This document shows, piece after piece, positions 1-64,000 of a stretch of DNA of 64,000 bases; position 1 is the first letter of the stretch; each line of letters opens with the position of its first letter. Location: contig JAKOGI010000055.1 of assembly GCA_029747015.1 (NCBI GenBank), positions 713,501-777,500 on the forward strand, in the 5' to 3' direction. Origin of the DNA: Carnegiea gigantea (lineage: Eukaryota > Streptophyta > Magnoliopsida > Caryophyllales > Cactaceae). The notes beneath the pieces are model-generated. The model had not been told where the DNA came from. It worked only from the letters and a program-made list of their open reading frames with translations, and made no database searches. The position numbers and the translations under genes are program-made.

Positions 1-886
1 TTAACAAGGGGAGCCCTGTTTCTTTCCCCACACCCATGACACCCCTTCCTTCCACCCCATAAAAGAGCCAAACTCCACAGCAAAGCCTACCCCTACAAAG
101 CATGTCCAAACCAACTCCTTTTGACACTAGTAGGTGTTTTAAGTGTCAAGGATTTGGACATACAACTACGGACTTCACAAACCGAAGGGTCATTACTTTG
201 GCCAAATGGGAAGCAGTAAAGAAGGAAGAGAATGAGGAGGAAAAGAAAGCTTATTTGAGGAGAATTAGGAGGAGAACTAAGAAGAAATTATAGAGAAAGC
301 CAATGAGGGAGAAATTTTGGTTTTGAGAAGAGTATTGAGCGGCCAGAAAGGTGTTAAAGATGAGTAAAGGGAAAACATTTTTCATTCTAGGTGCTCAGTT
401 TAAGGGAAGGTTTGTTTCATCATTATAGAGGGAGGAAGTTGTGCCAATATTGTTTCTCTTAGCATGATTGAGAAACTAGGCTTGCAAGCTACAGCCCATC
501 CCCATCCTTACAACATCTAATGCCTAAGCCAAAGCAAGGGATTGTAAGTTAACTCGCGGTGCCTCATTTCATTCTCCATTAGAAAGAACTACCAAGCGGA
601 GTTATGGTGTGATGTGATTCCCATGGATGCATGCCATATCTTACTAGGAAGGCCGTGAATGTATGATCAGAAGGTGATGTATCATGGTTTTCTAAACATA
701 TGCTCTCTCTTTAAAGAAGGTTACAAGATCACCTTAGTACCTTTATCCTCTTCCGAACGCCACGAAAGTAAACCACAACAGAATCATAAGTATTTGAACA
801 TTTTCTTACTTGTTATAAAACACTACTTGCTGTTCAAGGTAAGTACAAAGCTTTCAAGACCAGAAAAGGCTTATTTGGGTGGTTAG
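1..886 (+). pseudogene. Unit 1 gag-pro pseudogene, 3' part
   Basis: The window opens in the Pro-rich linker of gag. The CCHC knuckle at 135-176 keeps C-x2-C-x4-H, but the last Cys is Phe (TTC). The Glu/Lys linker is frameshifted near 260 and stops at 291-293. The protease site reads I-I-E-G-G-S at about 422-439, with the catalytic Asp changed to Glu. The H-I-L-L-G-R-P motif is followed by TGA (656-658) where Trp is expected, then immediately by ATG (659). From there a 75-aa frame stays open to 886; it is the normal tail of this protease. A purine tract (about 963-975) precedes LTR1. Variants such as AACATCTAATGCCTAA are shared only with unit 5. Confidence 0.85.
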
Positions 887-975
887 ATATATTTCAACCT
901 GACGGATTTAAGTTTATACTTGGCAAGTGATTATGTAGCGAATTTGAGGGAAAATTCTCCTTAATAAGGGGAGGA

Positions 976-2251
976 TGAGGGAGAAGCTTAATGCAGCATG
1001 ATGTAGGTTTTCAAAACATTCAAGGAAAGCCATAATCATCATCCAAAGTTCAAGAAAAGAACTATGTTTTGTTATGGTTCAAAACAGTAGCACCTGGGTT
1101 CACATCAGCAAAACAACCCAGTTTTGTTCATCAAGTTACTTAGGCCTCCTTGAGGTTTAAGTTCAATATTTTTGCGTATTTTGGTTCCCCAGGGTGTTAC
1201 TATCTGGACCGGCCAAGAAATTCAAGTTAAATCCAGTGCAAAGTGAAGAACTAAGGTCATTTCGAAAACTACGTTGGATTCTCCCTGGTTCTGCTGGGTT
1301 CTAATTACTTTGCTATTTTTGGTCATTAAAACGTGATTTAACCCTGATTTCTTAGCAGGAGGGCTTCTGCACATGCTGACGGTTCCCCCTAAGCAAGGAA
1401 ATCAACTCTACAACAATTCAAAGCAGGAGAAATTTGATGCACAAAACCGGCCAAATTCGGTACCTTGCACCCAGTGGCCTATGATGTTGTTTGCTCCTTC
1501 CTTTTGCCATCCAATCAAGACATAGCAGCATCATTGGAAGTTAAAAGTAGTTAGGAGCACAATCATTGCCTTTTCATCCTAACCAAAAGCACTACTAATG
1601 GGAATCAAGGCAACAAAGGCAAGTGAGCTTGGATTGGCTAGCCGTAAAGTGCATGTCCTAACATCCTTTTTCTCTATCCTCCACTTGCAAGCAGCCTTCT
1701 GAGGGCTAATTTAGCAGCCTAGGGATGAGTTTATCCCTTAATCTTTTGCTTAGCTAGGCTCATTGCTTGTAATTGGGTTAGTTAAACATGCTTTGTACTT
1801 AAACAGAATGTAAGCTAGTTTTAAGCTTAGTTACAAGATTCCTAATGATGAAGAAACCTCTAAACCATCTAGGTAGCCAAGGGGGGATGTGTATAAGAAG
1901 GCAAGTAGCTCTATTTGCAAAATTAGATTTGAACTTGAGTAAAAGAAAGTTAAGCTTTGCTCCTTTGAGTTTGTTAAAACCCTTTACTTGCTTATCCTAG
2001 CTTTGGCCAAGTTAGGTGGTGATCAAGTGAATGTTAACTCTTTTTTAGGTGGTGTTTCTACATCCTAATCAAGGTTAAGGCCCTAAGCTTGTTCTTAGTG
2101 GTGATTTCTGTATCCAAGAATCAATTAAAATACACTCCGTTTTGTCATCTTTCATTCGTATTCATCCGAATTCAAGCTTAGGTTCTCTTTGAACTTAGCT
2201 AACTTACATTCCCCTTTTGCGTATGAGTTGAATTGGGCCATGCATACATCA
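976..2251 (+). repeat. LTR1 of the array (1276 bp)
   Basis: It starts TGAGGGAGAAGC after a purine tract and ends ACATCA, followed by ACTT and a PBS at 2256-2267 (TGGTATCAGGGC, one change from the iMet consensus). A TATA-like GTGTATAAG lies near 1890 in front of the inferred transcript start. It shares the unusual GTGAATGTTAACTCTTTTTT (from 2027) with LTR5 only. Confidence 0.9.
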
Positions 2252-2372
2252 ACTTTGGTATCAGGGCTAAGTTTCTCCTAGGCCTTGAAACCAGCCCACA
2301 CGTTCCAAAACAACCTTAACACGATCCCCCAAACACAATCCCTAAACACAATCCGTTTACACCTAAATCAGC

Positions 2373-4110
2373 CATAAGCGTGAGTATGAGTTTGAAAGAG
2401 AAAATTGGACCTGTTTTGAAGAACAACCAAGCTATTCGGACTTTAAATCAAGGCCATAAAGATTCTAATCAAGAATTCAAAGTTCAAAATGAGTACTTAA
2501 GAGGGCAGCTTGGTGATTTCATGATGCAAAAATAGAACGTGCTAGCAAGTCCGACCGGTTCTATCTGCTGTGAAGAGGATGAGGCAGTAACCAACCTCAT
2601 AAGTTCATCTAATGAGGGAGAACCATTAACAAAGGGAGGAAAAGAGTGAAGGCAGCCCAATAACTCTAATGATTTTAGAGTTGAAATCCCTGAATTTGAA
2701 GGTAAACTTGATCCAGACGAATTTCTTGAATGGTTACAGACAGTTGAATACATCTTTGAGTATAAGGATGTTTCTGACGATAAGAATGTCAAGTTGGTTG
2801 CTCTTAGGCTCAGGAAGTATACCTGATTATGGTGGACTAACATATGTGCTAAAGGAGTGAGGAGTAGAAAGAGCGAAATTAGAACTCGGGAGAAGACGAA
2901 AGCCAAGTTAAAGTCACGGTTTCTACCCCCAAATTTCACCCAAGATAGTCATCCTCAATCCCCCAGCCTACGGTAACGTCAATGTTGAAGAATACACACG
3001 TGAGTTTGAGAAACTCTTGATTAAGTGTGCGATTTAGGAACCAGAAGAGCAAACCATAGTTAAGCACTTAGGAGGTCTTGAACCTAAGTATGCTAATGTG
3101 GTGGAATTAAAACAATATGCCACTTTTGATGAAGTTTGTGTCTTGGCTGATAAGGTTGAGAAACAAAGGAAATCAAGGCCTTTAAAATGTGAGTTTCCAA
3201 AAAGCCCATCCCAGGATCAACCCTCTAACAAGGGGCGACCCATTTCTTTCCCCACACCCACGGCACCCCTTCCTTCCACCCCACAAAAGAGCCAAACTCC
3301 ACAACAAAGCCTACCCCCACCAAGCATATCCAAACTAACTCCTTTTGGAACTTGTAGGTGTTTTAAGTGTTAAGGATTTGGACAGATATCTTCGGACTGT
3401 AAAAACTGAAGGGTCATTGCTTTGGCCAAATGGGAAGCAGTAAAGGAGGAAGAGAATGAGGAGGAACAGAAAGCTTATTTTGAGGAGAATCAAGAGGAGA
3501 ACTAAGAAGAAGTTAAGGAGAAAGCCGATGAGGGAGAAATGTTGGTTTTGGGAAGAGTATTGAGTGGCTAGAAAGGTGTTAAAGATGAGCAAAGGAAAAA
3601 TATTTTCCATTCTAGGTGCGCGGTTCAAGGAAAGGTTTGTTCCATGATTATAGATGGAGAGAGTTGTGCCAATATTATTTCTTCTAGCATGATTGAGAAG
3701 CTAGGCTTGCAAGCTATAACCCATCCCCATCCTTACAACATCCAATGGCTAAACTAATGCAAGGGATTGGAAATTAACTCCCGGTGCCTCATTTCATTCT
3801 ACATTGGAAAGAACTACCAAGAGGAGTTATGGTGTGACATGATTCCCATGGATGCATGCCATATCTTGCAAGGAAGGCCATGAATGCAAGATCAGAAGGT
3901 GATGCATGATGGTTTTCTAAACACATACTCTCTCTTTAAGGGAGGTAAGAAGATCACCTTAGCACCTTTACCCCCTTTCCAGCACCATAAAATAACCCAT
4001 AATAGAATCATGAGCATTTGAACCTTTTCTTACTTGTCATGAACCACTACTTACTGTTCAAGGTAAGTACAAAGCTTTCAGGACCAAAAAAGGCTTATTT
4101 GGGTCGTTAG
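2373..4110 (+). pseudogene. Unit 2 gag-pro pseudogene
   Basis: This is a full-length but dead copy. The start codon position (2373) is ATA. An in-frame TAG at 2533-2535 replaces a Gln codon just after the coiled-coil segment, and TGA at 2823-2825 interrupts the gag core just before the conserved L-W-W-T. The knuckle (about 3357) has a stop in place of Gln and Gln in place of the zinc-binding His. The protease site is D-G-E-S (about 3652). The unit carries the array-wide TGA at 3881-3883. Its tail ends at the TAG 4108-4110. Diagnostic variants GGGTCGTTAGTAATAT (4101) and CTTGCAAGG are matched in unit 6. Confidence 0.85.
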
Positions 4111-4199
4111 TAATATTTCGGCCTGATGGATTTAAGTTCATAGTTGGCAAGTGATTATCTAGCAAATTTGAGGTCAAATTCTCTTGAACGAGAGGAGGA

Positions 4200-5479
4200 T
4201 GAGTGAGATCCCTCAATGCAGCATGATTTCGGCTTTCAAAACATTCAAGGAAAGCCATAATCATCATCCACAGTTCAAGAAAAGACCCACATTCTGTTTG
4301 AATTCAAAACAGTAGCACCCGGGTTCACTTCAGAAAGGCAAGCCGGTTTTGTTCATCAAGTTACTTGGGCCTCCTTGAGGTTCAAGTTCAATATTTTGGC
4401 ATATTTTAGTTTGTCAGGATTTTAGCTATTAAGACCGGCCAAGAAATTCAATTTAAAGTAGGTATGAAGTGAAGAACAGATGCCATTTTGCAAACTACAC
4501 GGGATTCTGCCTGGTTTCACCCAGTTCTATTTACTTTGCTATTTTAGGCTATCAAAATGTGATTTAACCCTAATTACTTAGTAGGAGGGCTTGTACACAT
4601 CCTAAGGTTTCCCCCCAAGCGAGGAAATTAAGTCTAAATCAATTCAAAGCAAGAGAAATTTGATGCACAAAACTGGTCAAATTCAGTACCTTACACCTGA
4701 TTAGCTATGGTGTTGGTTACCCCTTCTTTTTGCCATCCAATCAAGACCTAACAGCATCATTAGAAGTTCAAAGCAGTTAGGAGCACAATCATAAGTCTTT
4801 TCAGCCTAGCCAAAAGCACTACCATTGGGAATTAAGGCAACAAAGGCAAGTGAGCTTGGATTGGCTAGCTGTAAAGTGCATGTCCCAGCATCTTTTTCTC
4901 TCTCCTCTATGTGCAAGCAGCCTTCTTAAGGCTAACTTAGGAGCTTAGGGATGAGTTTAGTCCATAAGCCTTTCCTTAGCTAGAACTCATTGCTTGCAAT
5001 TAGCTTAGTTAAACATGCTTTATACTTAAACAGAATGTAAGCTAGTTTTAAGCTTAGTTACAGGTTTTCTAATCACAGAGAAAGCTCTAAACCATCTAGA
5101 CAGTGAGGGGGGGGGTGTGCATAAGTAGGCAAGTAGCTATCTCTATAAAGTTAGATTTGAGCTTGAGTTAAAGAAAGTTGAGCTTTGCTTATTTGAGTTT
5201 GTTAAAACACTTTACTTACTTATCCTAGCTTAGGCCGAGTTAGGTGGTGATCAAGTGAGTGTTAACTCTTATTTAGTTGGTATTTCTGTATCCTAATCAA
5301 GCTTAGGCGCCCTAAGCTTATTCTTGATGTGATTTCCGTATCCAGGAATCAGTTTAGATACACTCGATTCCGTCGTCTTTCATTCGGATTCATCCTAATT
5401 CAAGCTTAAGTTGTCTTTGAACTTAGCTAATGTATATTCCCATTTTAAGTGTCAGTTTAATTGGGCCGTGCATACATCA
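4200..5479 (+). repeat. LTR2 of the array (1280 bp)
   Basis: It runs from TGAGTGAGATCC to CATACATCA and is followed by a PBS at 5484-5495 (TGGTATCAGAAC). A run of G's lies near 5106-5114. The variant ATTTAGTTGG and the R/U5 string around TCGTCGTCTTTCATTC are shared with LTR6. Confidence 0.9.
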
Positions 5480-5601
5480 ACTTTGGTATCAGAACTAAGT
5501 TTTTCCTCGGCCTTGAAATCAGCCCATACGTTCCAAAGCAACCTAAAGACATTCCCCCAAACATAATCCCCGAACATAATCTGTTTATATCCAAATCAGT
5601 C

Positions 5602-7334
5602 ATGAGTGCGAGTTTGAGTTTGGAAGGGAAAATCAAAGTTGTTTTGGAGAACAACCAAGCTATTTTAACTTTAAATCAAGAACTTAATGATTCTAATCAA
5701 GAACTAAAATCTCAAAATGAGTACATGAGAAGGCAGCTTGGTGATTTCATGGTGTAAAAACAGAAAGTACTAGCCAGTCCCATCGGTTTTATCCACAGTG
5801 AGGAGGATGAGGCAGCAAGCAACATGAGTTCTTCTAATGAGGAAGAATCAGTAAGGTAGGGAAGACGAGAACAAAGGTAGCCCACTAACTCTAATGATTT
5901 TAGAGTTAAAACCCCTGAATTTGAAGATAAACTTGATCTAGATGAATTTCTAGAATGGTTACGCACAGTCAAATGTATCTTTGAGTGTAGGGATGTTTCT
6001 GAAGATAAGAAAGTCAAGTTGGTTGCTCTTAGGCTTAGGAAGTACGCCTCATTATGGTGGACTAACACATGTGCCGAAAGGGTGAGGAGTAGAAGGAGCA
6101 AAATCAGAACTTGGGAGAAGATAAAAGCTAAGTTAAAGTCACGGTTTCTACCTCAACTTACATCCAAGATAGTTATTCTCAACTCCTAAGCCTAATCTAA
6201 GGTAGCCTCAATGTTGAAGAACACACACGTGAGTTTGAAAAACTCTTGATTAAGTGTGATACTCAGGAACCGAAAGTGTAAACCATAGTTAGGTATTTAG
6301 GAGGCTTTGAACCTAAGTATCCAAATGTGGTGGAATTACAACAATATGCCACTTTTGATGAAGTTTGTGTCTTGGCTCATATGGTTGTGTAACAAATGAA
6401 ATCAAGGCCTTTCAAATGTGAGTTTCTAAAACCCCATCCGAAGATCAACCCTTAAACACGGGGAGCCCCTTTTCTTTCCCCGTACCTACAATACCCCTTC
6501 CTCCCACCCCACAAAAGAGCCAAACTCCACAGTAAAGCCTCCCCCTGTAAAGCATATCCAAACTAGCTCCTTTTGGTATGAGTAGGTGTTTTAAGTGTCA
6601 AGGATTTGGACACATAGCTGCGGACTGCACAAATTGAAGGGTCATTACTTTGGCTAAATGGGAAGTAATAAAGAAGGTAGAGAATAAGGAGGAAAAGAAA
6701 GCTTATTTTGAAGAGAATCTGGAGGAGAACTAAGAAGAAGCTATAGAGAAAGCAGATAAGGGAGAAATGTTAGTTTTAAGAAGAGTATTGAGTTGACAGA
6801 AAGGTGTTAAAGATGAGTGTAAAGGGAAAACATTTTTCACTGTAGGTGCACGGTTCAAGGGAAGGTTTGTTCCATGATTATAGATAGAGGAAGTTGTGCC
6901 AATATTGTTTCTCATAGCATGATTGAGAAACTCGGCTTGCACGTTATAGCCGATCCCCATCCTTACAACATCCAATGACTAAAACCAAGCAACAGATTGT
7001 AAGTTAACTCCCGGGGCCTCATTTCATTCTCTATTGGAAAGAACTACCAATAGGAGTTATGGTGTGATGTGATTCCTATGGATGCATGCCATATCTTACT
7101 CGGAAGGCCGTGAGTGTATGATCAGAAGGTGAAGCATGATGGTTTTCTAAACACATGCTCTCTCTTTAAGGGACGTAAGAAGATTACCTTAGTACCTTTA
7201 TCCCCTTCCCAATGCCACAAAAGTAAACCACCACAGAATCATAAGCATTTGAACCTTTTCTTACTTGTTATGAACCACCATTCAAGGTAAGTACAAAGCT
7301 TTCAAGACCAGAAGAGGATTATTTAGGTGGTTAG
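5602..7334 (+). pseudogene. Unit 3 gag-pro pseudogene, with an intact CCHC knuckle
   Basis: The start ATG at 5602 opens a ~51-codon N-terminal helix segment that stops at 5755 (TAA for a Lys/Gln position). A further TAG lies near 5857. The gag core to about 6130 is otherwise recognisable (L-W-W-T kept). The knuckle at about 6587-6628 (C-F-K-C-Q-G-F-G-H-I-A-A-D-C) is the only one in the array with all four zinc ligands, but a CGA-to-TGA stop follows within three codons. The protease site reads D-R-G-S (about 6884). The array-wide TGA is at 7111-7113, followed here by GTG rather than ATG. It pairs with unit 7 (GCGAGTTTGAGTTTG, GAGTACATGAGAAGG). Confidence 0.85.
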
Positions 7335-7423
7335 CAATATTTCAGCCTGGCCGATTTAAGTTCATACTTGGTAGGTGATTATCTAGTGAATTTGAGGGAA
7401 AATTCTCTTCAACAAGGGGAGGA

Positions 7424-7509
7424 TTAGGGAGATCCCTCAATACAGCATGATTTAGGCTTTGGAAACATTCAAGGAAAGCCATAATCATCATCCAAAGTTG
7501 ACATGCGTT
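7424..7509 (+). repeat. LTR3 stump, ~85 bp left after a deletion
   Basis: The first ~85 bp of the LTR are present (TAGGGAGATCCC, TG mutated to TA). The sequence then passes at CGTT (7506-7509) directly into the leader just upstream of the unit 4 gag. About 1285 bp are missing relative to neighbours: the rest of the LTR, the PBS and ~50 bp of leader. CGTT occurs at both predicted break points (LTR ACATGCGTTTTG; leader AGACGTTCC), so this fits a microhomology deletion. Confidence 0.82.
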
Positions 7510-7557
7510 CCCCCAAGCACAATCACTGAACACAATCCGTTTATATCTAAATCAGCC

Positions 7558-9273
7558 ATGAGTGTGATTATGAGCTTGAAAGAGAAAACTGAAGCTATTT
7601 TGGAGAACAACTAAGCTATTTCAACTTTAAATCAAGGACATAAAGATCGTAATCAAGAACTCCAAGCTTAAAATGAATACTTGAGAAGGCAGCTTGGTGA
7701 TTTCATGAAGCAAAAATAGAAAGTGCTAGCTAGTCCCACCGGTTCCATCCATGGTGAGGAGGATGAGGCAGCAAGCAACCTCATGAGTTCTTCTAATGAA
7801 GAAGAACCATTAAGGAGGGGAAGAAGAGAACAAAGGCAGCCTACTAACTCTAATGATTTTAGAGTTGAAATCCCTGAATTTGAAGGTAAACTTGATCCAG
7901 ATGAATTTCTTGAATGGTTACACACAGTTGAACACATCTTTGAGAATAAGGATGTTTCTAAAGAGAAGAAAGTCAAGTTGGTTGCGCCTTATTATGGTGG
8001 ACTAAAATATGTGCCGAAAGAGTCAGGAGTAGAAATAACAAAATCAGAACTTGGGAGAAGATGAAAGCTAAGTTAAAGTTAGGGTTTTTACCCCCAAATT
8101 ACATCTGAGATAGTTATTCTCAAATCAAAAACCTAATCCAAGGTAGACTCAATGTTGAAGAATACACACGTGAATTTGGGAAACTCTTGATTAGGTGTGA
8201 TATTCAAGAACCAGAAGAGAAAACCATCGTTGGGCACTTAGGAGGTCTTGAGCCCAAGTGTGCTAATGTGGTTGAATTATAACAATATGCCATTTTTGAT
8301 GAAGTTTGTGTGTTCACTGATAAGGTTGAGCAACAAATGAAATCAAGGCCTTTGAAATGTGAGTTTCCAAAATCCTATCCTATGATCAACCCTTTAACAA
8401 GGTGAGCCCCATTTCTTTCCCCACACCCATGGCACCCTTTCCTTCCACCCCACAAAAGAGCCAAACTCCATGGCAAAGCCTACCCCAACCAAGCATATCC
8501 AAACAAACTCCTTTTAGCACTAGTAGGTGTTGTAAGTGTCAAGGACTTAGATAGATAGTTGTGGGCTGCACAAACCGAAGGGTCATTACTTTGGCCGAAT
8601 GGGAAGCAGTAATGTAGAAAGAGAATGACGAGGAAAAGGAAGCTTATTTTGAGGAGAATCAAGAGGAGGACCAAGAAGAACCTGAGGAGAAAGTCGACAA
8701 GGGAGAAATGTTGGTTTTGAGAGGAGTATTGGGTGGCCAGAAAGGTGTTAAAGTTGAGCAAAGGGAAAACATTTTTCATTTTAGGTTCATGGTTCAAGGG
8801 AGGGTTTGTTCCATCATTATAGATGGAGGGAGTTATGCCAATATTGTTTTTCTTAGCATTATTAAGAAACTAGGCTTGTAAGCTATAGCCCATCCCCATC
8901 CTTGCAACATCCAATGGCTAAACCAAAGCAAGGGATTGGAAATTAACTCCCGGTGCCTCATTTCATTCTACATTGGAAAGAACTGCCAAGAGGAGTTATG
9001 GTGTGACATGATTCCCATAGATGCATGCCACATCTTACTAGGAAGGCCATGAATGTATGATCAGAAGGTGATGTATGATGGTTTTCTGAACACATGCTCT
9101 CTCTTTAATGGAGGTAAGAAGATCACCTTACTGCCTTTATCCCCTTCCCAACGCCACAACAACAAATCACAACAGAATCATAAGCATTTGAACCTTTTCT
9201 TGCTTGTTATGAACCACCATTCAAGGTAAGTACAAAGCTTTGAAGACCAGATGAGGCTTATTTGGGTGGTTAG
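7558..9273 (+). pseudogene. Unit 4 gag-pro pseudogene
   Basis: ATG at 7558 is followed by stops at about 7612 (TAA for Gln) and 7718 (TAG for Gln). A readable gag stretch runs 7723-8064, but ~19 nt are missing just before L-W-W-T (near 7985), which shifts the frame. The knuckle (about 8528) is degraded to C-C-K-C-Q-G-L-R-stop. The protease active site D-G-G-S is kept (about 8821). The array-wide TGA is at 9050-9052 and the tail ends at 9271-9273. No full LTR or PBS lies upstream, so this unit has lost its own 5' control region. Confidence 0.82.
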
Positions 9274-9362
9274 CAATATTTCGGCTTGACGGATTTAAGT
9301 TCATAGTTGGCGGGTGATTATCCAGCAAATTTGAGGGCAAATTCTCTTCAACAAGAGGAGTG

Positions 9363-10641
9363 TGAGGGAGATTCTTCAATTTAGCATATTTAAGCTTTCA
9401 AAACATTCAAGGAAAGCCATAATTATCATCCAAAGTTCAAGAAAAGACCTACATTTTGTTAGGGTTCAAAATAGTAGCACCCAGGTTCACTTCAGCAAAG
9501 CAACACGATTTTGTTCATCAAGTTACTCAGGCCTCCTTAGGTTTAAGTCCAATATTTTGGCATATTTTGGTTCCTCAAGATGTTAGCTATCAAGACCAGC
9601 TAAGAAGTTCAAGTTAAAGTAGGTACGAAGTGAAGAGCCAAGGCTATTTTGCAAACTGCGCTAGATTCTGCCCGGTTTTGCTCGGTTTTGTTTACTTTGC
9701 TATTTTAGGCCATCAAAATGAGATTTAACCCTAATTTCTTGATAGGGGGGCTTGTAAACATCCTGTGGTTTCCCCTTAAGCAAGGAAATCAAGTCTAAGT
9801 CAATTCCAAGCAAGAGAAATTTGATGCATAAAACCGGCCAAATTAGGTACCTTGCACCCGGTTGGCTGTGATGTTGGTTACACCTTCTTTTTTCCATTCA
9901 ATCAAGGCCTAGCAGCATCATTAGAAGTTAAAAACAGTTAGGAGCACAATTATAAGCCTTTTTAGCCTAGCCAAAAGCACTACCAATGGGAATCAAGGCA
10001 ATAAAGGCAAGTGAGCTTGGATTAGCTAGCTGTAAAGTGCATGTCCCAGCATCCTTTTTCTCTATCCTCCCTGTGCAGGCAGCCTTCTTAAGGATAATTT
10101 AGGAGATTAGGGATGAGTTTAGTCCTTAATCTTTTGCTTAGCTAGACTTATTGCGTGCAATTAGCTTAGTTAAACATGCTTTGTACTTAAACAAAATGTA
10201 AGCTAGTTTAAGCTTAGTTGGGGGTTTTCTAATCATGAAGAAACCTCTAAACCGTCTAGGCAACCAAGGGGGGGACGTGTGTAAGCAGGCAAGTAGCTCT
10301 CGCTGTAAAATTAGATTTGAGCTTGAGTTAAGGAAAGTTAAGCTTTGCTTCTTTGAGTTTGTTAAAACACTTCACTTATACTTATCCTAGCTTAGGCCGA
10401 GTTAGATGGTAATCAAGTGAGTCTTAACTCTTATTAAGTTGTGTTTCTACATCCTGATCAAAGTCAATGGCCCTAAGCTTTTTCTTGGTGGTGATTTCTG
10501 CATCCAAGAATCAATTTATATACACTCTACTCTGTCATCTCTCATTCAGATTCATTCTAATTCAAGACTAAGTTCTCTTTGAACTGAGCTAACATACATT
10601 CGCCCTATGAGTGTGAGTTGAATTGGGCCGTGCATAAATCA
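9363..10641 (+). repeat. LTR4 of the array (1279 bp)
   Basis: It runs from TGAGGGAGATTC to CATAAATCA and is followed by an intact PBS TGGTATCAGAGC at 10646-10657. Confidence 0.9.
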
Positions 10642-10763
10642 ACCTTGGTATCAGAGCTATGTTTCTCCTTGGCCTTGAAACCAGCCTATAGGTTCCAAAA
10701 CAGCCTAAAGACGTTCCTCCAAACACAATCCTTGAATATAATTTGTTTACATCCAAATCCACC

Positions 10764-13700
10764 ATGAGTGTGACTATGGGTTTGAAAGAGAAAATTGAAA
10801 CTGTTTTGATGAACAACTGAGCTATTTCAACTTTAAATTAAGAACATAAAGATTCTAATCAAGAATGCAAATCTCAAAGGGAGGATTTGAGAAGGCAGCT
10901 TGGTGATTTCATAAAGCAAAAACAGAAAGTGCTAGCTAGTCCCACCGGTTCTATCCACGGTGAGGAGAATGAGGCAGCAAGCAACATGAGTTCTTCTAAT
11001 GAGGAAGAACCATATAGGAGGGGAATAAGATAACAAAGGCAGCCCACTAACTCAAATGATTTTAGAGTTGAAACCCCTGAATTTGAAGGTAAACTTAATC
11101 TAGATGAATTTCTAAAATGGTTACACACAGTCGAACGAATCTTTGAGCATAAGGATGTTTCTAAAGATAAGAAAGTCAGGTTGGTTGCTCTAAGGCCGAG
11201 GAAGTACGCCTTATTATGGTGGACTAACATATGTGTCGAAAGAGTGAGGAGTAAAAGAAGCAAAACCAGAACTTGGGAGAAGATGAAAGCCAAGTTAAAG
11301 TCATGGTTTCTACCCCAACTGACATCCAAGGTAGTTATTCTCAACTCCATAACCTAATCCAAGGCAGCCTTTCAAACCTGAGTTTCTAAAACCCCCATCC
11401 CAGGATCAACCCTTTAACAAGGGGAGCCCTACTTTTTTCCCCACACCTATAATACACCTTCCTTCCTGTAGAGCTTATCGTAGAGCTATAAATTAAACCA
11501 CTACTTTTATTTATAAATAGGATTTATAGCATAGGAAAGTAGGGATCGATCCCATGAGAAAAGATTTTGATAGTAAGCTAGCTTAAGTCTAATTGAATTT
11601 ACTACTTTAATTTATTTTACTTTCTCTTTATATTACTGAAACAAATCAAATTAAACAAGTAAAAATCTGAAAAAATTACTTAATATTGCCCCTAGATATT
11701 CTAAATTTAATTCTGGAAATAAAAACGGTAAATAGCTATCCTAAATATTCTGGAAAAATATAAACAGAAATAATCACACAATATTGTACTAAAACTTAAA
11801 ACAGAAAATAGCAAGCAGAAAATTGATATTAAAAATCAAAGAAAGTAATCTAAATTAATATTCTACAAGTTTATAACTTTATATCTCCAAAATTATATGT
11901 AATTAAATTCAGAAAAATTAAAACAGAAAATTAACTACAGAAAATTAAAATAGAAAATAAAATCTGAAGTTGGAGAAATAATAAACTGTACTAATATAAA
12001 TACGAAAATAAATAAATAAAAAAGTACCCAGATTTTAGAATATAATTTTTTTGGACTTAATAAAACCCTAAAAACATAAAATAAAAATTAAAACCATAAT
12101 TTTCAGGTTTATTAAAATAAAAACCTTCACATATCCAATTCACGAAATAATTCTGAAAAATTATCAAATAATTTCCGAATATTCTAAAATTAAGTAGAAG
12201 TAGATTAGGATACTATACAAACCCTAAAATGGAATAAAACACGAAAAAATACAAAAGGGACTAGTTTTAGCCTAATTTCTAACAAACCGATAAATAAATG
12301 GCAAAACAAAATAGAAAAGAAATCTGAAAATTATCATCACACTAAAAATCAAAATATAACTAATCTAAAATCGCTACGACACTCTTGAAAGACTATCTTT
12401 TGGGGGGCTAAATGAAATTTATATTAATGCTTTTAAATTTAAGAATTAAAATTGATAAACTAAAGAAATTAACTAAAAAGTAACAAATAGTTATCAAAGT
12501 TACCAAATTTATGAAAAATACTTAGCATAATCTATATCCACTATGCAAATTAATATTTATCATTAACACACAAATCGATTTATCCATGAGTTAGACTGTA
12601 GAAGGCACTCACCAGCAGATCTTCCCCATTTTTCCTTATATTATAGTTTATTTAGGTCAAGCCCTACTATAAACCCTACTAGTTTTGATAATCCTAACAC
12701 CAGCGCAAGAATTTAATCAAACTAGAGTATTATGTGTTAGAAAAACTTTATCTAATGCCTTGTAACCGATTTACCAGCAAATTGATTTAATAAAGGTCTA
12801 TAATGATTATCTAACTAAAAGAGATGTGTTTGAGCCATCCATGATCAATTGGGGTGATACTAATGCCTAAAGGACTATAACTTTTATGTATTAAAGTCTT
12901 TTAAACTATTATATAAATTCGTATTAAACTAATTAGCATGCATTCTAATTAATCTAATGTGAATATAATAAACAATAAATACTAATCGTTATAGAATCAT
13001 GGAATAAAAATCAACTAGACAATAAAGCATAAAACTTGTTTCAAAATAATTAATTTAGCATGGTTTCAAATAGATTATACTAAGTATAAGAAAATTACTC
13101 ACTCATATTTGAAATTAAATTACACAATTTACCCAAATACTTCATGTTTAATAACTAAACTTATAAAATAAAAGGAAAAAAAAACAAACGAAAACAATAT
13201 TACTTGATAATATTGTGGAAACCGTTGATGGTGATGATGAACGATGATGATGTGTGCCAGTGATGATGATATTTAGGTGAAGAAGGGTGGCGCGAGATGA
13301 TGAGAGAAGTGGTGCTGCGTGAGATGTGGGTGAGGTCAGTAGATTTAAAGGGGAAGATGTAGCTTTTTTTTTAATTTTTTAATAGTATTATTCTACTAGG
13401 GTTTTCTTCTTTGGACTCCTTCTCTTCCAAGTCTTCTAATTTCTCTTCAATTAGGAGTAGTAATCCAAGCCCAAATAAATCCTTGTGAAATATATTTCTC
13501 ATAAATTATTATTTTTTGGACCGACTTGATAAATTCGCTTATAAAATCTTTCAGTAAATAAAACCCAAATTTCGGCGTCTTCTCTTCTCCTCTTTCTTTA
13601 TTAATGCTTAACCTAAAAAAATATATAAAATAAAGTAAATTAGACAAAACAATATATATAATATAATCAAATTAATTATTAAAAACATGCATGAATTATG

Positions 13701-14546
13701 ACTCAACACTTCCACCCCATAAAAGAGCCAAACTCCACAGCAAAGCCTACACCTATAAAGCATGTCCAAACCAACTCCTTTTGGCACTAGTAGGTGTTTT
13801 AAGTGTCAAGGATTTGGACAAATAGCTGCAGACTGCACAAATTGAAGGGCCATTACTTTGGCCAAATGGGAAGCAGTAAAGAAGGAAGAGAGTGAGGAGG
13901 AAAAGAAAGCTTATTTTGATGAGAATCAGGAGGAGAACCCAATAGAAGTTATAGAGAAAGCCGATGAAGGAGAAATGTTGGGTTTGAGAAGAGCATTGAG
14001 TGGCCAGAAAGGTGTTAAAGATGGGCAAAGGGAAAACATTTTTCATTCCAGGTGCTCGGTTTAAGGGAAGGTTTGTTCCATGATTATAGATGGACGAAGT
14101 TGTGCCAATATTATTTCTCTTAGCATGATTGAGAAACTAGGCTTGCAAGCTATAACCCATCCCCATCCTTACAACATCTAATGCCTAAACCAAAGCAAGG
14201 GATTGCAAGTTAACTCCCAGTGCCTCATTTCACTCTCCATTGGGAAGAACTACCAAGCGAAGTTATGGTGTGACGTGATTCCCATGGATGCAGGTCGTAT
14301 CTTACTAGGAAGGCTGTGAATGTATGATCACAAAGTGATGCATGATGGTTTTGTAAACACATACTCTCTTTTTAAGGCAGGTAAGAAGATCACCTTAGTA
14401 CTTTTATCCCCTTCCCAACGCTAAAAAATTAAACCACAACATAACCATAAGCATTTGAATCTTTTCCTATCATTATGAACCACTACTTTCTGTTCAAGGT
14501 AAGTACAAAGCTTTCAAGACCAAAAAAATCTTATTTTGGTGGTTAG
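10764..14546 (+). pseudogene. Unit 5 gag-pro pseudogene, split by a solo LTR
   Basis: The frame begins at ATG 10764, with a stop (TGA) near 10818 and another near 11030. The gag core L-W-W-T is kept. At 11367-11370 (GCCT) about 205 bp of C-terminal gag are deleted, joining the end of the core to the K-V-E-Q-Q-R-K-S-R-P segment; GCCT is present at both ancestral edges. The Pro-rich linker is then interrupted by a 2242-bp solo LTR (11467-13708) and resumes at 13714. The knuckle (13794) has Gln for His, and its frame stops three codons later. The protease site is D-G-R-S (about 14085). The array-wide TGA is at 14316-14318. A 68-aa open stretch covers 13858-14064. Confidence 0.85.
11462..13713 (-). 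mobile_element. Solo LTR, 2242 bp (11467-13708), with TSD CTTCC
   Basis: Seen: the element runs TGTAGAGCTTATCG...GACTCAACA and is flanked by perfect CTTCC duplications (11462-11466 and 13709-13713) inside the unit 5 gag linker. It is very AT-rich and has no PBS, gag or second copy of itself. Read on the minus strand, it ends with a segment resembling the R/U5 end of Tat/Athila LTRs (a GGGATCGATCCC-type motif near 11540, about 75 bp from that end), so I orient it minus. Minus-strand start TGTTGAGTC and end CTCTACA fit TG...CA. It most likely arose by LTR-LTR recombination that removed the internal region. The short minus frame at 13447-13647 is not considered a gene. Confidence 0.85.
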
Positions 14547-14634
14547 CAATATTTTAGCCGGACAGATTTAAGTTCATACTTGGCAGGTGATTATCTAGTG
14601 AATTCGAGGGAGAATTCTCTTTAACAAGGGAGGA

Positions 14635-15909
14635 TAAGGGAGATCCCTCAATATAGCATCATGTAGGCTTTCAAAACATTTAAGAAATGCCATAATCTTC
14701 GTCCAAATTTTAAGAAAACACCTATGTTTTGTTAGGGTTCACAACAGTAGCACCCGGGTTCACTTCAGCAAAACAAACTGGTTTTGTTCATCAAGTTACT
14801 TAGACCTTGTTGAGGTTTCAGTCCAATATTTTTGCATATTTTGGTTCCCTAAGATGTTAGCTATTAGGACTGGCTAAGAAATTCATGTTAAATCAGGTGC
14901 AAAGTGAAGAACCAAGGCCATTTTGAAAACTGCATTGGATTTTGCCCGGTTCTGCCGGGTTCTATTAACTTTGCTATTTTAGGCCATCAAAATGTGATTT
15001 TACCCTGATTTCTTACTAGGCAGGCTTCTACATGTGCTGGGGGTTCCCCCCAAGAAACGACATCAAGTCTAAGTCAATTCAAAGCAAGAGAAATTTGATG
15101 CATAAAACTGGCCAAATATGATACCTTGCAGCTAGTAATCTGTGATGTTGTTTACTCCTTTTTTTTGCCATCCAATCAGGACATATCATCATTAGAAGCT
15201 AAAAGCAGTTAGGAGCCCAATCATAAGCCATTTCAGTCTAGCCAAAAGCACTACCAATGGGAATCGAGGCAACAAAGGCAAGTGAGCTTGGATTGGCTAG
15301 CTGTAAAGTGCATGTGCCACCATCCTTTTTCTCAGTTCTCCATTTGCAAGCAGCCTTTTTCAGGCTAATTTAGGAGCTTAGGGATGAGTTTAGCCCTTAA
15401 TCTTTTGCTTAGCTAGACTCATTGCTTGCAATTAGCTAAGTTAAACATGCTTTGTACTTAAACAGAATGTAAGCTAGTTTTAAGCTTAGTTAGAGGATTC
15501 CTAATCATGAAGAAACCTCTAAACTGTCTAGGTAGCCAAGGGGGGATGTGTATAAGTAGGCAAGTGGCTCTCTTTGTAAAATTAGATTTGAACTTGAGTT
15601 AAAGAAAGTTGAGCTTTGTTCCTTTAAGTTTGTTAAGACACTTTGCTTGCTTATCCTAGCTTAAGCCGAGTTGGATGGTGATCAAGTGAATGTTAACTCT
15701 TTTTTAGGTGGTCTTTCTATATCCTAATTAAGGTTAAGGCCCTTCTCTTGTTCTTGGTGGTGTTTTCTATATCCAAGAATCAGTTTGATACACTCCGTTC
15801 TGTCATCTTTCATTCGGATTCATCCAAATTTAAGCTTAAGTTCTCTTTGAACTTAGCTAACTTGCATTCCCCTTTAGGGTGTGAGTTGAATTAGGCCATA
15901 CATACATCA
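14635..15909 (+). repeat. LTR5 of the array (1275 bp)
   Basis: It starts TAAGGGAGATCC (TG mutated to TA) and ends CATACATCA. The PBS at 15914-15925 reads TGGCATCAGAGC (one T-to-C change). Shares GTGAATGTTAACTCTTTTTT with LTR1. Confidence 0.9.
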
Positions 15910-16031
15910 ACTTTGGCATCAGAGCTAAGTCTCTCCTAAGCCCTGAAACCAGCCCACACGTTCCAAACAACATAAACACGGTCCCCCAAACATGGTCCCC
16001 CAAACACAATCAGTTTACATCCAAATCCGCC

Positions 16032-17757
16032 ATTAGTGTGAGTATGAGTTTGAAAGAGAAAACTGAAGCTGTTTTGAAGAACAACCAAGCTATTTCAACT
16101 TTAAATCAAGACCATAAAGATTCTCATAAAACCTCAATGCTCAAAATGAGTACTTGAGAAGACAGCTTGGTGATTTCATGAAGCAAAAACAGAAAGTGCT
16201 AGCTAGTCTGACCGGTTCTTTATGCTGTGAGGAGGATGAGGCAACAAGTAACCTCCTGAGTTCTTCTAATGACGAAGAACCATTAAGGAGGGGAAGAAGA
16301 GAACAAAGGTAACCCATTAACTCTAATGATTATAGAGTTGAAATCCCTTAAAAAAGGTAAACTTGATCCAGATGAATTTCTGGAATGGTTACACACAGTT
16401 GAACACATCTTTGAGTATAAGGATGTTTCTAATGATAAGAATTTCAAGTTGGTTGCTCTTAGGCTCCGGAAGTATGCATCATTATGATGGATTAACATTT
16501 GTGCTAAAAGAGTGAGGCGTAGAAAGAGTAAAATCAGAACTCGGGAGAAGACGAAACCCAATTTAAAGTCATGGTTTGTACCCTCAAATTCCACCCAAGA
16601 TGGCTATTCTTAACCCCTCAACCTAAGGCAGCATCAATTTAGTTACATACATGAGTTTGAGAAACTCTTGATTAAGTGTGAGATTCAAGAACGAGAAGAG
16701 CAAACCATAGTTAGGCACTTAGGAGGTCTTGAACCTAAGTATGCTAATGTGGTGGAATCACAACAAGATGCCACTTTTAAAGACGTTTGTGCCTTGGCTC
16801 ATAAGGTTGAGCAACAATAAGGAAATCAAGGCCTTTAAAACGTGAGTTTCAAAAACCTCAGTCCCAGCCCTTTAACAAGGGGTGCCCCATTTCTTTCCCC
16901 ACACCTATGGCACCCACTCCTTCCACTCCACAAAATAGCCAAACTCCACAGGAAAGCCTACGCCCACCAAGCATATCCAAACCAACTCCTTTTGGCACTT
17001 GTAGGTGTTTTAAGTGTCAAGGATTTGGACAGATAGCAGCGGACTGCACAAATCGAAGGGTCATTGCTTTGGCCAAATGGGAAGTAGTAAAGGAGGAAGA
17101 GAATGAGGAGGAAAAGAAAGCTTATTTTAAGGAGAATCAAGAGGAGAACCAAGAAGAAGTTAAGGAGAAAGCCGATGAGGGAGAAATGTTGGTTTTGAGA
17201 AGAGTATTGAGTGGCCAGAAAGGTGTTAAAGATGAGCAAAGGTAAAACATTTTTCATTCTAGGTGCACGGTTTAAGGGAAGGTTTATTCCATGATTATAG
17301 ATAAAGAGAGTTATACCAATATTGTTTCTCCTAGCATGATTGAGAAACTAGGCTTGCAAGCTAAACCCATCCCCATCCTTACAACAGCCAATGGCTAAAC
17401 TAAAGCAAGGGATTGGGAATTAACTCCCAATGGCTCATTTCATTCTGCATTGGAAAGAATTACTAAGAGGAATTATGGTATGACGTGATTCCCATGGATG
17501 CATACCATATCTTACAAGGAAGGCCATGAATGTACGATCAGAAGGTGGTGTACGATGGTTTTCTAAACACATACTCTCTCTTTAAGGGAGGTAAGAAGAT
17601 CACCTTAGTACGTTTATCCCCTTCTTAGCACCACAAAAGTAAATCATAATAGAATCATGAGCATTTGAACCTTTTCTTACTTGTCATGAACCACTATTTG
17701 TTGATCAAGGTAAGTACAAAGCTTTCAAGACCAGAAAAGGCTTATTTGGGTCGTTAG
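16032..17757 (+). pseudogene. Unit 6 gag-pro pseudogene
   Basis: The start codon position is ATT (16032). A small tandem duplication of a GGTCCCCCAAACA motif sits in its leader (about 15979-16006). The gag core has lost residues near 16349 (run of A's), and the second half of L-W-W-T carries TGA for Trp (about 16485). A 113-codon stretch at 16907-17245 covers the Pro-rich linker, knuckle and Glu/Lys linker without a stop, but the knuckle His is Gln (about 17005-17046). The protease site is D-K-E-S (about 17298). The array-wide TGA is at 17527-17529 and the tail ends at 17755-17757. Shares GGGTCGTTAGTAATAT and CTTACAAGG with unit 2. Confidence 0.85.
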
Positions 17758-17846
17758 TAATATTTTTGCCCGATGGATTTCAGTTCATAGTTGGTAGGTG
17801 ATTATCTAGAAAATTTGAGGTCACATTCACTTAAACAAGAGGAGGA

Positions 17847-19113
17847 TGAGGGAGATCCCTCAATGCAACATGATTTAGGCTTTGAAAACATTCAAGGAAA
17901 GCCATAATCATCATCCAAAGTTCAAGGAAAGACCCACGTTCTGTTGGGGTTCAAAACAGTAGCACTCGGGTTCACTTCAGCAAAGCAACCTAGTTTTGTT
18001 CATCAAGTTATTTAGGCCTGTTTAAGGTTTAAGTTCAATATTTTGCTATATTTTGGCTCCCTAAGATGTTAGCTATCAAGGCTAGCCAAGAAATTCAAGT
18101 TAAAGTATGTTGAAGTGAAGAACTAAGGCCATTTTGCAAACCGCATCGGATTCTGCCTGGTTTGCCCAGTTCTATTTACTTTGCTATTTTAGGCCATCAA
18201 AATGTGATTTTACCCTATTTGCTTAGTAGGAGGGCTTGTACATATCCTGAGGTTTCCTCCCAAGTAAGGAAATCAAGTCTAAATCAATTCAAAGCAAGAG
18301 AAATTTGATGCACAAAACCGGTCAAATTTGGTACCTTGCACCCGATTGGCTGTGGTGTTAGTTACCCCTACTTTTTGCCGTCCAATCAAGACCTAGCAGC
18401 ATCATTGGAAGTTAAAAGTAGTTAGGAGCACAATCATAAGCCTTTTCATCCTAGCCAAAAGCATTACTAATGGGAATCAAGGTAACAAAGGCAAGTGAGC
18501 TTGGATTGGCTAGTAGTAAAGTGCATGTCCAAGCATCCCTTTTCTCTCTCTTCCATGTGCAAGCAGCCTTCTTAAGGCTAATTTAGGGGCTTAGGGATGA
18601 GTTTAGTCCTTAAGCTTTTGCTTAGCTATACTCATTGCTTGCAATTAGCTTAGTTAAACGTGCTTTATACTTAAATAGAATATAAGCTAGTTTTAAGCTT
18701 AGTTAGAGGTTTTCTAATCATGAGGAAACCTCTAAACCGTCTAGGCAGCGAATGGGGGATGTGCATAAGTAGGAAAGTACTATAAAGTTATATTTGAGCT
18801 TGAGTTAAAGAAAGTTGAGCTTTGCTCCTTTGAGTTTGTTAAAACAACTTACTTATCCGAGCTTAGACCGAGTTAGGTGGTGATCAAGTGAGTCTTAACA
18901 CTTATTTAGTTGGTGTCTCTATATCCTAATCAAGGTTAGGGGCCCTAAGCTTATTTTGGGTGGTGATTTCCTTATCCATGAATCAGTTTAGATACACTCA
19001 ATTCGGTCGTCTTTCATTCTGATTCATCATAATTCAAGCTTAAGTTCTCTTTGAACTTAGCTAACTTACATTCCCCTTTTGAGTGTGAGTTGAAATGGGT
19101 CATGCATACATCA
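17847..19113 (+). repeat. LTR6 of the array (1267 bp)
   Basis: It runs from TGAGGGAGATCC to CATACATCA and is followed by an intact PBS TGGTATCAGAGC at 19118-19129. It is closest to LTR2 in R/U5. Confidence 0.9.
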
Positions 19114-19235
19114 ACTTTGGTATCAGAGCTAAGGTTTTCCTTGGCCTTGAAACCAACCCATACATTCTAAAACAACCTAAAGACATTCCCCCAAACACAA
19201 TCCCCGAACATAATCTATTTACATTCAAATCAGCC

Positions 19236-20902
19236 ACCAGTGCGAGTTTGAGTTTGAAAGGAAAATTAAAGCTATTTTGGAGAACAAGCAAGCTATTTTA
19301 ACTTTAAATCAAGAACTTAAAGATTCTAATCAAGAACTAAAATCTCAAAATGAGTACATGAGAAGGCAGGTTGGTGATTTCATGATGCGAAACCAAAAAG
19401 TGCTAGCCAGTTGCACCGGTTCTATCCGTGGTGAGGAGGATGAGGCAGCAAGTAACATAAGTTCTTCTAATGAGGAAGAACCATTAAGGTGGGGAAGATG
19501 AGAACAAAGGCAGCCCGCTAATTCTAATGATTTTAGAGTTAAAACCCCTGAATTTGAAGATAAACTTCATCTAGAGGAATTTCTAGAATGGTCACGAACA
19601 ATCGAACGCATCTTTGAGTGTAAGGATGTTTCTGAAGATAAGAAAGTCAAGTTGGCTGCTCTTAGGCTTAGGAAGTACACCTCATTATGGTGGACTAACA
19701 CATGTGCCGAAAGAGTGGAGAGTAGAAATAGCAAAATTAGAACTTGGGAGAAGATGAAAGCCAAGTTAAAGGCACGGTTTCTACCTAAACTTACATCCAG
19801 GATAGTTATTCTCAACTCCCTAGCCTAATCCAATGCAACCTCAAAGTTGAAGAATACTCACCCGAGTTTGAGAAACTCTTAGTTAAGTGTAATACTCAGG
19901 AACCAAAAGAGCAAACCATAGTTAGGTACTTAGGAGTTCTGGAACCTAAGTATACTAATGTGGTGGAATTACAACAATATGCCACTTTTGATGAAGATTG
20001 TGTCTTGGCTCATATGGTCGAGCAATAAACGAAACCAAGGCCTTTTAAAAAACCTCCATCCCAGGATCAACCCTTTAACAAGGGGAGCCTTATTTCTTTC
20101 CCCACACCTACGACACTCCTTCCTTCCACCCCACAAAAGAGCCAAACTCCACAGTAAAGCCTACCCCTACAAAGCATATCTAAACCAGCTCCTTTTGTCC
20201 CTAGTAGGTGTTTTAAGTGTCAAGGATTTGGGTGCATAGGTGCGGACATCACAAACCAAAGGGTCATTATTTTGGCCAAATGGGCAGCAGTAAAGGAGGA
20301 AGAGAATAAGGAGGAAAGGAAAGCTTATTTTGAGGAGAATCTAGAGGAGAACCAAGAATAAGTTATAGAGAAAGCCGATGAGGGAGAAATGTTGGTTTTG
20401 AGAAGAGTCTTGAGTGGCCAGAAACTTGTTAAAGATGAGAGCAAAGGGAAATAATTTTTCATTCTAGGTGCACGGTTCAAGGGATGGTTTGTTCCATGAT
20501 TATAGATAAAGGAAGTTGTTCCAATATTGTTTCTCTTAGCATGATTGAGAAACTCGGGGTTTGTGGGTTAACTCCTAGGGCCTCATTTCATTCTCCATTG
20601 GAAAGAACTACCAAAAGGAGTTAGTTATGGTGTAACGTGATTCCTATGGATGTATACCATATCTTACTCGGAAGGCCGTGAATGTATGATCAGAAGGTGA
20701 TATATGATGGTTTTCTAAACACATACTCTCTCTTTAAGGGAGGTAAGAAGATGACCTTAGTACCTTTATCCCCTTCCTAACGCCACAAAAGTAAACCACA
20801 ACAGAATTGTAAGCATTTAAACCTGTTTTTACTTGTTATGAACCAGCATTCAAGCTAAGTACAAAGCTTTCAAGACCAGAAGAGGCTTATTTGGGTGGTT
20901 AG
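19236..20902 (+). pseudogene. Unit 7 gag-pro pseudogene
   Basis: The start codon position is ACC. A clean stretch covers the coiled coil to the Ser/Glu-rich segment (19277-19501), ending at a TGA that replaces Arg. L-W-W-T is kept (about 19687). The knuckle (about 20207) has lost His and the last Cys (C-F-K-C-Q-G-F-G-C-I-G-A-D-I). The protease site is D-K-G-S (about 20506), and ~66 bp are missing after it (about 20558). The array-wide TGA is at 20679-20681. Shares GCGAGTTTGAGTTTG and GAGTACATGAGAAGG with unit 3. Confidence 0.85.
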
Positions 20903-21168
20903 CAATATTTCAGCTCGGCGGATTTAAGTTCAGACTTGGCAAGTGGTTGTCATGTGAATTTGAGGGAAAATTCTCTTCCACAAGGGGAGGATGAGGGAGA
21001 TCCCTCAATGCAGCATGATTTAGGCTTTGAAAGCATTCAAGGAAAGCCATAATCATCATCTAAAGTTGACATGCGTTTTGTTAGGGTTCAAAACAGTATC
21101 ACCCGGGTTCACTTTAGCAAAACAACCCAGTTTTGTTCATCAAGTTACTTAGGCCTCCTTAAGGTTTA

Positions 21169-22715
21169 TGATGGAGGTCCATCCTCAAGGTCTAAAAATG
21201 TTTCATTGATCCAAAATAATCAAGAAATCAACTCCAAAGTCACGGCCATGAGTCACTTGATGGCAAACACACAAGGTGATACACCCGGGTTCTCATCTAG
21301 ATTTTTACCCGGTTTTTGCTATCTTATTACATCAGCCTAAAGCATATTTTGGTGTCCGTTTTTTGGATGATTATCAAGTTCAGGATGTTAGCTTTTAAGT
21401 CCAATTGGTTTCATATCATTTGGAATTCATTTGGTTACTTAAAACAGTTCATCTCTTGAACCTGTCCGGATTGCACTGCAAAATGCACGGTTTTGGTTTT
21501 CTGGTTTGATCAGGGGGCAAATGACGTCCAAATGCTACGATTCCAATTGGAGGGTAAACTAGACATCTTGAGGTTTCCAACCATGTAAGAAACGTAGCAA
21601 TTAGTCATCATTTGAGGTGTCAAACATGCGTTGCAAGTGGAGGCAGAAACCGGCTGCTTGACACCCGGTTGCTTAGCCTGGTGGTTTTCCTCCTTCAAGG
21701 GGTTTGCTTAAGGTGGAAGGCTGCCAAGTAGGTCATTTTGAGCTGCTTGATTAAGCACCACTCAGCTACTTGAGAGAGAGACACGTGGAGCTAGTGAAAC
21801 GCCACCATTTTGCAAGCTCTCATTCGACCACTCAAGCATGACATGGCACACATGCAATTTTCAGTCCTTTTGAGGTGGCAGCCATGCTCTCTTACCTTCC
21901 TTGAAGGGAAATTGAGTCAACAAGGTTTCTTAATACTTAGGAAAGAGTTTAAGAAGGAAATCTTGTGTTTTGTAGCTTAAACTTTCAGCTTATGTATGTT
22001 TTAGCTTAAACCATGTATTACTAAGCATAGGATTAGTTTAATGACTTTCCTTGCCTAGAAGGAAAGCTCTTTTCATGTAATCACAAGGCTATATAAGTGC
22101 CTTGGCTGCTCTTTTGTTAAACAAGAAGTTTGAGTATTGAAGTTGAGAGTAAAGACTTTGTGTCTTGAGATTTCTTAAACACTTAACTTGCTTATCCTTA
22201 ATTGTGGCCGATTAAGGTGGTGACCAAGTGAGTCTCAATCTTTGGTTAGGTGGTGAATCTTATCCTAATCCAAGATTGAGGGCCCTAAGCTAAATGATTA
22301 GTGGTGTATCTTATCTAATCATCTAGCTTAGAACTATCCAAGTTTCATTAAACACTCTTGAAGTTCACAAACTAGTTCTTGGTTTCACTCCTCTCAAACC
22401 ATGAATTACCTTTGTTCTTCTTAGTGTCTTTTTATCCTCCTTTACTTCCCTCACTTCCTTACTCCTTTGATTCCTCTTATCCACACAAAATCAAGCCTTG
22501 ACATAGCTGATTGCATCGAACTTTCAAAAACCTTCAAAGCTATCTCAAAACCGTGAAGAAGAGCTTTCCTAGGCAAGCTAGGCAGTGAATTGGCACGGTC
22601 ACCCCGTGCCATCAAGCACGGCCGTGCCACTCCTGGCCGTGAGAAATTGCTTGATTTCTAGCTTCCTTCGACGTGAGTTAACTTGGGTTGCTATCCTTCC
22701 CTTGGACTTACATCA
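21169..22715 (+). repeat. 5' LTR of the nested TR-GAG element (1547 bp)
   Basis: It begins TGATGGAGGTCC and ends CTTACATCA. A TATA box, GCTATATAAGTG, lies near 22088 and probably drives the element. The R/U5 part contains GGTGGTGACCAAGTGAGTC and GAGGGCCCTAAGCT, homologous to the array LTRs. GC-rich hairpins lie near its 3' end. Confidence 0.95.
22592..22627. promoter_or_regulatory. Two GC-rich inverted repeats in U5, near the PBS
   Basis: GGCACGG (22592-22598) and CCGTGCC (22604-22610) can pair across a 5-nt loop. GCACGGCCGTGC at 22616-22627 is a perfect 12-base palindrome. Both are kept in the 3' LTR (25779-25797 and 25803-25814). They stand out in an AT-rich element. Placement 90-125 nt upstream of the PBS would put them in the 5' leader of the RNA, where retroelements often carry dimerisation or packaging structures. 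That role is inference. Confidence 0.6.
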
Positions 22716-22719
22716 TTTT

Positions 22720-22731
22720 TGGTATCAGAGC
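22720..22731 (+). other. Primer-binding site of the nested element (tRNA-iMet)
   Basis: TGGTATCAGAGC, exact iMet-type PBS, four bases after the LTR end (TTTT spacer). Confidence 0.95.
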
Positions 22732-22829
22732 AAGTTCAGAACTTGGCCTGAACCCCACGTCATTCCCAGCTTATCTCTGAAGTCATTTCAAACACAATCA
22801 AACACAAGCCGTTCATTCCTGCGATTACA

Positions 22830-24310
22830 ATGAGTACTAGCATGTCTGTGGAAGAAAGGCTTGAGGTTCTTTCCAAGCAAATGCAAGAAATAAGTGTGAG
22901 TAATCAAGAACTCAAGGCTCGAAATGAGTACTTGAGAAAACAGCTTGGAAACTACATGAAACAAAAGCAAAAGTTCCAAGAGCCACCCAGCATTCAAAAT
23001 AGGACGGATTATGGCCATGAAAAGGAAGCTAGCAATGCATCTTCATTCTCTGAAGAGGATGTACCATTCGAAAGAACACAAAGAAGGACACGGCCTACTT
23101 TCAACTCTAATGAATTCAAGGTTGAAATTCCTGAGTTTGAAGGTAAGTTAGATCCTGATGAGTTCATTGAATGGTTGCAAACAGTGGAACGCATCTTTGA
23201 GTTTAAGGAGATTCCGGAGGATAAGAAAGTCAAGATAGTTGCTCTTAGACTAAGGAAATATGCCTCCTTATGGTGGACAAACCTTAATGCTAAGAGAACT
23301 AGAGAAAGGAAGAGTAAGATTGCTACTTGGGACAAAATGAAAGCCAAGATGAAGGCATGGTTTTTGCCTTCTACGTATGTCCAAGATCAATACATGCTCT
23401 TTCATCATTTAAATCAAGGCAAGATGAGTGTTGAAGAATGTACTCGTGAGTTTGAGAAACTCATGATCAAATGTGACATTCATGAGCCTGAAGAACAAAC
23501 CATGGTTCGTTACCTCGGAGGGCTTGATCCTAGGATAGCCAACGTGGTTGAATTGCAAGCCTTCACCACTTTTGATGAGATCTGTGTCTTAGCTCACAAA
23601 GTGGAACAACAAAGAAGGTCTCGATTTCATACCTGTGAAGAAGTTCCCACATTCCTTCCTCAAGAACAACCATTCAACAAGGGGAGCCCAAACCTTGTCC
23701 CTAAACCCATGGCCCCCCCCCACTTCCTACTCCACAAAAGAACCAAACACCACTACAAAGCCTACCCCCGCAACTTAAACCCAAGCATGGCACTTTCCGA
23801 TGTTTTAAGTGCCAAGGATTTGGACACATAGCCGCCGATTGTGTCAATCGAAGAAGCATCACTCTGGCTGAGTGGGAGGCAATTGGAAAGGAAGAAAAGG
23901 AGGAAGAAATTCAAGAAAAAGACCTTGAAGAAATTGAGATCACTGCTGATGAAGGTGAAATGCTACTCTTGGAGAAGATGTCTCCAAATTTTCATGAAGA
24001 AGAGCATGAACAACATATGAATATTCATGTTTGTATGTTATTCATTCCAAAGGAGCAAGACCATATCCCATCCTTTCCCCACAAAATCATTCCATTCACA
24101 TCTATCCAGGATCTCGCATGCTCAGGTCCTAAACTTGCTCAATTTACTCTCCCAAAGCAAAATCCAAACCCACCACCCATCCATTCATTTCAACACCCAC
24201 TTAAGTTTCACATGGCTGATGTGAGGAATACAGAAGCAAAGTTTAAACCAAGCTTATTTGAAGAGTTGATCCTTTTTCAGCCTAGTTCACCTTTGTTTGC
24301 TGTTGGGTAG
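22830..24310 (+). pseudogene. gag: gag of the nested element, single frameshift at a C-run
   Basis: Structural Gag: would assemble particles and bind RNA. ATG at 22830 opens a frame of ~300 normal codons. Residues ~5-55 form a Gln/Glu/Lys-rich coiled coil and ~60-95 an acidic Ser/Glu linker. The retrotransposon gag domain follows at ~97-270, with L-W-W-T and I-P-E-F-E-G-K-L-D. The frame then runs out at 23831 with a nonsense tail. A one-base shift in the nine-C run (23713-23721) restores the second frame, which carries a Pro/Gln linker, a perfect CCHC knuckle (23801-23842), an acidic Glu/Lys segment and a unique ~110-aa tail ending at 24308-24310. So the coding length would be ~490 aa. The tail shows no retropepsin D-x-G site. 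The lesion may be real or an assembly error in the homopolymer. Confidence 0.9.
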
Positions 24311-24347
24311 TACGTCCTTTCTGATTTGAGGATCAAATCTTCCCAAC

Positions 24348-24357
24348 AAGGGGAGAA
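24348..24357 (+). other. Polypurine tract of the nested element
   Basis: AAGGGGAGAA lies immediately before the 3' LTR, the expected plus-strand priming site. Confidence 0.88.
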
Positions 24358-25901
24358 TGATGGAGGTCCATCCTCAAGGTCTAAAAATGTTTCATTGATC
24401 CAAAATAATCAAGAAATCAACTCCAAAGTCACGGCCATGAGTCACTTGATGGCAAACACACAAGGTGATACACCCGGGTTCTCATCTAGATTTTTACCCA
24501 GTCTTTGCTATCTTATTACATCGGCCTAAAGCATATTTTGGTGTCCATTTTTTGGATGATTATCAAGTTCAGGATGTTAGCTTTTAATTCCAATTGGCTT
24601 CATGTCATTTGGAATTCATTTGGTTACTTAAAACAGTTCATCTTTTGAACCTGTCCGGATTGCACTGCAAAATGCACGGTTTTGGTTTTCTGGTTTGATC
24701 AGGGGGCAAATGACGTCCAAATGCTACGATTCCAATTGGAGGGTAAACTAAACATCTTCAGGTTTCCAACCATGTAAGAAACGTAGCAATTAGTCATCAT
24801 TTGAGGTGTCAAACATGCGTTGCAAGTGGAGACAGAAACCGGCTGCTTGACACCCGGTTGCTTAGCCTGGTGGTTTTCCTCCTTTAAGGGGTTTGCTTAA
24901 GGTGGAAGGCTGGCAAGCAGGTCATTTTGAGCTGCTTGATTAAGCACCACTCAGCTACTTGAGAGAGAGACACGTGGAGCTAGTGAAACGCCACCATTTT
25001 GCAAGCTCTCATTCGACCACTCAAGCATGACATGGCACACATGCAATTTTCAGTCCTTTTGAGGTGGCAGCCATGCTCTCTTACCTTCCTTGAAGGGAAA
25101 TTGAGTCAACAAGGTTTCTTAATACTTAGGAAAGAGTTTAAGAAGGAAATCTTGTGTTTTGTAGCTTAAACTTTCAGCTTATGTATGTTTTAGCTTAAAC
25201 CGTGTATTACTAAGCATAGGATTAGTTTAATGACTTTCCTTGCCTAGAAGGAAAGCTCTTTTCATGTAATCACAAGGCTATATAAGTGCCTTGGCTGCTC
25301 TTTTGTAAAAACAAGTTTGAGTATTGAAGTTGAGAGTAAAGACTTTGTGTCTTGAGATTTCTTAAACACTTAACTTGCTTATCCTTAATTGTGGCCGATT
25401 AAGGTGGTGACCAAGTGAGTCTCAATCTTTGGTTAGGTGGTGAATCTTATCCTAATCCAAGATTGAGGGCCCTAAGCTAAATGATTAGTGGTGTATCTTA
25501 TCTAATCATCTAGCTTAGAACTATCCAAGTTTCATTAAACACTCTTGAAGTTCACAAACTAGTTCTTGGTTTCACTCCTCTCAAACCATGAATTACCTTT
25601 GTTCTTCTTAGTGTCTTTTTATCCTCCTTTACTTCCCTCACTTCCTTACTCCTTTGATTCCTCTTATCCACACAAAATCAAGCCTTGACATAGCTGATTG
25701 CATCGAACTTTCAAAAACCTTCAAAGCTATCTCAAAACCGTGAAGAAGAGCTTTCCTAGGCAAGCTAGGCAGTAAATTGGCACGGTCACCCCGTGCCATC
25801 AAGCACGGCCGTGCCACTCCTGGCCGTGAGAAATTGCTTGATTTCTAGCTTCCTTCGACGTGAGTTTGCTTGAGTTGTTCCTACCCTTGAGACTTACATC
25901 A
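24358..25901 (+). repeat. 3' LTR of the nested TR-GAG element (1544 bp)
   Basis: It is near-identical to the 5' LTR over the first ~1500 bp (scattered single-base changes). The last ~40 bp before ACTTACATCA are markedly different. It ends at 25901, followed by the GTTTA duplication. Confidence 0.95.
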
Positions 25902-27116
25902 GTTTAAGTCCAATGTTTTTGCATATTTTGGTTCCCCAAGATGTTAGCTATCAAGACTAGCAAAGAAATTCAAGTTAAATTAGGTGCAAAGTGAAGAACT
26001 AAGGCCATTTTGAAAATTACACCGAATTCCGCCCAGTTTTATCGGGTTCTATTTACTTTGCCATTATTGGCCATCAAAATGTGATTTAACCCTGATTTCT
26101 TAATAGGGGAGCTTTACACATCCTAAGGTTTCCCCCCAAGCAAGAAAATCAAGTCTAAGTCAATTCAAAGCAAGAGAAATTTGATGTATAAAGCTAGCCA
26201 AATTCGATACCTTGCACATGGTTATCTGTTATGTTGGTTACTCCTTGTTTTTGCCATCCAATCAAGGCCCAGCAGCATCATTGGAAGTTAAAAGCAGTTA
26301 CAAGCACAATCATAAGCATTTTTAGGGTAGCCAAAAGTACTACCCATGGGAATCAAGGTAATAAAGGCAAGTGAGCTTGGATTGGCTAGCTGTAAAGTGC
26401 ATGTCCTAGAATCCTTTTTCTCTCTCCTCCATGTGTAAGTAGCCTTCTTAAGGGTAATCTATGAGCTTATGGACGAGTTTAGCCCTTGATCTGTTGCTTA
26501 GCTAAACTCATTGCATGTAATTAAGTTAGTTAAACATGCTTTGTACTTAAGTAGAATATAAGTTAGTTTTAAGCTTAGTTAGCGGTTTTCTAATCATGAA
26601 GAAACCTCTAAACCGTCTAGGCAGCCAAGGGGGGTCATGTATAAGTAGGCAAGTAGCTCTCTCTGTAAAATTAGATTTGAGCTTGAGTTGAAGAAAGTTG
26701 AGCTTTGCTCCTTTGAGTTTATTAAAACACTTTACTCATCCTAGCTTAGGTTGAGTTAGGTGGTGATCAAGTGAGTCTTAACTCTTATTTAGTTGGTGTT
26801 TCTATATCCTAATCAAAGTTAAGGTCCTTAGCTCATTGTTAGTGGTGATTTTTGTATCCAAGAATCAATTTGGATACACTCCATTCTGACATCTTTCATT
26901 CGGATTCATCCTAATTCAAGTTTAAGTTCTCTTTGAACTTAGCTTACTTACATTACCTTTTTGAGTGTGAGTTGAATTGAGCCATATATTCATCAACTTT
27001 GGTATCAGAGCTAAGTTTCGCCTTGGCCTTGAAACCAGCCCATATGTCCCAAAACAACCTAAAGATGTCCCTCAAACACAATCCCCAAACATAATTCGTT
27101 TATGTCTAAATCAACC

Positions 27117-28860
27117 ATGAGTGTGAGTATGAGTTTGAAAGAGAAAATTGAAGCAGTTTTGAAGAATACCCAAGCTATTTCAATTTATATCAAGAACTTT
27201 AAGATTCTAATCAAGAACTCAAAGCTCAAAATGAGTACTTGAGTAGGCGGCTTGGTGATTTCATGAAGTAAAAACAGAAAATGCTAGCTATGCCCACCAG
27301 TTCTATCCACGGTGAGGGGGATGAGGTAGCAAGCAACCTCATGAGTTCTTCTAATGAGGGAGAACCATTAAGGAGAGGAAGAAGAGAACAAAGGTAGCCC
27401 ACTAACGCTAATGATTATAGAGTTGAAATCCCTAAATTTGAAGGTAAACTTGATTCAAATGAATTTCTTGAATGGTTACACATAGTTGAATGCATCTTTG
27501 AGTACAAGGATGTTTTTGAAGATAAGAAAGTTAAGTTGGTTGCTCTTGGGCTTAGGAAGTACGCCTCATTATGGTGGACTAACATTGGTGCCGAAAGAGT
27601 GAGGAGTAGAAAGAGCAAAATCAAAACTTGGGAGAAGATGAAAGCCAAGTTAAAGTCACGGTTTCTACCCCTAAATTACATCCAAGATAGTTATTCTCAA
27701 CTCCACAACCTAATCCAAGGCAGCGTCAATGTTGTAAAATACATATGTAAGTTTGAGAAACTCTTGATTAAGTGTGATATTTAGGAAATAGAAGAGCAAA
27801 CAATAGTTAGGTACCTTGGTGGTCTTGAACCTAAGTATGCTAATGTAGTGCAATTAAAACAATATGCTACTTTTGATGAAGTTTGTTTCTTGGCTGATAA
27901 GGTTAAGCAACAAACAAAATCAAGGCCTTTTAAACGTGAGTTTCCAAAACCCCCCATCCCAGGATTAACCCTTTAAGAAGGGGAGCCCCATTTCTTTCCC
28001 CACACCCATGGCACCCCTTCCTTCTACCTCACAAAAGAGCCAAACTCTACAACAAAGCTCACTCGCACCAAGCATATCCAAACCTGCTCTTTTTTGCACT
28101 AGTTGGTGTTTTAAGTGTTAAGGATTTTGAAAAATAGCTGCCGACTGCACGAACCGAAGGATCATTACTTTGGCCGAATAGAAAGCAATAAAGGAGGAAG
28201 AGAATGAGGAGGGAAAAGAAAGCTTTTTTTTGAGGAGAATCAAGAGGAGAACTAGTAAAAAGTTAAGGAGAAAATCGATGAGGGAGAAATGTTAGTTTTG
28301 ATAAGAGTATTGAGTGGCTAGAAAGGTGTTAAAGATGAGCAAAGGGAAGCGTTTTTCATTCTAGGTGCACAGTTCAAGGCAAGGTTCATTCCATGATTAT
28401 AGATGGAGGGAGTTATGCTAATATTTTTCCTCTTAGCATGATTAAGAAGCTAGGCTTGCAAGCTACAGCCCATCCCCATCCTTATAACATCCAATGGCTA
28501 AACTGAAGTAAGGGATTGCAAATCAACTCCCAGTGCCTCATTTCATTCTGCATTGGAAAGAACTACCAAGAGGAGTTATGGTGTGATGTGATTCCCATGG
28601 ATGCATGCCATATCTTACTAGGAAGGCCATGAATGTATGATCAGAAGGTGATGCATGATGTTTTTCTAAACACATACTCTCTCTTTAAGGGAGGTAAGAA
28701 GATCACCTTAGTACCTTTATCCCCTTCCCAGTGTCATAAAAGCAAACCACAATAGAATCATAGGCATTTGAACCTTTTCTTACTTGTCATGAATGACTAC
28801 TTGTTGTTCAAGGCAAATACAAAGCTTTTAAGTCCAGAAAATGCTTATTTGGTTTGTTAG
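27117..28860 (+). pseudogene. Unit 8 gag-pro pseudogene
   Basis: ATG at 27117. Stops include TAA near 27268 (for Gln/Lys after F-M-K) and one near 27395. The core 27415-27784 reads well, with L-W-W-T intact, and ends at a TAG for Gln near 27781. The knuckle (about 28108) has stops for Gln and Gly. The protease site D-G-G-S is kept (about 28401). The array-wide TGA is at 28630-28632 and the tail ends at 28858-28860. Confidence 0.85.
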
Positions 28861-28948
28861 AAATATTTTAGCCGATGGATTTAGGTTTATAGTTGGTAGC
28901 TGATTATCTAGGGAATTTGAGGGCAAATTCTCTTCAACAAGAGGAGAA

Positions 28949-30208
28949 TGAGGGAGATCCCACAACGCAGCACTATTTAGGCTTTTGAAACATGCAAGGA
29001 AAGCCATAATCATCATCCAAAGTTCAAGAAAAGGCCCACGTTTTGTTAGGGTTCAAAATAGTAGCACCCAAGTTCACTTTAACAAAGCAACTTGGTTTTG
29101 TTTATCAAGTTACCTAGGCCTTCTTGGGGTTTAAGTCCAATATTTTGCATATTTTGATTCCCCAAGATAGCAATCAAGACCAGCAAGGAAATTCAAGTTA
29201 AAGTAGGTACAAAGTGAAGAACCAATGCCATTTTGCAAACTGAGCTGGATTCCGCTCAGTTCTATTTACTTAGCTTTTCAAGGCCGTCAAAACATGATTT
29301 AACCATGATTTATTAATAGTGGGACTTGTACACATCTTAAGGTTTCCCTCAAGTAAGGAAATCAAGTCTAAGTCAATTCAAAGCAAGAGAAATTTGATGA
29401 ACAAAACTGGCTAAATTGGTTACCTTGCACCCGGTTTGCTGTGACGTTGGCCACTCCATCTTTTTGCCATCTAATCAGGACCTGGCAGCATCAGTAGAAG
29501 TTAAAAGCAGTTAGGAGCACAATCATAAGCCTTTTCAGCCTAGCCAAAAGCACTACCAATGGGAACAAGGCAACAAAGGCAAGTGAGCTTGGATTGGCTA
29601 GCCGTAAAGTGCATGACCCAGCAACCTTTTTCTCTCTCCTGCAAGTGCGAATAGCCTTCTTAAGGCTAATTTAGGAGCTTAGGGATGAGTTTAGCCATGA
29701 ATCATTTGCTTGACCTGACTCATTGCTTGTAATTAGCTTAGTTAGACATGCTTTGTACTTAAATAGAATGTAAGCTAGTTTTAAGCTTGGTTAGAGGTTT
29801 TCTAATCATGAAGAAACCTCTAAACCGTCTAGGCATCCAAGGGGGGACATGTATAAGTGGGCAAGTAGCTCTCTCTATAAAATTAGATTTGAGCTTGAGT
29901 TAAAGAAAATTGAGCTTTGCTCCTTTGAGTTTGTCAAAACACTTTACTTGCTTATCCTGGCTTAGGCCGAGTTCAGTGGTGATTAAATGACTCTTAACTC
30001 TTACTTAGTGTTTCTATAACCTAATCAAGGTTGAGGGCCCTAAATTTTCTCTTAGTGGTGATTTCTGTATCTAAGAATTAGTTCAGATACACTCCATTCT
30101 GTTATCTTTCATTCGGATTCATCCTAATTTAATCCTAAGTTCTCCTTGAACTTAGCTAACTTACATTCCCCTTTTGAGTGTGAGTTCAGTTGGGCCATGT
30201 ATACATCA
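28949..30208 (+). repeat. LTR8 of the array (1260 bp)
   Basis: It runs from TGAGGGAGATCC to ATACATCA; PBS at 30213-30224 reads TGGTATCAGAGT. Confidence 0.9.
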
Positions 30209-30329
30209 ACTTTGGTATCAGAGTTAAGTTTCTCTTTGGCCCTGGAGCCAGCCTACATGTTCCAAAACAACCTAAAGATGTTCCCTAAACACAATCCCCG
30301 AACATAATCTGTTTACATCCAAATCAGCC

Positions 30330-31372
30330 ATGAGTGCGAGTATGTGTTTGAAAGAGAAAATTGAACCTGTTTTGAAGAATAACCAAGCTATTTCAACTTT
30401 AAATCAGGAATTTAAAGATTCTAATCAAGAATTCAAAGCTCAAAATGACTACCTGAGAAGGCAGCTTGGTGAATTCATGAAGCAAAAATAGAAAGTGCTA
30501 GGCAGTTCCACTGGTTCTATCCACGGTGATGAGGATGGGGCAGCAAGCAATGTGGCTTCCTCTAATAAGGAAGAATCATTAAGGAGGGGAAGAAGAGAAC
30601 AAAGGCAGCCCACTTACTCTAGTGATTTTAGAGTTCAAACCCCTAAATTTGAAGGTAAACTTGATCCAGCTAAATTTCTTGAATGGTTACACACAGTTGA
30701 ATGCATCTTTGAGTATAAGGATGTTTCTGAAGATAAGAAAGTCAAGTTGGTTGCTCTTAGGTTTAGGAAGTACGCCTCATTATGGTCGATTAACATATGT
30801 GCCAAAAGAGTGAGGAGCAAAAAGAGCAAAATCAGAACTTAGGAGAAGATGGAAGCTAAGTTAAAGTCACGGTTTCTACCCCAACTTACGGTTTAAGGGA
30901 AGGTTTGTTCGATGATTATAGATGGAGGAGTTCTGCTAATATTTTTTCTCTTAGCATGATTGGGAAACTAGGCTTGTAAGCTATAGCTTATCCCTTTACA
31001 ACATCCAATCGCTAAACCACAGCAAGGGATTGCAAGTTAACTCCCGGTCTCTCATGTCATTCTCCATTGGAAAGAACTACCAAGTGGAGTTAAGGTCAGA
31101 CCGATTCCTATGGATGCGTGCCATATCTTAGTGGGAAGGTCGTGAATGTATGATCAGAAGGTGATGCATGATGGTTTTGTAAACACATACTCTCCCTTTA
31201 AGGGAGGTAAGAAGATCACCTTAGCACCTTTATCCCCTTCCTAGCGCCACAAAAGTAAACCACGATAGAATCATAAGCATTTGAACCTTTTCTTACTTTT
31301 CATGAACCACTACTTACTATTCAAGGTAAGTAAAAGCTTTCAAGACCAGTAAAAGCTTATTTGTGTGGTTAA
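30330..31372 (+). pseudogene. Unit 9 gag-pro pseudogene with a large internal deletion
   Basis: ATG at 30330; TAG at 30489-30491 replaces Gln. A 115-codon stretch (30495-30842) gives the gag core, with L-W-S-I in place of L-W-W-T. Near 30888 the sequence jumps from the end of the core straight to the start of protease, deleting ~700 bp, including the C-terminal gag, knuckle and Glu/Lys linker; only AC is shared at the edges. The protease site has lost one base (GATGGAGGAGTT). The array-wide TGA is at 31143-31145. The tail ends with TAA 31370-31372. Confidence 0.85.
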
Positions 31373-31461
31373 CAATATTTCAGCCTGGTGGATTTAACTT
31401 TATAGTTAGCAGGTGATGATCTAGCAAATTTGAGGGGAAATTCTCTTCAACAAGGGGAGGA

Positions 31462-32725
31462 TGATGGAGATCCCTCAGTACAGCATAATTTAGGCTTCTA
31501 GCACATTCAAGGAAAGCCATAATCATCATCCAAAGTTTGAGAAAAGACCCAAGTTTTGTTAGGGTTGAAAAAAGTAGCACCCGGGTTCACTTCAGCAAAA
31601 CAGCCTAGTTTAGTTCAACAAGTTACTTAATCCTTCTTGAGGTTTAAGTCCAATATTTTTGCATATTTTGGTTCCCAGGATGTTAGCCATCAAGACCAGC
31701 GAAGAAATTCAAGTTGAATGAGGCACAAAGAGAAGAATGAAGGCCATTTTGCGAACTGCACTGGATTCTGCACGGTTCTGTTTACTTTACCATTTTCGAC
31801 CATCAAAACCTAGTTTAACTGTGATTGCTTAATAGTGGGGCTTGTACACATCCTGAGGTTTCCTACATGCTAGGAAATCAAGCCTAAGTCAATTTAAAGC
31901 AAGAGAAATTTGATGCACAAAACCGGCCAAATTCTGTACCTTACATGTAGTTGGCTGTGATGTTGGTTACTCCTTTTTGCCATCCAATCAAGACCCAGTA
32001 GCATCATTGGAAGTTGAAAAACATTAGGAGCACAAGCATAAGCCTTTTTAGCCTAGCGAAAAGCACTACTAATGGCAATCAAGGCAACAAAGGCAAGTGA
32101 GCTTGGATTAGCTAGTCGTGAAGTGCATGTCCTAGCATCCTTTTTCTCTCTCCTCTATGTGCAAGTAGCCTTCTTCAGGCTAATTTAGGAGCTTAGGGAT
32201 GATTTTAGTCCTTAATCTTTTGCTTAGCTAGATCCATTGGTCGTAATTAGCTTAGTTAAATATGATTTGTAGTTAAACAGAATGTAAGCTGGTTTTAAGC
32301 CTACTTGGAGGATTCCTAGTTATAAAGAAACCTCTAAACCATCTAGGCAGCCAAGGGGGGATGTCTATAAGTAGGCAAGTAGCTCTCTTTGTAAAATTAG
32401 ATTTGAACTTGAGTTAGAGAAAGATGAGCTTTGCTTCTTTGAGTTTGCTAAAACACTTTACTTGTTTAACCTAGCTTAGGCTGAGTTAGGTGGTGATCAA
32501 GTGAGTCTTAACTCTTCTTTGGGTGGTGATTATATATTATAATCAAGGTAAGGGCCCTAAGCTTGTTCTTGGTGGTAATTTCTGTATCCAAGAGTTAGTT
32601 TAGATACACTCCATTCTGTCAACTTTCATTCGAATTTATCCTAATTCAAGCTTAAGTTCTCTTTGAACTTAGCTAACTTGCATTCGCCTTTTGAGTGTGA
32701 GTTGAATTGGGCCGTGTAAACATCA
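31462..32725 (+). repeat. LTR9 of the array (1264 bp)
   Basis: It runs from TGATGGAGATCC to AAACATCA and is followed by an intact PBS at 32730-32741. A TATA-like element lies near 32365. Confidence 0.9.
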
Positions 32726-32847
32726 ACTTTGGTATCAGAGCTAAGTTTCACCTCGGCCTTGAAACCAGCCTATACATTTCAAAACAACCTAAAAATGTTC
32801 CCCCAAATAGAATCCCCAAACATAATGTTTTTACATCCAAATCAGCT

Positions 32848-34566
32848 ATGAGTGCGAGTATGAGTTTGAAAGAGAAAATTGAAGTTCTTTTGAAGAGCAA
32901 CCAAGCTATTTCAACTTTAATCAAGAACTTAAAGATTCCAATTAAGAATTCAAAGCTTAAAATGAGTACTTGAGATGGCAGCTTGGTGATTTCACGAAGC
33001 AAAAACAGAAAGTGCTAGCCAGTCCCATCGGTTCTATCCACAGTGAGGAGGATGAGGCAGCACGCAACGTGAGTTCTTCTAATGAGGAAGAACTATTAAG
33101 GAGAGGAAGAAGAGAACAAAGGCAACCCACTAACTCTAATGATTTTAGAGTTGAAATACTTGAATTTGAAGGTAAAATAGGTCTAGATGAATTTCTAGAA
33201 TGGTTACACACAGTTGAATGCATCTTTCAGTATAAGGATGTTTTTGAAGATAAGAAAGTCAAGATGGTTGCTGTTAGGCTCAAGAAGTACGCCTCATTAT
33301 GGTGGACGGTATGTGTCGAATGAGTGAGGAGTAGAAACAGCAAAATTAGAAGTTAGGAGAAAATGAAAGGCAAGATAAAGTCATGGCTTCTACCCCAACT
33401 TACATCCAAGCTATGTATTCTCAACTCCACAACCTAATCCAAGGAATCCTAAAGGTTGAAGAATACGCACGTGAGTTTGAGAAATCCTTGATTAAATGTG
33501 ATATTCAGGAACTAGAAGAGGAAACCATAGTTAGGCACTTAGGAGGTCTTAAATGTAAGTATGCTAATATGGTCGAATTACAACAATATGCCACTTTTGA
33601 TGAAGTTTGTGTCTTGACTTATAAGGTTGAGCAATAAAGGAAATCAAGGCCTTTAAAATGTGAGCTTCCAACACCCTCTTCCTAGGATCAACCCTTTAAT
33701 AAGGGGAGCCCCATTTCTTTCCTTATACCCACGACAACCTTTCGTTCCACCCCATAAAAGAGCCAAAGTCCACGGCAAAGCCTACCCCCACCAAGCATGT
33801 CCAAACCATCTCCTTTTGGCACTAGTAGGTGTTTTAAGTGTTGAGGATTTGCATAGATAGTTGCGGATTGTACAAAGTAAAAGGTCATTACTTTGGCCGA
33901 ATGGGAAGTAGTAACTAAGAAAGAGAATGAGGAGGAAAAGAAAGTTTTTTTTAGGGAGAATGAAGGGGAGAACCAAGAAGAAGTTAAGGAGAAAGCCGAT
34001 GAGGGAGAAATGTTGGTTTTGAGAAGAGCATTGAGTGAAGATGAGCAAAGGGCACACATTTTTCATTCTAGGTGCACGGTTCGAGGGAAGTTATGGTTCT
34101 ATGACTATAGATGGAGGAAGTTCTGCCAATACTATTTCCCTTAGCATGATTGAAAAACTAGGCTTGCAAGCTATAGCCCATCCCCATCCCTACAACATTC
34201 AATGGCTAAACGAAAGCAAGGGATTGCAAGTTAACTCCCAGTGCCTCATTTCATTCTCTGTTTGAAAGAACTACCAAGAGGAGTTATGGTGTGATGTAAT
34301 TCCCTTGGATGTGTGCAATATCTTAGTAGGAAGGCCGTGAATGTATGATCAGAAGATGATGCATGATGGTTTTCTAAGCACATACTCCCTTTAAGGGAGG
34401 TAAGAAGATCACTTTAGTACCTTTATCCCCTTCCCAATGCCACTAAAGCAAACCACCATAGAATCATAAGCATTTGAACCTTCTCTTACTTGTCATGTAC
34501 AACTGCTCATAGTTTGAGGTCAGTACAAGGCTTTCAAGACTACAAAAGGCTAATTTGAGTGGGTAG
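32848..34566 (+). pseudogene. Unit 10 gag-pro pseudogene, protease site intact
   Basis: ATG at 32848. A one-base loss near 32920 (TTTAATCAAG) shifts the coiled-coil frame. Readable gag pieces are 32970-33323 (core) and 33383-33637 (C-terminal core). The knuckle (about 33829) carries two stops. The Glu/Lys linker reads through 33893-34060, and the protease site I-D-G-G-S-S-A-N is intact (about 34105-34130; open frame 34035-34265). The array-wide TGA is at 34338-34340. The tail is degraded and ends at 34564-34566. Confidence 0.85.
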
Positions 34567-34655
34567 CAATATTTTGGACCGACAGATTTAAGTTCATACC
34601 TCGCAGGTGATTATTTAGTGAATTTGAGGGCAAATTCTCTTCAACAAGGGGAGGA

Positions 34656-35935
34656 TGAAGGAGATCCCTCAATGCAGCATGATTTAGGCTTTCAAAACAT
34701 TCAAGGAAAGCTATAATCATCATCCAAAGTTTAAGAAAAGACCCACATTTTGTTAGGGTTCAAAACAGTAGCACCCAGGTTCACTATAGCAAAACAACCC
34801 CATTTTGTTCATCAAGTTACTTTGGCCTCCTAGAGGTTTTAGTCCAATATTTTTGCATATTTTGGTTCCCTAGTATGTTAGCTATCAAGACCAGCCAAGC
34901 AATTGAAGTTAAATCAAGTGCAAAGTGAAGAATCTAGGCCATTTTGCAAACTGCACCGGATTCTGCCTGGTTCTACTCGGTGCCATTTACTTTGCTATTT
35001 TTGGCCATCAAAATGCGATTATATAACCCAGATTTCTTAATAGTGGGGCTTGTACACATCTTGACATTTCCCCCCAAGCATGGAAATCAAGTCTAAGTCA
35101 ATTCAAAGCAAGTGAAATGTGATGTATAAAACTGGGTAAATTCCGTACGTTACACCCGATTGGCTGTGATGTTGGTAACTCCTTTGTTTTACCATTCAAT
35201 CAAGACCTACCAGCATCATCAAAAGTTAAAAGTAGTTAGGAGCACAGTCATTAGCATTTTCAGGCCAGCCAAAAGAATAACCAATGGGAGTCAAGGCAAC
35301 AAAGGCAAGTGAGCTAGGATTGCCTAGCCGTAAAGTGCATGTCCCAACATCCTTTTCTCTGTCCTGCACGTGCAAGCAGCCTTCTTAAGGCTAATTTAGG
35401 ACCTTTGGGATGCATTTAGTCATTTACCTTTTGCTTAGCTAGACTCATTGCTTGTAATTAGCTCAGTTAAACATACTTTGTACTTAAACAGAATGTAAGC
35501 GAGTTTTAAGCTTAGTTAGAGGATTCCTTGTCATGAAGAAGCCTCTAAACCATCTAAGAAGCCAAGCGGATGTGTATGAGTAGTAAATTAGCTCTCTTTG
35601 TATAATTAGATTTGAAATTGAGTTAAAGAAAGTTGAGCTTTTCTCTATTGAGTTTGTTGACACACTTTACTTGGTTATCCTAGCTTAGGCCGAGCTAGGT
35701 GGCGATCAAGTGAGTCTTAACTATTATTTAGGTGGTGTTTCTATATCCTAATCAAGGTTGAGGGTCCTAAGCTTGTTCTTGGTGGTGATTTTTGTATCTA
35801 AGAATTAATTTAGATACACTGCATTCTCTCATCTTTCATTTGGATTCATCCTAATCCAAGCTTAAGTTCTCTTTGAACTTAGCTAACTTACATTCCTCTT
35901 TTGAGTGTGAGTTGAATTGGGCCAGGGATACATCA
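34656..35935 (+). repeat. LTR10 of the array (1280 bp)
   Basis: It runs from TGAAGGAGATCC to GATACATCA; PBS at 35940-35951 reads TGGAACCAGAGC (two changes). Confidence 0.9.
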
Positions 35936-36056
35936 ACTTTGGAACCAGAGCTAAGTTTCTCCTTGGCTTTGAAACCATCCCACATGTTCCAAAATAACCT
36001 AAACGCATTCCCTAAATAATATCCCTAAACACAATCCGCTTACATCTAAATCAGCC

Positions 36057-37797
36057 ACAAGTGCGAGTATGAGTTTGATAGTGAAAATTGAAACTGTGTT
36101 AAAGAATAACCAAGCTATTTTAATTTTAAATCAAGAACTTAAAGATTCTAATCAAGAACTTAAAGCTCAAAATGAGTACTTGAGAAGGCAGCTTGGTGAT
36201 TTCATGAAGTAAAAATAAAAAGTGCTAGCTAGTCCCACCGGTTCTATTCACGGTGAAGAGGATGAGGGAACAAGTAACCTCGTAAGTTCTTCTAAGAGGA
36301 AGAACCATTAAGGAGGCGAAGAAGAGAACAAAGGCAGCCCACTAACTCTAATGATTTTAGAGTTGAAATCCTTGAATTTGAAGGTAAACTTAATCCAGAT
36401 GAATTTCTAGAATGATTACACACAATTGAACGCATCTATGAGTATAAGGATGTTTATGAAGATAAGAAAGTCAAGTTGGTTGCTCTTAGGCTCAGGAAGT
36501 ATGCCTTATTATGATGGATTAACATATGTGCCGAAAGAGTGAGGAGTAGAAAGGGTAAAATAAAACTTGGGAGAAGATGAAAGCCAAGTTAAAGTTATGG
36601 TTTCTACCTCCAACTTGCATCCAACATAGTTATTCTCAACTCCACAACCCAATCAAAGGCAGCCTCGATGTTGAAGAATACACATGTGAGTTTGGGAAAC
36701 TCTTAATTAGGTGTGATATTCAGGAACCAGAAGTGCAAACCATAGTTAAGCACCTAGGAGGTCTTCAATCTAAGTATGCTAATGTGGTTGAATTACAACA
36801 ATATGCCACTTTTGATGAAGTTTGTGTCTTAGCTTATAAGGTTGAGCAACAAAGGAAATCAAGGCCTTTTAAACGTGAGTTTCCAAAACCCCCACCCAGG
36901 ATCAACCCTTAACAAGGGGAGCCCCATTTCTTTCCCCACACCCATAACACCCGTTCCTTCCACCCCACAAAAGAGCCAAACTCCACAGCAAAGCCTACCC
37001 CCGCCAAGCATATCCAAACCAACTCCTTTTCGCACTAGTAGGTGTTTTAAGTGTCAAGGATTTGGATACATAGCTACAGACTGCACAAACTGAATGGTCA
37101 TTATTTTGGCTAAATGAGAAGCAGTGAAGGAGGAAGAGAATCAGGAGGAAAAGAAAGCTTATTTTGAGGAGAATCAAGAGGATAACCAAGAAGAAGTTAC
37201 GGAGAAAGCCGATGAGGGAGTAATGTTGGTTTTGAGAAGAGTATTGAGTAGCCAAAATGATGTTAAAGATCAGCAAAGGGAAAGTATTTTTCATTTTGGG
37301 TGCACAGTTCAAGGGAAGGTTTATTACACGATTGTAGATGGAGGGAGTTCTGCCAATATTGTTTCTCTTAGCATGATTGAGAAACTAGGCTTGCAAGCTG
37401 CTGCCCGTCCCCATCCTTACAACATCTAGTAGCTAAACCAAAGCAAGGTATTACAAGTTAACTCCCGATGCCTCATTTTATTCTCCATTGGAAAAAAACT
37501 TCCAAGCGGAGTTATGGTGTGACGTGATTCCCATAGATGCATGCCATATCTTACTGGGATGTCCATGAATGTATGATCAAAAGGTGATGCATGATGGTTT
37601 CCTAAACATGTACTCTCTCTTTAAGAGAGGCAAGAAGATCACCTTAGTACCTTTATCCCCTTCCCAATGCTATAAAAGTAAACCACAATAGAATCATAAG
37701 CATTTGAACCTTTTTCTTACTTGTCATGAACCACTAGTTATCATTCAAGGTAAGTACAAAGATTTTAAGACCATAAAATGCTTATATGGAAGGTTAG
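36057..37797 (+). pseudogene. Unit 11 gag-pro pseudogene, protease site intact
   Basis: The start codon position is ACA (36057). Stops include TAA/TAA near 36209-36218 and TGA for Trp in the L-W-W-T motif (about 36513). The C-terminal core is open at 36577-36912. The knuckle (about 37044-37085) has Tyr for the zinc-binding His. The linker plus protease frame 37124-37429 is open for 101 codons and includes V-D-G-G-S-S-A-N-I-V, the best protease site in the array. The array-wide TGA is at 37566-37568. The tail ends at 37795-37797. Confidence 0.85.
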
Positions 37798-37886
37798 CAA
37801 CATTTTCGCCTGGAGGATTTAAGTCCATGTTTAGTAGGTAATTATCTGGCGAATTTGAGGGCAAATTTTCTTTAACAAGGACAGGA

Positions 37887-39162
37887 TGAGGGAGATCCCT
37901 CAATGTAACACTATTTAGGCCTTCAAAAGATTCAGGGAAAACTATAATCATCATACAAAGCTCAAGAAAAGATGCACATTTTGTTAGCGTTCAAAATAGT
38001 AGCACCCGGGTTCGCTTTAGCAAAACAACCTACTTTTGTTCATCAAGTTACTTAGGCCTCCTTGAGGTTTAAGCCCAATATTTTTGCATATTTTGGTTTC
38101 CCAAGATGTTAGCCAACAAGACCAGCTATGAAGTTCAAGCTAAATCAGGTGCAAAGTGAAGAAGCAAGGCCATTTTACAAACAGTGCTGGATTCTGCTCG
38201 GGTTTGCCTAGTTTTATTTACTTTCCTATTTTTGGCCATCAAAACCTGATTTAACCCTGATTTCTTCACAGAGGGTAGGCACACATCATGAGGTTTTCCC
38301 CCAAGTAAGGAAATCAAGTCTAAGTCAATTCAAAGCAAGAGAAATTTGATGCACAATACCGGCCAAATTTTGGTACTTGCACCTAGTTGGATGTGATATT
38401 GGTTACTCCTTCCTTTTGCCATCTAATCAAGACTTAATAGCATCGTTGGAAGCTAAAAGTAGTTAGGAGCACAATCAAGGCCTTTTTAGGCTAGCCAAAA
38501 GCACTACCAATAGGAATCAAGGCAATAAAGGCAAGTGAGCTTGGATTGTCTAGCCATAAAGTGCATGTCCCAGCACCCTTTTTCTCCCTCCTCCAAGTTC
38601 AAGCAGGCTTCTTAAGGCTAATTTAGGACTTTAGAGGTGATTTTAGTCCTTAATCTTTTGCTTAGCTAGACTTATTGCTTGCCATTGGCTTAGTTAAACA
38701 TGCTTTGTACTTAAACAAAATCTAAGGTAGTTTTAAGCTTAGTTAGAGGTTCCCTAATCATGAAGAAACCTCTAAACCGCCTAGGTAGCCAGGGGGCACG
38801 TGTATAAGTAGGGAAGTAGCTCGCTTTGTCAAATTAGATTTGAACTTGTGGTAAAGAAAGTTGAGCTTTGCTCCTTTGAGTTTATTAAAACACTTTACTT
38901 GCTTACCCTAGCTTAGGTCGAGTTAGGTGGCAATCAAGTGAGTCTTAACTCTTGTTTAGGTAGTGTTTCCATATCATACTCAAGGTTAACGACCTAAGCT
39001 TGTTCTTGGCGGTGATTTCTGTATCCAAGAATCAGTTTAGATACACTCTGTTCTATCATCTTTCATTTGAATTCATCCTAATTCAAGCTTAAGTTCTCTT
39101 TGAACTTTGCTAACTTACATTTCCCTTTTGAGTGTGAGTTGAATTACGCCGTGGATGCATCA
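37887..39162 (+). repeat. LTR11 of the array (1276 bp)
   Basis: It runs from TGAGGGAGATCC to GATGCATCA; PBS at 39167-39178 reads TGGTATCAAAGC. Confidence 0.9.
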
Positions 39163-39331
39163 ACTTTGGTATCAAAGCTGAGTTTCCCCTTGGCCTTAAA
39201 ATCAGCTATGAGTGCGAGTATGAGTTTGAGAGAGAAAATTGAAGCTGTTTTGAAGAACAACCAAGCTATTTCAACCTTAAATCAAGAAGTTAAAGATTCT
39301 AATCAAGAACTCAAGCCTCAAAATGAGTACT

Positions 39332-39910
39332 TGTACGATAATTTTGAGTGAAAAATAAAGTGCCGCAAGTGACGACTATCATCGTAGTACTTCAGGGTCA
39401 TCTCCACAGGGACGATGGAAGAGATTTAGGTCGCTTAACACGAGTTTAAACTGCTTAAGCGACATCCTAAACTAATTAGACAATAAACAAGCAAAATATG
39501 GATTATAAACAAATGAAATTCTAAATAATCCCTAACTTGTAGCAAATTGAAGTATCCTAAAAATAAACGCAATCAATACCAACACAATCGAGGCATCAAA
39601 TATACTCCACAATTCATCAATTGAAGATTACGAATAGCAAACAGAACCATAAAGGGAAAACAGTGTTGCCTAACTAAGAAAGTTTGGGGAATGGTTTAAG
39701 TGCATCAAACGGAAGCATCGATTGAGTAAGAAAAACTAACACTTGAATTGAAATAAAGCAACAATCAAACCAATTTAAACAATTTAAACAGAACTTAAAC
39801 CCTCAAACTCACAGCCACGAAACAAAAACAAAACAAAACAAAACAAAACAAAACTGGACCAAAACACACATAATCACCAAAATACAAACAAGACAAGACT
39901 AGAGGGCTAC
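39332..39910 (-). repeat. 3' LTR (plus-strand left) of the Tat-like element, U3 side not recognisable
   Basis: It matches 42439 to ~43020 (GAGTGAAAAATAAAGTGCCG, GGAAGAGATTTAGGTC, AAGCATCGATTGAGTAA, AGAGGGCTAC). Beyond ~39910 homology to the other LTR is lost. The U3 half and the polypurine tract are missing or replaced by A/C-rich simple sequence, including a (CAAAA)n run at about 39820-39854. Confidence 0.7.
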
Positions 39911-40482
39911 AAAATATCAAACTAGAAAACAATATCAAACTAAATAGATAAACCATAAACAAAACAAAACAAGACTTAAAAGAAAAGAAACAAAACACAA
40001 AACCAAAACACAACCACTAAAACACTAAAAAGGAAACAAAAACAAAAGATTAAACAAAAACTAGCCCCCGCAAAAAAAAACAAATTGAAACATAAAAACA
40101 ATCCTAGATATCCACAACTAACAAGTATTCACAAAATCAGAACACAACCAAGGGTGATCATATCCCAAATTGCTCCTCAAGATTGATCACCCGTATATTC
40201 ACAGTCCTAAATATCCACAACTAAGTACAAAAAAAAAAGAAAGAAAAGAAATGAAAAAGAGAAGAAGGGAGGGTGGAACGATCATACCAGGTTGGATGCA
40301 GGTTGCACCCAAACTATGCCTCACGAAAATGATGCAACATGAGGCTTGTGGAGCATCAGCCACTCCATATTAGGCTGAAAAGTACAACTCAAATCAAAAC
40401 TCGTCAAAGCACGTAGCAGCTTATCAAATAAAGAAGTCAAACTCTCAATTACATAGAAACAGTGAAAAGCAGTGAGTTGGCG

Positions 40483-41403
40483 CTAGAAAGAGTACATCCA
40501 TCTAGCCAATAAAGCACAAGGAAGGGCCCGCTTCAACTTATCAAATAGTTGAGCCCAATCGAAAAGGAAATGAACATACTCAGAACGAGCCAGTATTGAG
40601 GTCATTGGCCTAGAAATTATATCGTCATGAAGGAGCAGTCTGAGCAAAATAGGGGGTGCAAATTGCACAAGTCTGTTAAGTGCAATATGTATATGAGTCT
40701 GGTCTAAAGCAAAATTCTTAGTGGCAATGATCTCAGACTCAACAAATTCAGATTTGCAGTATTCAAAAAGGAAGTCAGTTTGGATAGAGTCAAAAGAGAA
40801 AGACTCATAATCAGCACAAAAACTATCATCAAAACTTCCATGGGCATCAAACTCACAAGAAAAGGATTCATATTCTACATACAGAAGATTATCATCTAAT
40901 TTAAATAGAAGGTCAGGAATGACAGGATCAAAAAAGAATGATTCAAATTCAACATGAAAACCCACATCAAGACCTTCAGTAACATCAAACCCACATGAAA
41001 AAGATTCATATTCTACATAAAGAATATCATCATCAAAGTCCAAAATAGTAGGTTCAGTTACCTCATCGCATAACTATTGTGAAATATCTTCCTATGACTC
41101 ATCTAAATCATGAGGCTCAATTTCAGGAATGATGCTTATATCTAACTCACTAACAATATCAGATTGTTCACCCACATCAAACTCACAAAAGTCGTTCAGA
41201 GTGGTGGGTGGGTCAGTAGAAACTAGGACATCATCAGTGATGCCCTTAGGTGAGCTAGTACAGTGTGCAAGGTCAGGTGATAGAGACATAAGAAAGTCAC
41301 TCTCTTGATCTAAACTAGGCAAATACATGTCTTCATTCAAGTCAGGCCTAGCAGAATAAGAGGATTCAAAATCATCATAGAGACTAATGTCAGGTTTAGG
41401 AGA
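40483..41403 (-). pseudogene. Acidic protein with YESFS repeats (downstream of Tat gag)
   Basis: I do not recognise a function. Two open pieces in the same frame (41340-41092 and 41043-40483) are separated by two TAG stops. A frameshift near 41400 separates them from the gag above. The protein is rich in Asp, Glu, Ser and Phe. It has at least four repeats around Y-E-S-F-S-C-x-F-D, each preceded by L-Y-V-E or a similar start, at ~12, 55 and 77 aa of the lower piece plus a variant at ~32. The C-terminal ~90 aa change to a Leu/Ala/Arg-rich stretch ending S-F-stop (40483-40485). It occupies the place where protease or pol would be, so it belongs to the element and is not a host gene. Confidence 0.6.
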
Positions 41404-41405
41404 TC

Positions 41406-41990
41406 CTAAACTAGATCAAGCTCATTGTAAGTCTTCCTATTTTGATTAAAACATTGAGAACATACAGCAATTCTCGCCTTCATGGTCTCTATCATTTGAT
41501 CTGTCATTTCATTGATCTTTTTTTCAAAACTTGCACATGTAGCATCAAGATAAGCACGAAAAGGACAAGTATGAGCATCATGATCAGAAGATTCACAATA
41601 TTCGCACAAAATAGAGGCATACAATAGTGAGATGGGTCATGTGAATTCATAAAGTGGTCTGAAGGGTAAGAATTAGCTTGAAAATCATACTCTCTACGAG
41701 TTGGGTATCTAAAAGTCTCGTTAGCTTGTTCGAACGCATATGTTTCCCAAGCTAGTTTTTCAAAGAAATCCTAAACTTCATCTTGAGTTTTAGATAATAA
41801 TTCTATTAAACCTCTAGGATAAATTGATTTAACATAACTCCTTGACTCAACATTTAGACCCATAGCCATGACCTCATAAATTTCCTAGTTTTCAAAATTG
41901 TGATTCAGTTGAGCACGATAATCATTAAGCCTTGAAAAATAACTCCAAAAAAATTCATGCTCATATTGCGGGAAATAGAAAACTGGCATT
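41406..41990 (-). pseudogene. gag: Tat-type gag remnant with CCHC knuckle
   Basis: On the minus strand from about 41990 down, a gag C-terminal half typical of Tat/Athila elements can be read across several lesions: F-S-R-L-N-D-Y, L-L-S-K-T-Q-D-E-V, D-F-F-E-K-L-A-W-E-T-Y-A-F-E-Q and Y-P-T-R-R-E-Y. A frame change near 41630 leads to an open 72-codon piece (41624-41406). That piece contains the knuckle C-E-Y-C-E-S-S-D-H-D-A-H-T-C (C-x2-C-x4-H-x4-C) and a following helix with K-K-I-N-E-M-T-D-Q-M. Stops replace Trp after D-E-V. The N-terminal half is not recognisable between 41990 and the PBS. Confidence 0.8.
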
Positions 41991-42415
41991 TGAAGTTTTT
42001 AAAGTTTTTAAAATTTTTCAATTTTTAGGGGTTTTCAGGTTTTTCTAATTTTTTTATGGGTCTTTGGATTTTTTCAAGAAATGAACTAAATATATCACAA
42101 CTAACAATGGATAAACAAAGTAAGTCAAAGCATAAGCAACTAATAAGAACGAAACTAAGAAAAAGAAAAGTGGTCAAACTAAGGGAAATATAAACTTGGC
42201 ACTTTGTTTTTGAGGTTTTTAAAATTTTCTCTTTTTTTTTTTGGTGGTTTTCAAGTTTTCTAATTTTTTAGATTTCAAGCTTTTTCCATTTTTTTGGGAA
42301 TTTTTGAATAATTCAAGTAATGTACTAAATCAAGTCACAACTTAATAATGTAATAAAGCAACCTAATACTAAAGTAACTATGAAAAGAAAATGCGACATA
42401 ATCTAATGCCGTCGT

Positions 42416-42432
42416 CCCCGACAACGGCGCCA
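42416..42432 (-). other. Primer-binding site of the Tat-like element (tRNA-Asp type)
   Basis: The minus strand reads TGGCGCCGTTGTCGGGG, the usual Tat/Athila PBS, six bases from the LTR end. It fixes the element's orientation and the position of its 5' LTR at higher coordinates. Confidence 0.88.
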
Positions 42433-42438
42433 AAAACT

Positions 42439-44205
42439 TGTACGATAATTTTGAGTGAAAAATAAAGTGCCGCAAGTGTACGACTGTCGTCGTAGTATTT
42501 GAGGGCTGTCTCCATAGGGATGATGGAAGAGATTTAGGTCACTTAACATGAGTTTAAACTGCTCTAGCAACATCCTAAACTAATTAGACACTAAACAAGT
42601 AAAACATGGATTATAAACAAATGAAATTCTAAATAATCCCTAACTAGGATCTAAATGTAGCAAATTTAAGTATTCTAAAAATAAACGCAATGAATACCAG
42701 CACAATCCAGGGATCAAATATACTTCGCAATTCATCAACTGAAGATTATGAACAGCAAATAGAGCCACAAAGGGAAAACAGTGTTGCCCAACTAAGAAGG
42801 TTTGGGGAATGGTTTAAGTGCATCAAACGGAAGCATCGATTGAGTAACGAAAACTAACACTTGAATTGAAACAAAGCAATAATCGAACCAACTTAAACCA
42901 TTTAAACAAAACTTAAACCCTCAAAATCACAACGACGAATCAAAACCAAACATAGTCAATGGTATATTCGCATCAAAACCTTCCAGTTTCCAAAACCCAG
43001 AAGAGGGCTACAGGGGAGAAAATGAGCAACTGAATAATGAACTATTTGATCACATCAACCAAACTACTAAGGCATAATTAACTAAATCAACTAAATCATC
43101 TAAACTACTAAAATCAACTAAATTAACTAAACTACTAAAATCAGAACATTATCAAATCAACCAAAGTACTAAATCAACAAAAGAAAACTAGGCTTATCAG
43201 GATGAAATTAAAAACTTAAACAGAGGAACAGAGCAACAATGCAAACCAGAACAGAGGAAGAGACTTTAAAACTTCAACCAAGAACAACCATAAATGAGAT
43301 TCTCAGCTTGCTCAACACGGCAGATTCACATCACTGATGCTTCAACGAAGAATAGGGGAGGGGGAATTTCGAAATTACTCAAAATTAGCCCAAAAAATTG
43401 TTGCAATTACAACTGAAGTTCACGAATGACAATTCAAAATCAGCAATTCAAAGCCTAATAACATGAAATTAAGGGCTGAAAACAAATCTATAATCGAAAC
43501 CCCAAACCGAAACAACCCTAAATTTTGAATGTTTCGAATGACTGAAACGAGAACGAAATTAAACCTAAAACGAAACCTAAAGCTTAAACGAAACCTAACC
43601 TAAACCCTAGATTGTTACCTAATATCTTCCAAAAGTGCTGCTAGCTTGATTTATACTTAACCCCAGCTTCGTCTCGGCCCTTGAATTTGTAGATGGCGCG
43701 GACGGTCATGATGGAATGATGATGCTACTGCGCTGGCGCTTAGTGCTAGTGGAGATAGGGATGAAGGTGGTGGTGTGGTACTGGTGGTTTGAAGGTGTCG
43801 TGGTGGATGAAAGAGGGAGAGATAATGGTGAGGATGAAGATAGAGATTTCAAGTGGAGGGGTTTTGGGCTCTGCAGACCCAGAGGAGAGAGAATAGGAGA
43901 TTAAGTGAAATAAAAGGAGGGGGTTTGGGACATGTGACAGGCGTGTGGGGGGTTTAGGTTTATTTTCAATTTAATTTCCTTTTATTATTTTTTGGGTTAT
44001 AATGGGCATTTGGGTTGGGTTCGAGTCAATTTAGCCCAGTTCTTCCATTTTCGGTATTTTTTTCATCATTTTCCCGCATTTCTTCCAAAATATTCAAAAC
44101 CTACAAAACAAAATAAAATCAAATAAAAACCTAAAATAGCAATTATTACGAGCATAAATTGGGTATAAAAGTATCGCAAAAAATAACACATTTTTGGCAT
44201 GAATA
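42439..44205 (-). repeat. 5' LTR of the Tat-like element (~1.77 kb)
   Basis: The LTR end with the usual CACTTGCGGCACTTTA-like R/U5 signature is at 42439-42480. The LTR start lies near 44205, where the array gag resumes. It holds A-rich simple sequence (about 43070-43180) and an open plus-strand frame at 43716-43904 that I regard as chance. Confidence 0.75.
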
Positions 44206-45915
44206 GAACTTGAGAAGGCAACTTGGTTATTTTATAAAGAAAAAACAAAAAGTGCTAGCTAGTCCCATCAGTTCAATCCACAGTGAGGAGGATGGGGCAG
44301 TAAGCAACGTAAGTTCTTCTAAGGAGGAAGAACCATTAAAAAGAGGAAGAAGAGAACAAAGACAGCCCACTAACTCTAATGATTTTAGGGTTGAAAGCCC
44401 TGAATTTGAAGGTAGACTTGATCCAGATGAATTTCTAGAATGGTTACACATAGTTGAACGCATCTTTGAGTATAAGGATTTTTCTGAAGATAAGAAAGTG
44501 AAGTTGGTTGCTCTTAGGCTCAGGAAGTACACCTCATTCTGGTGGACTAACATACGTGTCGACAGAGTGAGGAGTAGAAGGAGCAAAACTAGAACTTGGG
44601 AGAAGATGAAAGCCAAGTTAAAGTCATGGTTTCTACCTCCAACTTACATCCAAGATAGTTATTCTCAACTCTACAACCTAATATGAGGGAGCCTCGATGT
44701 GGAAGAATACACAAGTGAGTTTGAGAAACTCTTGATTGAGTGTGACATTCAGGAATTAGAAGAGCACGCCATAGTTAGGTGTTTAGGAGGTCTTGAACCA
44801 AAGTATGCTAATGTGGCGGACTTACAACAATATGCCACTTTCGATGAAGTTTGTGTCTTGGCTCATAAGGTTGAGCAACAAAGGAAATCAAGGCCCTTAA
44901 AATGTGAGTTTCCAAAACCCCCATCCTAGGATCAACCCTTTAACAAGGGGAGCACTATTTCTTTCCTTACACCCACGACACCCCTTCTTCCACCCTATAA
45001 AAGAGCCAAACTCCACAGCAAAGCCTACTGTAACCAAGCATATCCAAACTAACTCCTTTTTGCACTGGTAGGTGCTTTAAGTGTCCAGGATTTGGACATA
45101 TAGCTATAGACTACACATACCGAAGAGTCATTACTTTCACCGAATAGGAAGCAGTAAAGGAGGAAGAGAATGAGGAGGAAAATAAAGCTTATTTTGAGTA
45201 AAATCAAGAGGAGAACCAAGAAGAAGTTAAGGAAGAAAGCCAATGAGGGAGAAATGTTGGTTTTGAGAAGAGTATTGAGTGGCTAGAAAGGTGCTAAAGT
45301 TGAGCAAAGGGAAAACATTTTTCATTCTAGGTGCATGGTTCAGGGGAAGGTTTGTTCCATGATTATAGACGAAGGAGTTGTGCCAATATTGTTTCTCTTA
45401 GCATGATCAAGAAACTAAGCTTACAAGCTACAGCCTAGTCCCATCCTTACAACATCCAATGGCTAAACCAAAGCAAAGGATTGCAAGTTAACTCCAGGTG
45501 CCTCATTTCATTCTCCATTGGAAAGAACTACTAAAGAGGAGTTATGGAGTGCCGTGATTCCCACAAATGCATTCCATATCTTACTAGGAAGGCAGTGAAT
45601 GTTTGATCAGAAGGTGATGCATGATGGTTTTCTAAACACATACTCTCTCTCTAAGGGAGGTAAGAAGATCACCTTAGTACTTTTATCGCCTTCCCAGCGC
45701 CACAAAAGTAAACCACAACAGAATCATAAGCATTTAAACCTTTTCTTACTTGTCATGAACCACTACTTACTATTCAATGTAAGTACAAAGCTTTCAAGAC
45801 TAGAAAAGGCTTATTTGGGTGGTTAGCAATATTTCAGCCTGGTGAATTTAACTTCATACTTGGCAAGTGACTATCTAGTGAATTTGAGGGCAAATTCTCT
45901 TCAACAAAGGGAGGA

Positions 45916-47187
45916 TCAGAGAGATCCCCCAATGTAGCATGATTTAGTCTTTCAAAACATTCAAGGAAAGCCTTAATCATCATCTAAAGTTCATAAAAAG
46001 ATCCACGTTTTGTTAGGGTCAAAACAGTAGCACCCGGGTTCGCTTCAGCAAAGCAACCCGGTTTTGTTCATCAAGTTACTTAGGCCTCCTTGAGGTCTAT
46101 GTCCTATATTTTTGCATATTTTGGTTTCCTAAGATGTTAGCTATCAAGACCAGTGAATAAATTCAAGTTAAATTAGGTGCAAAGTGAAGAACTAAGGCCA
46201 TTTTTAAATGCACTAGATTCTTCCTGGTTCTGCCCGATTCTATTTACTTTGCTATTCTTGGGTGTCAAATCGTGATTTAACCTAATTTCTTAATAGGGGT
46301 GCTTGCACACATCCTGTGGCTTCCCCCCAAGGAAGGAAATCAAGTCTAAGTCAATTCAAAGCAAGAGAAATTGATGCACAAAACCAGTGAAATTCGATAC
46401 CTTGCACCTAGTTGTCTGTGATGTTGGTTACTCCTTCTTTTTACCATCCAATGAAGACCTAGCATCATCATTGGAAGTTAAAACCAGTTAGGAGCATAAT
46501 TATAGCCTTTTCAGCCTAGCCAAAAGGACTGCCAATGGGAATCAAGGCAACAAAGGCAAGTGAGCTTGGACTAGCTAGCCTTAAAGTGCATATCCCAGCA
46601 TCCTTTTTCTCTCTCCTCCATGTGCAAGCAACCTTCTTAAGGCTAATTTGGGAGCTTATGGATGAGTTTAGTCCTTAATCATTTGTTTAGCTAGACTCAT
46701 TGCTTGTAATTAGCTTCATTAAACATGCTTCGTACTTAAACATAATGTAAGCCAGTTTTGAGCTTAGTTAGAGGATTCCTAATCATGAAGAAACCTCTAA
46801 ATTGTCTAAGTAGCCAAGGAGGGATGTGTATAAGTATGCAAGTAGCTCTCTTTGTAAACTTAGATTTGAACTGAAGTTAAAGAAAGTCGAGCTCTGCCCT
46901 TCGAGTTTGTTAAAACACTTCACTTGCTTATCCTAACTTAGGCCGAGTTGGGTGCTGATCAAGTGAGTCTTAACTCTTATTTAGGTGGTGTTTCTATATC
47001 CTAATCAAGGTTAAGGGCCCTAAGCTTCTTCTTGTGGTGGTTTTTGTATCCAAGAATCAGTTTAGATACACTCTATCCTATCATCTTTCATTCGAATTCA
47101 TCCTAATTCAAGCTTAAGTTCTCTTTGAACTTAACTAACTTACATTCCCCTTTTGAGTGTGAGTTAAATTGGTGCGTGAAAACATCA
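45916..47187 (+). repeat. LTR12, right-hand end of the array (1272 bp)
   Basis: It starts TCAGAGAGATCC (TG mutated to TC) after a purine tract and ends AAAACATCA at 47187. The next bases (AGTTTATCC...) are not the ACTT-PBS seen after the other full LTRs, so this is the outer 3' LTR of the whole array. Confidence 0.88.
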
Positions 47188-49380
47188 AGTTTATCCTTTG
47201 ATTTGATGATAGCACATTCATGCACTATGGAACTACAAATCTTAATGTCATTCATCATCATGTTCTGCCTCCAAAATTGGAGCTTTCTTTTTTATTATTA
47301 TGATCATCACATCAAAATTTATAGTTATGATGAACCTTTTACTATCATCTTAACCTTTTGGTGAAATGTGGAGGGAGCTTCTTTTTCGCGTGTAGCAAAG
47401 AGTGACCAACCCGCAGGTCAAAAGTGGCTTGGATGTCAATGACTTAAAAAGCTACCTTCCTCTCCATTCCCCTATTAACTATATTATGGGCGATAGTTTC
47501 TAAGACTATTTAATAGGTGTTGCCATAGGCTTGTAAGCCTTGGTTGAAGGGATCAATCGGATTTGATTGGGTCTAGTTTTCTTGCTATTCTAAGTTAGCA
47601 TATGTTAACCAAGGACCCACTATCAACTAAATTTGTAGGTATGAACTTGTTTGTAAAAGCTCTAGTGAGATACAGAACCTCTTACGTTTTATCCCTTTGA
47701 GATGAAGGTCTACATCATCAAAAGTTATGGTTATGTGGGACCTTTTACTTATAAAGAAACCAACCAATTCTTTAGGGCAGTCTGCACCTACAAGGAATTT
47801 TAAGAGTGCTTCTTGATGGTTGGTAAAGGGGGCTAAAGGTTTCTATATTATTATATCAGCCTTAGCCTCTGTCAACATGTTGAGGACTGGGTGTCTTGTT
47901 ACTTAAGTATTATGGTGGGAGTTTGCTAATCCTTATCTCGAACTAAATATATCACCTCCCTTTGTAGGTGAAGTGTTAGACTTCCTTTTCATCCTCCTTT
48001 ACCTAGGTGATTTTAATGGGGATGAGGGGAGCCATCTAAGTGTCCTCTTGCTTGTCTTCGCATATTACATTGACTTCATTCTTAATAAGAATAGACGGAT
48101 TAAGTTCTTTGATGGTAATGATTGCAAGAACTAAACTTTGTGGATTAGCTTGATTGTTATGCTTTGCTAAGTTTGGGATGGCAAAGGTCCCATCATCTAT
48201 CATATCTCATGTTACATATTTTAAGGCAATACATTGATCAGGGAGCCCTTTCATGTGATGGTAATTGTCATAGGCATTGGTGTCATATTTTACACCTCTT
48301 TTAACCTCTAGCATATTGGGTGTGGACTCAAGGCCTTAAGGAGTCCTTGACTTTGAATCTTGTTAAGGCTTCTTTGCGCTTCATACCAACTAGAATAAGG
48401 ACCTAGTACGCGCTCTGGTCTTAGAAGCCTCTACTATATTGACCTCATTTACTATTTTAGTGTTTCAGGAAGATGCCTTCTTATCCTTAAAACAGCCTTT
48501 GCTATTTGTTTAACAGTTCTTTAGGCGCTTTTGTATCTCTTCCTCTACTTGCATCCCGATATCATATAACTACATGAAGATGCTTAGGAGCTATAATTTG
48601 AGGTGTTGATTGTAATTTGCTCTCAAGTTCTTAATGATCATTCTAACTTAGTCTTTTTCACACAGGCGATTTAAAACTAAAGAGGCTTTTTCCTTCTATC
48701 AGACTAGAAAATTTAGGAAGCTTTCTTCTCTTGTTTTAGCATTTTTAAATCACAAAGTAAAGTATGCAACCTGGGTTATAAGAATATTGCAAGAAAAATT
48801 CCTTTGCTATGTTATCCTAAGTACTAACCTTATATGAGCTAAGGGAATGGAACCAGTTACCCATTTTCTCCCCTAAAGTGAGGGAATATTTAAGGGAAAA
48901 GGGTCTTGTCTATGCCCTTTGGGCTCATAATATTCCTCAGATAACAACTAGGGTTGCCCACATCTACAAACTTCAAGCTTTTAGGAAGACAAAACGTGGT
49001 AGGTTACTTCCCTTGTGACATAGTTGTATAAAGGATGGGGTCTATAAATTCTTTCCTGAATAATTGAACGCTCTTTCGCAACTGCTCTAGTTTGTTAATT
49101 ATTTGATCCACTGGCGATGGATTTTCTTCATGAAGTGAATGGGTGGAATGTACATTATCTCTTCTTCATTTTCAAATTCATGTTCTTGTCCTTTTGTTTA
49201 AGAGCCTTAAAATGACTTTTTATTTATGCTAACAAGTTGATCATGGGAGTTATCATCCTTTCAATGGCGTCAACTTCTTTTTGTGATAGTGATTGTTATT
49301 GATCTCATTTTCTATGATGGAGTTGGGAGCTTGATGTTTAGAACTCTTATAAAATGATGTTACCAAACAACCTCCCTGGT
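47188..49380 (-). pseudogene. Decayed Ty3/Gypsy gag-protease remnant, minus strand
   Basis: There is no long open frame, but conserved blocks can be read on the minus strand through stops and shifts. Near 48960-49010 is a gag N-terminal block (P-K-S-L-K-F..G-N-P). At 48500-48660 is a gag C-terminal block: M-I-I-K-N-L-R-A-N-Y-N-Q-H-L-K-L, then L-Y-D-I-G-M-Q-V-E-E-E-I-Q-K-R-L. At about 47720-47800 is a pre-protease block (A-L-L-K-F-L-V-G-A), and near 47620 V-D-S-G-S-L-V-N-I-C, which looks like a retropepsin site. The order is right for gag then protease. It is a different lineage from the array gag. Ends and LTRs were not found; the stretch 47188-47400 shows nothing recognisable. Confidence 0.6.
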
Positions 49381-51273
49381 CTTTTTTCTAAGGGACCATT
49401 TTCACTTTGAAAGCTACAACATTTGAGACTTTAAGAAAAAAATATCTTTAAAAAAAGAAAAAGAAAAATAAAATGGGAAGGAGTTATCATTGGACCTTAT
49501 CTTTGAAAAAAGGTAAGGGGAAAAAAGAAAGGAAAGAGACCTTAAACCAACCCCAACACCACTGTCATGGAGAGGGCCAGAATCTTAAAGGACCCAAAAT
49601 CTAGGCAGGCTAAAGGAAGGATGGGATTAACAATATGATGTTGCCACGCTGTTGGCCTTGTATTAGCCACTAGTGTAGTGAAAGGCATGGCCACTAGGAT
49701 GCAATGACATCCTATTTGGACCATTACGGCAAGAATTCCAATAACTGCTAGCCCTAGTCTGGCTATTGCGAAGTGTTGTCCAGGACCACTAGTTGTGACA
49801 CTTTTGCATTCCCAGTATTACGTTGGTCTTGGCACACGAAAAGATAATAAGGACACTTAGAAATTACACATGGCAATCTCATTTATGAGGTTTGATACTA
49901 AAGCTGTGGTCAAAAGGGCACACGGTAGAGTCAGGGGTGTTAATGCCTAAGTGGATGAAATAAACCCTTTTTATCTTCAAAGTGGTGTGCTTTGAAGATG
50001 ACACATGAGCTCAATAAAAACTCAAGCAAACTTCCTGGATTTTAAGTTTAGGTTGAATCAGATTATCTAGCAGCAAGAACCAAAAGATATGAATGGGCTA
50101 AAGGCACAACCATCACCCAAGTTACGAAGGAGTCCACCCTCTAAATCATAAAGGCTACGCCATCAAATTTAGATTAAAGGAATCCACTCAGTTTAACAAA
50201 CAAATCAAATTTGTTAAGTGAGATTTGAGAGAGATTTTTGCAATCAACAATGAAGTTAAGCAATTTTATTCATATATAATGTACAACTAGTAAAGGGAGG
50301 GCTTTTAAACAATTAGCTCAAGCCTTTTCTCTCCAAAGGAATTTCCTTAATACTTAGGAAACCCTTAAACATGCTTAAGAAATGCTAATCTTAAAACAGA
50401 AATAAACTAGCTTAATACATTACATAAGTCAAGCTAATCCATGTTTTATTTATAATAAACTCAAGCCTGAACATGATTAGCCACACCAAGAAGCCCACTT
50501 GGACATGAAGAGAGAGAAAATGGGTGCTGAGATGACTTGGCTTTTCAGCTGACCAATTCAATGAAGCTAGTGTTCTCTCTGATTATTAGCCAAGTTCCTT
50601 TCAAAAGCTACTAGCTCTTTATGATGGTATCCACGGTTGCCCAAGGTGCTATAGAAGTAAGGAGGCAGGTGATAAAAACCCTTAGGTGAAGCAAAAACCA
50701 TTGTAAAGTCAAAATAGCTTAGTTTGACCATATTAACCCATGTCGGCACTATAATTGCTCAAGTTGGTTTCTGAAGTTAAACTTGATTTGGGCCTAGTTT
50801 TAAAGGATGGGAAAATACTTTAAGATGTTCAAATTACCTTCCAATAATAAATCAATCCTAAGTTAGGTTTGAGAGAGAAATACCTAAATCTTCAAAACGG
50901 GTCAGTGAAGAACCAAAACTGTAATGGTTAAACTGGTGTAGCTGAATCACCATGTAGAGTTTGTCTTAGCCTAGATTTCTTTGCATAACATGGTGCTTTA
51001 GGATGTTGTATAATATCCCAATCAAAAAAGATTAGCCCCAAATAAGGTTTAAGGTGGTGACTCCACCCAAAACTCAAAACTAAGCAAAAAGTGATCCAAG
51101 CTGAGTGAGTGACTATTTTGAATCATTTTAACAAAATGCCTTGATTATAACCCAAAAAGGACTTTATTCCTCAAAATAATGCCCCTTATGAGTCCAATAA
51201 ATTGGGATGATTCCATAAGAAGGCTTAGGAACACCACCAAAGACATTGTCCAAAATGGTGCTCAAATCTGGAT
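49381..51273. other. Unresolved 1.9-kb stretch, no gene seen
   Basis: It begins with an A/G-rich segment (49430-49540). From ~49840 the AT-rich texture resembles LTR or leader sequence in antisense, but I find no PBS, no TG...CA pair and no coding block. Short open frames at 49542-49724 and 50567-50749 have no recognisable motif. Confidence 0.4.
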
Positions 51274-51990
51274 TGTTAAGGGAGAATAAGCATAGGATTA
51301 GAGTGTTCGTAACTTGATTCCCTTTTCTCCCTTAGACATCAGTACCTTGCATACCCTGCCCTAAATCAGAGGAGCCATATAGTTGTAACTTTGGCAGTGC
51401 TCTTGACTAATTGGCTTGAAGTTTGCTGGCCACTTACTCTCGGATTGGATGGCCGTAAGGTGACAGCCTGTAACGTAGTTTTTTTCTCTCAACCATGTAC
51501 AAGTTGCTTGTTTAAGCTTATTAGTCATGTTCTAGTTGTGGATTAGTTCTAAATAGGTTGTATTAACTAGATCATGCTTGTTATTAGCTTGTACTAAACT
51601 TATGTTGCATTTCAGTTTAGTTAAGCTAGATTAGTTTAGCTAAGGAACTAGCCTACTTGCTTGCTAGCTTATTTATGTGTATATAAGGATTCATGGCTAC
51701 TTGTTCATGGAAAATATCTATTAATGAAAAGCTTTGCTTCTTGTTTAAACATAGTCCTCTCAAATCCTATTTTAATCAATTTGTTTGATTGCTAAACTAA
51801 GTGGTCTCCTTTAATCTTAACTCAGTGGCTTAGCCTTTATAATTTTAAGGGTGAATTCTTTAACCAGCTTGGGTGATGGCCTTGCCTTTATCCCATTCAT
51901 ATCCTTTGTTTTTGTTCCATTACATCACTAACACAGCTGCTGGCTTGAAACTTGCTCACCTTGCTTGACTTTATTAAAGCTCACGCATCA
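51274..51990 (+). repeat. 5' LTR of a pol-bearing Ty3/Gypsy relative (left border approximate)
   Basis: The right end TCACGCATCA at 51990 is followed by AAG and a PBS. A TATA-like GTGTATATAAGG lies near 51677. The left border TGTTAAGGG at 51274 is a guess from TG and context. Segments such as GGATTGGATGGCCGTAAGGTG and the CATGCTTG...TTAGCTTGTACT block match the array LTRs in order, so it looks like a diverged member of the same LTR lineage. Confidence 0.65.
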
Positions 51991-51993
51991 AAG

Positions 51994-52005
51994 TGGTATC
52001 AGAGC
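51994..52005 (+). other. Primer-binding site (tRNA-iMet)
   Basis: TGGTATCAGAGC, exact, three bases after the LTR end; it starts the internal region of the pol-bearing relative. Confidence 0.9.
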
Positions 52006-52166
52006 TCAACCTGGTGAGTTTTCTTACTATTTTATTGGTTTTGCAATCTTTCATTATTTTTGAATGACATTTCTAGCAGATACAAAAAATTGTATTCAGC
52101 CCAAACACAAATCTAGCCATAAAAGAACCTAAACTCCTTAAATAGCCTAAAATATATTTCTAAGGC

Positions 52167-53198
52167 ATGTCTGGCAGCGAGGTAATTGATTCTTCTCAAA
52201 CCAGGGTCTTTAGCAGATTAAGCCTAGAAAATGCTTGTGAGTTAGGGAGGAGGAATGCTATACTCTAACTCCAAAGGGTTGTCCAAACCCTTGCCACTAG
52301 TTTAGTTGAAGCCTTGGCCAGATTGAGGGATGGTCCCGCAGGAAGTAGGACGAGAGATTGTCGTCAGTAAAGGAATGATCTAGCCTAGATCATTCATCTT
52401 CATCCAAAGATGAGCACTCACTTAGGGAGAGGAGAAGGCCACCAAGGACAACTAAAGATGACTTAAGAGACATGAAGTTTGATCCCCTAGATTTTGAGGG
52501 TACTTTAAAGCTGGATGTATACTTAGAGTGGATCCAAACTTTAGAGAGTCTCTTTGATGTCAAAGGGTATTTTGATGAAAAATCCTTCAAGGTAGCCATT
52601 CTCAAACTCAAAAGATATGCATCCTTTTGGTATGAAAATACCAAAAGATAAAGAGCTAAAGAAGGAACGTCACGGATCACTTCTTGATCCAAGTTAAAGA
52701 AATTGATGCACAAGAGGCTTCTGCCTGAGGGTTACAAGAGGGATCTCTATCTTAAAGTGTCCTCCTTAAACCCAAGCCGAATGCGTGTGGAGGAATACAT
52801 TAGAAAGTTTGAGCAACTCAAGATTAGGAGTGGGTTAGAGGAGGAACTAGAACAAGCGGTGGTTAGGTTCCTAAAGGGACTAGACTAAAGCATAGTTTAA
52901 AAGGTTGGTCTTTAACCTTTCGAGGGGTTTAAGGATGTTTGCAAACTGGCTATTAAGGTGAAGAAGTATGACAAAAATAGAAAACCATACACAAGTTCTT
53001 ACTCATGGCCTAATCCCCCCATCAAAACCTCATTCAGCCCCTAAACCAGAAATTCAACCAAAAGGAGATTCGACTAGAGACAAAGGCAAGGGAATTGCTA
53101 TGGAATTTCCTAAGAAACTTGATGGTAAGAGATGCTTCAATTGTCAAGGGTGTGGCCATTTCCAAGCTGAATGCCTAAATAAGAGCACTTACCATTAA
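52167..53198 (+). pseudogene. gag: gag pseudogene with intact CCHC knuckle
   Basis: The likely start is ATG 52167 (M-S-G-S-E). Stops interrupt the N-terminus near 52264. The gag core is readable at about 52400-52890: F-D-P-L-D-F-E-G-T-L-K-L, Y-L-E-W-I-Q-T-L-E, Y-A-S-F-W-Y-E-N, then V-E-E-Y-I-R-K-F-E-Q-L. It aligns block by block with the array gag. Stops replace Lys/Arg near 52650 and Trp near 52687. The open piece 52703-52888 is the end of the core, and 52968-53198 holds a perfect knuckle C-F-N-C-Q-G-C-G-H-F-Q-A-E-C starting at 53133. It would bind RNA and form the particle if intact. Confidence 0.78.
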
Positions 53199-53799
53199 AG
53201 GGATTTAAGTGATTGTCCAGATTGTTATTGAGCCAAGTGAAGAAGAAGATGAAGAAGAGAAGGCCACCATCCTACCTCCTAAAGTTGTGGAGTTTCTGGT
53301 CCTCAAAAGAGTGCTACACACCATGGAAAGTTCGAAGGATGAAAGCCAAAGGGAGCTTATTTTTCACTCACTGTGTGCAACCTAACAGATGCAACCTAAC
53401 AGAAGTTATGTAGTTTAATCATTGATGGAGTGGCTGCACTAATGTTGCTTCATCCCATTTAGTTGATAAACTTAAACTACCTACTGACCTCACCCTCAGC
53501 CATACTCACTGCAATGACGCAAGAAAGGAAATAAAGTTCATGTCACTAAACAAGTTTTAATTGCGTACGACATAGGTAACTTTAAGGATGAGGTGCTTTG
53601 TGATGTATTACCTATGGATGCATGTCATTTGTTACTTGGAATAATATGATAGTTTGATAAAGGTGCTATTCACAATGGAATAACCAACACTTACACCTTT
53701 AAGATAAAAGGTTGTAGCTTCACCCTCACCCCTTTACCCCTTAGCCAAGTCCAGAATGCCAAGCCTAGCCATGGAGAGGGAAACATAAGTGACAAAGCC
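53199..53799 (+). pseudogene. Retropepsin (protease) remnant
   Basis: An acidic Glu/Lys linker at about 53230-53260 is followed by the active site I-I-D-G (about 53418-53429), with a base change disrupting the following G-S. A later block, D-V-L-P-M-D-A-C-H-L-L-L-G (about 53600-53640), is homologous to the array's D-V-I-P-M-D-A-C-H-I-L-L-G. The GRPWQ position here reads G-I-I followed by TGA TAG, so Trp and Gln are both stops. The tail N-T-Y-T-F-K..L-T-P-L-P-L-S-Q matches the array's protease tail. In an intact element this aspartic protease would process the polyprotein. Confidence 0.7.
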
Positions 53800-54640
53800 T
53801 TGTTTGTGAGTGAAACACAGGTAGGGAGATCCATAAGCAACTGCAAACCTGTTTATACCTTGCTTGTGTTGGAAGAAGGAGAGGGAGAGACACCTTTAAA
53901 CCACCTTGCTCTGCCCCTTATACATAAGTTTATGGCTGTCTTTCCTAGTAATCTACCCAAAAGTTTACCTCCACTTAGAGGTATTAACCACCAAATTGAC
54001 CTACTCCTCGGAGCCACCCTGCCAAACAAGCCAGCTTATAGATGTAACCTTACTGAAACTAAGGAACTTTGTAAGCAGGTTCAAGAGCTTATTGATATAG
54101 GTTACATAAGAGAGATATGAGTCCTTATTCTATTCTAACCTTACTTGTGCCTAAGAAAGATGGAACTATGAGAATGTGTGTGGGCAGCCATACTATAAAC
54201 AATTTACAATTAGGCATAGGTACCCTATTCCTATACTTAATGATATGCTGGATGAATTAAATGACTTAAAGGTGTTTTCCAGGATAGACGTAAGGAATGG
54301 ATACCATCAGATTAGGATGAGGGATGGTGATGAATGGAAGATAACTTTTAAAACAAAGAAAGGCTTGTATAAATGGCTTGTCATGCCGTTTAGTTTGTCT
54401 AATACCCCTAGTAATTTCATGCGATTAATGAATGAGGTCCTTAAACCATTCATTGGTCACTTTGTGGTGGTGTACTTTGAAGATATTCTGATTTACAGTC
54501 AGAATGAGAGAGACCGCAAGGAGCACTTGAGATAAGTTTTTGAGGTTCTAAGAAGACAGAAACTCTGTGCCAAGATAGAGAAGTGTGAATTCTTCACTCT
54601 ACAACTCACTTTCCTTGGTTATGTAGTTTCAGCCTAAGGC
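53800..54640 (+). pseudogene. Ty3/Gypsy reverse transcriptase, disrupted
   Basis: The open piece 53800-54120 contains the protease-RT linker and RT start (N-H-Q-I-D-L-L, L-P-N-K-P-A-Y-R-C-N, V-Q-E-L-I-D-I-G-Y-I-R-E). A one-base loss near 54117 shifts the frame. The piece 54176-54535 carries [28 protein letters not shown] and [12 protein letters not shown]. The active-site motif reads Y-F-E-D at 54473-54484, the first catalytic Asp being Glu, so polymerase activity would be lost even if the frame were open. A stop for Gln follows H-L-R (54533-54535), and Y-A-K-type thumb residues continue to ~54640. The sequence style is that of a plant chromovirus (Reina/CRM-like). Confidence 0.85.
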
Positions 54641-55016
54641 ATATAGGTTGATCAAACCAAGATTGAGGTAATTCTGTACTGGCCTCAACCCAAGTCAGTC
54701 ATGCTTTCATGGTTCGACCTCTTTTTATAGGAGGTTGATTATAGATTTCAACTCAGTTATGGCCCCCATTACTGAGTGCTTGAAGAAAGGAGTTTTTGAG
54801 TGGTCCATGGCTACCTAAAAGGCCTTTCAAGATATCAAGCAGCAACTATGCCAAGCACCTGCCTTGGCTCTCCCAAACTTTGAAGATCTGTTTGAGCTTG
54901 AATGTGATTCAATTGAAGGTGGTTGGAATAGGGGCTATTCTAATCCAATCTAAGAGACCTATTACCTACTTTAGTGATGCTAGGGTTGATTTCAATACAC
55001 CGGTGCCACCTAACAT
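54641..55016 (+). pseudogene. RT connection and RNase H N-terminal remnant
   Basis: Conserved blocks appear in shifting frames: V-D-Q-T-K-I-E (about 54650), [15 protein letters not shown] (about 54762-54806), [15 protein letters not shown] (about 54865-54910), and then [18 protein letters not shown] (about 54922-54975). The Asp of E-C-D, first catalytic residue of RNase H, is present, but the following A-S-G is replaced by a frameshift. Confidence 0.7.
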
Positions 55017-55353
55017 AGCCAAGGACGAGACTTATGCTGCTAATGAGGTGTCCATGGGTGATTGTTGCAGGTTTGCTCAAGTAGTGCAGTCCTTGACTCA
55101 AATAGATAATATCAAGTGTGAGTTTGACTTAGGAGTTAAGCTTATAAGTGGCTTGTCTAATGGAGCCCACCACATATTCATTCTGTACACAGATCACATT
55201 AAATACAGTCACTTGATGGCAAAGAAGGACCTCCATCCCGAGCTTTTATATGATTTTGATTTTGAGGTCCGTGATAAAGGCAAATTAGGAGGTGCGGGGA
55301 AACCAATTAACAAGTATGTTGTCCACCACCTTTCTGATCCCGAGCCCTCCTAG
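55017..55353 (+). pseudogene. Tat/Athila-like RNase H C-terminal remnant
   Basis: The open frame 54796-55353 changes character here. At about 55184-55280 it reads Y-T-D-H-I-K-Y-S-H-L-M-A-K-K-D, then L-L-Y-D-F-D-F-E-V-R-D-K, near-diagnostic of the RNase H end of Tat/Athila pol (L-L-Q-E-F-D-x-E-I-R-D-K-K-G). This is a different lineage from the chromovirus-like RT just upstream. The join is somewhere between ~54980 and ~55180; I could not place it. No integrase follows. Confidence 0.6.
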
Positions 55354-56187
55354 AAGAGATGGTCGAGCTTCCAACCCTAAAAGAGCGCCTCTTGCAGGGC
55401 AACCCAAGTTGTATTTTTTTTTTTCATTTACTAAGTTTTTCTTTTCTTTGATTGTATACAGTGTCTTGTTTTTGTTTCTAAAAAAAATGAACAAAAAGAA
55501 AAACGAAGAGAAAAAGCAAGAAGAAAAGAGAAAAAAACAGAGTGAGAAGAGGCAAATAGAAGTTTTCAAAAATCATTCAAAAAAATCACAAAAATTAACA
55601 AGAGAGTTTTAGTACCTGTATCTGAGCTCTCCATGGACCCCTCGTGGTGTCCAATCTGATTCATGGAGTAACTGCTCGGAAAGCTGAAGGAAACACAGAG
55701 ACGAAGCTCAGCACGGACCCTCAGTGGTGGACCCCACGGTCCGTGGTGAGGCTCTCCGTCCGCGGTCAAGGGTTTTTCAAGCCCTGTAACTCGAGCATCC
55801 TTTTTTTTTCCTTCTACCTTTTGTCCCTTCTGTCTTTGAACTCTCTCCATCTCTCTCTAAAACCTCCATAACCACCCACCTCTAAACCTTCAATTTTTCA
55901 TCATTTTTCATAAAATTTATTGTCTTTCTTCTCATTTTCTTAACTTTTTGACTAAATCTCCTTGAAATTGCTCTTTTCTTGCCTCTTTCTCTCGCATTCT
56001 GCCCATATTCATGCTCCAAATTTCAATAACTCTACTTCACCTTCCATTATTCGGAATTCTCTCTTTTTCTTTCATATTTCTACCTATTTCACCTTCATTT
56101 TGTCAAATTTTTCATTTTTTGTTATTTTCTTTTCCATTTTCACTTTAGTTTGCGTTTCGAGCATTCACCCATCCATTCACTATTTCA
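55354..56187 (+). other. Non-coding stretch between RNase H and the ATHILA-like frame
   Basis: It has a T-rich then A-rich run (55409-55560) and a GC-rich block (55630-55770) containing CCACGG-T-CCGTGG (55734-55746), a 6-bp inverted repeat, and several other CACGG/CCGTGG words. A T/C-rich tract (55800-56170) lies ahead of the next frame. Open frames on either strand here are simple-sequence artefacts. Confidence 0.55.
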
Positions 56188-57504
56188 ATGGCACCAAAGA
56201 AGAAGGCAAGAACTGGCTAAGAGGTGGGGACATCTAGTTAAGCACATCAACGAGCACCCCAACTTCCTGAACCTCCACAAATGCGCAAAACCGATGTAAT
56301 ATCCCTAACCCCCTTGGTTTAACACATCCCGAACATATTGCTAGGTACAATAATTTTAGTAGTATGTTAGTTATTGCTACTCGTTATTATGAAGTGGATT
56401 TATTGGCTAGATTAGGTTTGTTAGATGATATACATTAGTTGTTTGCTAGGGGAGGTATAAGGCAATTCTTAGAGATCAGGGACCATACTTATCGTGATCT
56501 CACCCTAGAATTTTTAAGCACATTGCATGTAGAGGTCACTAGTGGGCCCTATTGTCAAGAAGGATACATTTCCTTCTATCTAAATAGGGAGTTTTATGAA
56601 CTAAACTTTAGTGCCTTTAATAGCATATTTGGTTTTCTACTGAGTATATATGGACTTGCCGTATCGACATGTTCCTAAAGAATTTGACCTGAATGCATTT
56701 TGGCATGAAACTTCTAGGGATCATCGATATGAACGAGCAAATCTAAAGGCATTGTCATTAGAAATCCTTGTTTTCAAGTAGCCCAAAGATTGCTTTCTTG
56801 TGGTTTGTTAGGGAGGGAGGATCGTTTGAATGTGCCTTGCCTGTTTGAATTGTATTGCTTTTATAGCATGCTCCAAGGTGACTGACTTGACCATGGTTTG
56901 TCCCTGGTTAATCATTTGCATAGTGGGGCCACCAGTTCTGCATAGAGGATTATGATTGGGGGCCTTATTACCCCCCATTGCTAAGTCTGTAGGGATAGAA
57001 CCAACCCCTGATGATAGAGTTCCCGGTCTGAGCTATTGAACTTTGCCGCTTATGAACAAATGAAATTTTATAAGGTAGAGGCTGGGCATGTTTGTTGGAT
57101 TTATCTTAGGAACCATCTCATGCCTCTCCCTAGTGTTAAACGGACCACTATTAAACTGGGCCAATCTATACTTTTTGGTGGATGACGAAGAGTTGACATA
57201 ACTTGGACCACCTCCTCTCTCGCCTCATCTAAGGGCCTCTAGTTCATCCCAACTGTCCTCCTTCTCTAATTATGCTGGTTTATATGCTACCCTTTAGTCC
57301 ATTCAAGAGGAGCAAGTGTCCCTCTGAGCTTACATTCATGCCGCGCTCTGTGACTTTGTCCAAGAGTGCCATGATGAGCTCCGGGGGATGATTGCCTCCC
57401 AAAATCAATACTTCCAAGACTTTAGGGCCTGTTTAGAGACTTGGAGAGACAGACATATTTGTCATCCCTACCCTGCATCTTCTCCCCTTCCTCCTTATTT
57501 TTAG
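56188..57504 (+). pseudogene. ATHILA ORF1-like (env-position) pseudogene
   Basis: A start M-A-P-K-K-K-A-R-T-G at 56188 is typical of the extra ORF that follows pol in Athila/Tat elements (ATHILA ORF-1 family, function not known). It is followed by stops and a frameshift before 56439. The open piece 56439-56678 contains F-L-E-I-R-D-H-T-Y-R-D-L-T-L-E-F-L-S-T-L-H-V-E-V. Further blocks, readable through breaks, are P-K-E-F-D-L-N-A-F-W-H-E (about 56672-56710), L-V-N-H-L-H-S-G-A-T-S (about 56910) and H-L-M-P-L-P-S-V (about 57117). The Pro/Ser-rich tail stops at 57502-57504. A nuclear-localisation-like basic start is visible. Confidence 0.7.
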
Positions 57505-59268
57505 TTCTTCTTTTTCTTTCCCATTGATTTTTATGTCCTTGCATTGAGGACAATGCTTGGTCCAAGCATGGGGGAGTTATGTATGAACATGTGTATATGA
57601 TGTGGATGTGTGAGTAGTTCATATTTTAGGTGTTGTATTTAGGAGTAGTTTGTATTTTTAGTTGATCATTTTGTTTTTCTTTCTATTTTTAAGTTATTTT
57701 CTTAGGTCTAGGTTTATTTTGGTATTTTTAATTTTTGATTGCATTTTATGTGCTAAAAAACACAAAAAAAAAACAAAAAGAAAAAAAATGAGGGAAAAAG
57801 CAATAAAATCCTCTGATGATGAGTCTTAGAGTAAGTAGCTTTGCTTGACTTATTTTGACCCTTTTTGTTATGCACATCTGTGAATAAATGTTTGATTATA
57901 TGTTTTTGAAATGTGCTTCATATTTTGGCTATCATGTTGGCTGCGATTTGTTTACTCAATGAATCTTTGCATGAATATTTGGCACGAATGATCTAATGAG
58001 GTAATTGAGCTTTGGTAGTTGTCATGTGAGACTTTAAGCCTTAGTTGGACTAATTCATCATTTTAGTCTCATATTCTTTTTCACGTGTAGCTCTCCCTTG
58101 GTTTCGAATCTCTAGAACTTGCTTTGGCTCTTGTTCAAGATCACATTTAGCGGGCTTGTTTAGGCAATTGATTGAGGCATTCTTTGAATTTATGAGCTAC
58201 ATTGACCAAATAGTCGCCCTTTTTATGTTTTATCCCTTGCTGCCACCATTGAGTCTTGACCTTTCTTTTTTCTTGATGCAAACCTATAATATTGAACCTT
58301 GGCCAAATACATGTTCCACCCTTTTAGCCAAGACTATAGAGTTCTATTAGTGATTGAGCATAGTTGGTGGATAATGACGATGTTGTTTGGTGTGATTTGT
58401 TCATATGCAATGAGGGATTTATGTGATATTTCCATTGGTGTCTTTTGGGTTGGATTGTATGAGTTGTTAGAAAAAGTGTTGAAAAGTTCACAATTTCCCT
58501 TTCCATAATCCTTCTCTTATCTAGTAAAAAACGAAAAAAGAAAAGGAAAAGAAGGGAAAAAAAAAAGAAGCAGCAAAATGAAATGAAAATAAAAAAAAAA
58601 GAAGAGAAAACACATGTTAAAAGAGAAAACACATGTTAAAACACTTTTTGCATACGTAGTCAACTCAGGCTTATTTGTGTATTTGAGATGTATTAGAGTT
58701 TGGTGTAAGGAGTTTTTTTGTGAAACGTTGGGTGAAGATGATTCATACTCATAGTCTTTGGCTTTGAGCTCCATAAATTCCAATGTATTTATTCTCCTCT
58801 TAGCTTTACCTATAGCCCTGTTACAACCCTATCAAAGTCCTCATGATTATTTAGCATGCATTACATTTTAGTGGTGGCAAATTTGACAGTTTTGTCAAGC
58901 TTATGGTAGATTTGATTATTTGAAATGAGATTTGAGTGAACTGCATTATATTTTTAAACACATGAATGATAAGTGCTTTATTCCTAAAGTAAGGTTCTAC
59001 TGGTTCTTTTAGTTCTCCCTATTGCCGATATGATTGTTCAAGCCGATTTGAGTGATTGATTTCATGTTTAATGTGATGGCATTTGTTCTTATTTTGAAAA
59101 CTTCATTCCCTCATCTGTTTTGCAATATTTTTTATCACTCTTGGGCTAGCGTCTTAGGTTGGTAGGCTATTGATGTTGTAACTCATGGTTACATAAGGAG
59201 ATTCTTCATTTTAGTTTTGGTTCTCATAGTTGCTTGAGGACAAGCCACAGTTCAAGCATGGGGGAGTT
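57505..59268 (+). other. 3' untranslated region of the Athila-like element, with two polypurine-type motifs
   Basis: GAGGACAATGC...CAAGCATGGGGGAG occurs at 57546-57576 and again as GAGGACAAGCC...CAAGCATGGGGGAG at 59236-59266; only the second is followed by an LTR. Between them are purine/A-rich tracts (57757-57800, 58527-58610) and a perfect 19-bp tandem duplication (58602-58620 and 58621-58639). Small open frames on either strand here lack motifs. Confidence 0.65.
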
Positions 59269-60520
59269 TGATAGATGCTTATAATGCACTTCATTTTAGG
59301 GTCGTTGTGCTAGATTTTTAGGGAGAATTATGTACTTTATGTTATAATCAATATTGCTTTTCCCGTTTTATGCTTTTATATAGTTTCTTTTTTTGTGTTG
59401 TGCAGGTTTTTGGACCTTTTTGCCCTAGCTTTAACCTCAATTGAGTGTGTTTTGACTTCTCACGAATGCCCCTAACTCACCATACCTGTGGAGAGAAAGA
59501 AGAACCAGAGAATGCTGAGACAGAGGCGACCACAAACGATCCATGGTGAATGCCACAGCCCATGGTAAGCCTAAAACTGCTTGCCTCTTTGTCGTCCTTT
59601 ATATTGTGGCTGAGAATGGCTGCGTTTATGTATAAATAGGCTTCTTTTCAGCTGCAAACGAGAAAGCATAGAGAAAACCAAAGCATCTAATTCTCACTTT
59701 TATCATTAGTTTTAGGATTTTTTAAGTTTTCTTTAGAGTGAGAGAGGGAATTAGAGTTGAAGATTGGCACTTGGAGGTCTGGAGTTTGGAAAGCCATTGA
59801 GGACCACCATAGTTGCTAAGTTTTTCTTCCTCTCCGAATCTCTTCTTGAGCTTTTCTCTAGATTTTCATTATTTCATTATGTGTGAGTAGTTTTTCTTAA
59901 TCTAGAGACTTATTAGCCAAAGTTTTGATGTTAGATCTCTAATTTTCAATATTTATGCTTTATCCAATTCGTTTGATTGAATTCTATCTTGTGGATAAAC
60001 TGTTGAGGTGAAGATTTGGCCATGTTTGCTTGCAGACACTGGATAGTTGAGGTAAAGTACTGAAAAGAGAAACTCGCTATTAGAACAACAAGTTAGAACT
60101 CAATTTAACGACTGCTTGAAAGAGGGTTATTTGTTGAGAGGAAAATTTTAGCAATCAAGAATCCATAACCAAGACTAAACCAAAAATATTTGAAAGAACA
60201 CAATTGGGTTAGTTTAGATAATTCAGTTTGTTTTGAAAGAAAAGATTGAATTCTTAGTTCGATTGTACTCCTTTGAATCATCTAATCTAGATAAGGTGCA
60301 TATTTAAATGAAACGACTCTTTAATAGGCAAAGCAATTCCCTAAATGTTTTCAATTCGATTGAATTTTCAATAGTTAATTAGTGATAATTGAGATAACTA
60401 ATTGAAAATTTGATCGCTTAACCTTTTATAATAGGTTAAAACTCGATAGACTACACTTGGTCTCTATGGGATCGATAGTAAAACTATACTACAATCGCCG
60501 TGCGCTTGCGGTAGCAATCA
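59269..60520 (+). repeat. LTR of the Athila-like element (right border tentative)
   Basis: TGATAGATGCTTATAATGCA starts right after the polypurine tract and GTT. TATA-like TTTTATATAG is at about 59373. A G-rich/CATGG block lies near 59540. The R/U5 signature with GGGATCGATAG and CGCCGTGCGCTTGCGG (60470-60512) is typical of Tat/Athila. GTAGCAATCA at 60520 is my best end. Confidence 0.6.
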
Positions 60521-61380
60521 ATAGCCCTGTAGGTTTAAACAATTAAAATTTTTGTGGTTAGTAGCAAATTAAACAATAAGTAGCGGATAGCCCTCTGGGT
60601 TTTTGATATTAAGAAAAACTTAGTTTAATGGTAAAAAATTTGAAGTTAAAGATTAGGGTTTAACTAGTTTTTAGGGTGTGTAATTTGAGGGTGTTAAAAT
60701 TAATTTTCCAATTTAAATCATTATAAGGAATGAATAAATTAACCTACTAAATTCTTCAACTATCTTTGTGATTTAACTATCTTCCAAAGCTAAGAAATTG
60801 TAATTATGGTAACTATTTCACTTTAATTGTACCTGATTTTAAGTTTGAGTTGCTTCTTTTTCTTCTCTTCTCATGATTTAACTAATCTATTAAGTAATTT
60901 GTCTAATCAATTTTGTTATTAGGGTATGTTTTTCTTTATTCCCATTGGTGTAAGGATCTCCTTCATTGCCTATTTGCATTGCTTGATGGACTTTGCTACT
61001 AACTGTATATAGACGGGTGAGTGCTACTCAAATCTCTCTATCTCTGGCTCCCTCTCATTTTCACCTCTATGACTTCTAATTAATTAATCTACTGTCACAT
61101 CCTTAATTACAGAACATTTTCATATGCTAAAGACTAGATTCCTAGCCAGTGCATCTTAGACTAATCTTTTGCTGTTTTCCCCTTACTAAGAGTGTGCGTA
61201 ATCATATCCCACTTGATTGCTTTATGTTGTTTGCTCATTAGTCTTGTTGTGCTCTATTTGTGATTGGTATATTCATGTTAACGCTGTTGCAATAGTGAAA
61301 GCAATTGTTGTACATATATTTCTTTTTGGCTTCTAGAGATTTAGAATGAATGCTTTAGGCTTATGACGTGCATATCCTTA
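60521..61380. other. AT-rich stretch, nothing recognised
   Basis: There is no gene, PBS or paired LTR. ATAGCCCT(G/C)T-like words after the LTR end (60521) and again at 60593 hint at a small duplication. Confidence 0.35.
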
Positions 61381-62296
61381 CTCCTCCTTAGGATCAGAAA
61401 CTAAATGAACACCAATGAGAAGAAACAAATCATATAGAGTTGGAAAATTAATTGATGTTCCAAGTGATATAGAAACACCACACTTGAGGTTCACTTGGGA
61501 GTCACTTTAGGGCTTCCTCGATATAGAATCACCACCAAGAAGAACTAAAATGGCCTAGTGTATCACCACTTAAACTTCCAACTTAGGATACAGCTAGTAG
61601 GAGTTTGAGAGGAAAACTAAGTTCAAAACCCAAGTTCTGAATTTCAACGATAATAATCTAGGTGTATTAAAAAGGGGGAGAGGTTTATTATGACCTTCTC
61701 TCTTACAATTCCATGACTGAGATGCTAATACAAGGCTTAAGATATTAATTAATTTAGCCTAGAAGGCATACAAACATATTAGACTAAGGCCAGTATCGGT
61801 GTGACACCTATTCTTATTAATCAAGTGATTAAGTGAGGTGTCACCCAAGCTGGACATAAATGGCTAGTCTTGGTACATCATAATACACCTAAATAAGTAG
61901 CTCAGGCCACTTGCAGCTTGATTAAATGACTTGATAAGCAGTCTGGTCCAGCAAATCAGTAACTGTTCTAAAGGTTGTTTTCTTCCGAACTCTTGTTGGA
62001 TAAAAGCAAGCCTTGAGGGTGCCATCTCCCATTTTTAGAGACTTGTTTGATAAATATTTAGATAGCTTTTCTTAACCTGAATGTACATGAAAGAATCATA
62101 CCAAGAAGACTTCAAATTTCCCTCTAAAAGTGGACGATGTTGTATTGTAGTTTATATTGTAGTATCTGGAGCTTGCGGTTGGTGGACAAACTTCCTATGC
62201 TCCAAAAGTGTTGTAGCCTATTTTATTATACCAGGGAATGTTAAACTAACGGTGAGACAGATTGGAAGGGGTTGATAAAGTCATGATCAAGGCAGA
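61381..62296 (-). repeat. Possible 3' LTR of the minus-strand pol element
   Basis: It lies just downstream (minus sense) of the integrase C-terminus and has LTR-like, non-coding AT-rich texture. I could not find TG...CA ends or a matching copy, so this is placement only. Confidence 0.3.
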
Positions 62297-64000
62297 TCAT
62301 GCTCTCAAGGACGGGCCAGAAACTCGCTGAATTAGAACAGGAGCAGCTTGATGTTGGAGGTGTTCCTTGACCATAGCCATGACTTCGTTGATCGCTTCTG
62401 GATTATGACACACCTTAATTGTCTCCTCAAGCTTAGTCATGCCCTTGGTGCATTGATCTCCATTAGCCCCCCTTCTTGAAAAGAGTTTGACATCAAACAC
62501 TTCAGTTTTCGCATAGTATGGACTGAGATCAGGCACATCGAAGGTGGATGAGACACCATAATTTCCTAGGAGGTCTACGTTTCAAGCATTAGGGCTAATC
62601 CTATTAAGAATTTCAAATGGACTATTTAACCTTTACATTAGTTTAGATTTCCTCTTACTAGGAAATCTCTCTTTTATGAGGTGTATCTACACTAAGTCTT
62701 AGGTTGAAAAAGGGCATCCTTCCTATGCTTGTTGGCTTGGGACTTAGCTAACTCATTGCTCGTTTTAATTCTGGCCCTCACCTTGACACGGAGATCCTTG
62801 GCCTCTGTTTTACCCTATTGTTTGCTTCCCAATTAAACTTGCTACTAGAGGGTATGGGCATCAAATCTAGAGCAGCGAGGGGCTTGTGACCGTACACCAT
62901 CTAAAATGGGGACATCTTAGTAGCTTGCCTGGAGATCTATTATAGGCAAATTTTGCATGAGAAAGTAACTCATCCAAGGCCCTGGCATTCTACTTCACCA
63001 GCACCCTAAGCAAGGTATATAAGGTTCTGTTAGTCACCTCATTTTGCCCATCAGTCTGAGGGTCACAAGTGGTACTGAACTTGAGTAAGGTCCCATCATC
63101 CTCTAAGGGGTAAGCCAAAAATGACACAAAAATTTGGTGTCTTTATTAGAAACCATACTCTTAGGAATGCCATACAATCTTACAACTTTCTTGAAGTATA
63201 AATAAACTAACTTAGAATCATCAAAGGTAGTATGACATAGGATAAAATGGGCTATCTTTGAGAACCTACCAACCACCCCCATGATGGAGTCTTTGCTTCT
63301 TTGGGTCCTTGGTAGGCCGACAATGAAGTCCAAGCTAACATCCTTCCAAAGGGCTTAAGGAACCGACATTAGGGAGTAGAGACCTTGAGGTGGTACATAA
63401 CTTTTGGCCTGATGGCAAGTAAGGCACCGCTTGATGAAGAAATCAATGTCCTTTGTCATTTTTGACCAGTAGTAGTGTTCTTTCAACATAGAATAGGTCT
63501 TGTCAATCCCAAGTGGCATAGCTAAAGCACCCATATGAACTTCTTAGATTAGTAGCACTATTAGGCCACTCTTGAGATGCACAACCTACTGCCCTTAAAC
63601 AGATAGCCTTAATCTAAGTCAAAATCTCCTTGAGTTTGTTGTTAACATCTCTCATAAGCTCCTAGAAGTCACCATCTACGTTGCACTATTCTCTAATCAA
63701 CTCAAACCTAAGGGCTCTTGAGTCAAGGATGGATAAAAGTAGGTACCTCCTAGAGAGAGCATCAGCCCCTTTGTTGAGTGTGGCAGACTTGTGGTGAATC
63801 ATGAAATGGAAGGATTGTAAATACTAAACCCATTTGGCATGTCTTAGATTGAGTTTGTGCTGCACTTTGATAAATTTGAGTGCTTCATGATCAGAATAAA
63901 GGATGAACTCCTCACCAACCAAGCAATGCCTATTCTAATGCCCTGATGATGGCATTGAACTCTTTTTTCATAAGTGCAAAACTTCGTCCTTGCACTATTA
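62297..64000 (-). pseudogene. Ty3/Gypsy RNase H-integrase remnant, cut by the window end
   Basis: Read on the minus strand from 64000 down. The RNase H end has Y-S-D-H-E-A-L-K-F-I and A-D-A-L-S-R-R (about 63890 and 63755). The integrase zinc-finger part has L-G-I-D-K-T, H-Y-Y-W and C-L-T-C-H-Q-A-K (63515-63405). The catalytic core, in the open piece 63333-63103, starts [12 protein letters not shown] and has V-S-N-K-D-T-K-F, where the usual catalytic Asp (S-D-R-D) is Asn. D-P-Q-T-D-G-Q follows near 63060. The C-terminal part has R-K-S-K-L near 62640, and the 79-aa piece 62536-62297 starts P-D-L-S-P-Y. Style is Reina-like chromovirus, so it may be the same lineage as the RT at 54 kb. Many stops and shifts. 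Confidence 0.85.

Follow-up and report, generated by a model that had tools for sequence, protein, structure and literature searches.

Tandem chains of LTR retrotransposons that share their LTRs are known from several plants. The IDENTAM pipeline, which covers rice, Arabidopsis, almond and cotton and limited loci to 40 kb, was accompanied by 28 curated rice cases, 80% of them with LTRs more than 95% identical (PMC11899658). Like the array described here, these tandems, mostly gypsy in rice, alternate internal regions with shared LTRs. They represent a single insertion with a 5-nt duplication, to which the near-matching flanks of our array may correspond, and at one locus, TLI2, the unit number varies between haplotypes (two units, one unit or a solo LTR; PMC11899658). 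The two loci detailed in that paper consist of two units, whereas our array has 14 units, spans 55 kb with its inserts and is far older; whether such tandems insert as tandems or arise by later recombination is stated there to be open (PMC11899658). Cassandra TRIM arrays reach 12 internal domains and 13 LTRs in the same LTR-internal-LTR arrangement (PMC7215508), and multi-LTR elements of the maize TRIM Wukong, with up to seven LTRs, were interpreted as recombination products (PMC4528315). An earlier note on this DNA had mentioned two- or three-unit examples in plants, a figure that both families show to be too low. Cassandra as described lacks gag, carries 5S in its LTR, takes up ~6 kb per 12 units and has almost identical units (PMC7215508), whereas the units of our array are 3.2 kb long, gag-derived and 11-17% diverged. 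Wukong likewise belongs to a short element type without gag, unlike the array element (PMC4528315). TR-GAG elements are non-autonomous LTR elements with gag and without pol, as is ours, but they have one GAG frame, whereas in our element a protease-like remnant comes after gag and the frames are disrupted (PMC8704663, which cites Chaparro 2015). The maize CRM1TR and CRM4TR repeats are also gypsy-derived tandems broken by nested elements, but their monomers are LTR-UTR fragments and not an LTR with a whole internal region (PMC3648361), and Ogre-derived satellites, also tandem DNA of retrotransposon origin, grow out of short repeats located in the 3' untranslated region of Ogre, unlike the array (PMC7004042). 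The kind of structure is already known from rice, Cassandra and Wukong; what is noteworthy here is the length, the age and a sister locus with a single unit.

The window, meaning the whole stretch of 64,000 nucleotides analyzed, comes from contig C55 of a 1.13-Gb Carnegiea gigantea assembly. Over positions 1-47187 single LTRs (~1.28 kb) alternate with internal regions (~1.95 kb) in one direction, with a period of ~3.2 kb that is beyond the reach of the tandem-repeat finder (periods up to 500 bases). Self-comparison of the window (143 BLAST rows, self rows and mirror rows included) gave long diagonals on the plus strand, spaced by multiples of ~3.2 kb, over 1-47192, and mapping of one real unit onto the window gave 12 consecutive units in the same orientation, the last ending at 47187. 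This confirms the tandem array with shared LTRs that the earlier note had proposed. Its count of twelve units is right for the window, where 12 LTRs and as many internal regions lie (the first of the latter clipped by the window edge). The left flank extends the array by 8.3 kb, and the whole comprises 14 internal regions and 15 LTRs at C55:705229-760687, the units in the window being v03 to v14 (Table 1).

Table 1 Features of the array in the window (positions 1-51028).
Feature	Position	Strand	Description
Unit v03	1-2251	+	Third unit of whole array; internal 1-975 clipped by window edge, LTR 976-2251; continues left
Unit v04	2252-5479	+	Internal 2252-4199, LTR 4200-5479
Unit v05	5480-7505	+	Internal 5480-7423; deletion leaves ~82 bp of LTR (7424-7505)
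Unit v06	7506-10641	+	Internal 7506-9362, LTR 9363-10641
Unit v07	10642-15909	+	Internal 10642-11466 and 13709-14634, LTR 14635-15909
Nested insert A	11467-13708		TG..CA, 2.24 kb, 5-bp duplication CTTCC, inside v07
Unit v08	15910-19113	+	Internal 15910-17846, LTR 17847-19113
Unit v09	19114-26995	+	Internal 19114-20991, LTR 20992-21168 and 25902-26995 (insert B between)
Nested insert B	21169-25901	+	Young related gag element, duplication GTTTA, inside v09 LTR
Unit v10	26996-30208	+	Internal 26996-28948, LTR 28949-30208
Unit v11	30209-32725	+	Internal 30209-31461, lacking ~690 bp at 30886, LTR 31462-32725
Unit v12	32726-35935	+	Internal 32726-34655, LTR 34656-35935
Unit v13	35936-39162	+	Internal 35936-37886, LTR 37887-39162; protease-like piece 37118-37426
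Unit v14 (last)	39163-47187	+	Internal 39163-39333 and 44208-45915 (insert C between)
Nested insert C	39334-44207	-	Another LTR-type element, duplication ACTTG, inside v14
v14 terminal LTR	45916-47187	+	AGTTT of right flank directly after
Right flank	47188-51028	+	Duplicated at C55:834000-837860, beside single-unit copy of same insertion

The window contains 11 boundaries between units. At ten of them the LTR end (..ATCA) leads directly into the primer-binding zone (ACTTTGGTATCAGAGC or a close variant of it), and inspection revealed neither a second LTR nor a target duplication there. The eleventh (v05/v06, ~7505) has lost the LTR end and the primer-binding zone to a deletion that also takes about the first 60 bp of v06. 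All three boundaries in the left flank show the LTR end running straight into the internal region, and the purine tract and LTR start were located in all 12 units, with the one at 7424 opening the truncated LTR. The earlier note, which had argued from such single-LTR boundaries against independent insertions, is right in this. The array begins and ends with an LTR, both ends are canonical LTR termini, and the final LTR is followed by non-element DNA. Its flanks, ACTTT on the left and AGTTT on the right, agree at four of five target-site bases, a match expected by chance at about 1.6% of sites by our own arithmetic. The large differences between units, and the separate nested inserts that three of them contain, make misassembly unlikely. 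The joined 314 kb of C55 contains 5000 N.

The best gag frame (27398-27781, in v10) matched Retrotrans_gag (E=5e-12, 46.3 bits, cut-off 24.1) and Ty3_capsid (34.9 bits, cut-off 29.1). Two Asp_protease_2 matches were weak (E=0.01 and 0.16, both under the Pfam cut-off), and a DGGSxANI-like motif is present in aligned pieces. No pol domain was matched in the scanned array pieces, and an internal region of ~1.95 kb is too short to accommodate pol. Of the Gag-protease content claimed earlier, gag and the lack of room for pol hold, and the protease corresponds to matches below the cut-off. Judged by these matches, the array element is Ty3/gypsy-like, non-autonomous and decayed, with gag(-protease) content, and it is assigned to this superfamily because of its gag. 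The frames are broken and the longest plus-strand open piece is 159 aa; with the protease-like remnant, this led us to reject a TR-GAG identity (one intact GAG frame and no other domain). A Cassandra TRIM identity was rejected as well, gag being present and Rfam giving no match in the window at gathering thresholds; no tRNA was found in the window either. Single-unit changes per site at gag codon positions 1, 2 and 3 were 0.50, 0.34 and 0.40, with no third-position excess. A protein search with a gag piece yielded 204 relatives, and among the 120 listed one was named ('hypothetical protein').

The array units form an almost star-like tree, with a mean K2P of 0.17 across the 12 window units, and adjacent units are not closer than distant ones (mean residual from the star fit 0.0008, 11 pairs). 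This divergence and the absent adjacency effect rule out a homogenised satellite, and the description of the array as satellite-like in that sense is not supported. The leading and trailing LTRs of the array differ by K=0.187. With three close lag-4 pairs excluded, middle LTR pairs gave K=0.176, a ratio to the terminal pair of 0.94 (0.84-1.08, 100 bootstraps), and internal-region pairs K=0.173. From these distances, the ages of the units are about equal to that of the insertion; amplification may have lagged somewhat, since the ratio drops to 0.88 (0.80-0.98) when it is taken to the average of four terminal LTR pairs, with the sister locus counted in.

The close lag-4 pairs include v04-v08 (K 0.126, z -6.6) and v05-v09 (K 0.122, z -7.3), and a finer scan placed the similar stretch from about column 960 of v03 to the LTR start of v05, with noisy interruptions. 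A clean four-unit tandem duplication, modelled from the window alone and then tested on the left flank, predicted v02 and v06 to be close twins; the left flank gave K 0.165, and the model was rejected. Conversion fits the lag-four similarity as well. We also found an alternating pattern in v03-v10. With the 12 window units only, the odd and even sets were the top two of 495 four-unit sets (10 and 6 sites), and were so again with three other reference units at a looser setting. After v01 and v02 were added the pattern weakened: of 1001 sets, 3+5+7+9 came first with 6 sites, and 4+6+8+10 shared second place with 3 sites; v01 carries one of seven odd-set sites and v02 one of four even-set sites, with one gap. 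Because of the lag-four similarity and this alternating pattern, the units appear clearly to have exchanged sequence in place.

A paralogous locus at C55:830205-833999, 125 kb from the array (start to start), has one unit only and the same ACTTT/AGTTT flanks. Its left flank matches that of the array over 579 bp (87.2%) and its right flank over 3881 columns (85.6%); 600-bp array flanks were compared with 33 loci and longer flanks with C55:800001-877500 only. By this flank sequence, the sister locus is a duplicated copy of the array's own insertion. Since the divergence of the flanks (0.11-0.147) is below that of the units and the sister unit has no close counterpart among the units of the array, we can only infer that the sister copy contracted to one unit. 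The trailing LTRs of the two loci share eight exclusive bases, against 0 to 5 for other piece-unit pairs, seven of them in the last ~170 columns, and this link is not outstanding by local distance. Rooting with one dispersed copy (L034) gave two internal columns that isolate the sister unit, and 0 to 5 for single array units.

A young two-unit tandem at C55:814329-821860, 54 kb to the right of the array, and two further tandems were identified. An empty-site paralogue exists for the young tandem, which lies between two identical copies of CTTCT. Its outer LTRs differ at 19 of 1122 positions and its internal regions at 49 of ~2083, the internal regions being no younger than the outer LTRs.

We consider it likely that the array goes back to one insertion, became tandem at or soon after integration and later changed its unit number in place by homologous exchange. 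A single insertion of the gag(-protease) element would have founded the whole array, and the step that first made it tandem would have been either the integration of a short multimer with shared LTRs or unequal LTR-LTR exchange starting while the LTRs were still identical. Exchange between units would then have set their number, 14 in the array and one in the sister copy, and a later exchange would have copied about 7.4 kb across a four-unit distance; point changes, short deletions and three nested insertions would have eroded the units since then. Unequal crossing-over or multimers, the pair of routes named in the earlier note, is the correct pair, and the data date the tandem arrangement to the insertion or just after it, and exchange in place to a later time. 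At a rate of 1.3e-8 per site per year the array would be ~7 My old. Gradual, lifelong growth of a single inserted monomer by repeated unequal crossing-over between LTRs, in the manner of satellites, would also account for the exchange between units and for the single unit of the sister locus. It predicts that neighbours and recent duplicates are far closer than the age of the insertion, but adjacent units are not closer, unit pairs other than the lag-4 ones roughly match the terminal LTR pair in age, and the two internal regions of the young tandem are no closer than its outer LTRs; we regard this growth as unlikely and already disfavoured.

The star-like age and the exact LTR-internal repeats with shared LTRs are also what one would infer for a one-LTR extrachromosomal circle whose rolling-circle product was caught in a chromosome break, with no integrase involved. 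Such a capture is quite improbable: it would end at arbitrary points, but both ends of the array coincide exactly with LTR termini, next to a 5-bp duplication that nearly matches, and the young tandem bears a perfect one. A family that is dispersed and repetitive (5026 and 4748 candidates in two first-look lists) might raise the suspicion that its members inserted here independently, or that the assembly is at fault. Among the 40 matches scored in each list, however, those outside C55 reach 82% and 80%, and units of the array itself 83-87% in the same searches; ten surviving window boundaries lack a second LTR or target duplication; against an artefact stand the 11-17% between units and the separate nested inserts of three of them. 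We give this explanation hardly any weight. The preferred reading, one insertion that was tandem at or soon after integration, has a bolder version, rather doubtful at present, in which the gag-only gypsy lineage is here often 'born tandem', the integrating copy itself being a multimer with shared LTRs. If so, long arrays such as the 14-unit one would be founded at integration and not grown later. Read-through RNA and a one-LTR circle are examples of such a template.

Tandem insertion and later recombination can be dated against each other at this locus because 14 units, terminal LTRs that can time the insertion, a sister copy with one unit and a young dimer that has an empty-site paralogue come together here. 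The sister copy and the nearby two-unit chain make it a good case for studying how such chains originate, and the array shows that they can last long without homogenisation into satellite DNA.

The three nested elements, each within a 5-bp target duplication, total 11.8 kb. Insert A, which splits the internal region of v07 (itself with a ~200-bp deletion near 11361), is probably a solo LTR of another family. Insert B has two LTRs that are 98.2% identical and frames for Retrotrans_gag and a zinc knuckle. The end repeats of insert C are 88.8% identical over 510 columns; it probably lies on the minus strand, as does its longest frame (40483-41073), and it has a putative motif resembling a primer site.

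Comparison of the window with itself gave plus-strand diagonals spaced at multiples of ~3.2 kb over positions 1-47192, and mapping of one real unit back on the window revealed 12 consecutive units, all on the plus strand. Both analyses agree with the earlier note, which had described a single-orientation array of 12 units with a ~3.2 kb period. Each unit consists of an internal region of ~1.95 kb and one LTR of ~1.28 kb. A purine tract precedes the LTR start in 12 out of 12 window units, and at 10 of the 11 window boundaries the LTR end (..ATCA) is followed without a gap by the primer-binding zone, which matches ACTTTGGTATCAGAGC apart from a few changes. The remaining boundary (v05/v06; units are numbered v01-v14 from left to right) has lost both the LTR end and the primer-binding zone to a deletion. 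The v05 LTR is shortened to ~82 bp and internal deletions are present in several units.

Addition of the 50 kb to the left of the window showed that the array extends 8.3 kb further, its first element being an LTR (v00) that begins at the canonical first bases. In the 1.13 Gb assembly, where the window occupies positions 713501-777500 of contig JAKOGI010000055.1 (hereafter C55), the full array (C55:705229-760687) comprises 14 internal regions and 15 LTRs over 55.5 kb, of which 11.8 kb are nested inserts, and is flanked by ACTTT (left) and AGTTT (right). Nested element B is a young gag element with LTRs 98.2% identical and long gag frames. Nested element C is of LTR type and carries an open piece of 196 aa on the minus strand (window 40483-41073) without Pfam match. 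To the right of the array, window 52400-55400 holds a decayed element, read by eye as gag-protease-RT, whose two longest frames had no Pfam match.

Coordinates of nested elements, sister-locus parts and related tandem loci
Feature	Location	Target duplication	Period	Unit identity
Nested element A, inside array	window 11467-13708	CTTCC (5 bp)		
Nested element B, inside array	window 21169-25901	GTTTA (5 bp)		
Nested element C, inside array	window 39334-44207	ACTTG (5 bp)		
Sister left LTR	C55:830205-831413			
Sister internal region	C55:831414-832757			
Sister right LTR	C55:832758-833999			
Tandem with shared LTR, related element	C788:204501-210500		3.35 kb	84.5%
Tandem with shared LTR, related element	C460:373901-379500		3.14 kb	86.1%

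Among nine array pieces scanned together, the best gag frame (window 27398-27781) alone passed Pfam cut-offs, for Retrotrans_gag and Ty3_capsid; a second gag piece fell just under the cut-off and two protease-like pieces under it, as did one more gag piece in a separate scan. When aligned, the protease-like pieces show a D-G-x-S-x-A-N-I-like motif. The unit is too short to hold pol, and the longest stop-free piece on the plus strand is 159 aa (one such scan took the first 2 kb of each array piece). The unit represents a Ty3/gypsy-like gag(-protease) element that is non-autonomous and dead; its assignment to a superfamily is based on gag.

The 12 window units differ by a mean K2P of 0.17 (range 0.119-0.194), the mean distance over 15 rows being 0.174, and a star tree fits the pair distances (mean residual of neighbouring pairs 0.0008, n=11 pairs). 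The leading and trailing LTRs (v00-v14) differ by K = 0.187, which serves as insertion clock; at 1.3e-8 substitutions per site per year it would give a rough insertion age of ~7 million years. After exclusion of three close pairs of units four apart, mean K is 0.176 for middle LTR pairs and 0.173 for internal pairs. The middle/terminal ratio is 0.94 (bootstrap 0.84-1.08) against v00-v14 and 0.88 (0.80-0.98) against the mean of four terminal LTR pairs, sister locus included; most of the amplification therefore took place near the time of insertion. The first and last units, v01 and v14, group weakly in five trees (support 0.84-0.96); one internal-region tree lacks this grouping.

Both array flanks are duplicated at C55:829626-837860, where this sister locus carries one element at the same point, between the same ACTTT and AGTTT. 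A third copy of part of the right flank (C55:796403-798787) stops short of the insertion site. Flank K between array and sister locus is 0.11-0.147 (five stretches), sister pieces differ from array units by 0.165-0.223, and the sister's two LTRs by 0.217; its unit falls in the star, with no close partner among array units. Given similar rates of change in flanks and units, the array already had several units when the duplication occurred, and the sister copy has since contracted; should units change ~1.3 times faster than flanks, all events coincide in time. The sister right LTR and v14 have 8 exclusive common bases, of which 7 fall within the last 170 columns. Such a distribution would be predicted if the terminal LTR had retained its partner at its outer end only, the remainder having been exchanged. 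By local distance alone this pair is not conspicuous.

Later exchange between units is indicated by pairs four apart whose distances lie clearly below those permitted by the star, namely v04-v08 (K 0.126, z -6.6) and v05-v09 (K 0.122, z -7.3), and less clearly for v03-v07 (K 0.157, z -2.3); the similar stretch begins at about column 960 of v03 and ends roughly where the v05 LTR starts. The predicted pair v02-v06 (K 0.165) is not closer than the star, and conversion or a more complex exchange therefore explains the similarity better than plain block duplication. Exclusive bases are also common to the odd and to the even units of v03-v10, these sets ranking as the top two of 495 (12 units) and as first and joint second of 1001 (14 units).

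In rice, tandem LTR retrotransposons that share LTRs are reported to be common and polymorphic, and they also occur in three further plants; that study leaves the mechanism of their formation open (PMC11899658). Cassandra arrays with up to 12 internal regions (PMC7215508) and Wukong copies with up to seven LTRs (PMC4528315) are also reported. The titles and abstract openings listed in searches of open-licence papers included no 14-unit gag-bearing array, and we therefore file the present one as a new, unusually long and old case of this known type.

A young LTR-internal-LTR-internal-LTR tandem of a related gag-element family lies at C55:814329-821860 between perfect 5-bp duplications (CTTCT). 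An empty-site paralogue (C55:807941-809245) without the insert matches both its flanks at 89-90% with a 5-bp overlap. Over 1122 positions its LTRs differ by 9 (LTR1-LTR2), 16 (LTR2-LTR3) and 19 (LTR1-LTR3) substitutions and its internal regions by 49 over ~2083; the outer LTRs are not older than the internals, consistent with integration of a dimer or with immediate duplication. The tandems given here are a lower bound on the number of such loci, since one genome search scored 40 out of 5026 candidates and the other 40 out of 4748. Four plus-strand LTR matches among the 40 scored of 5026 lie at C1803:71688-93224, the last three starting ~2.8 and ~3.8 kb apart, and this locus is possibly another array.
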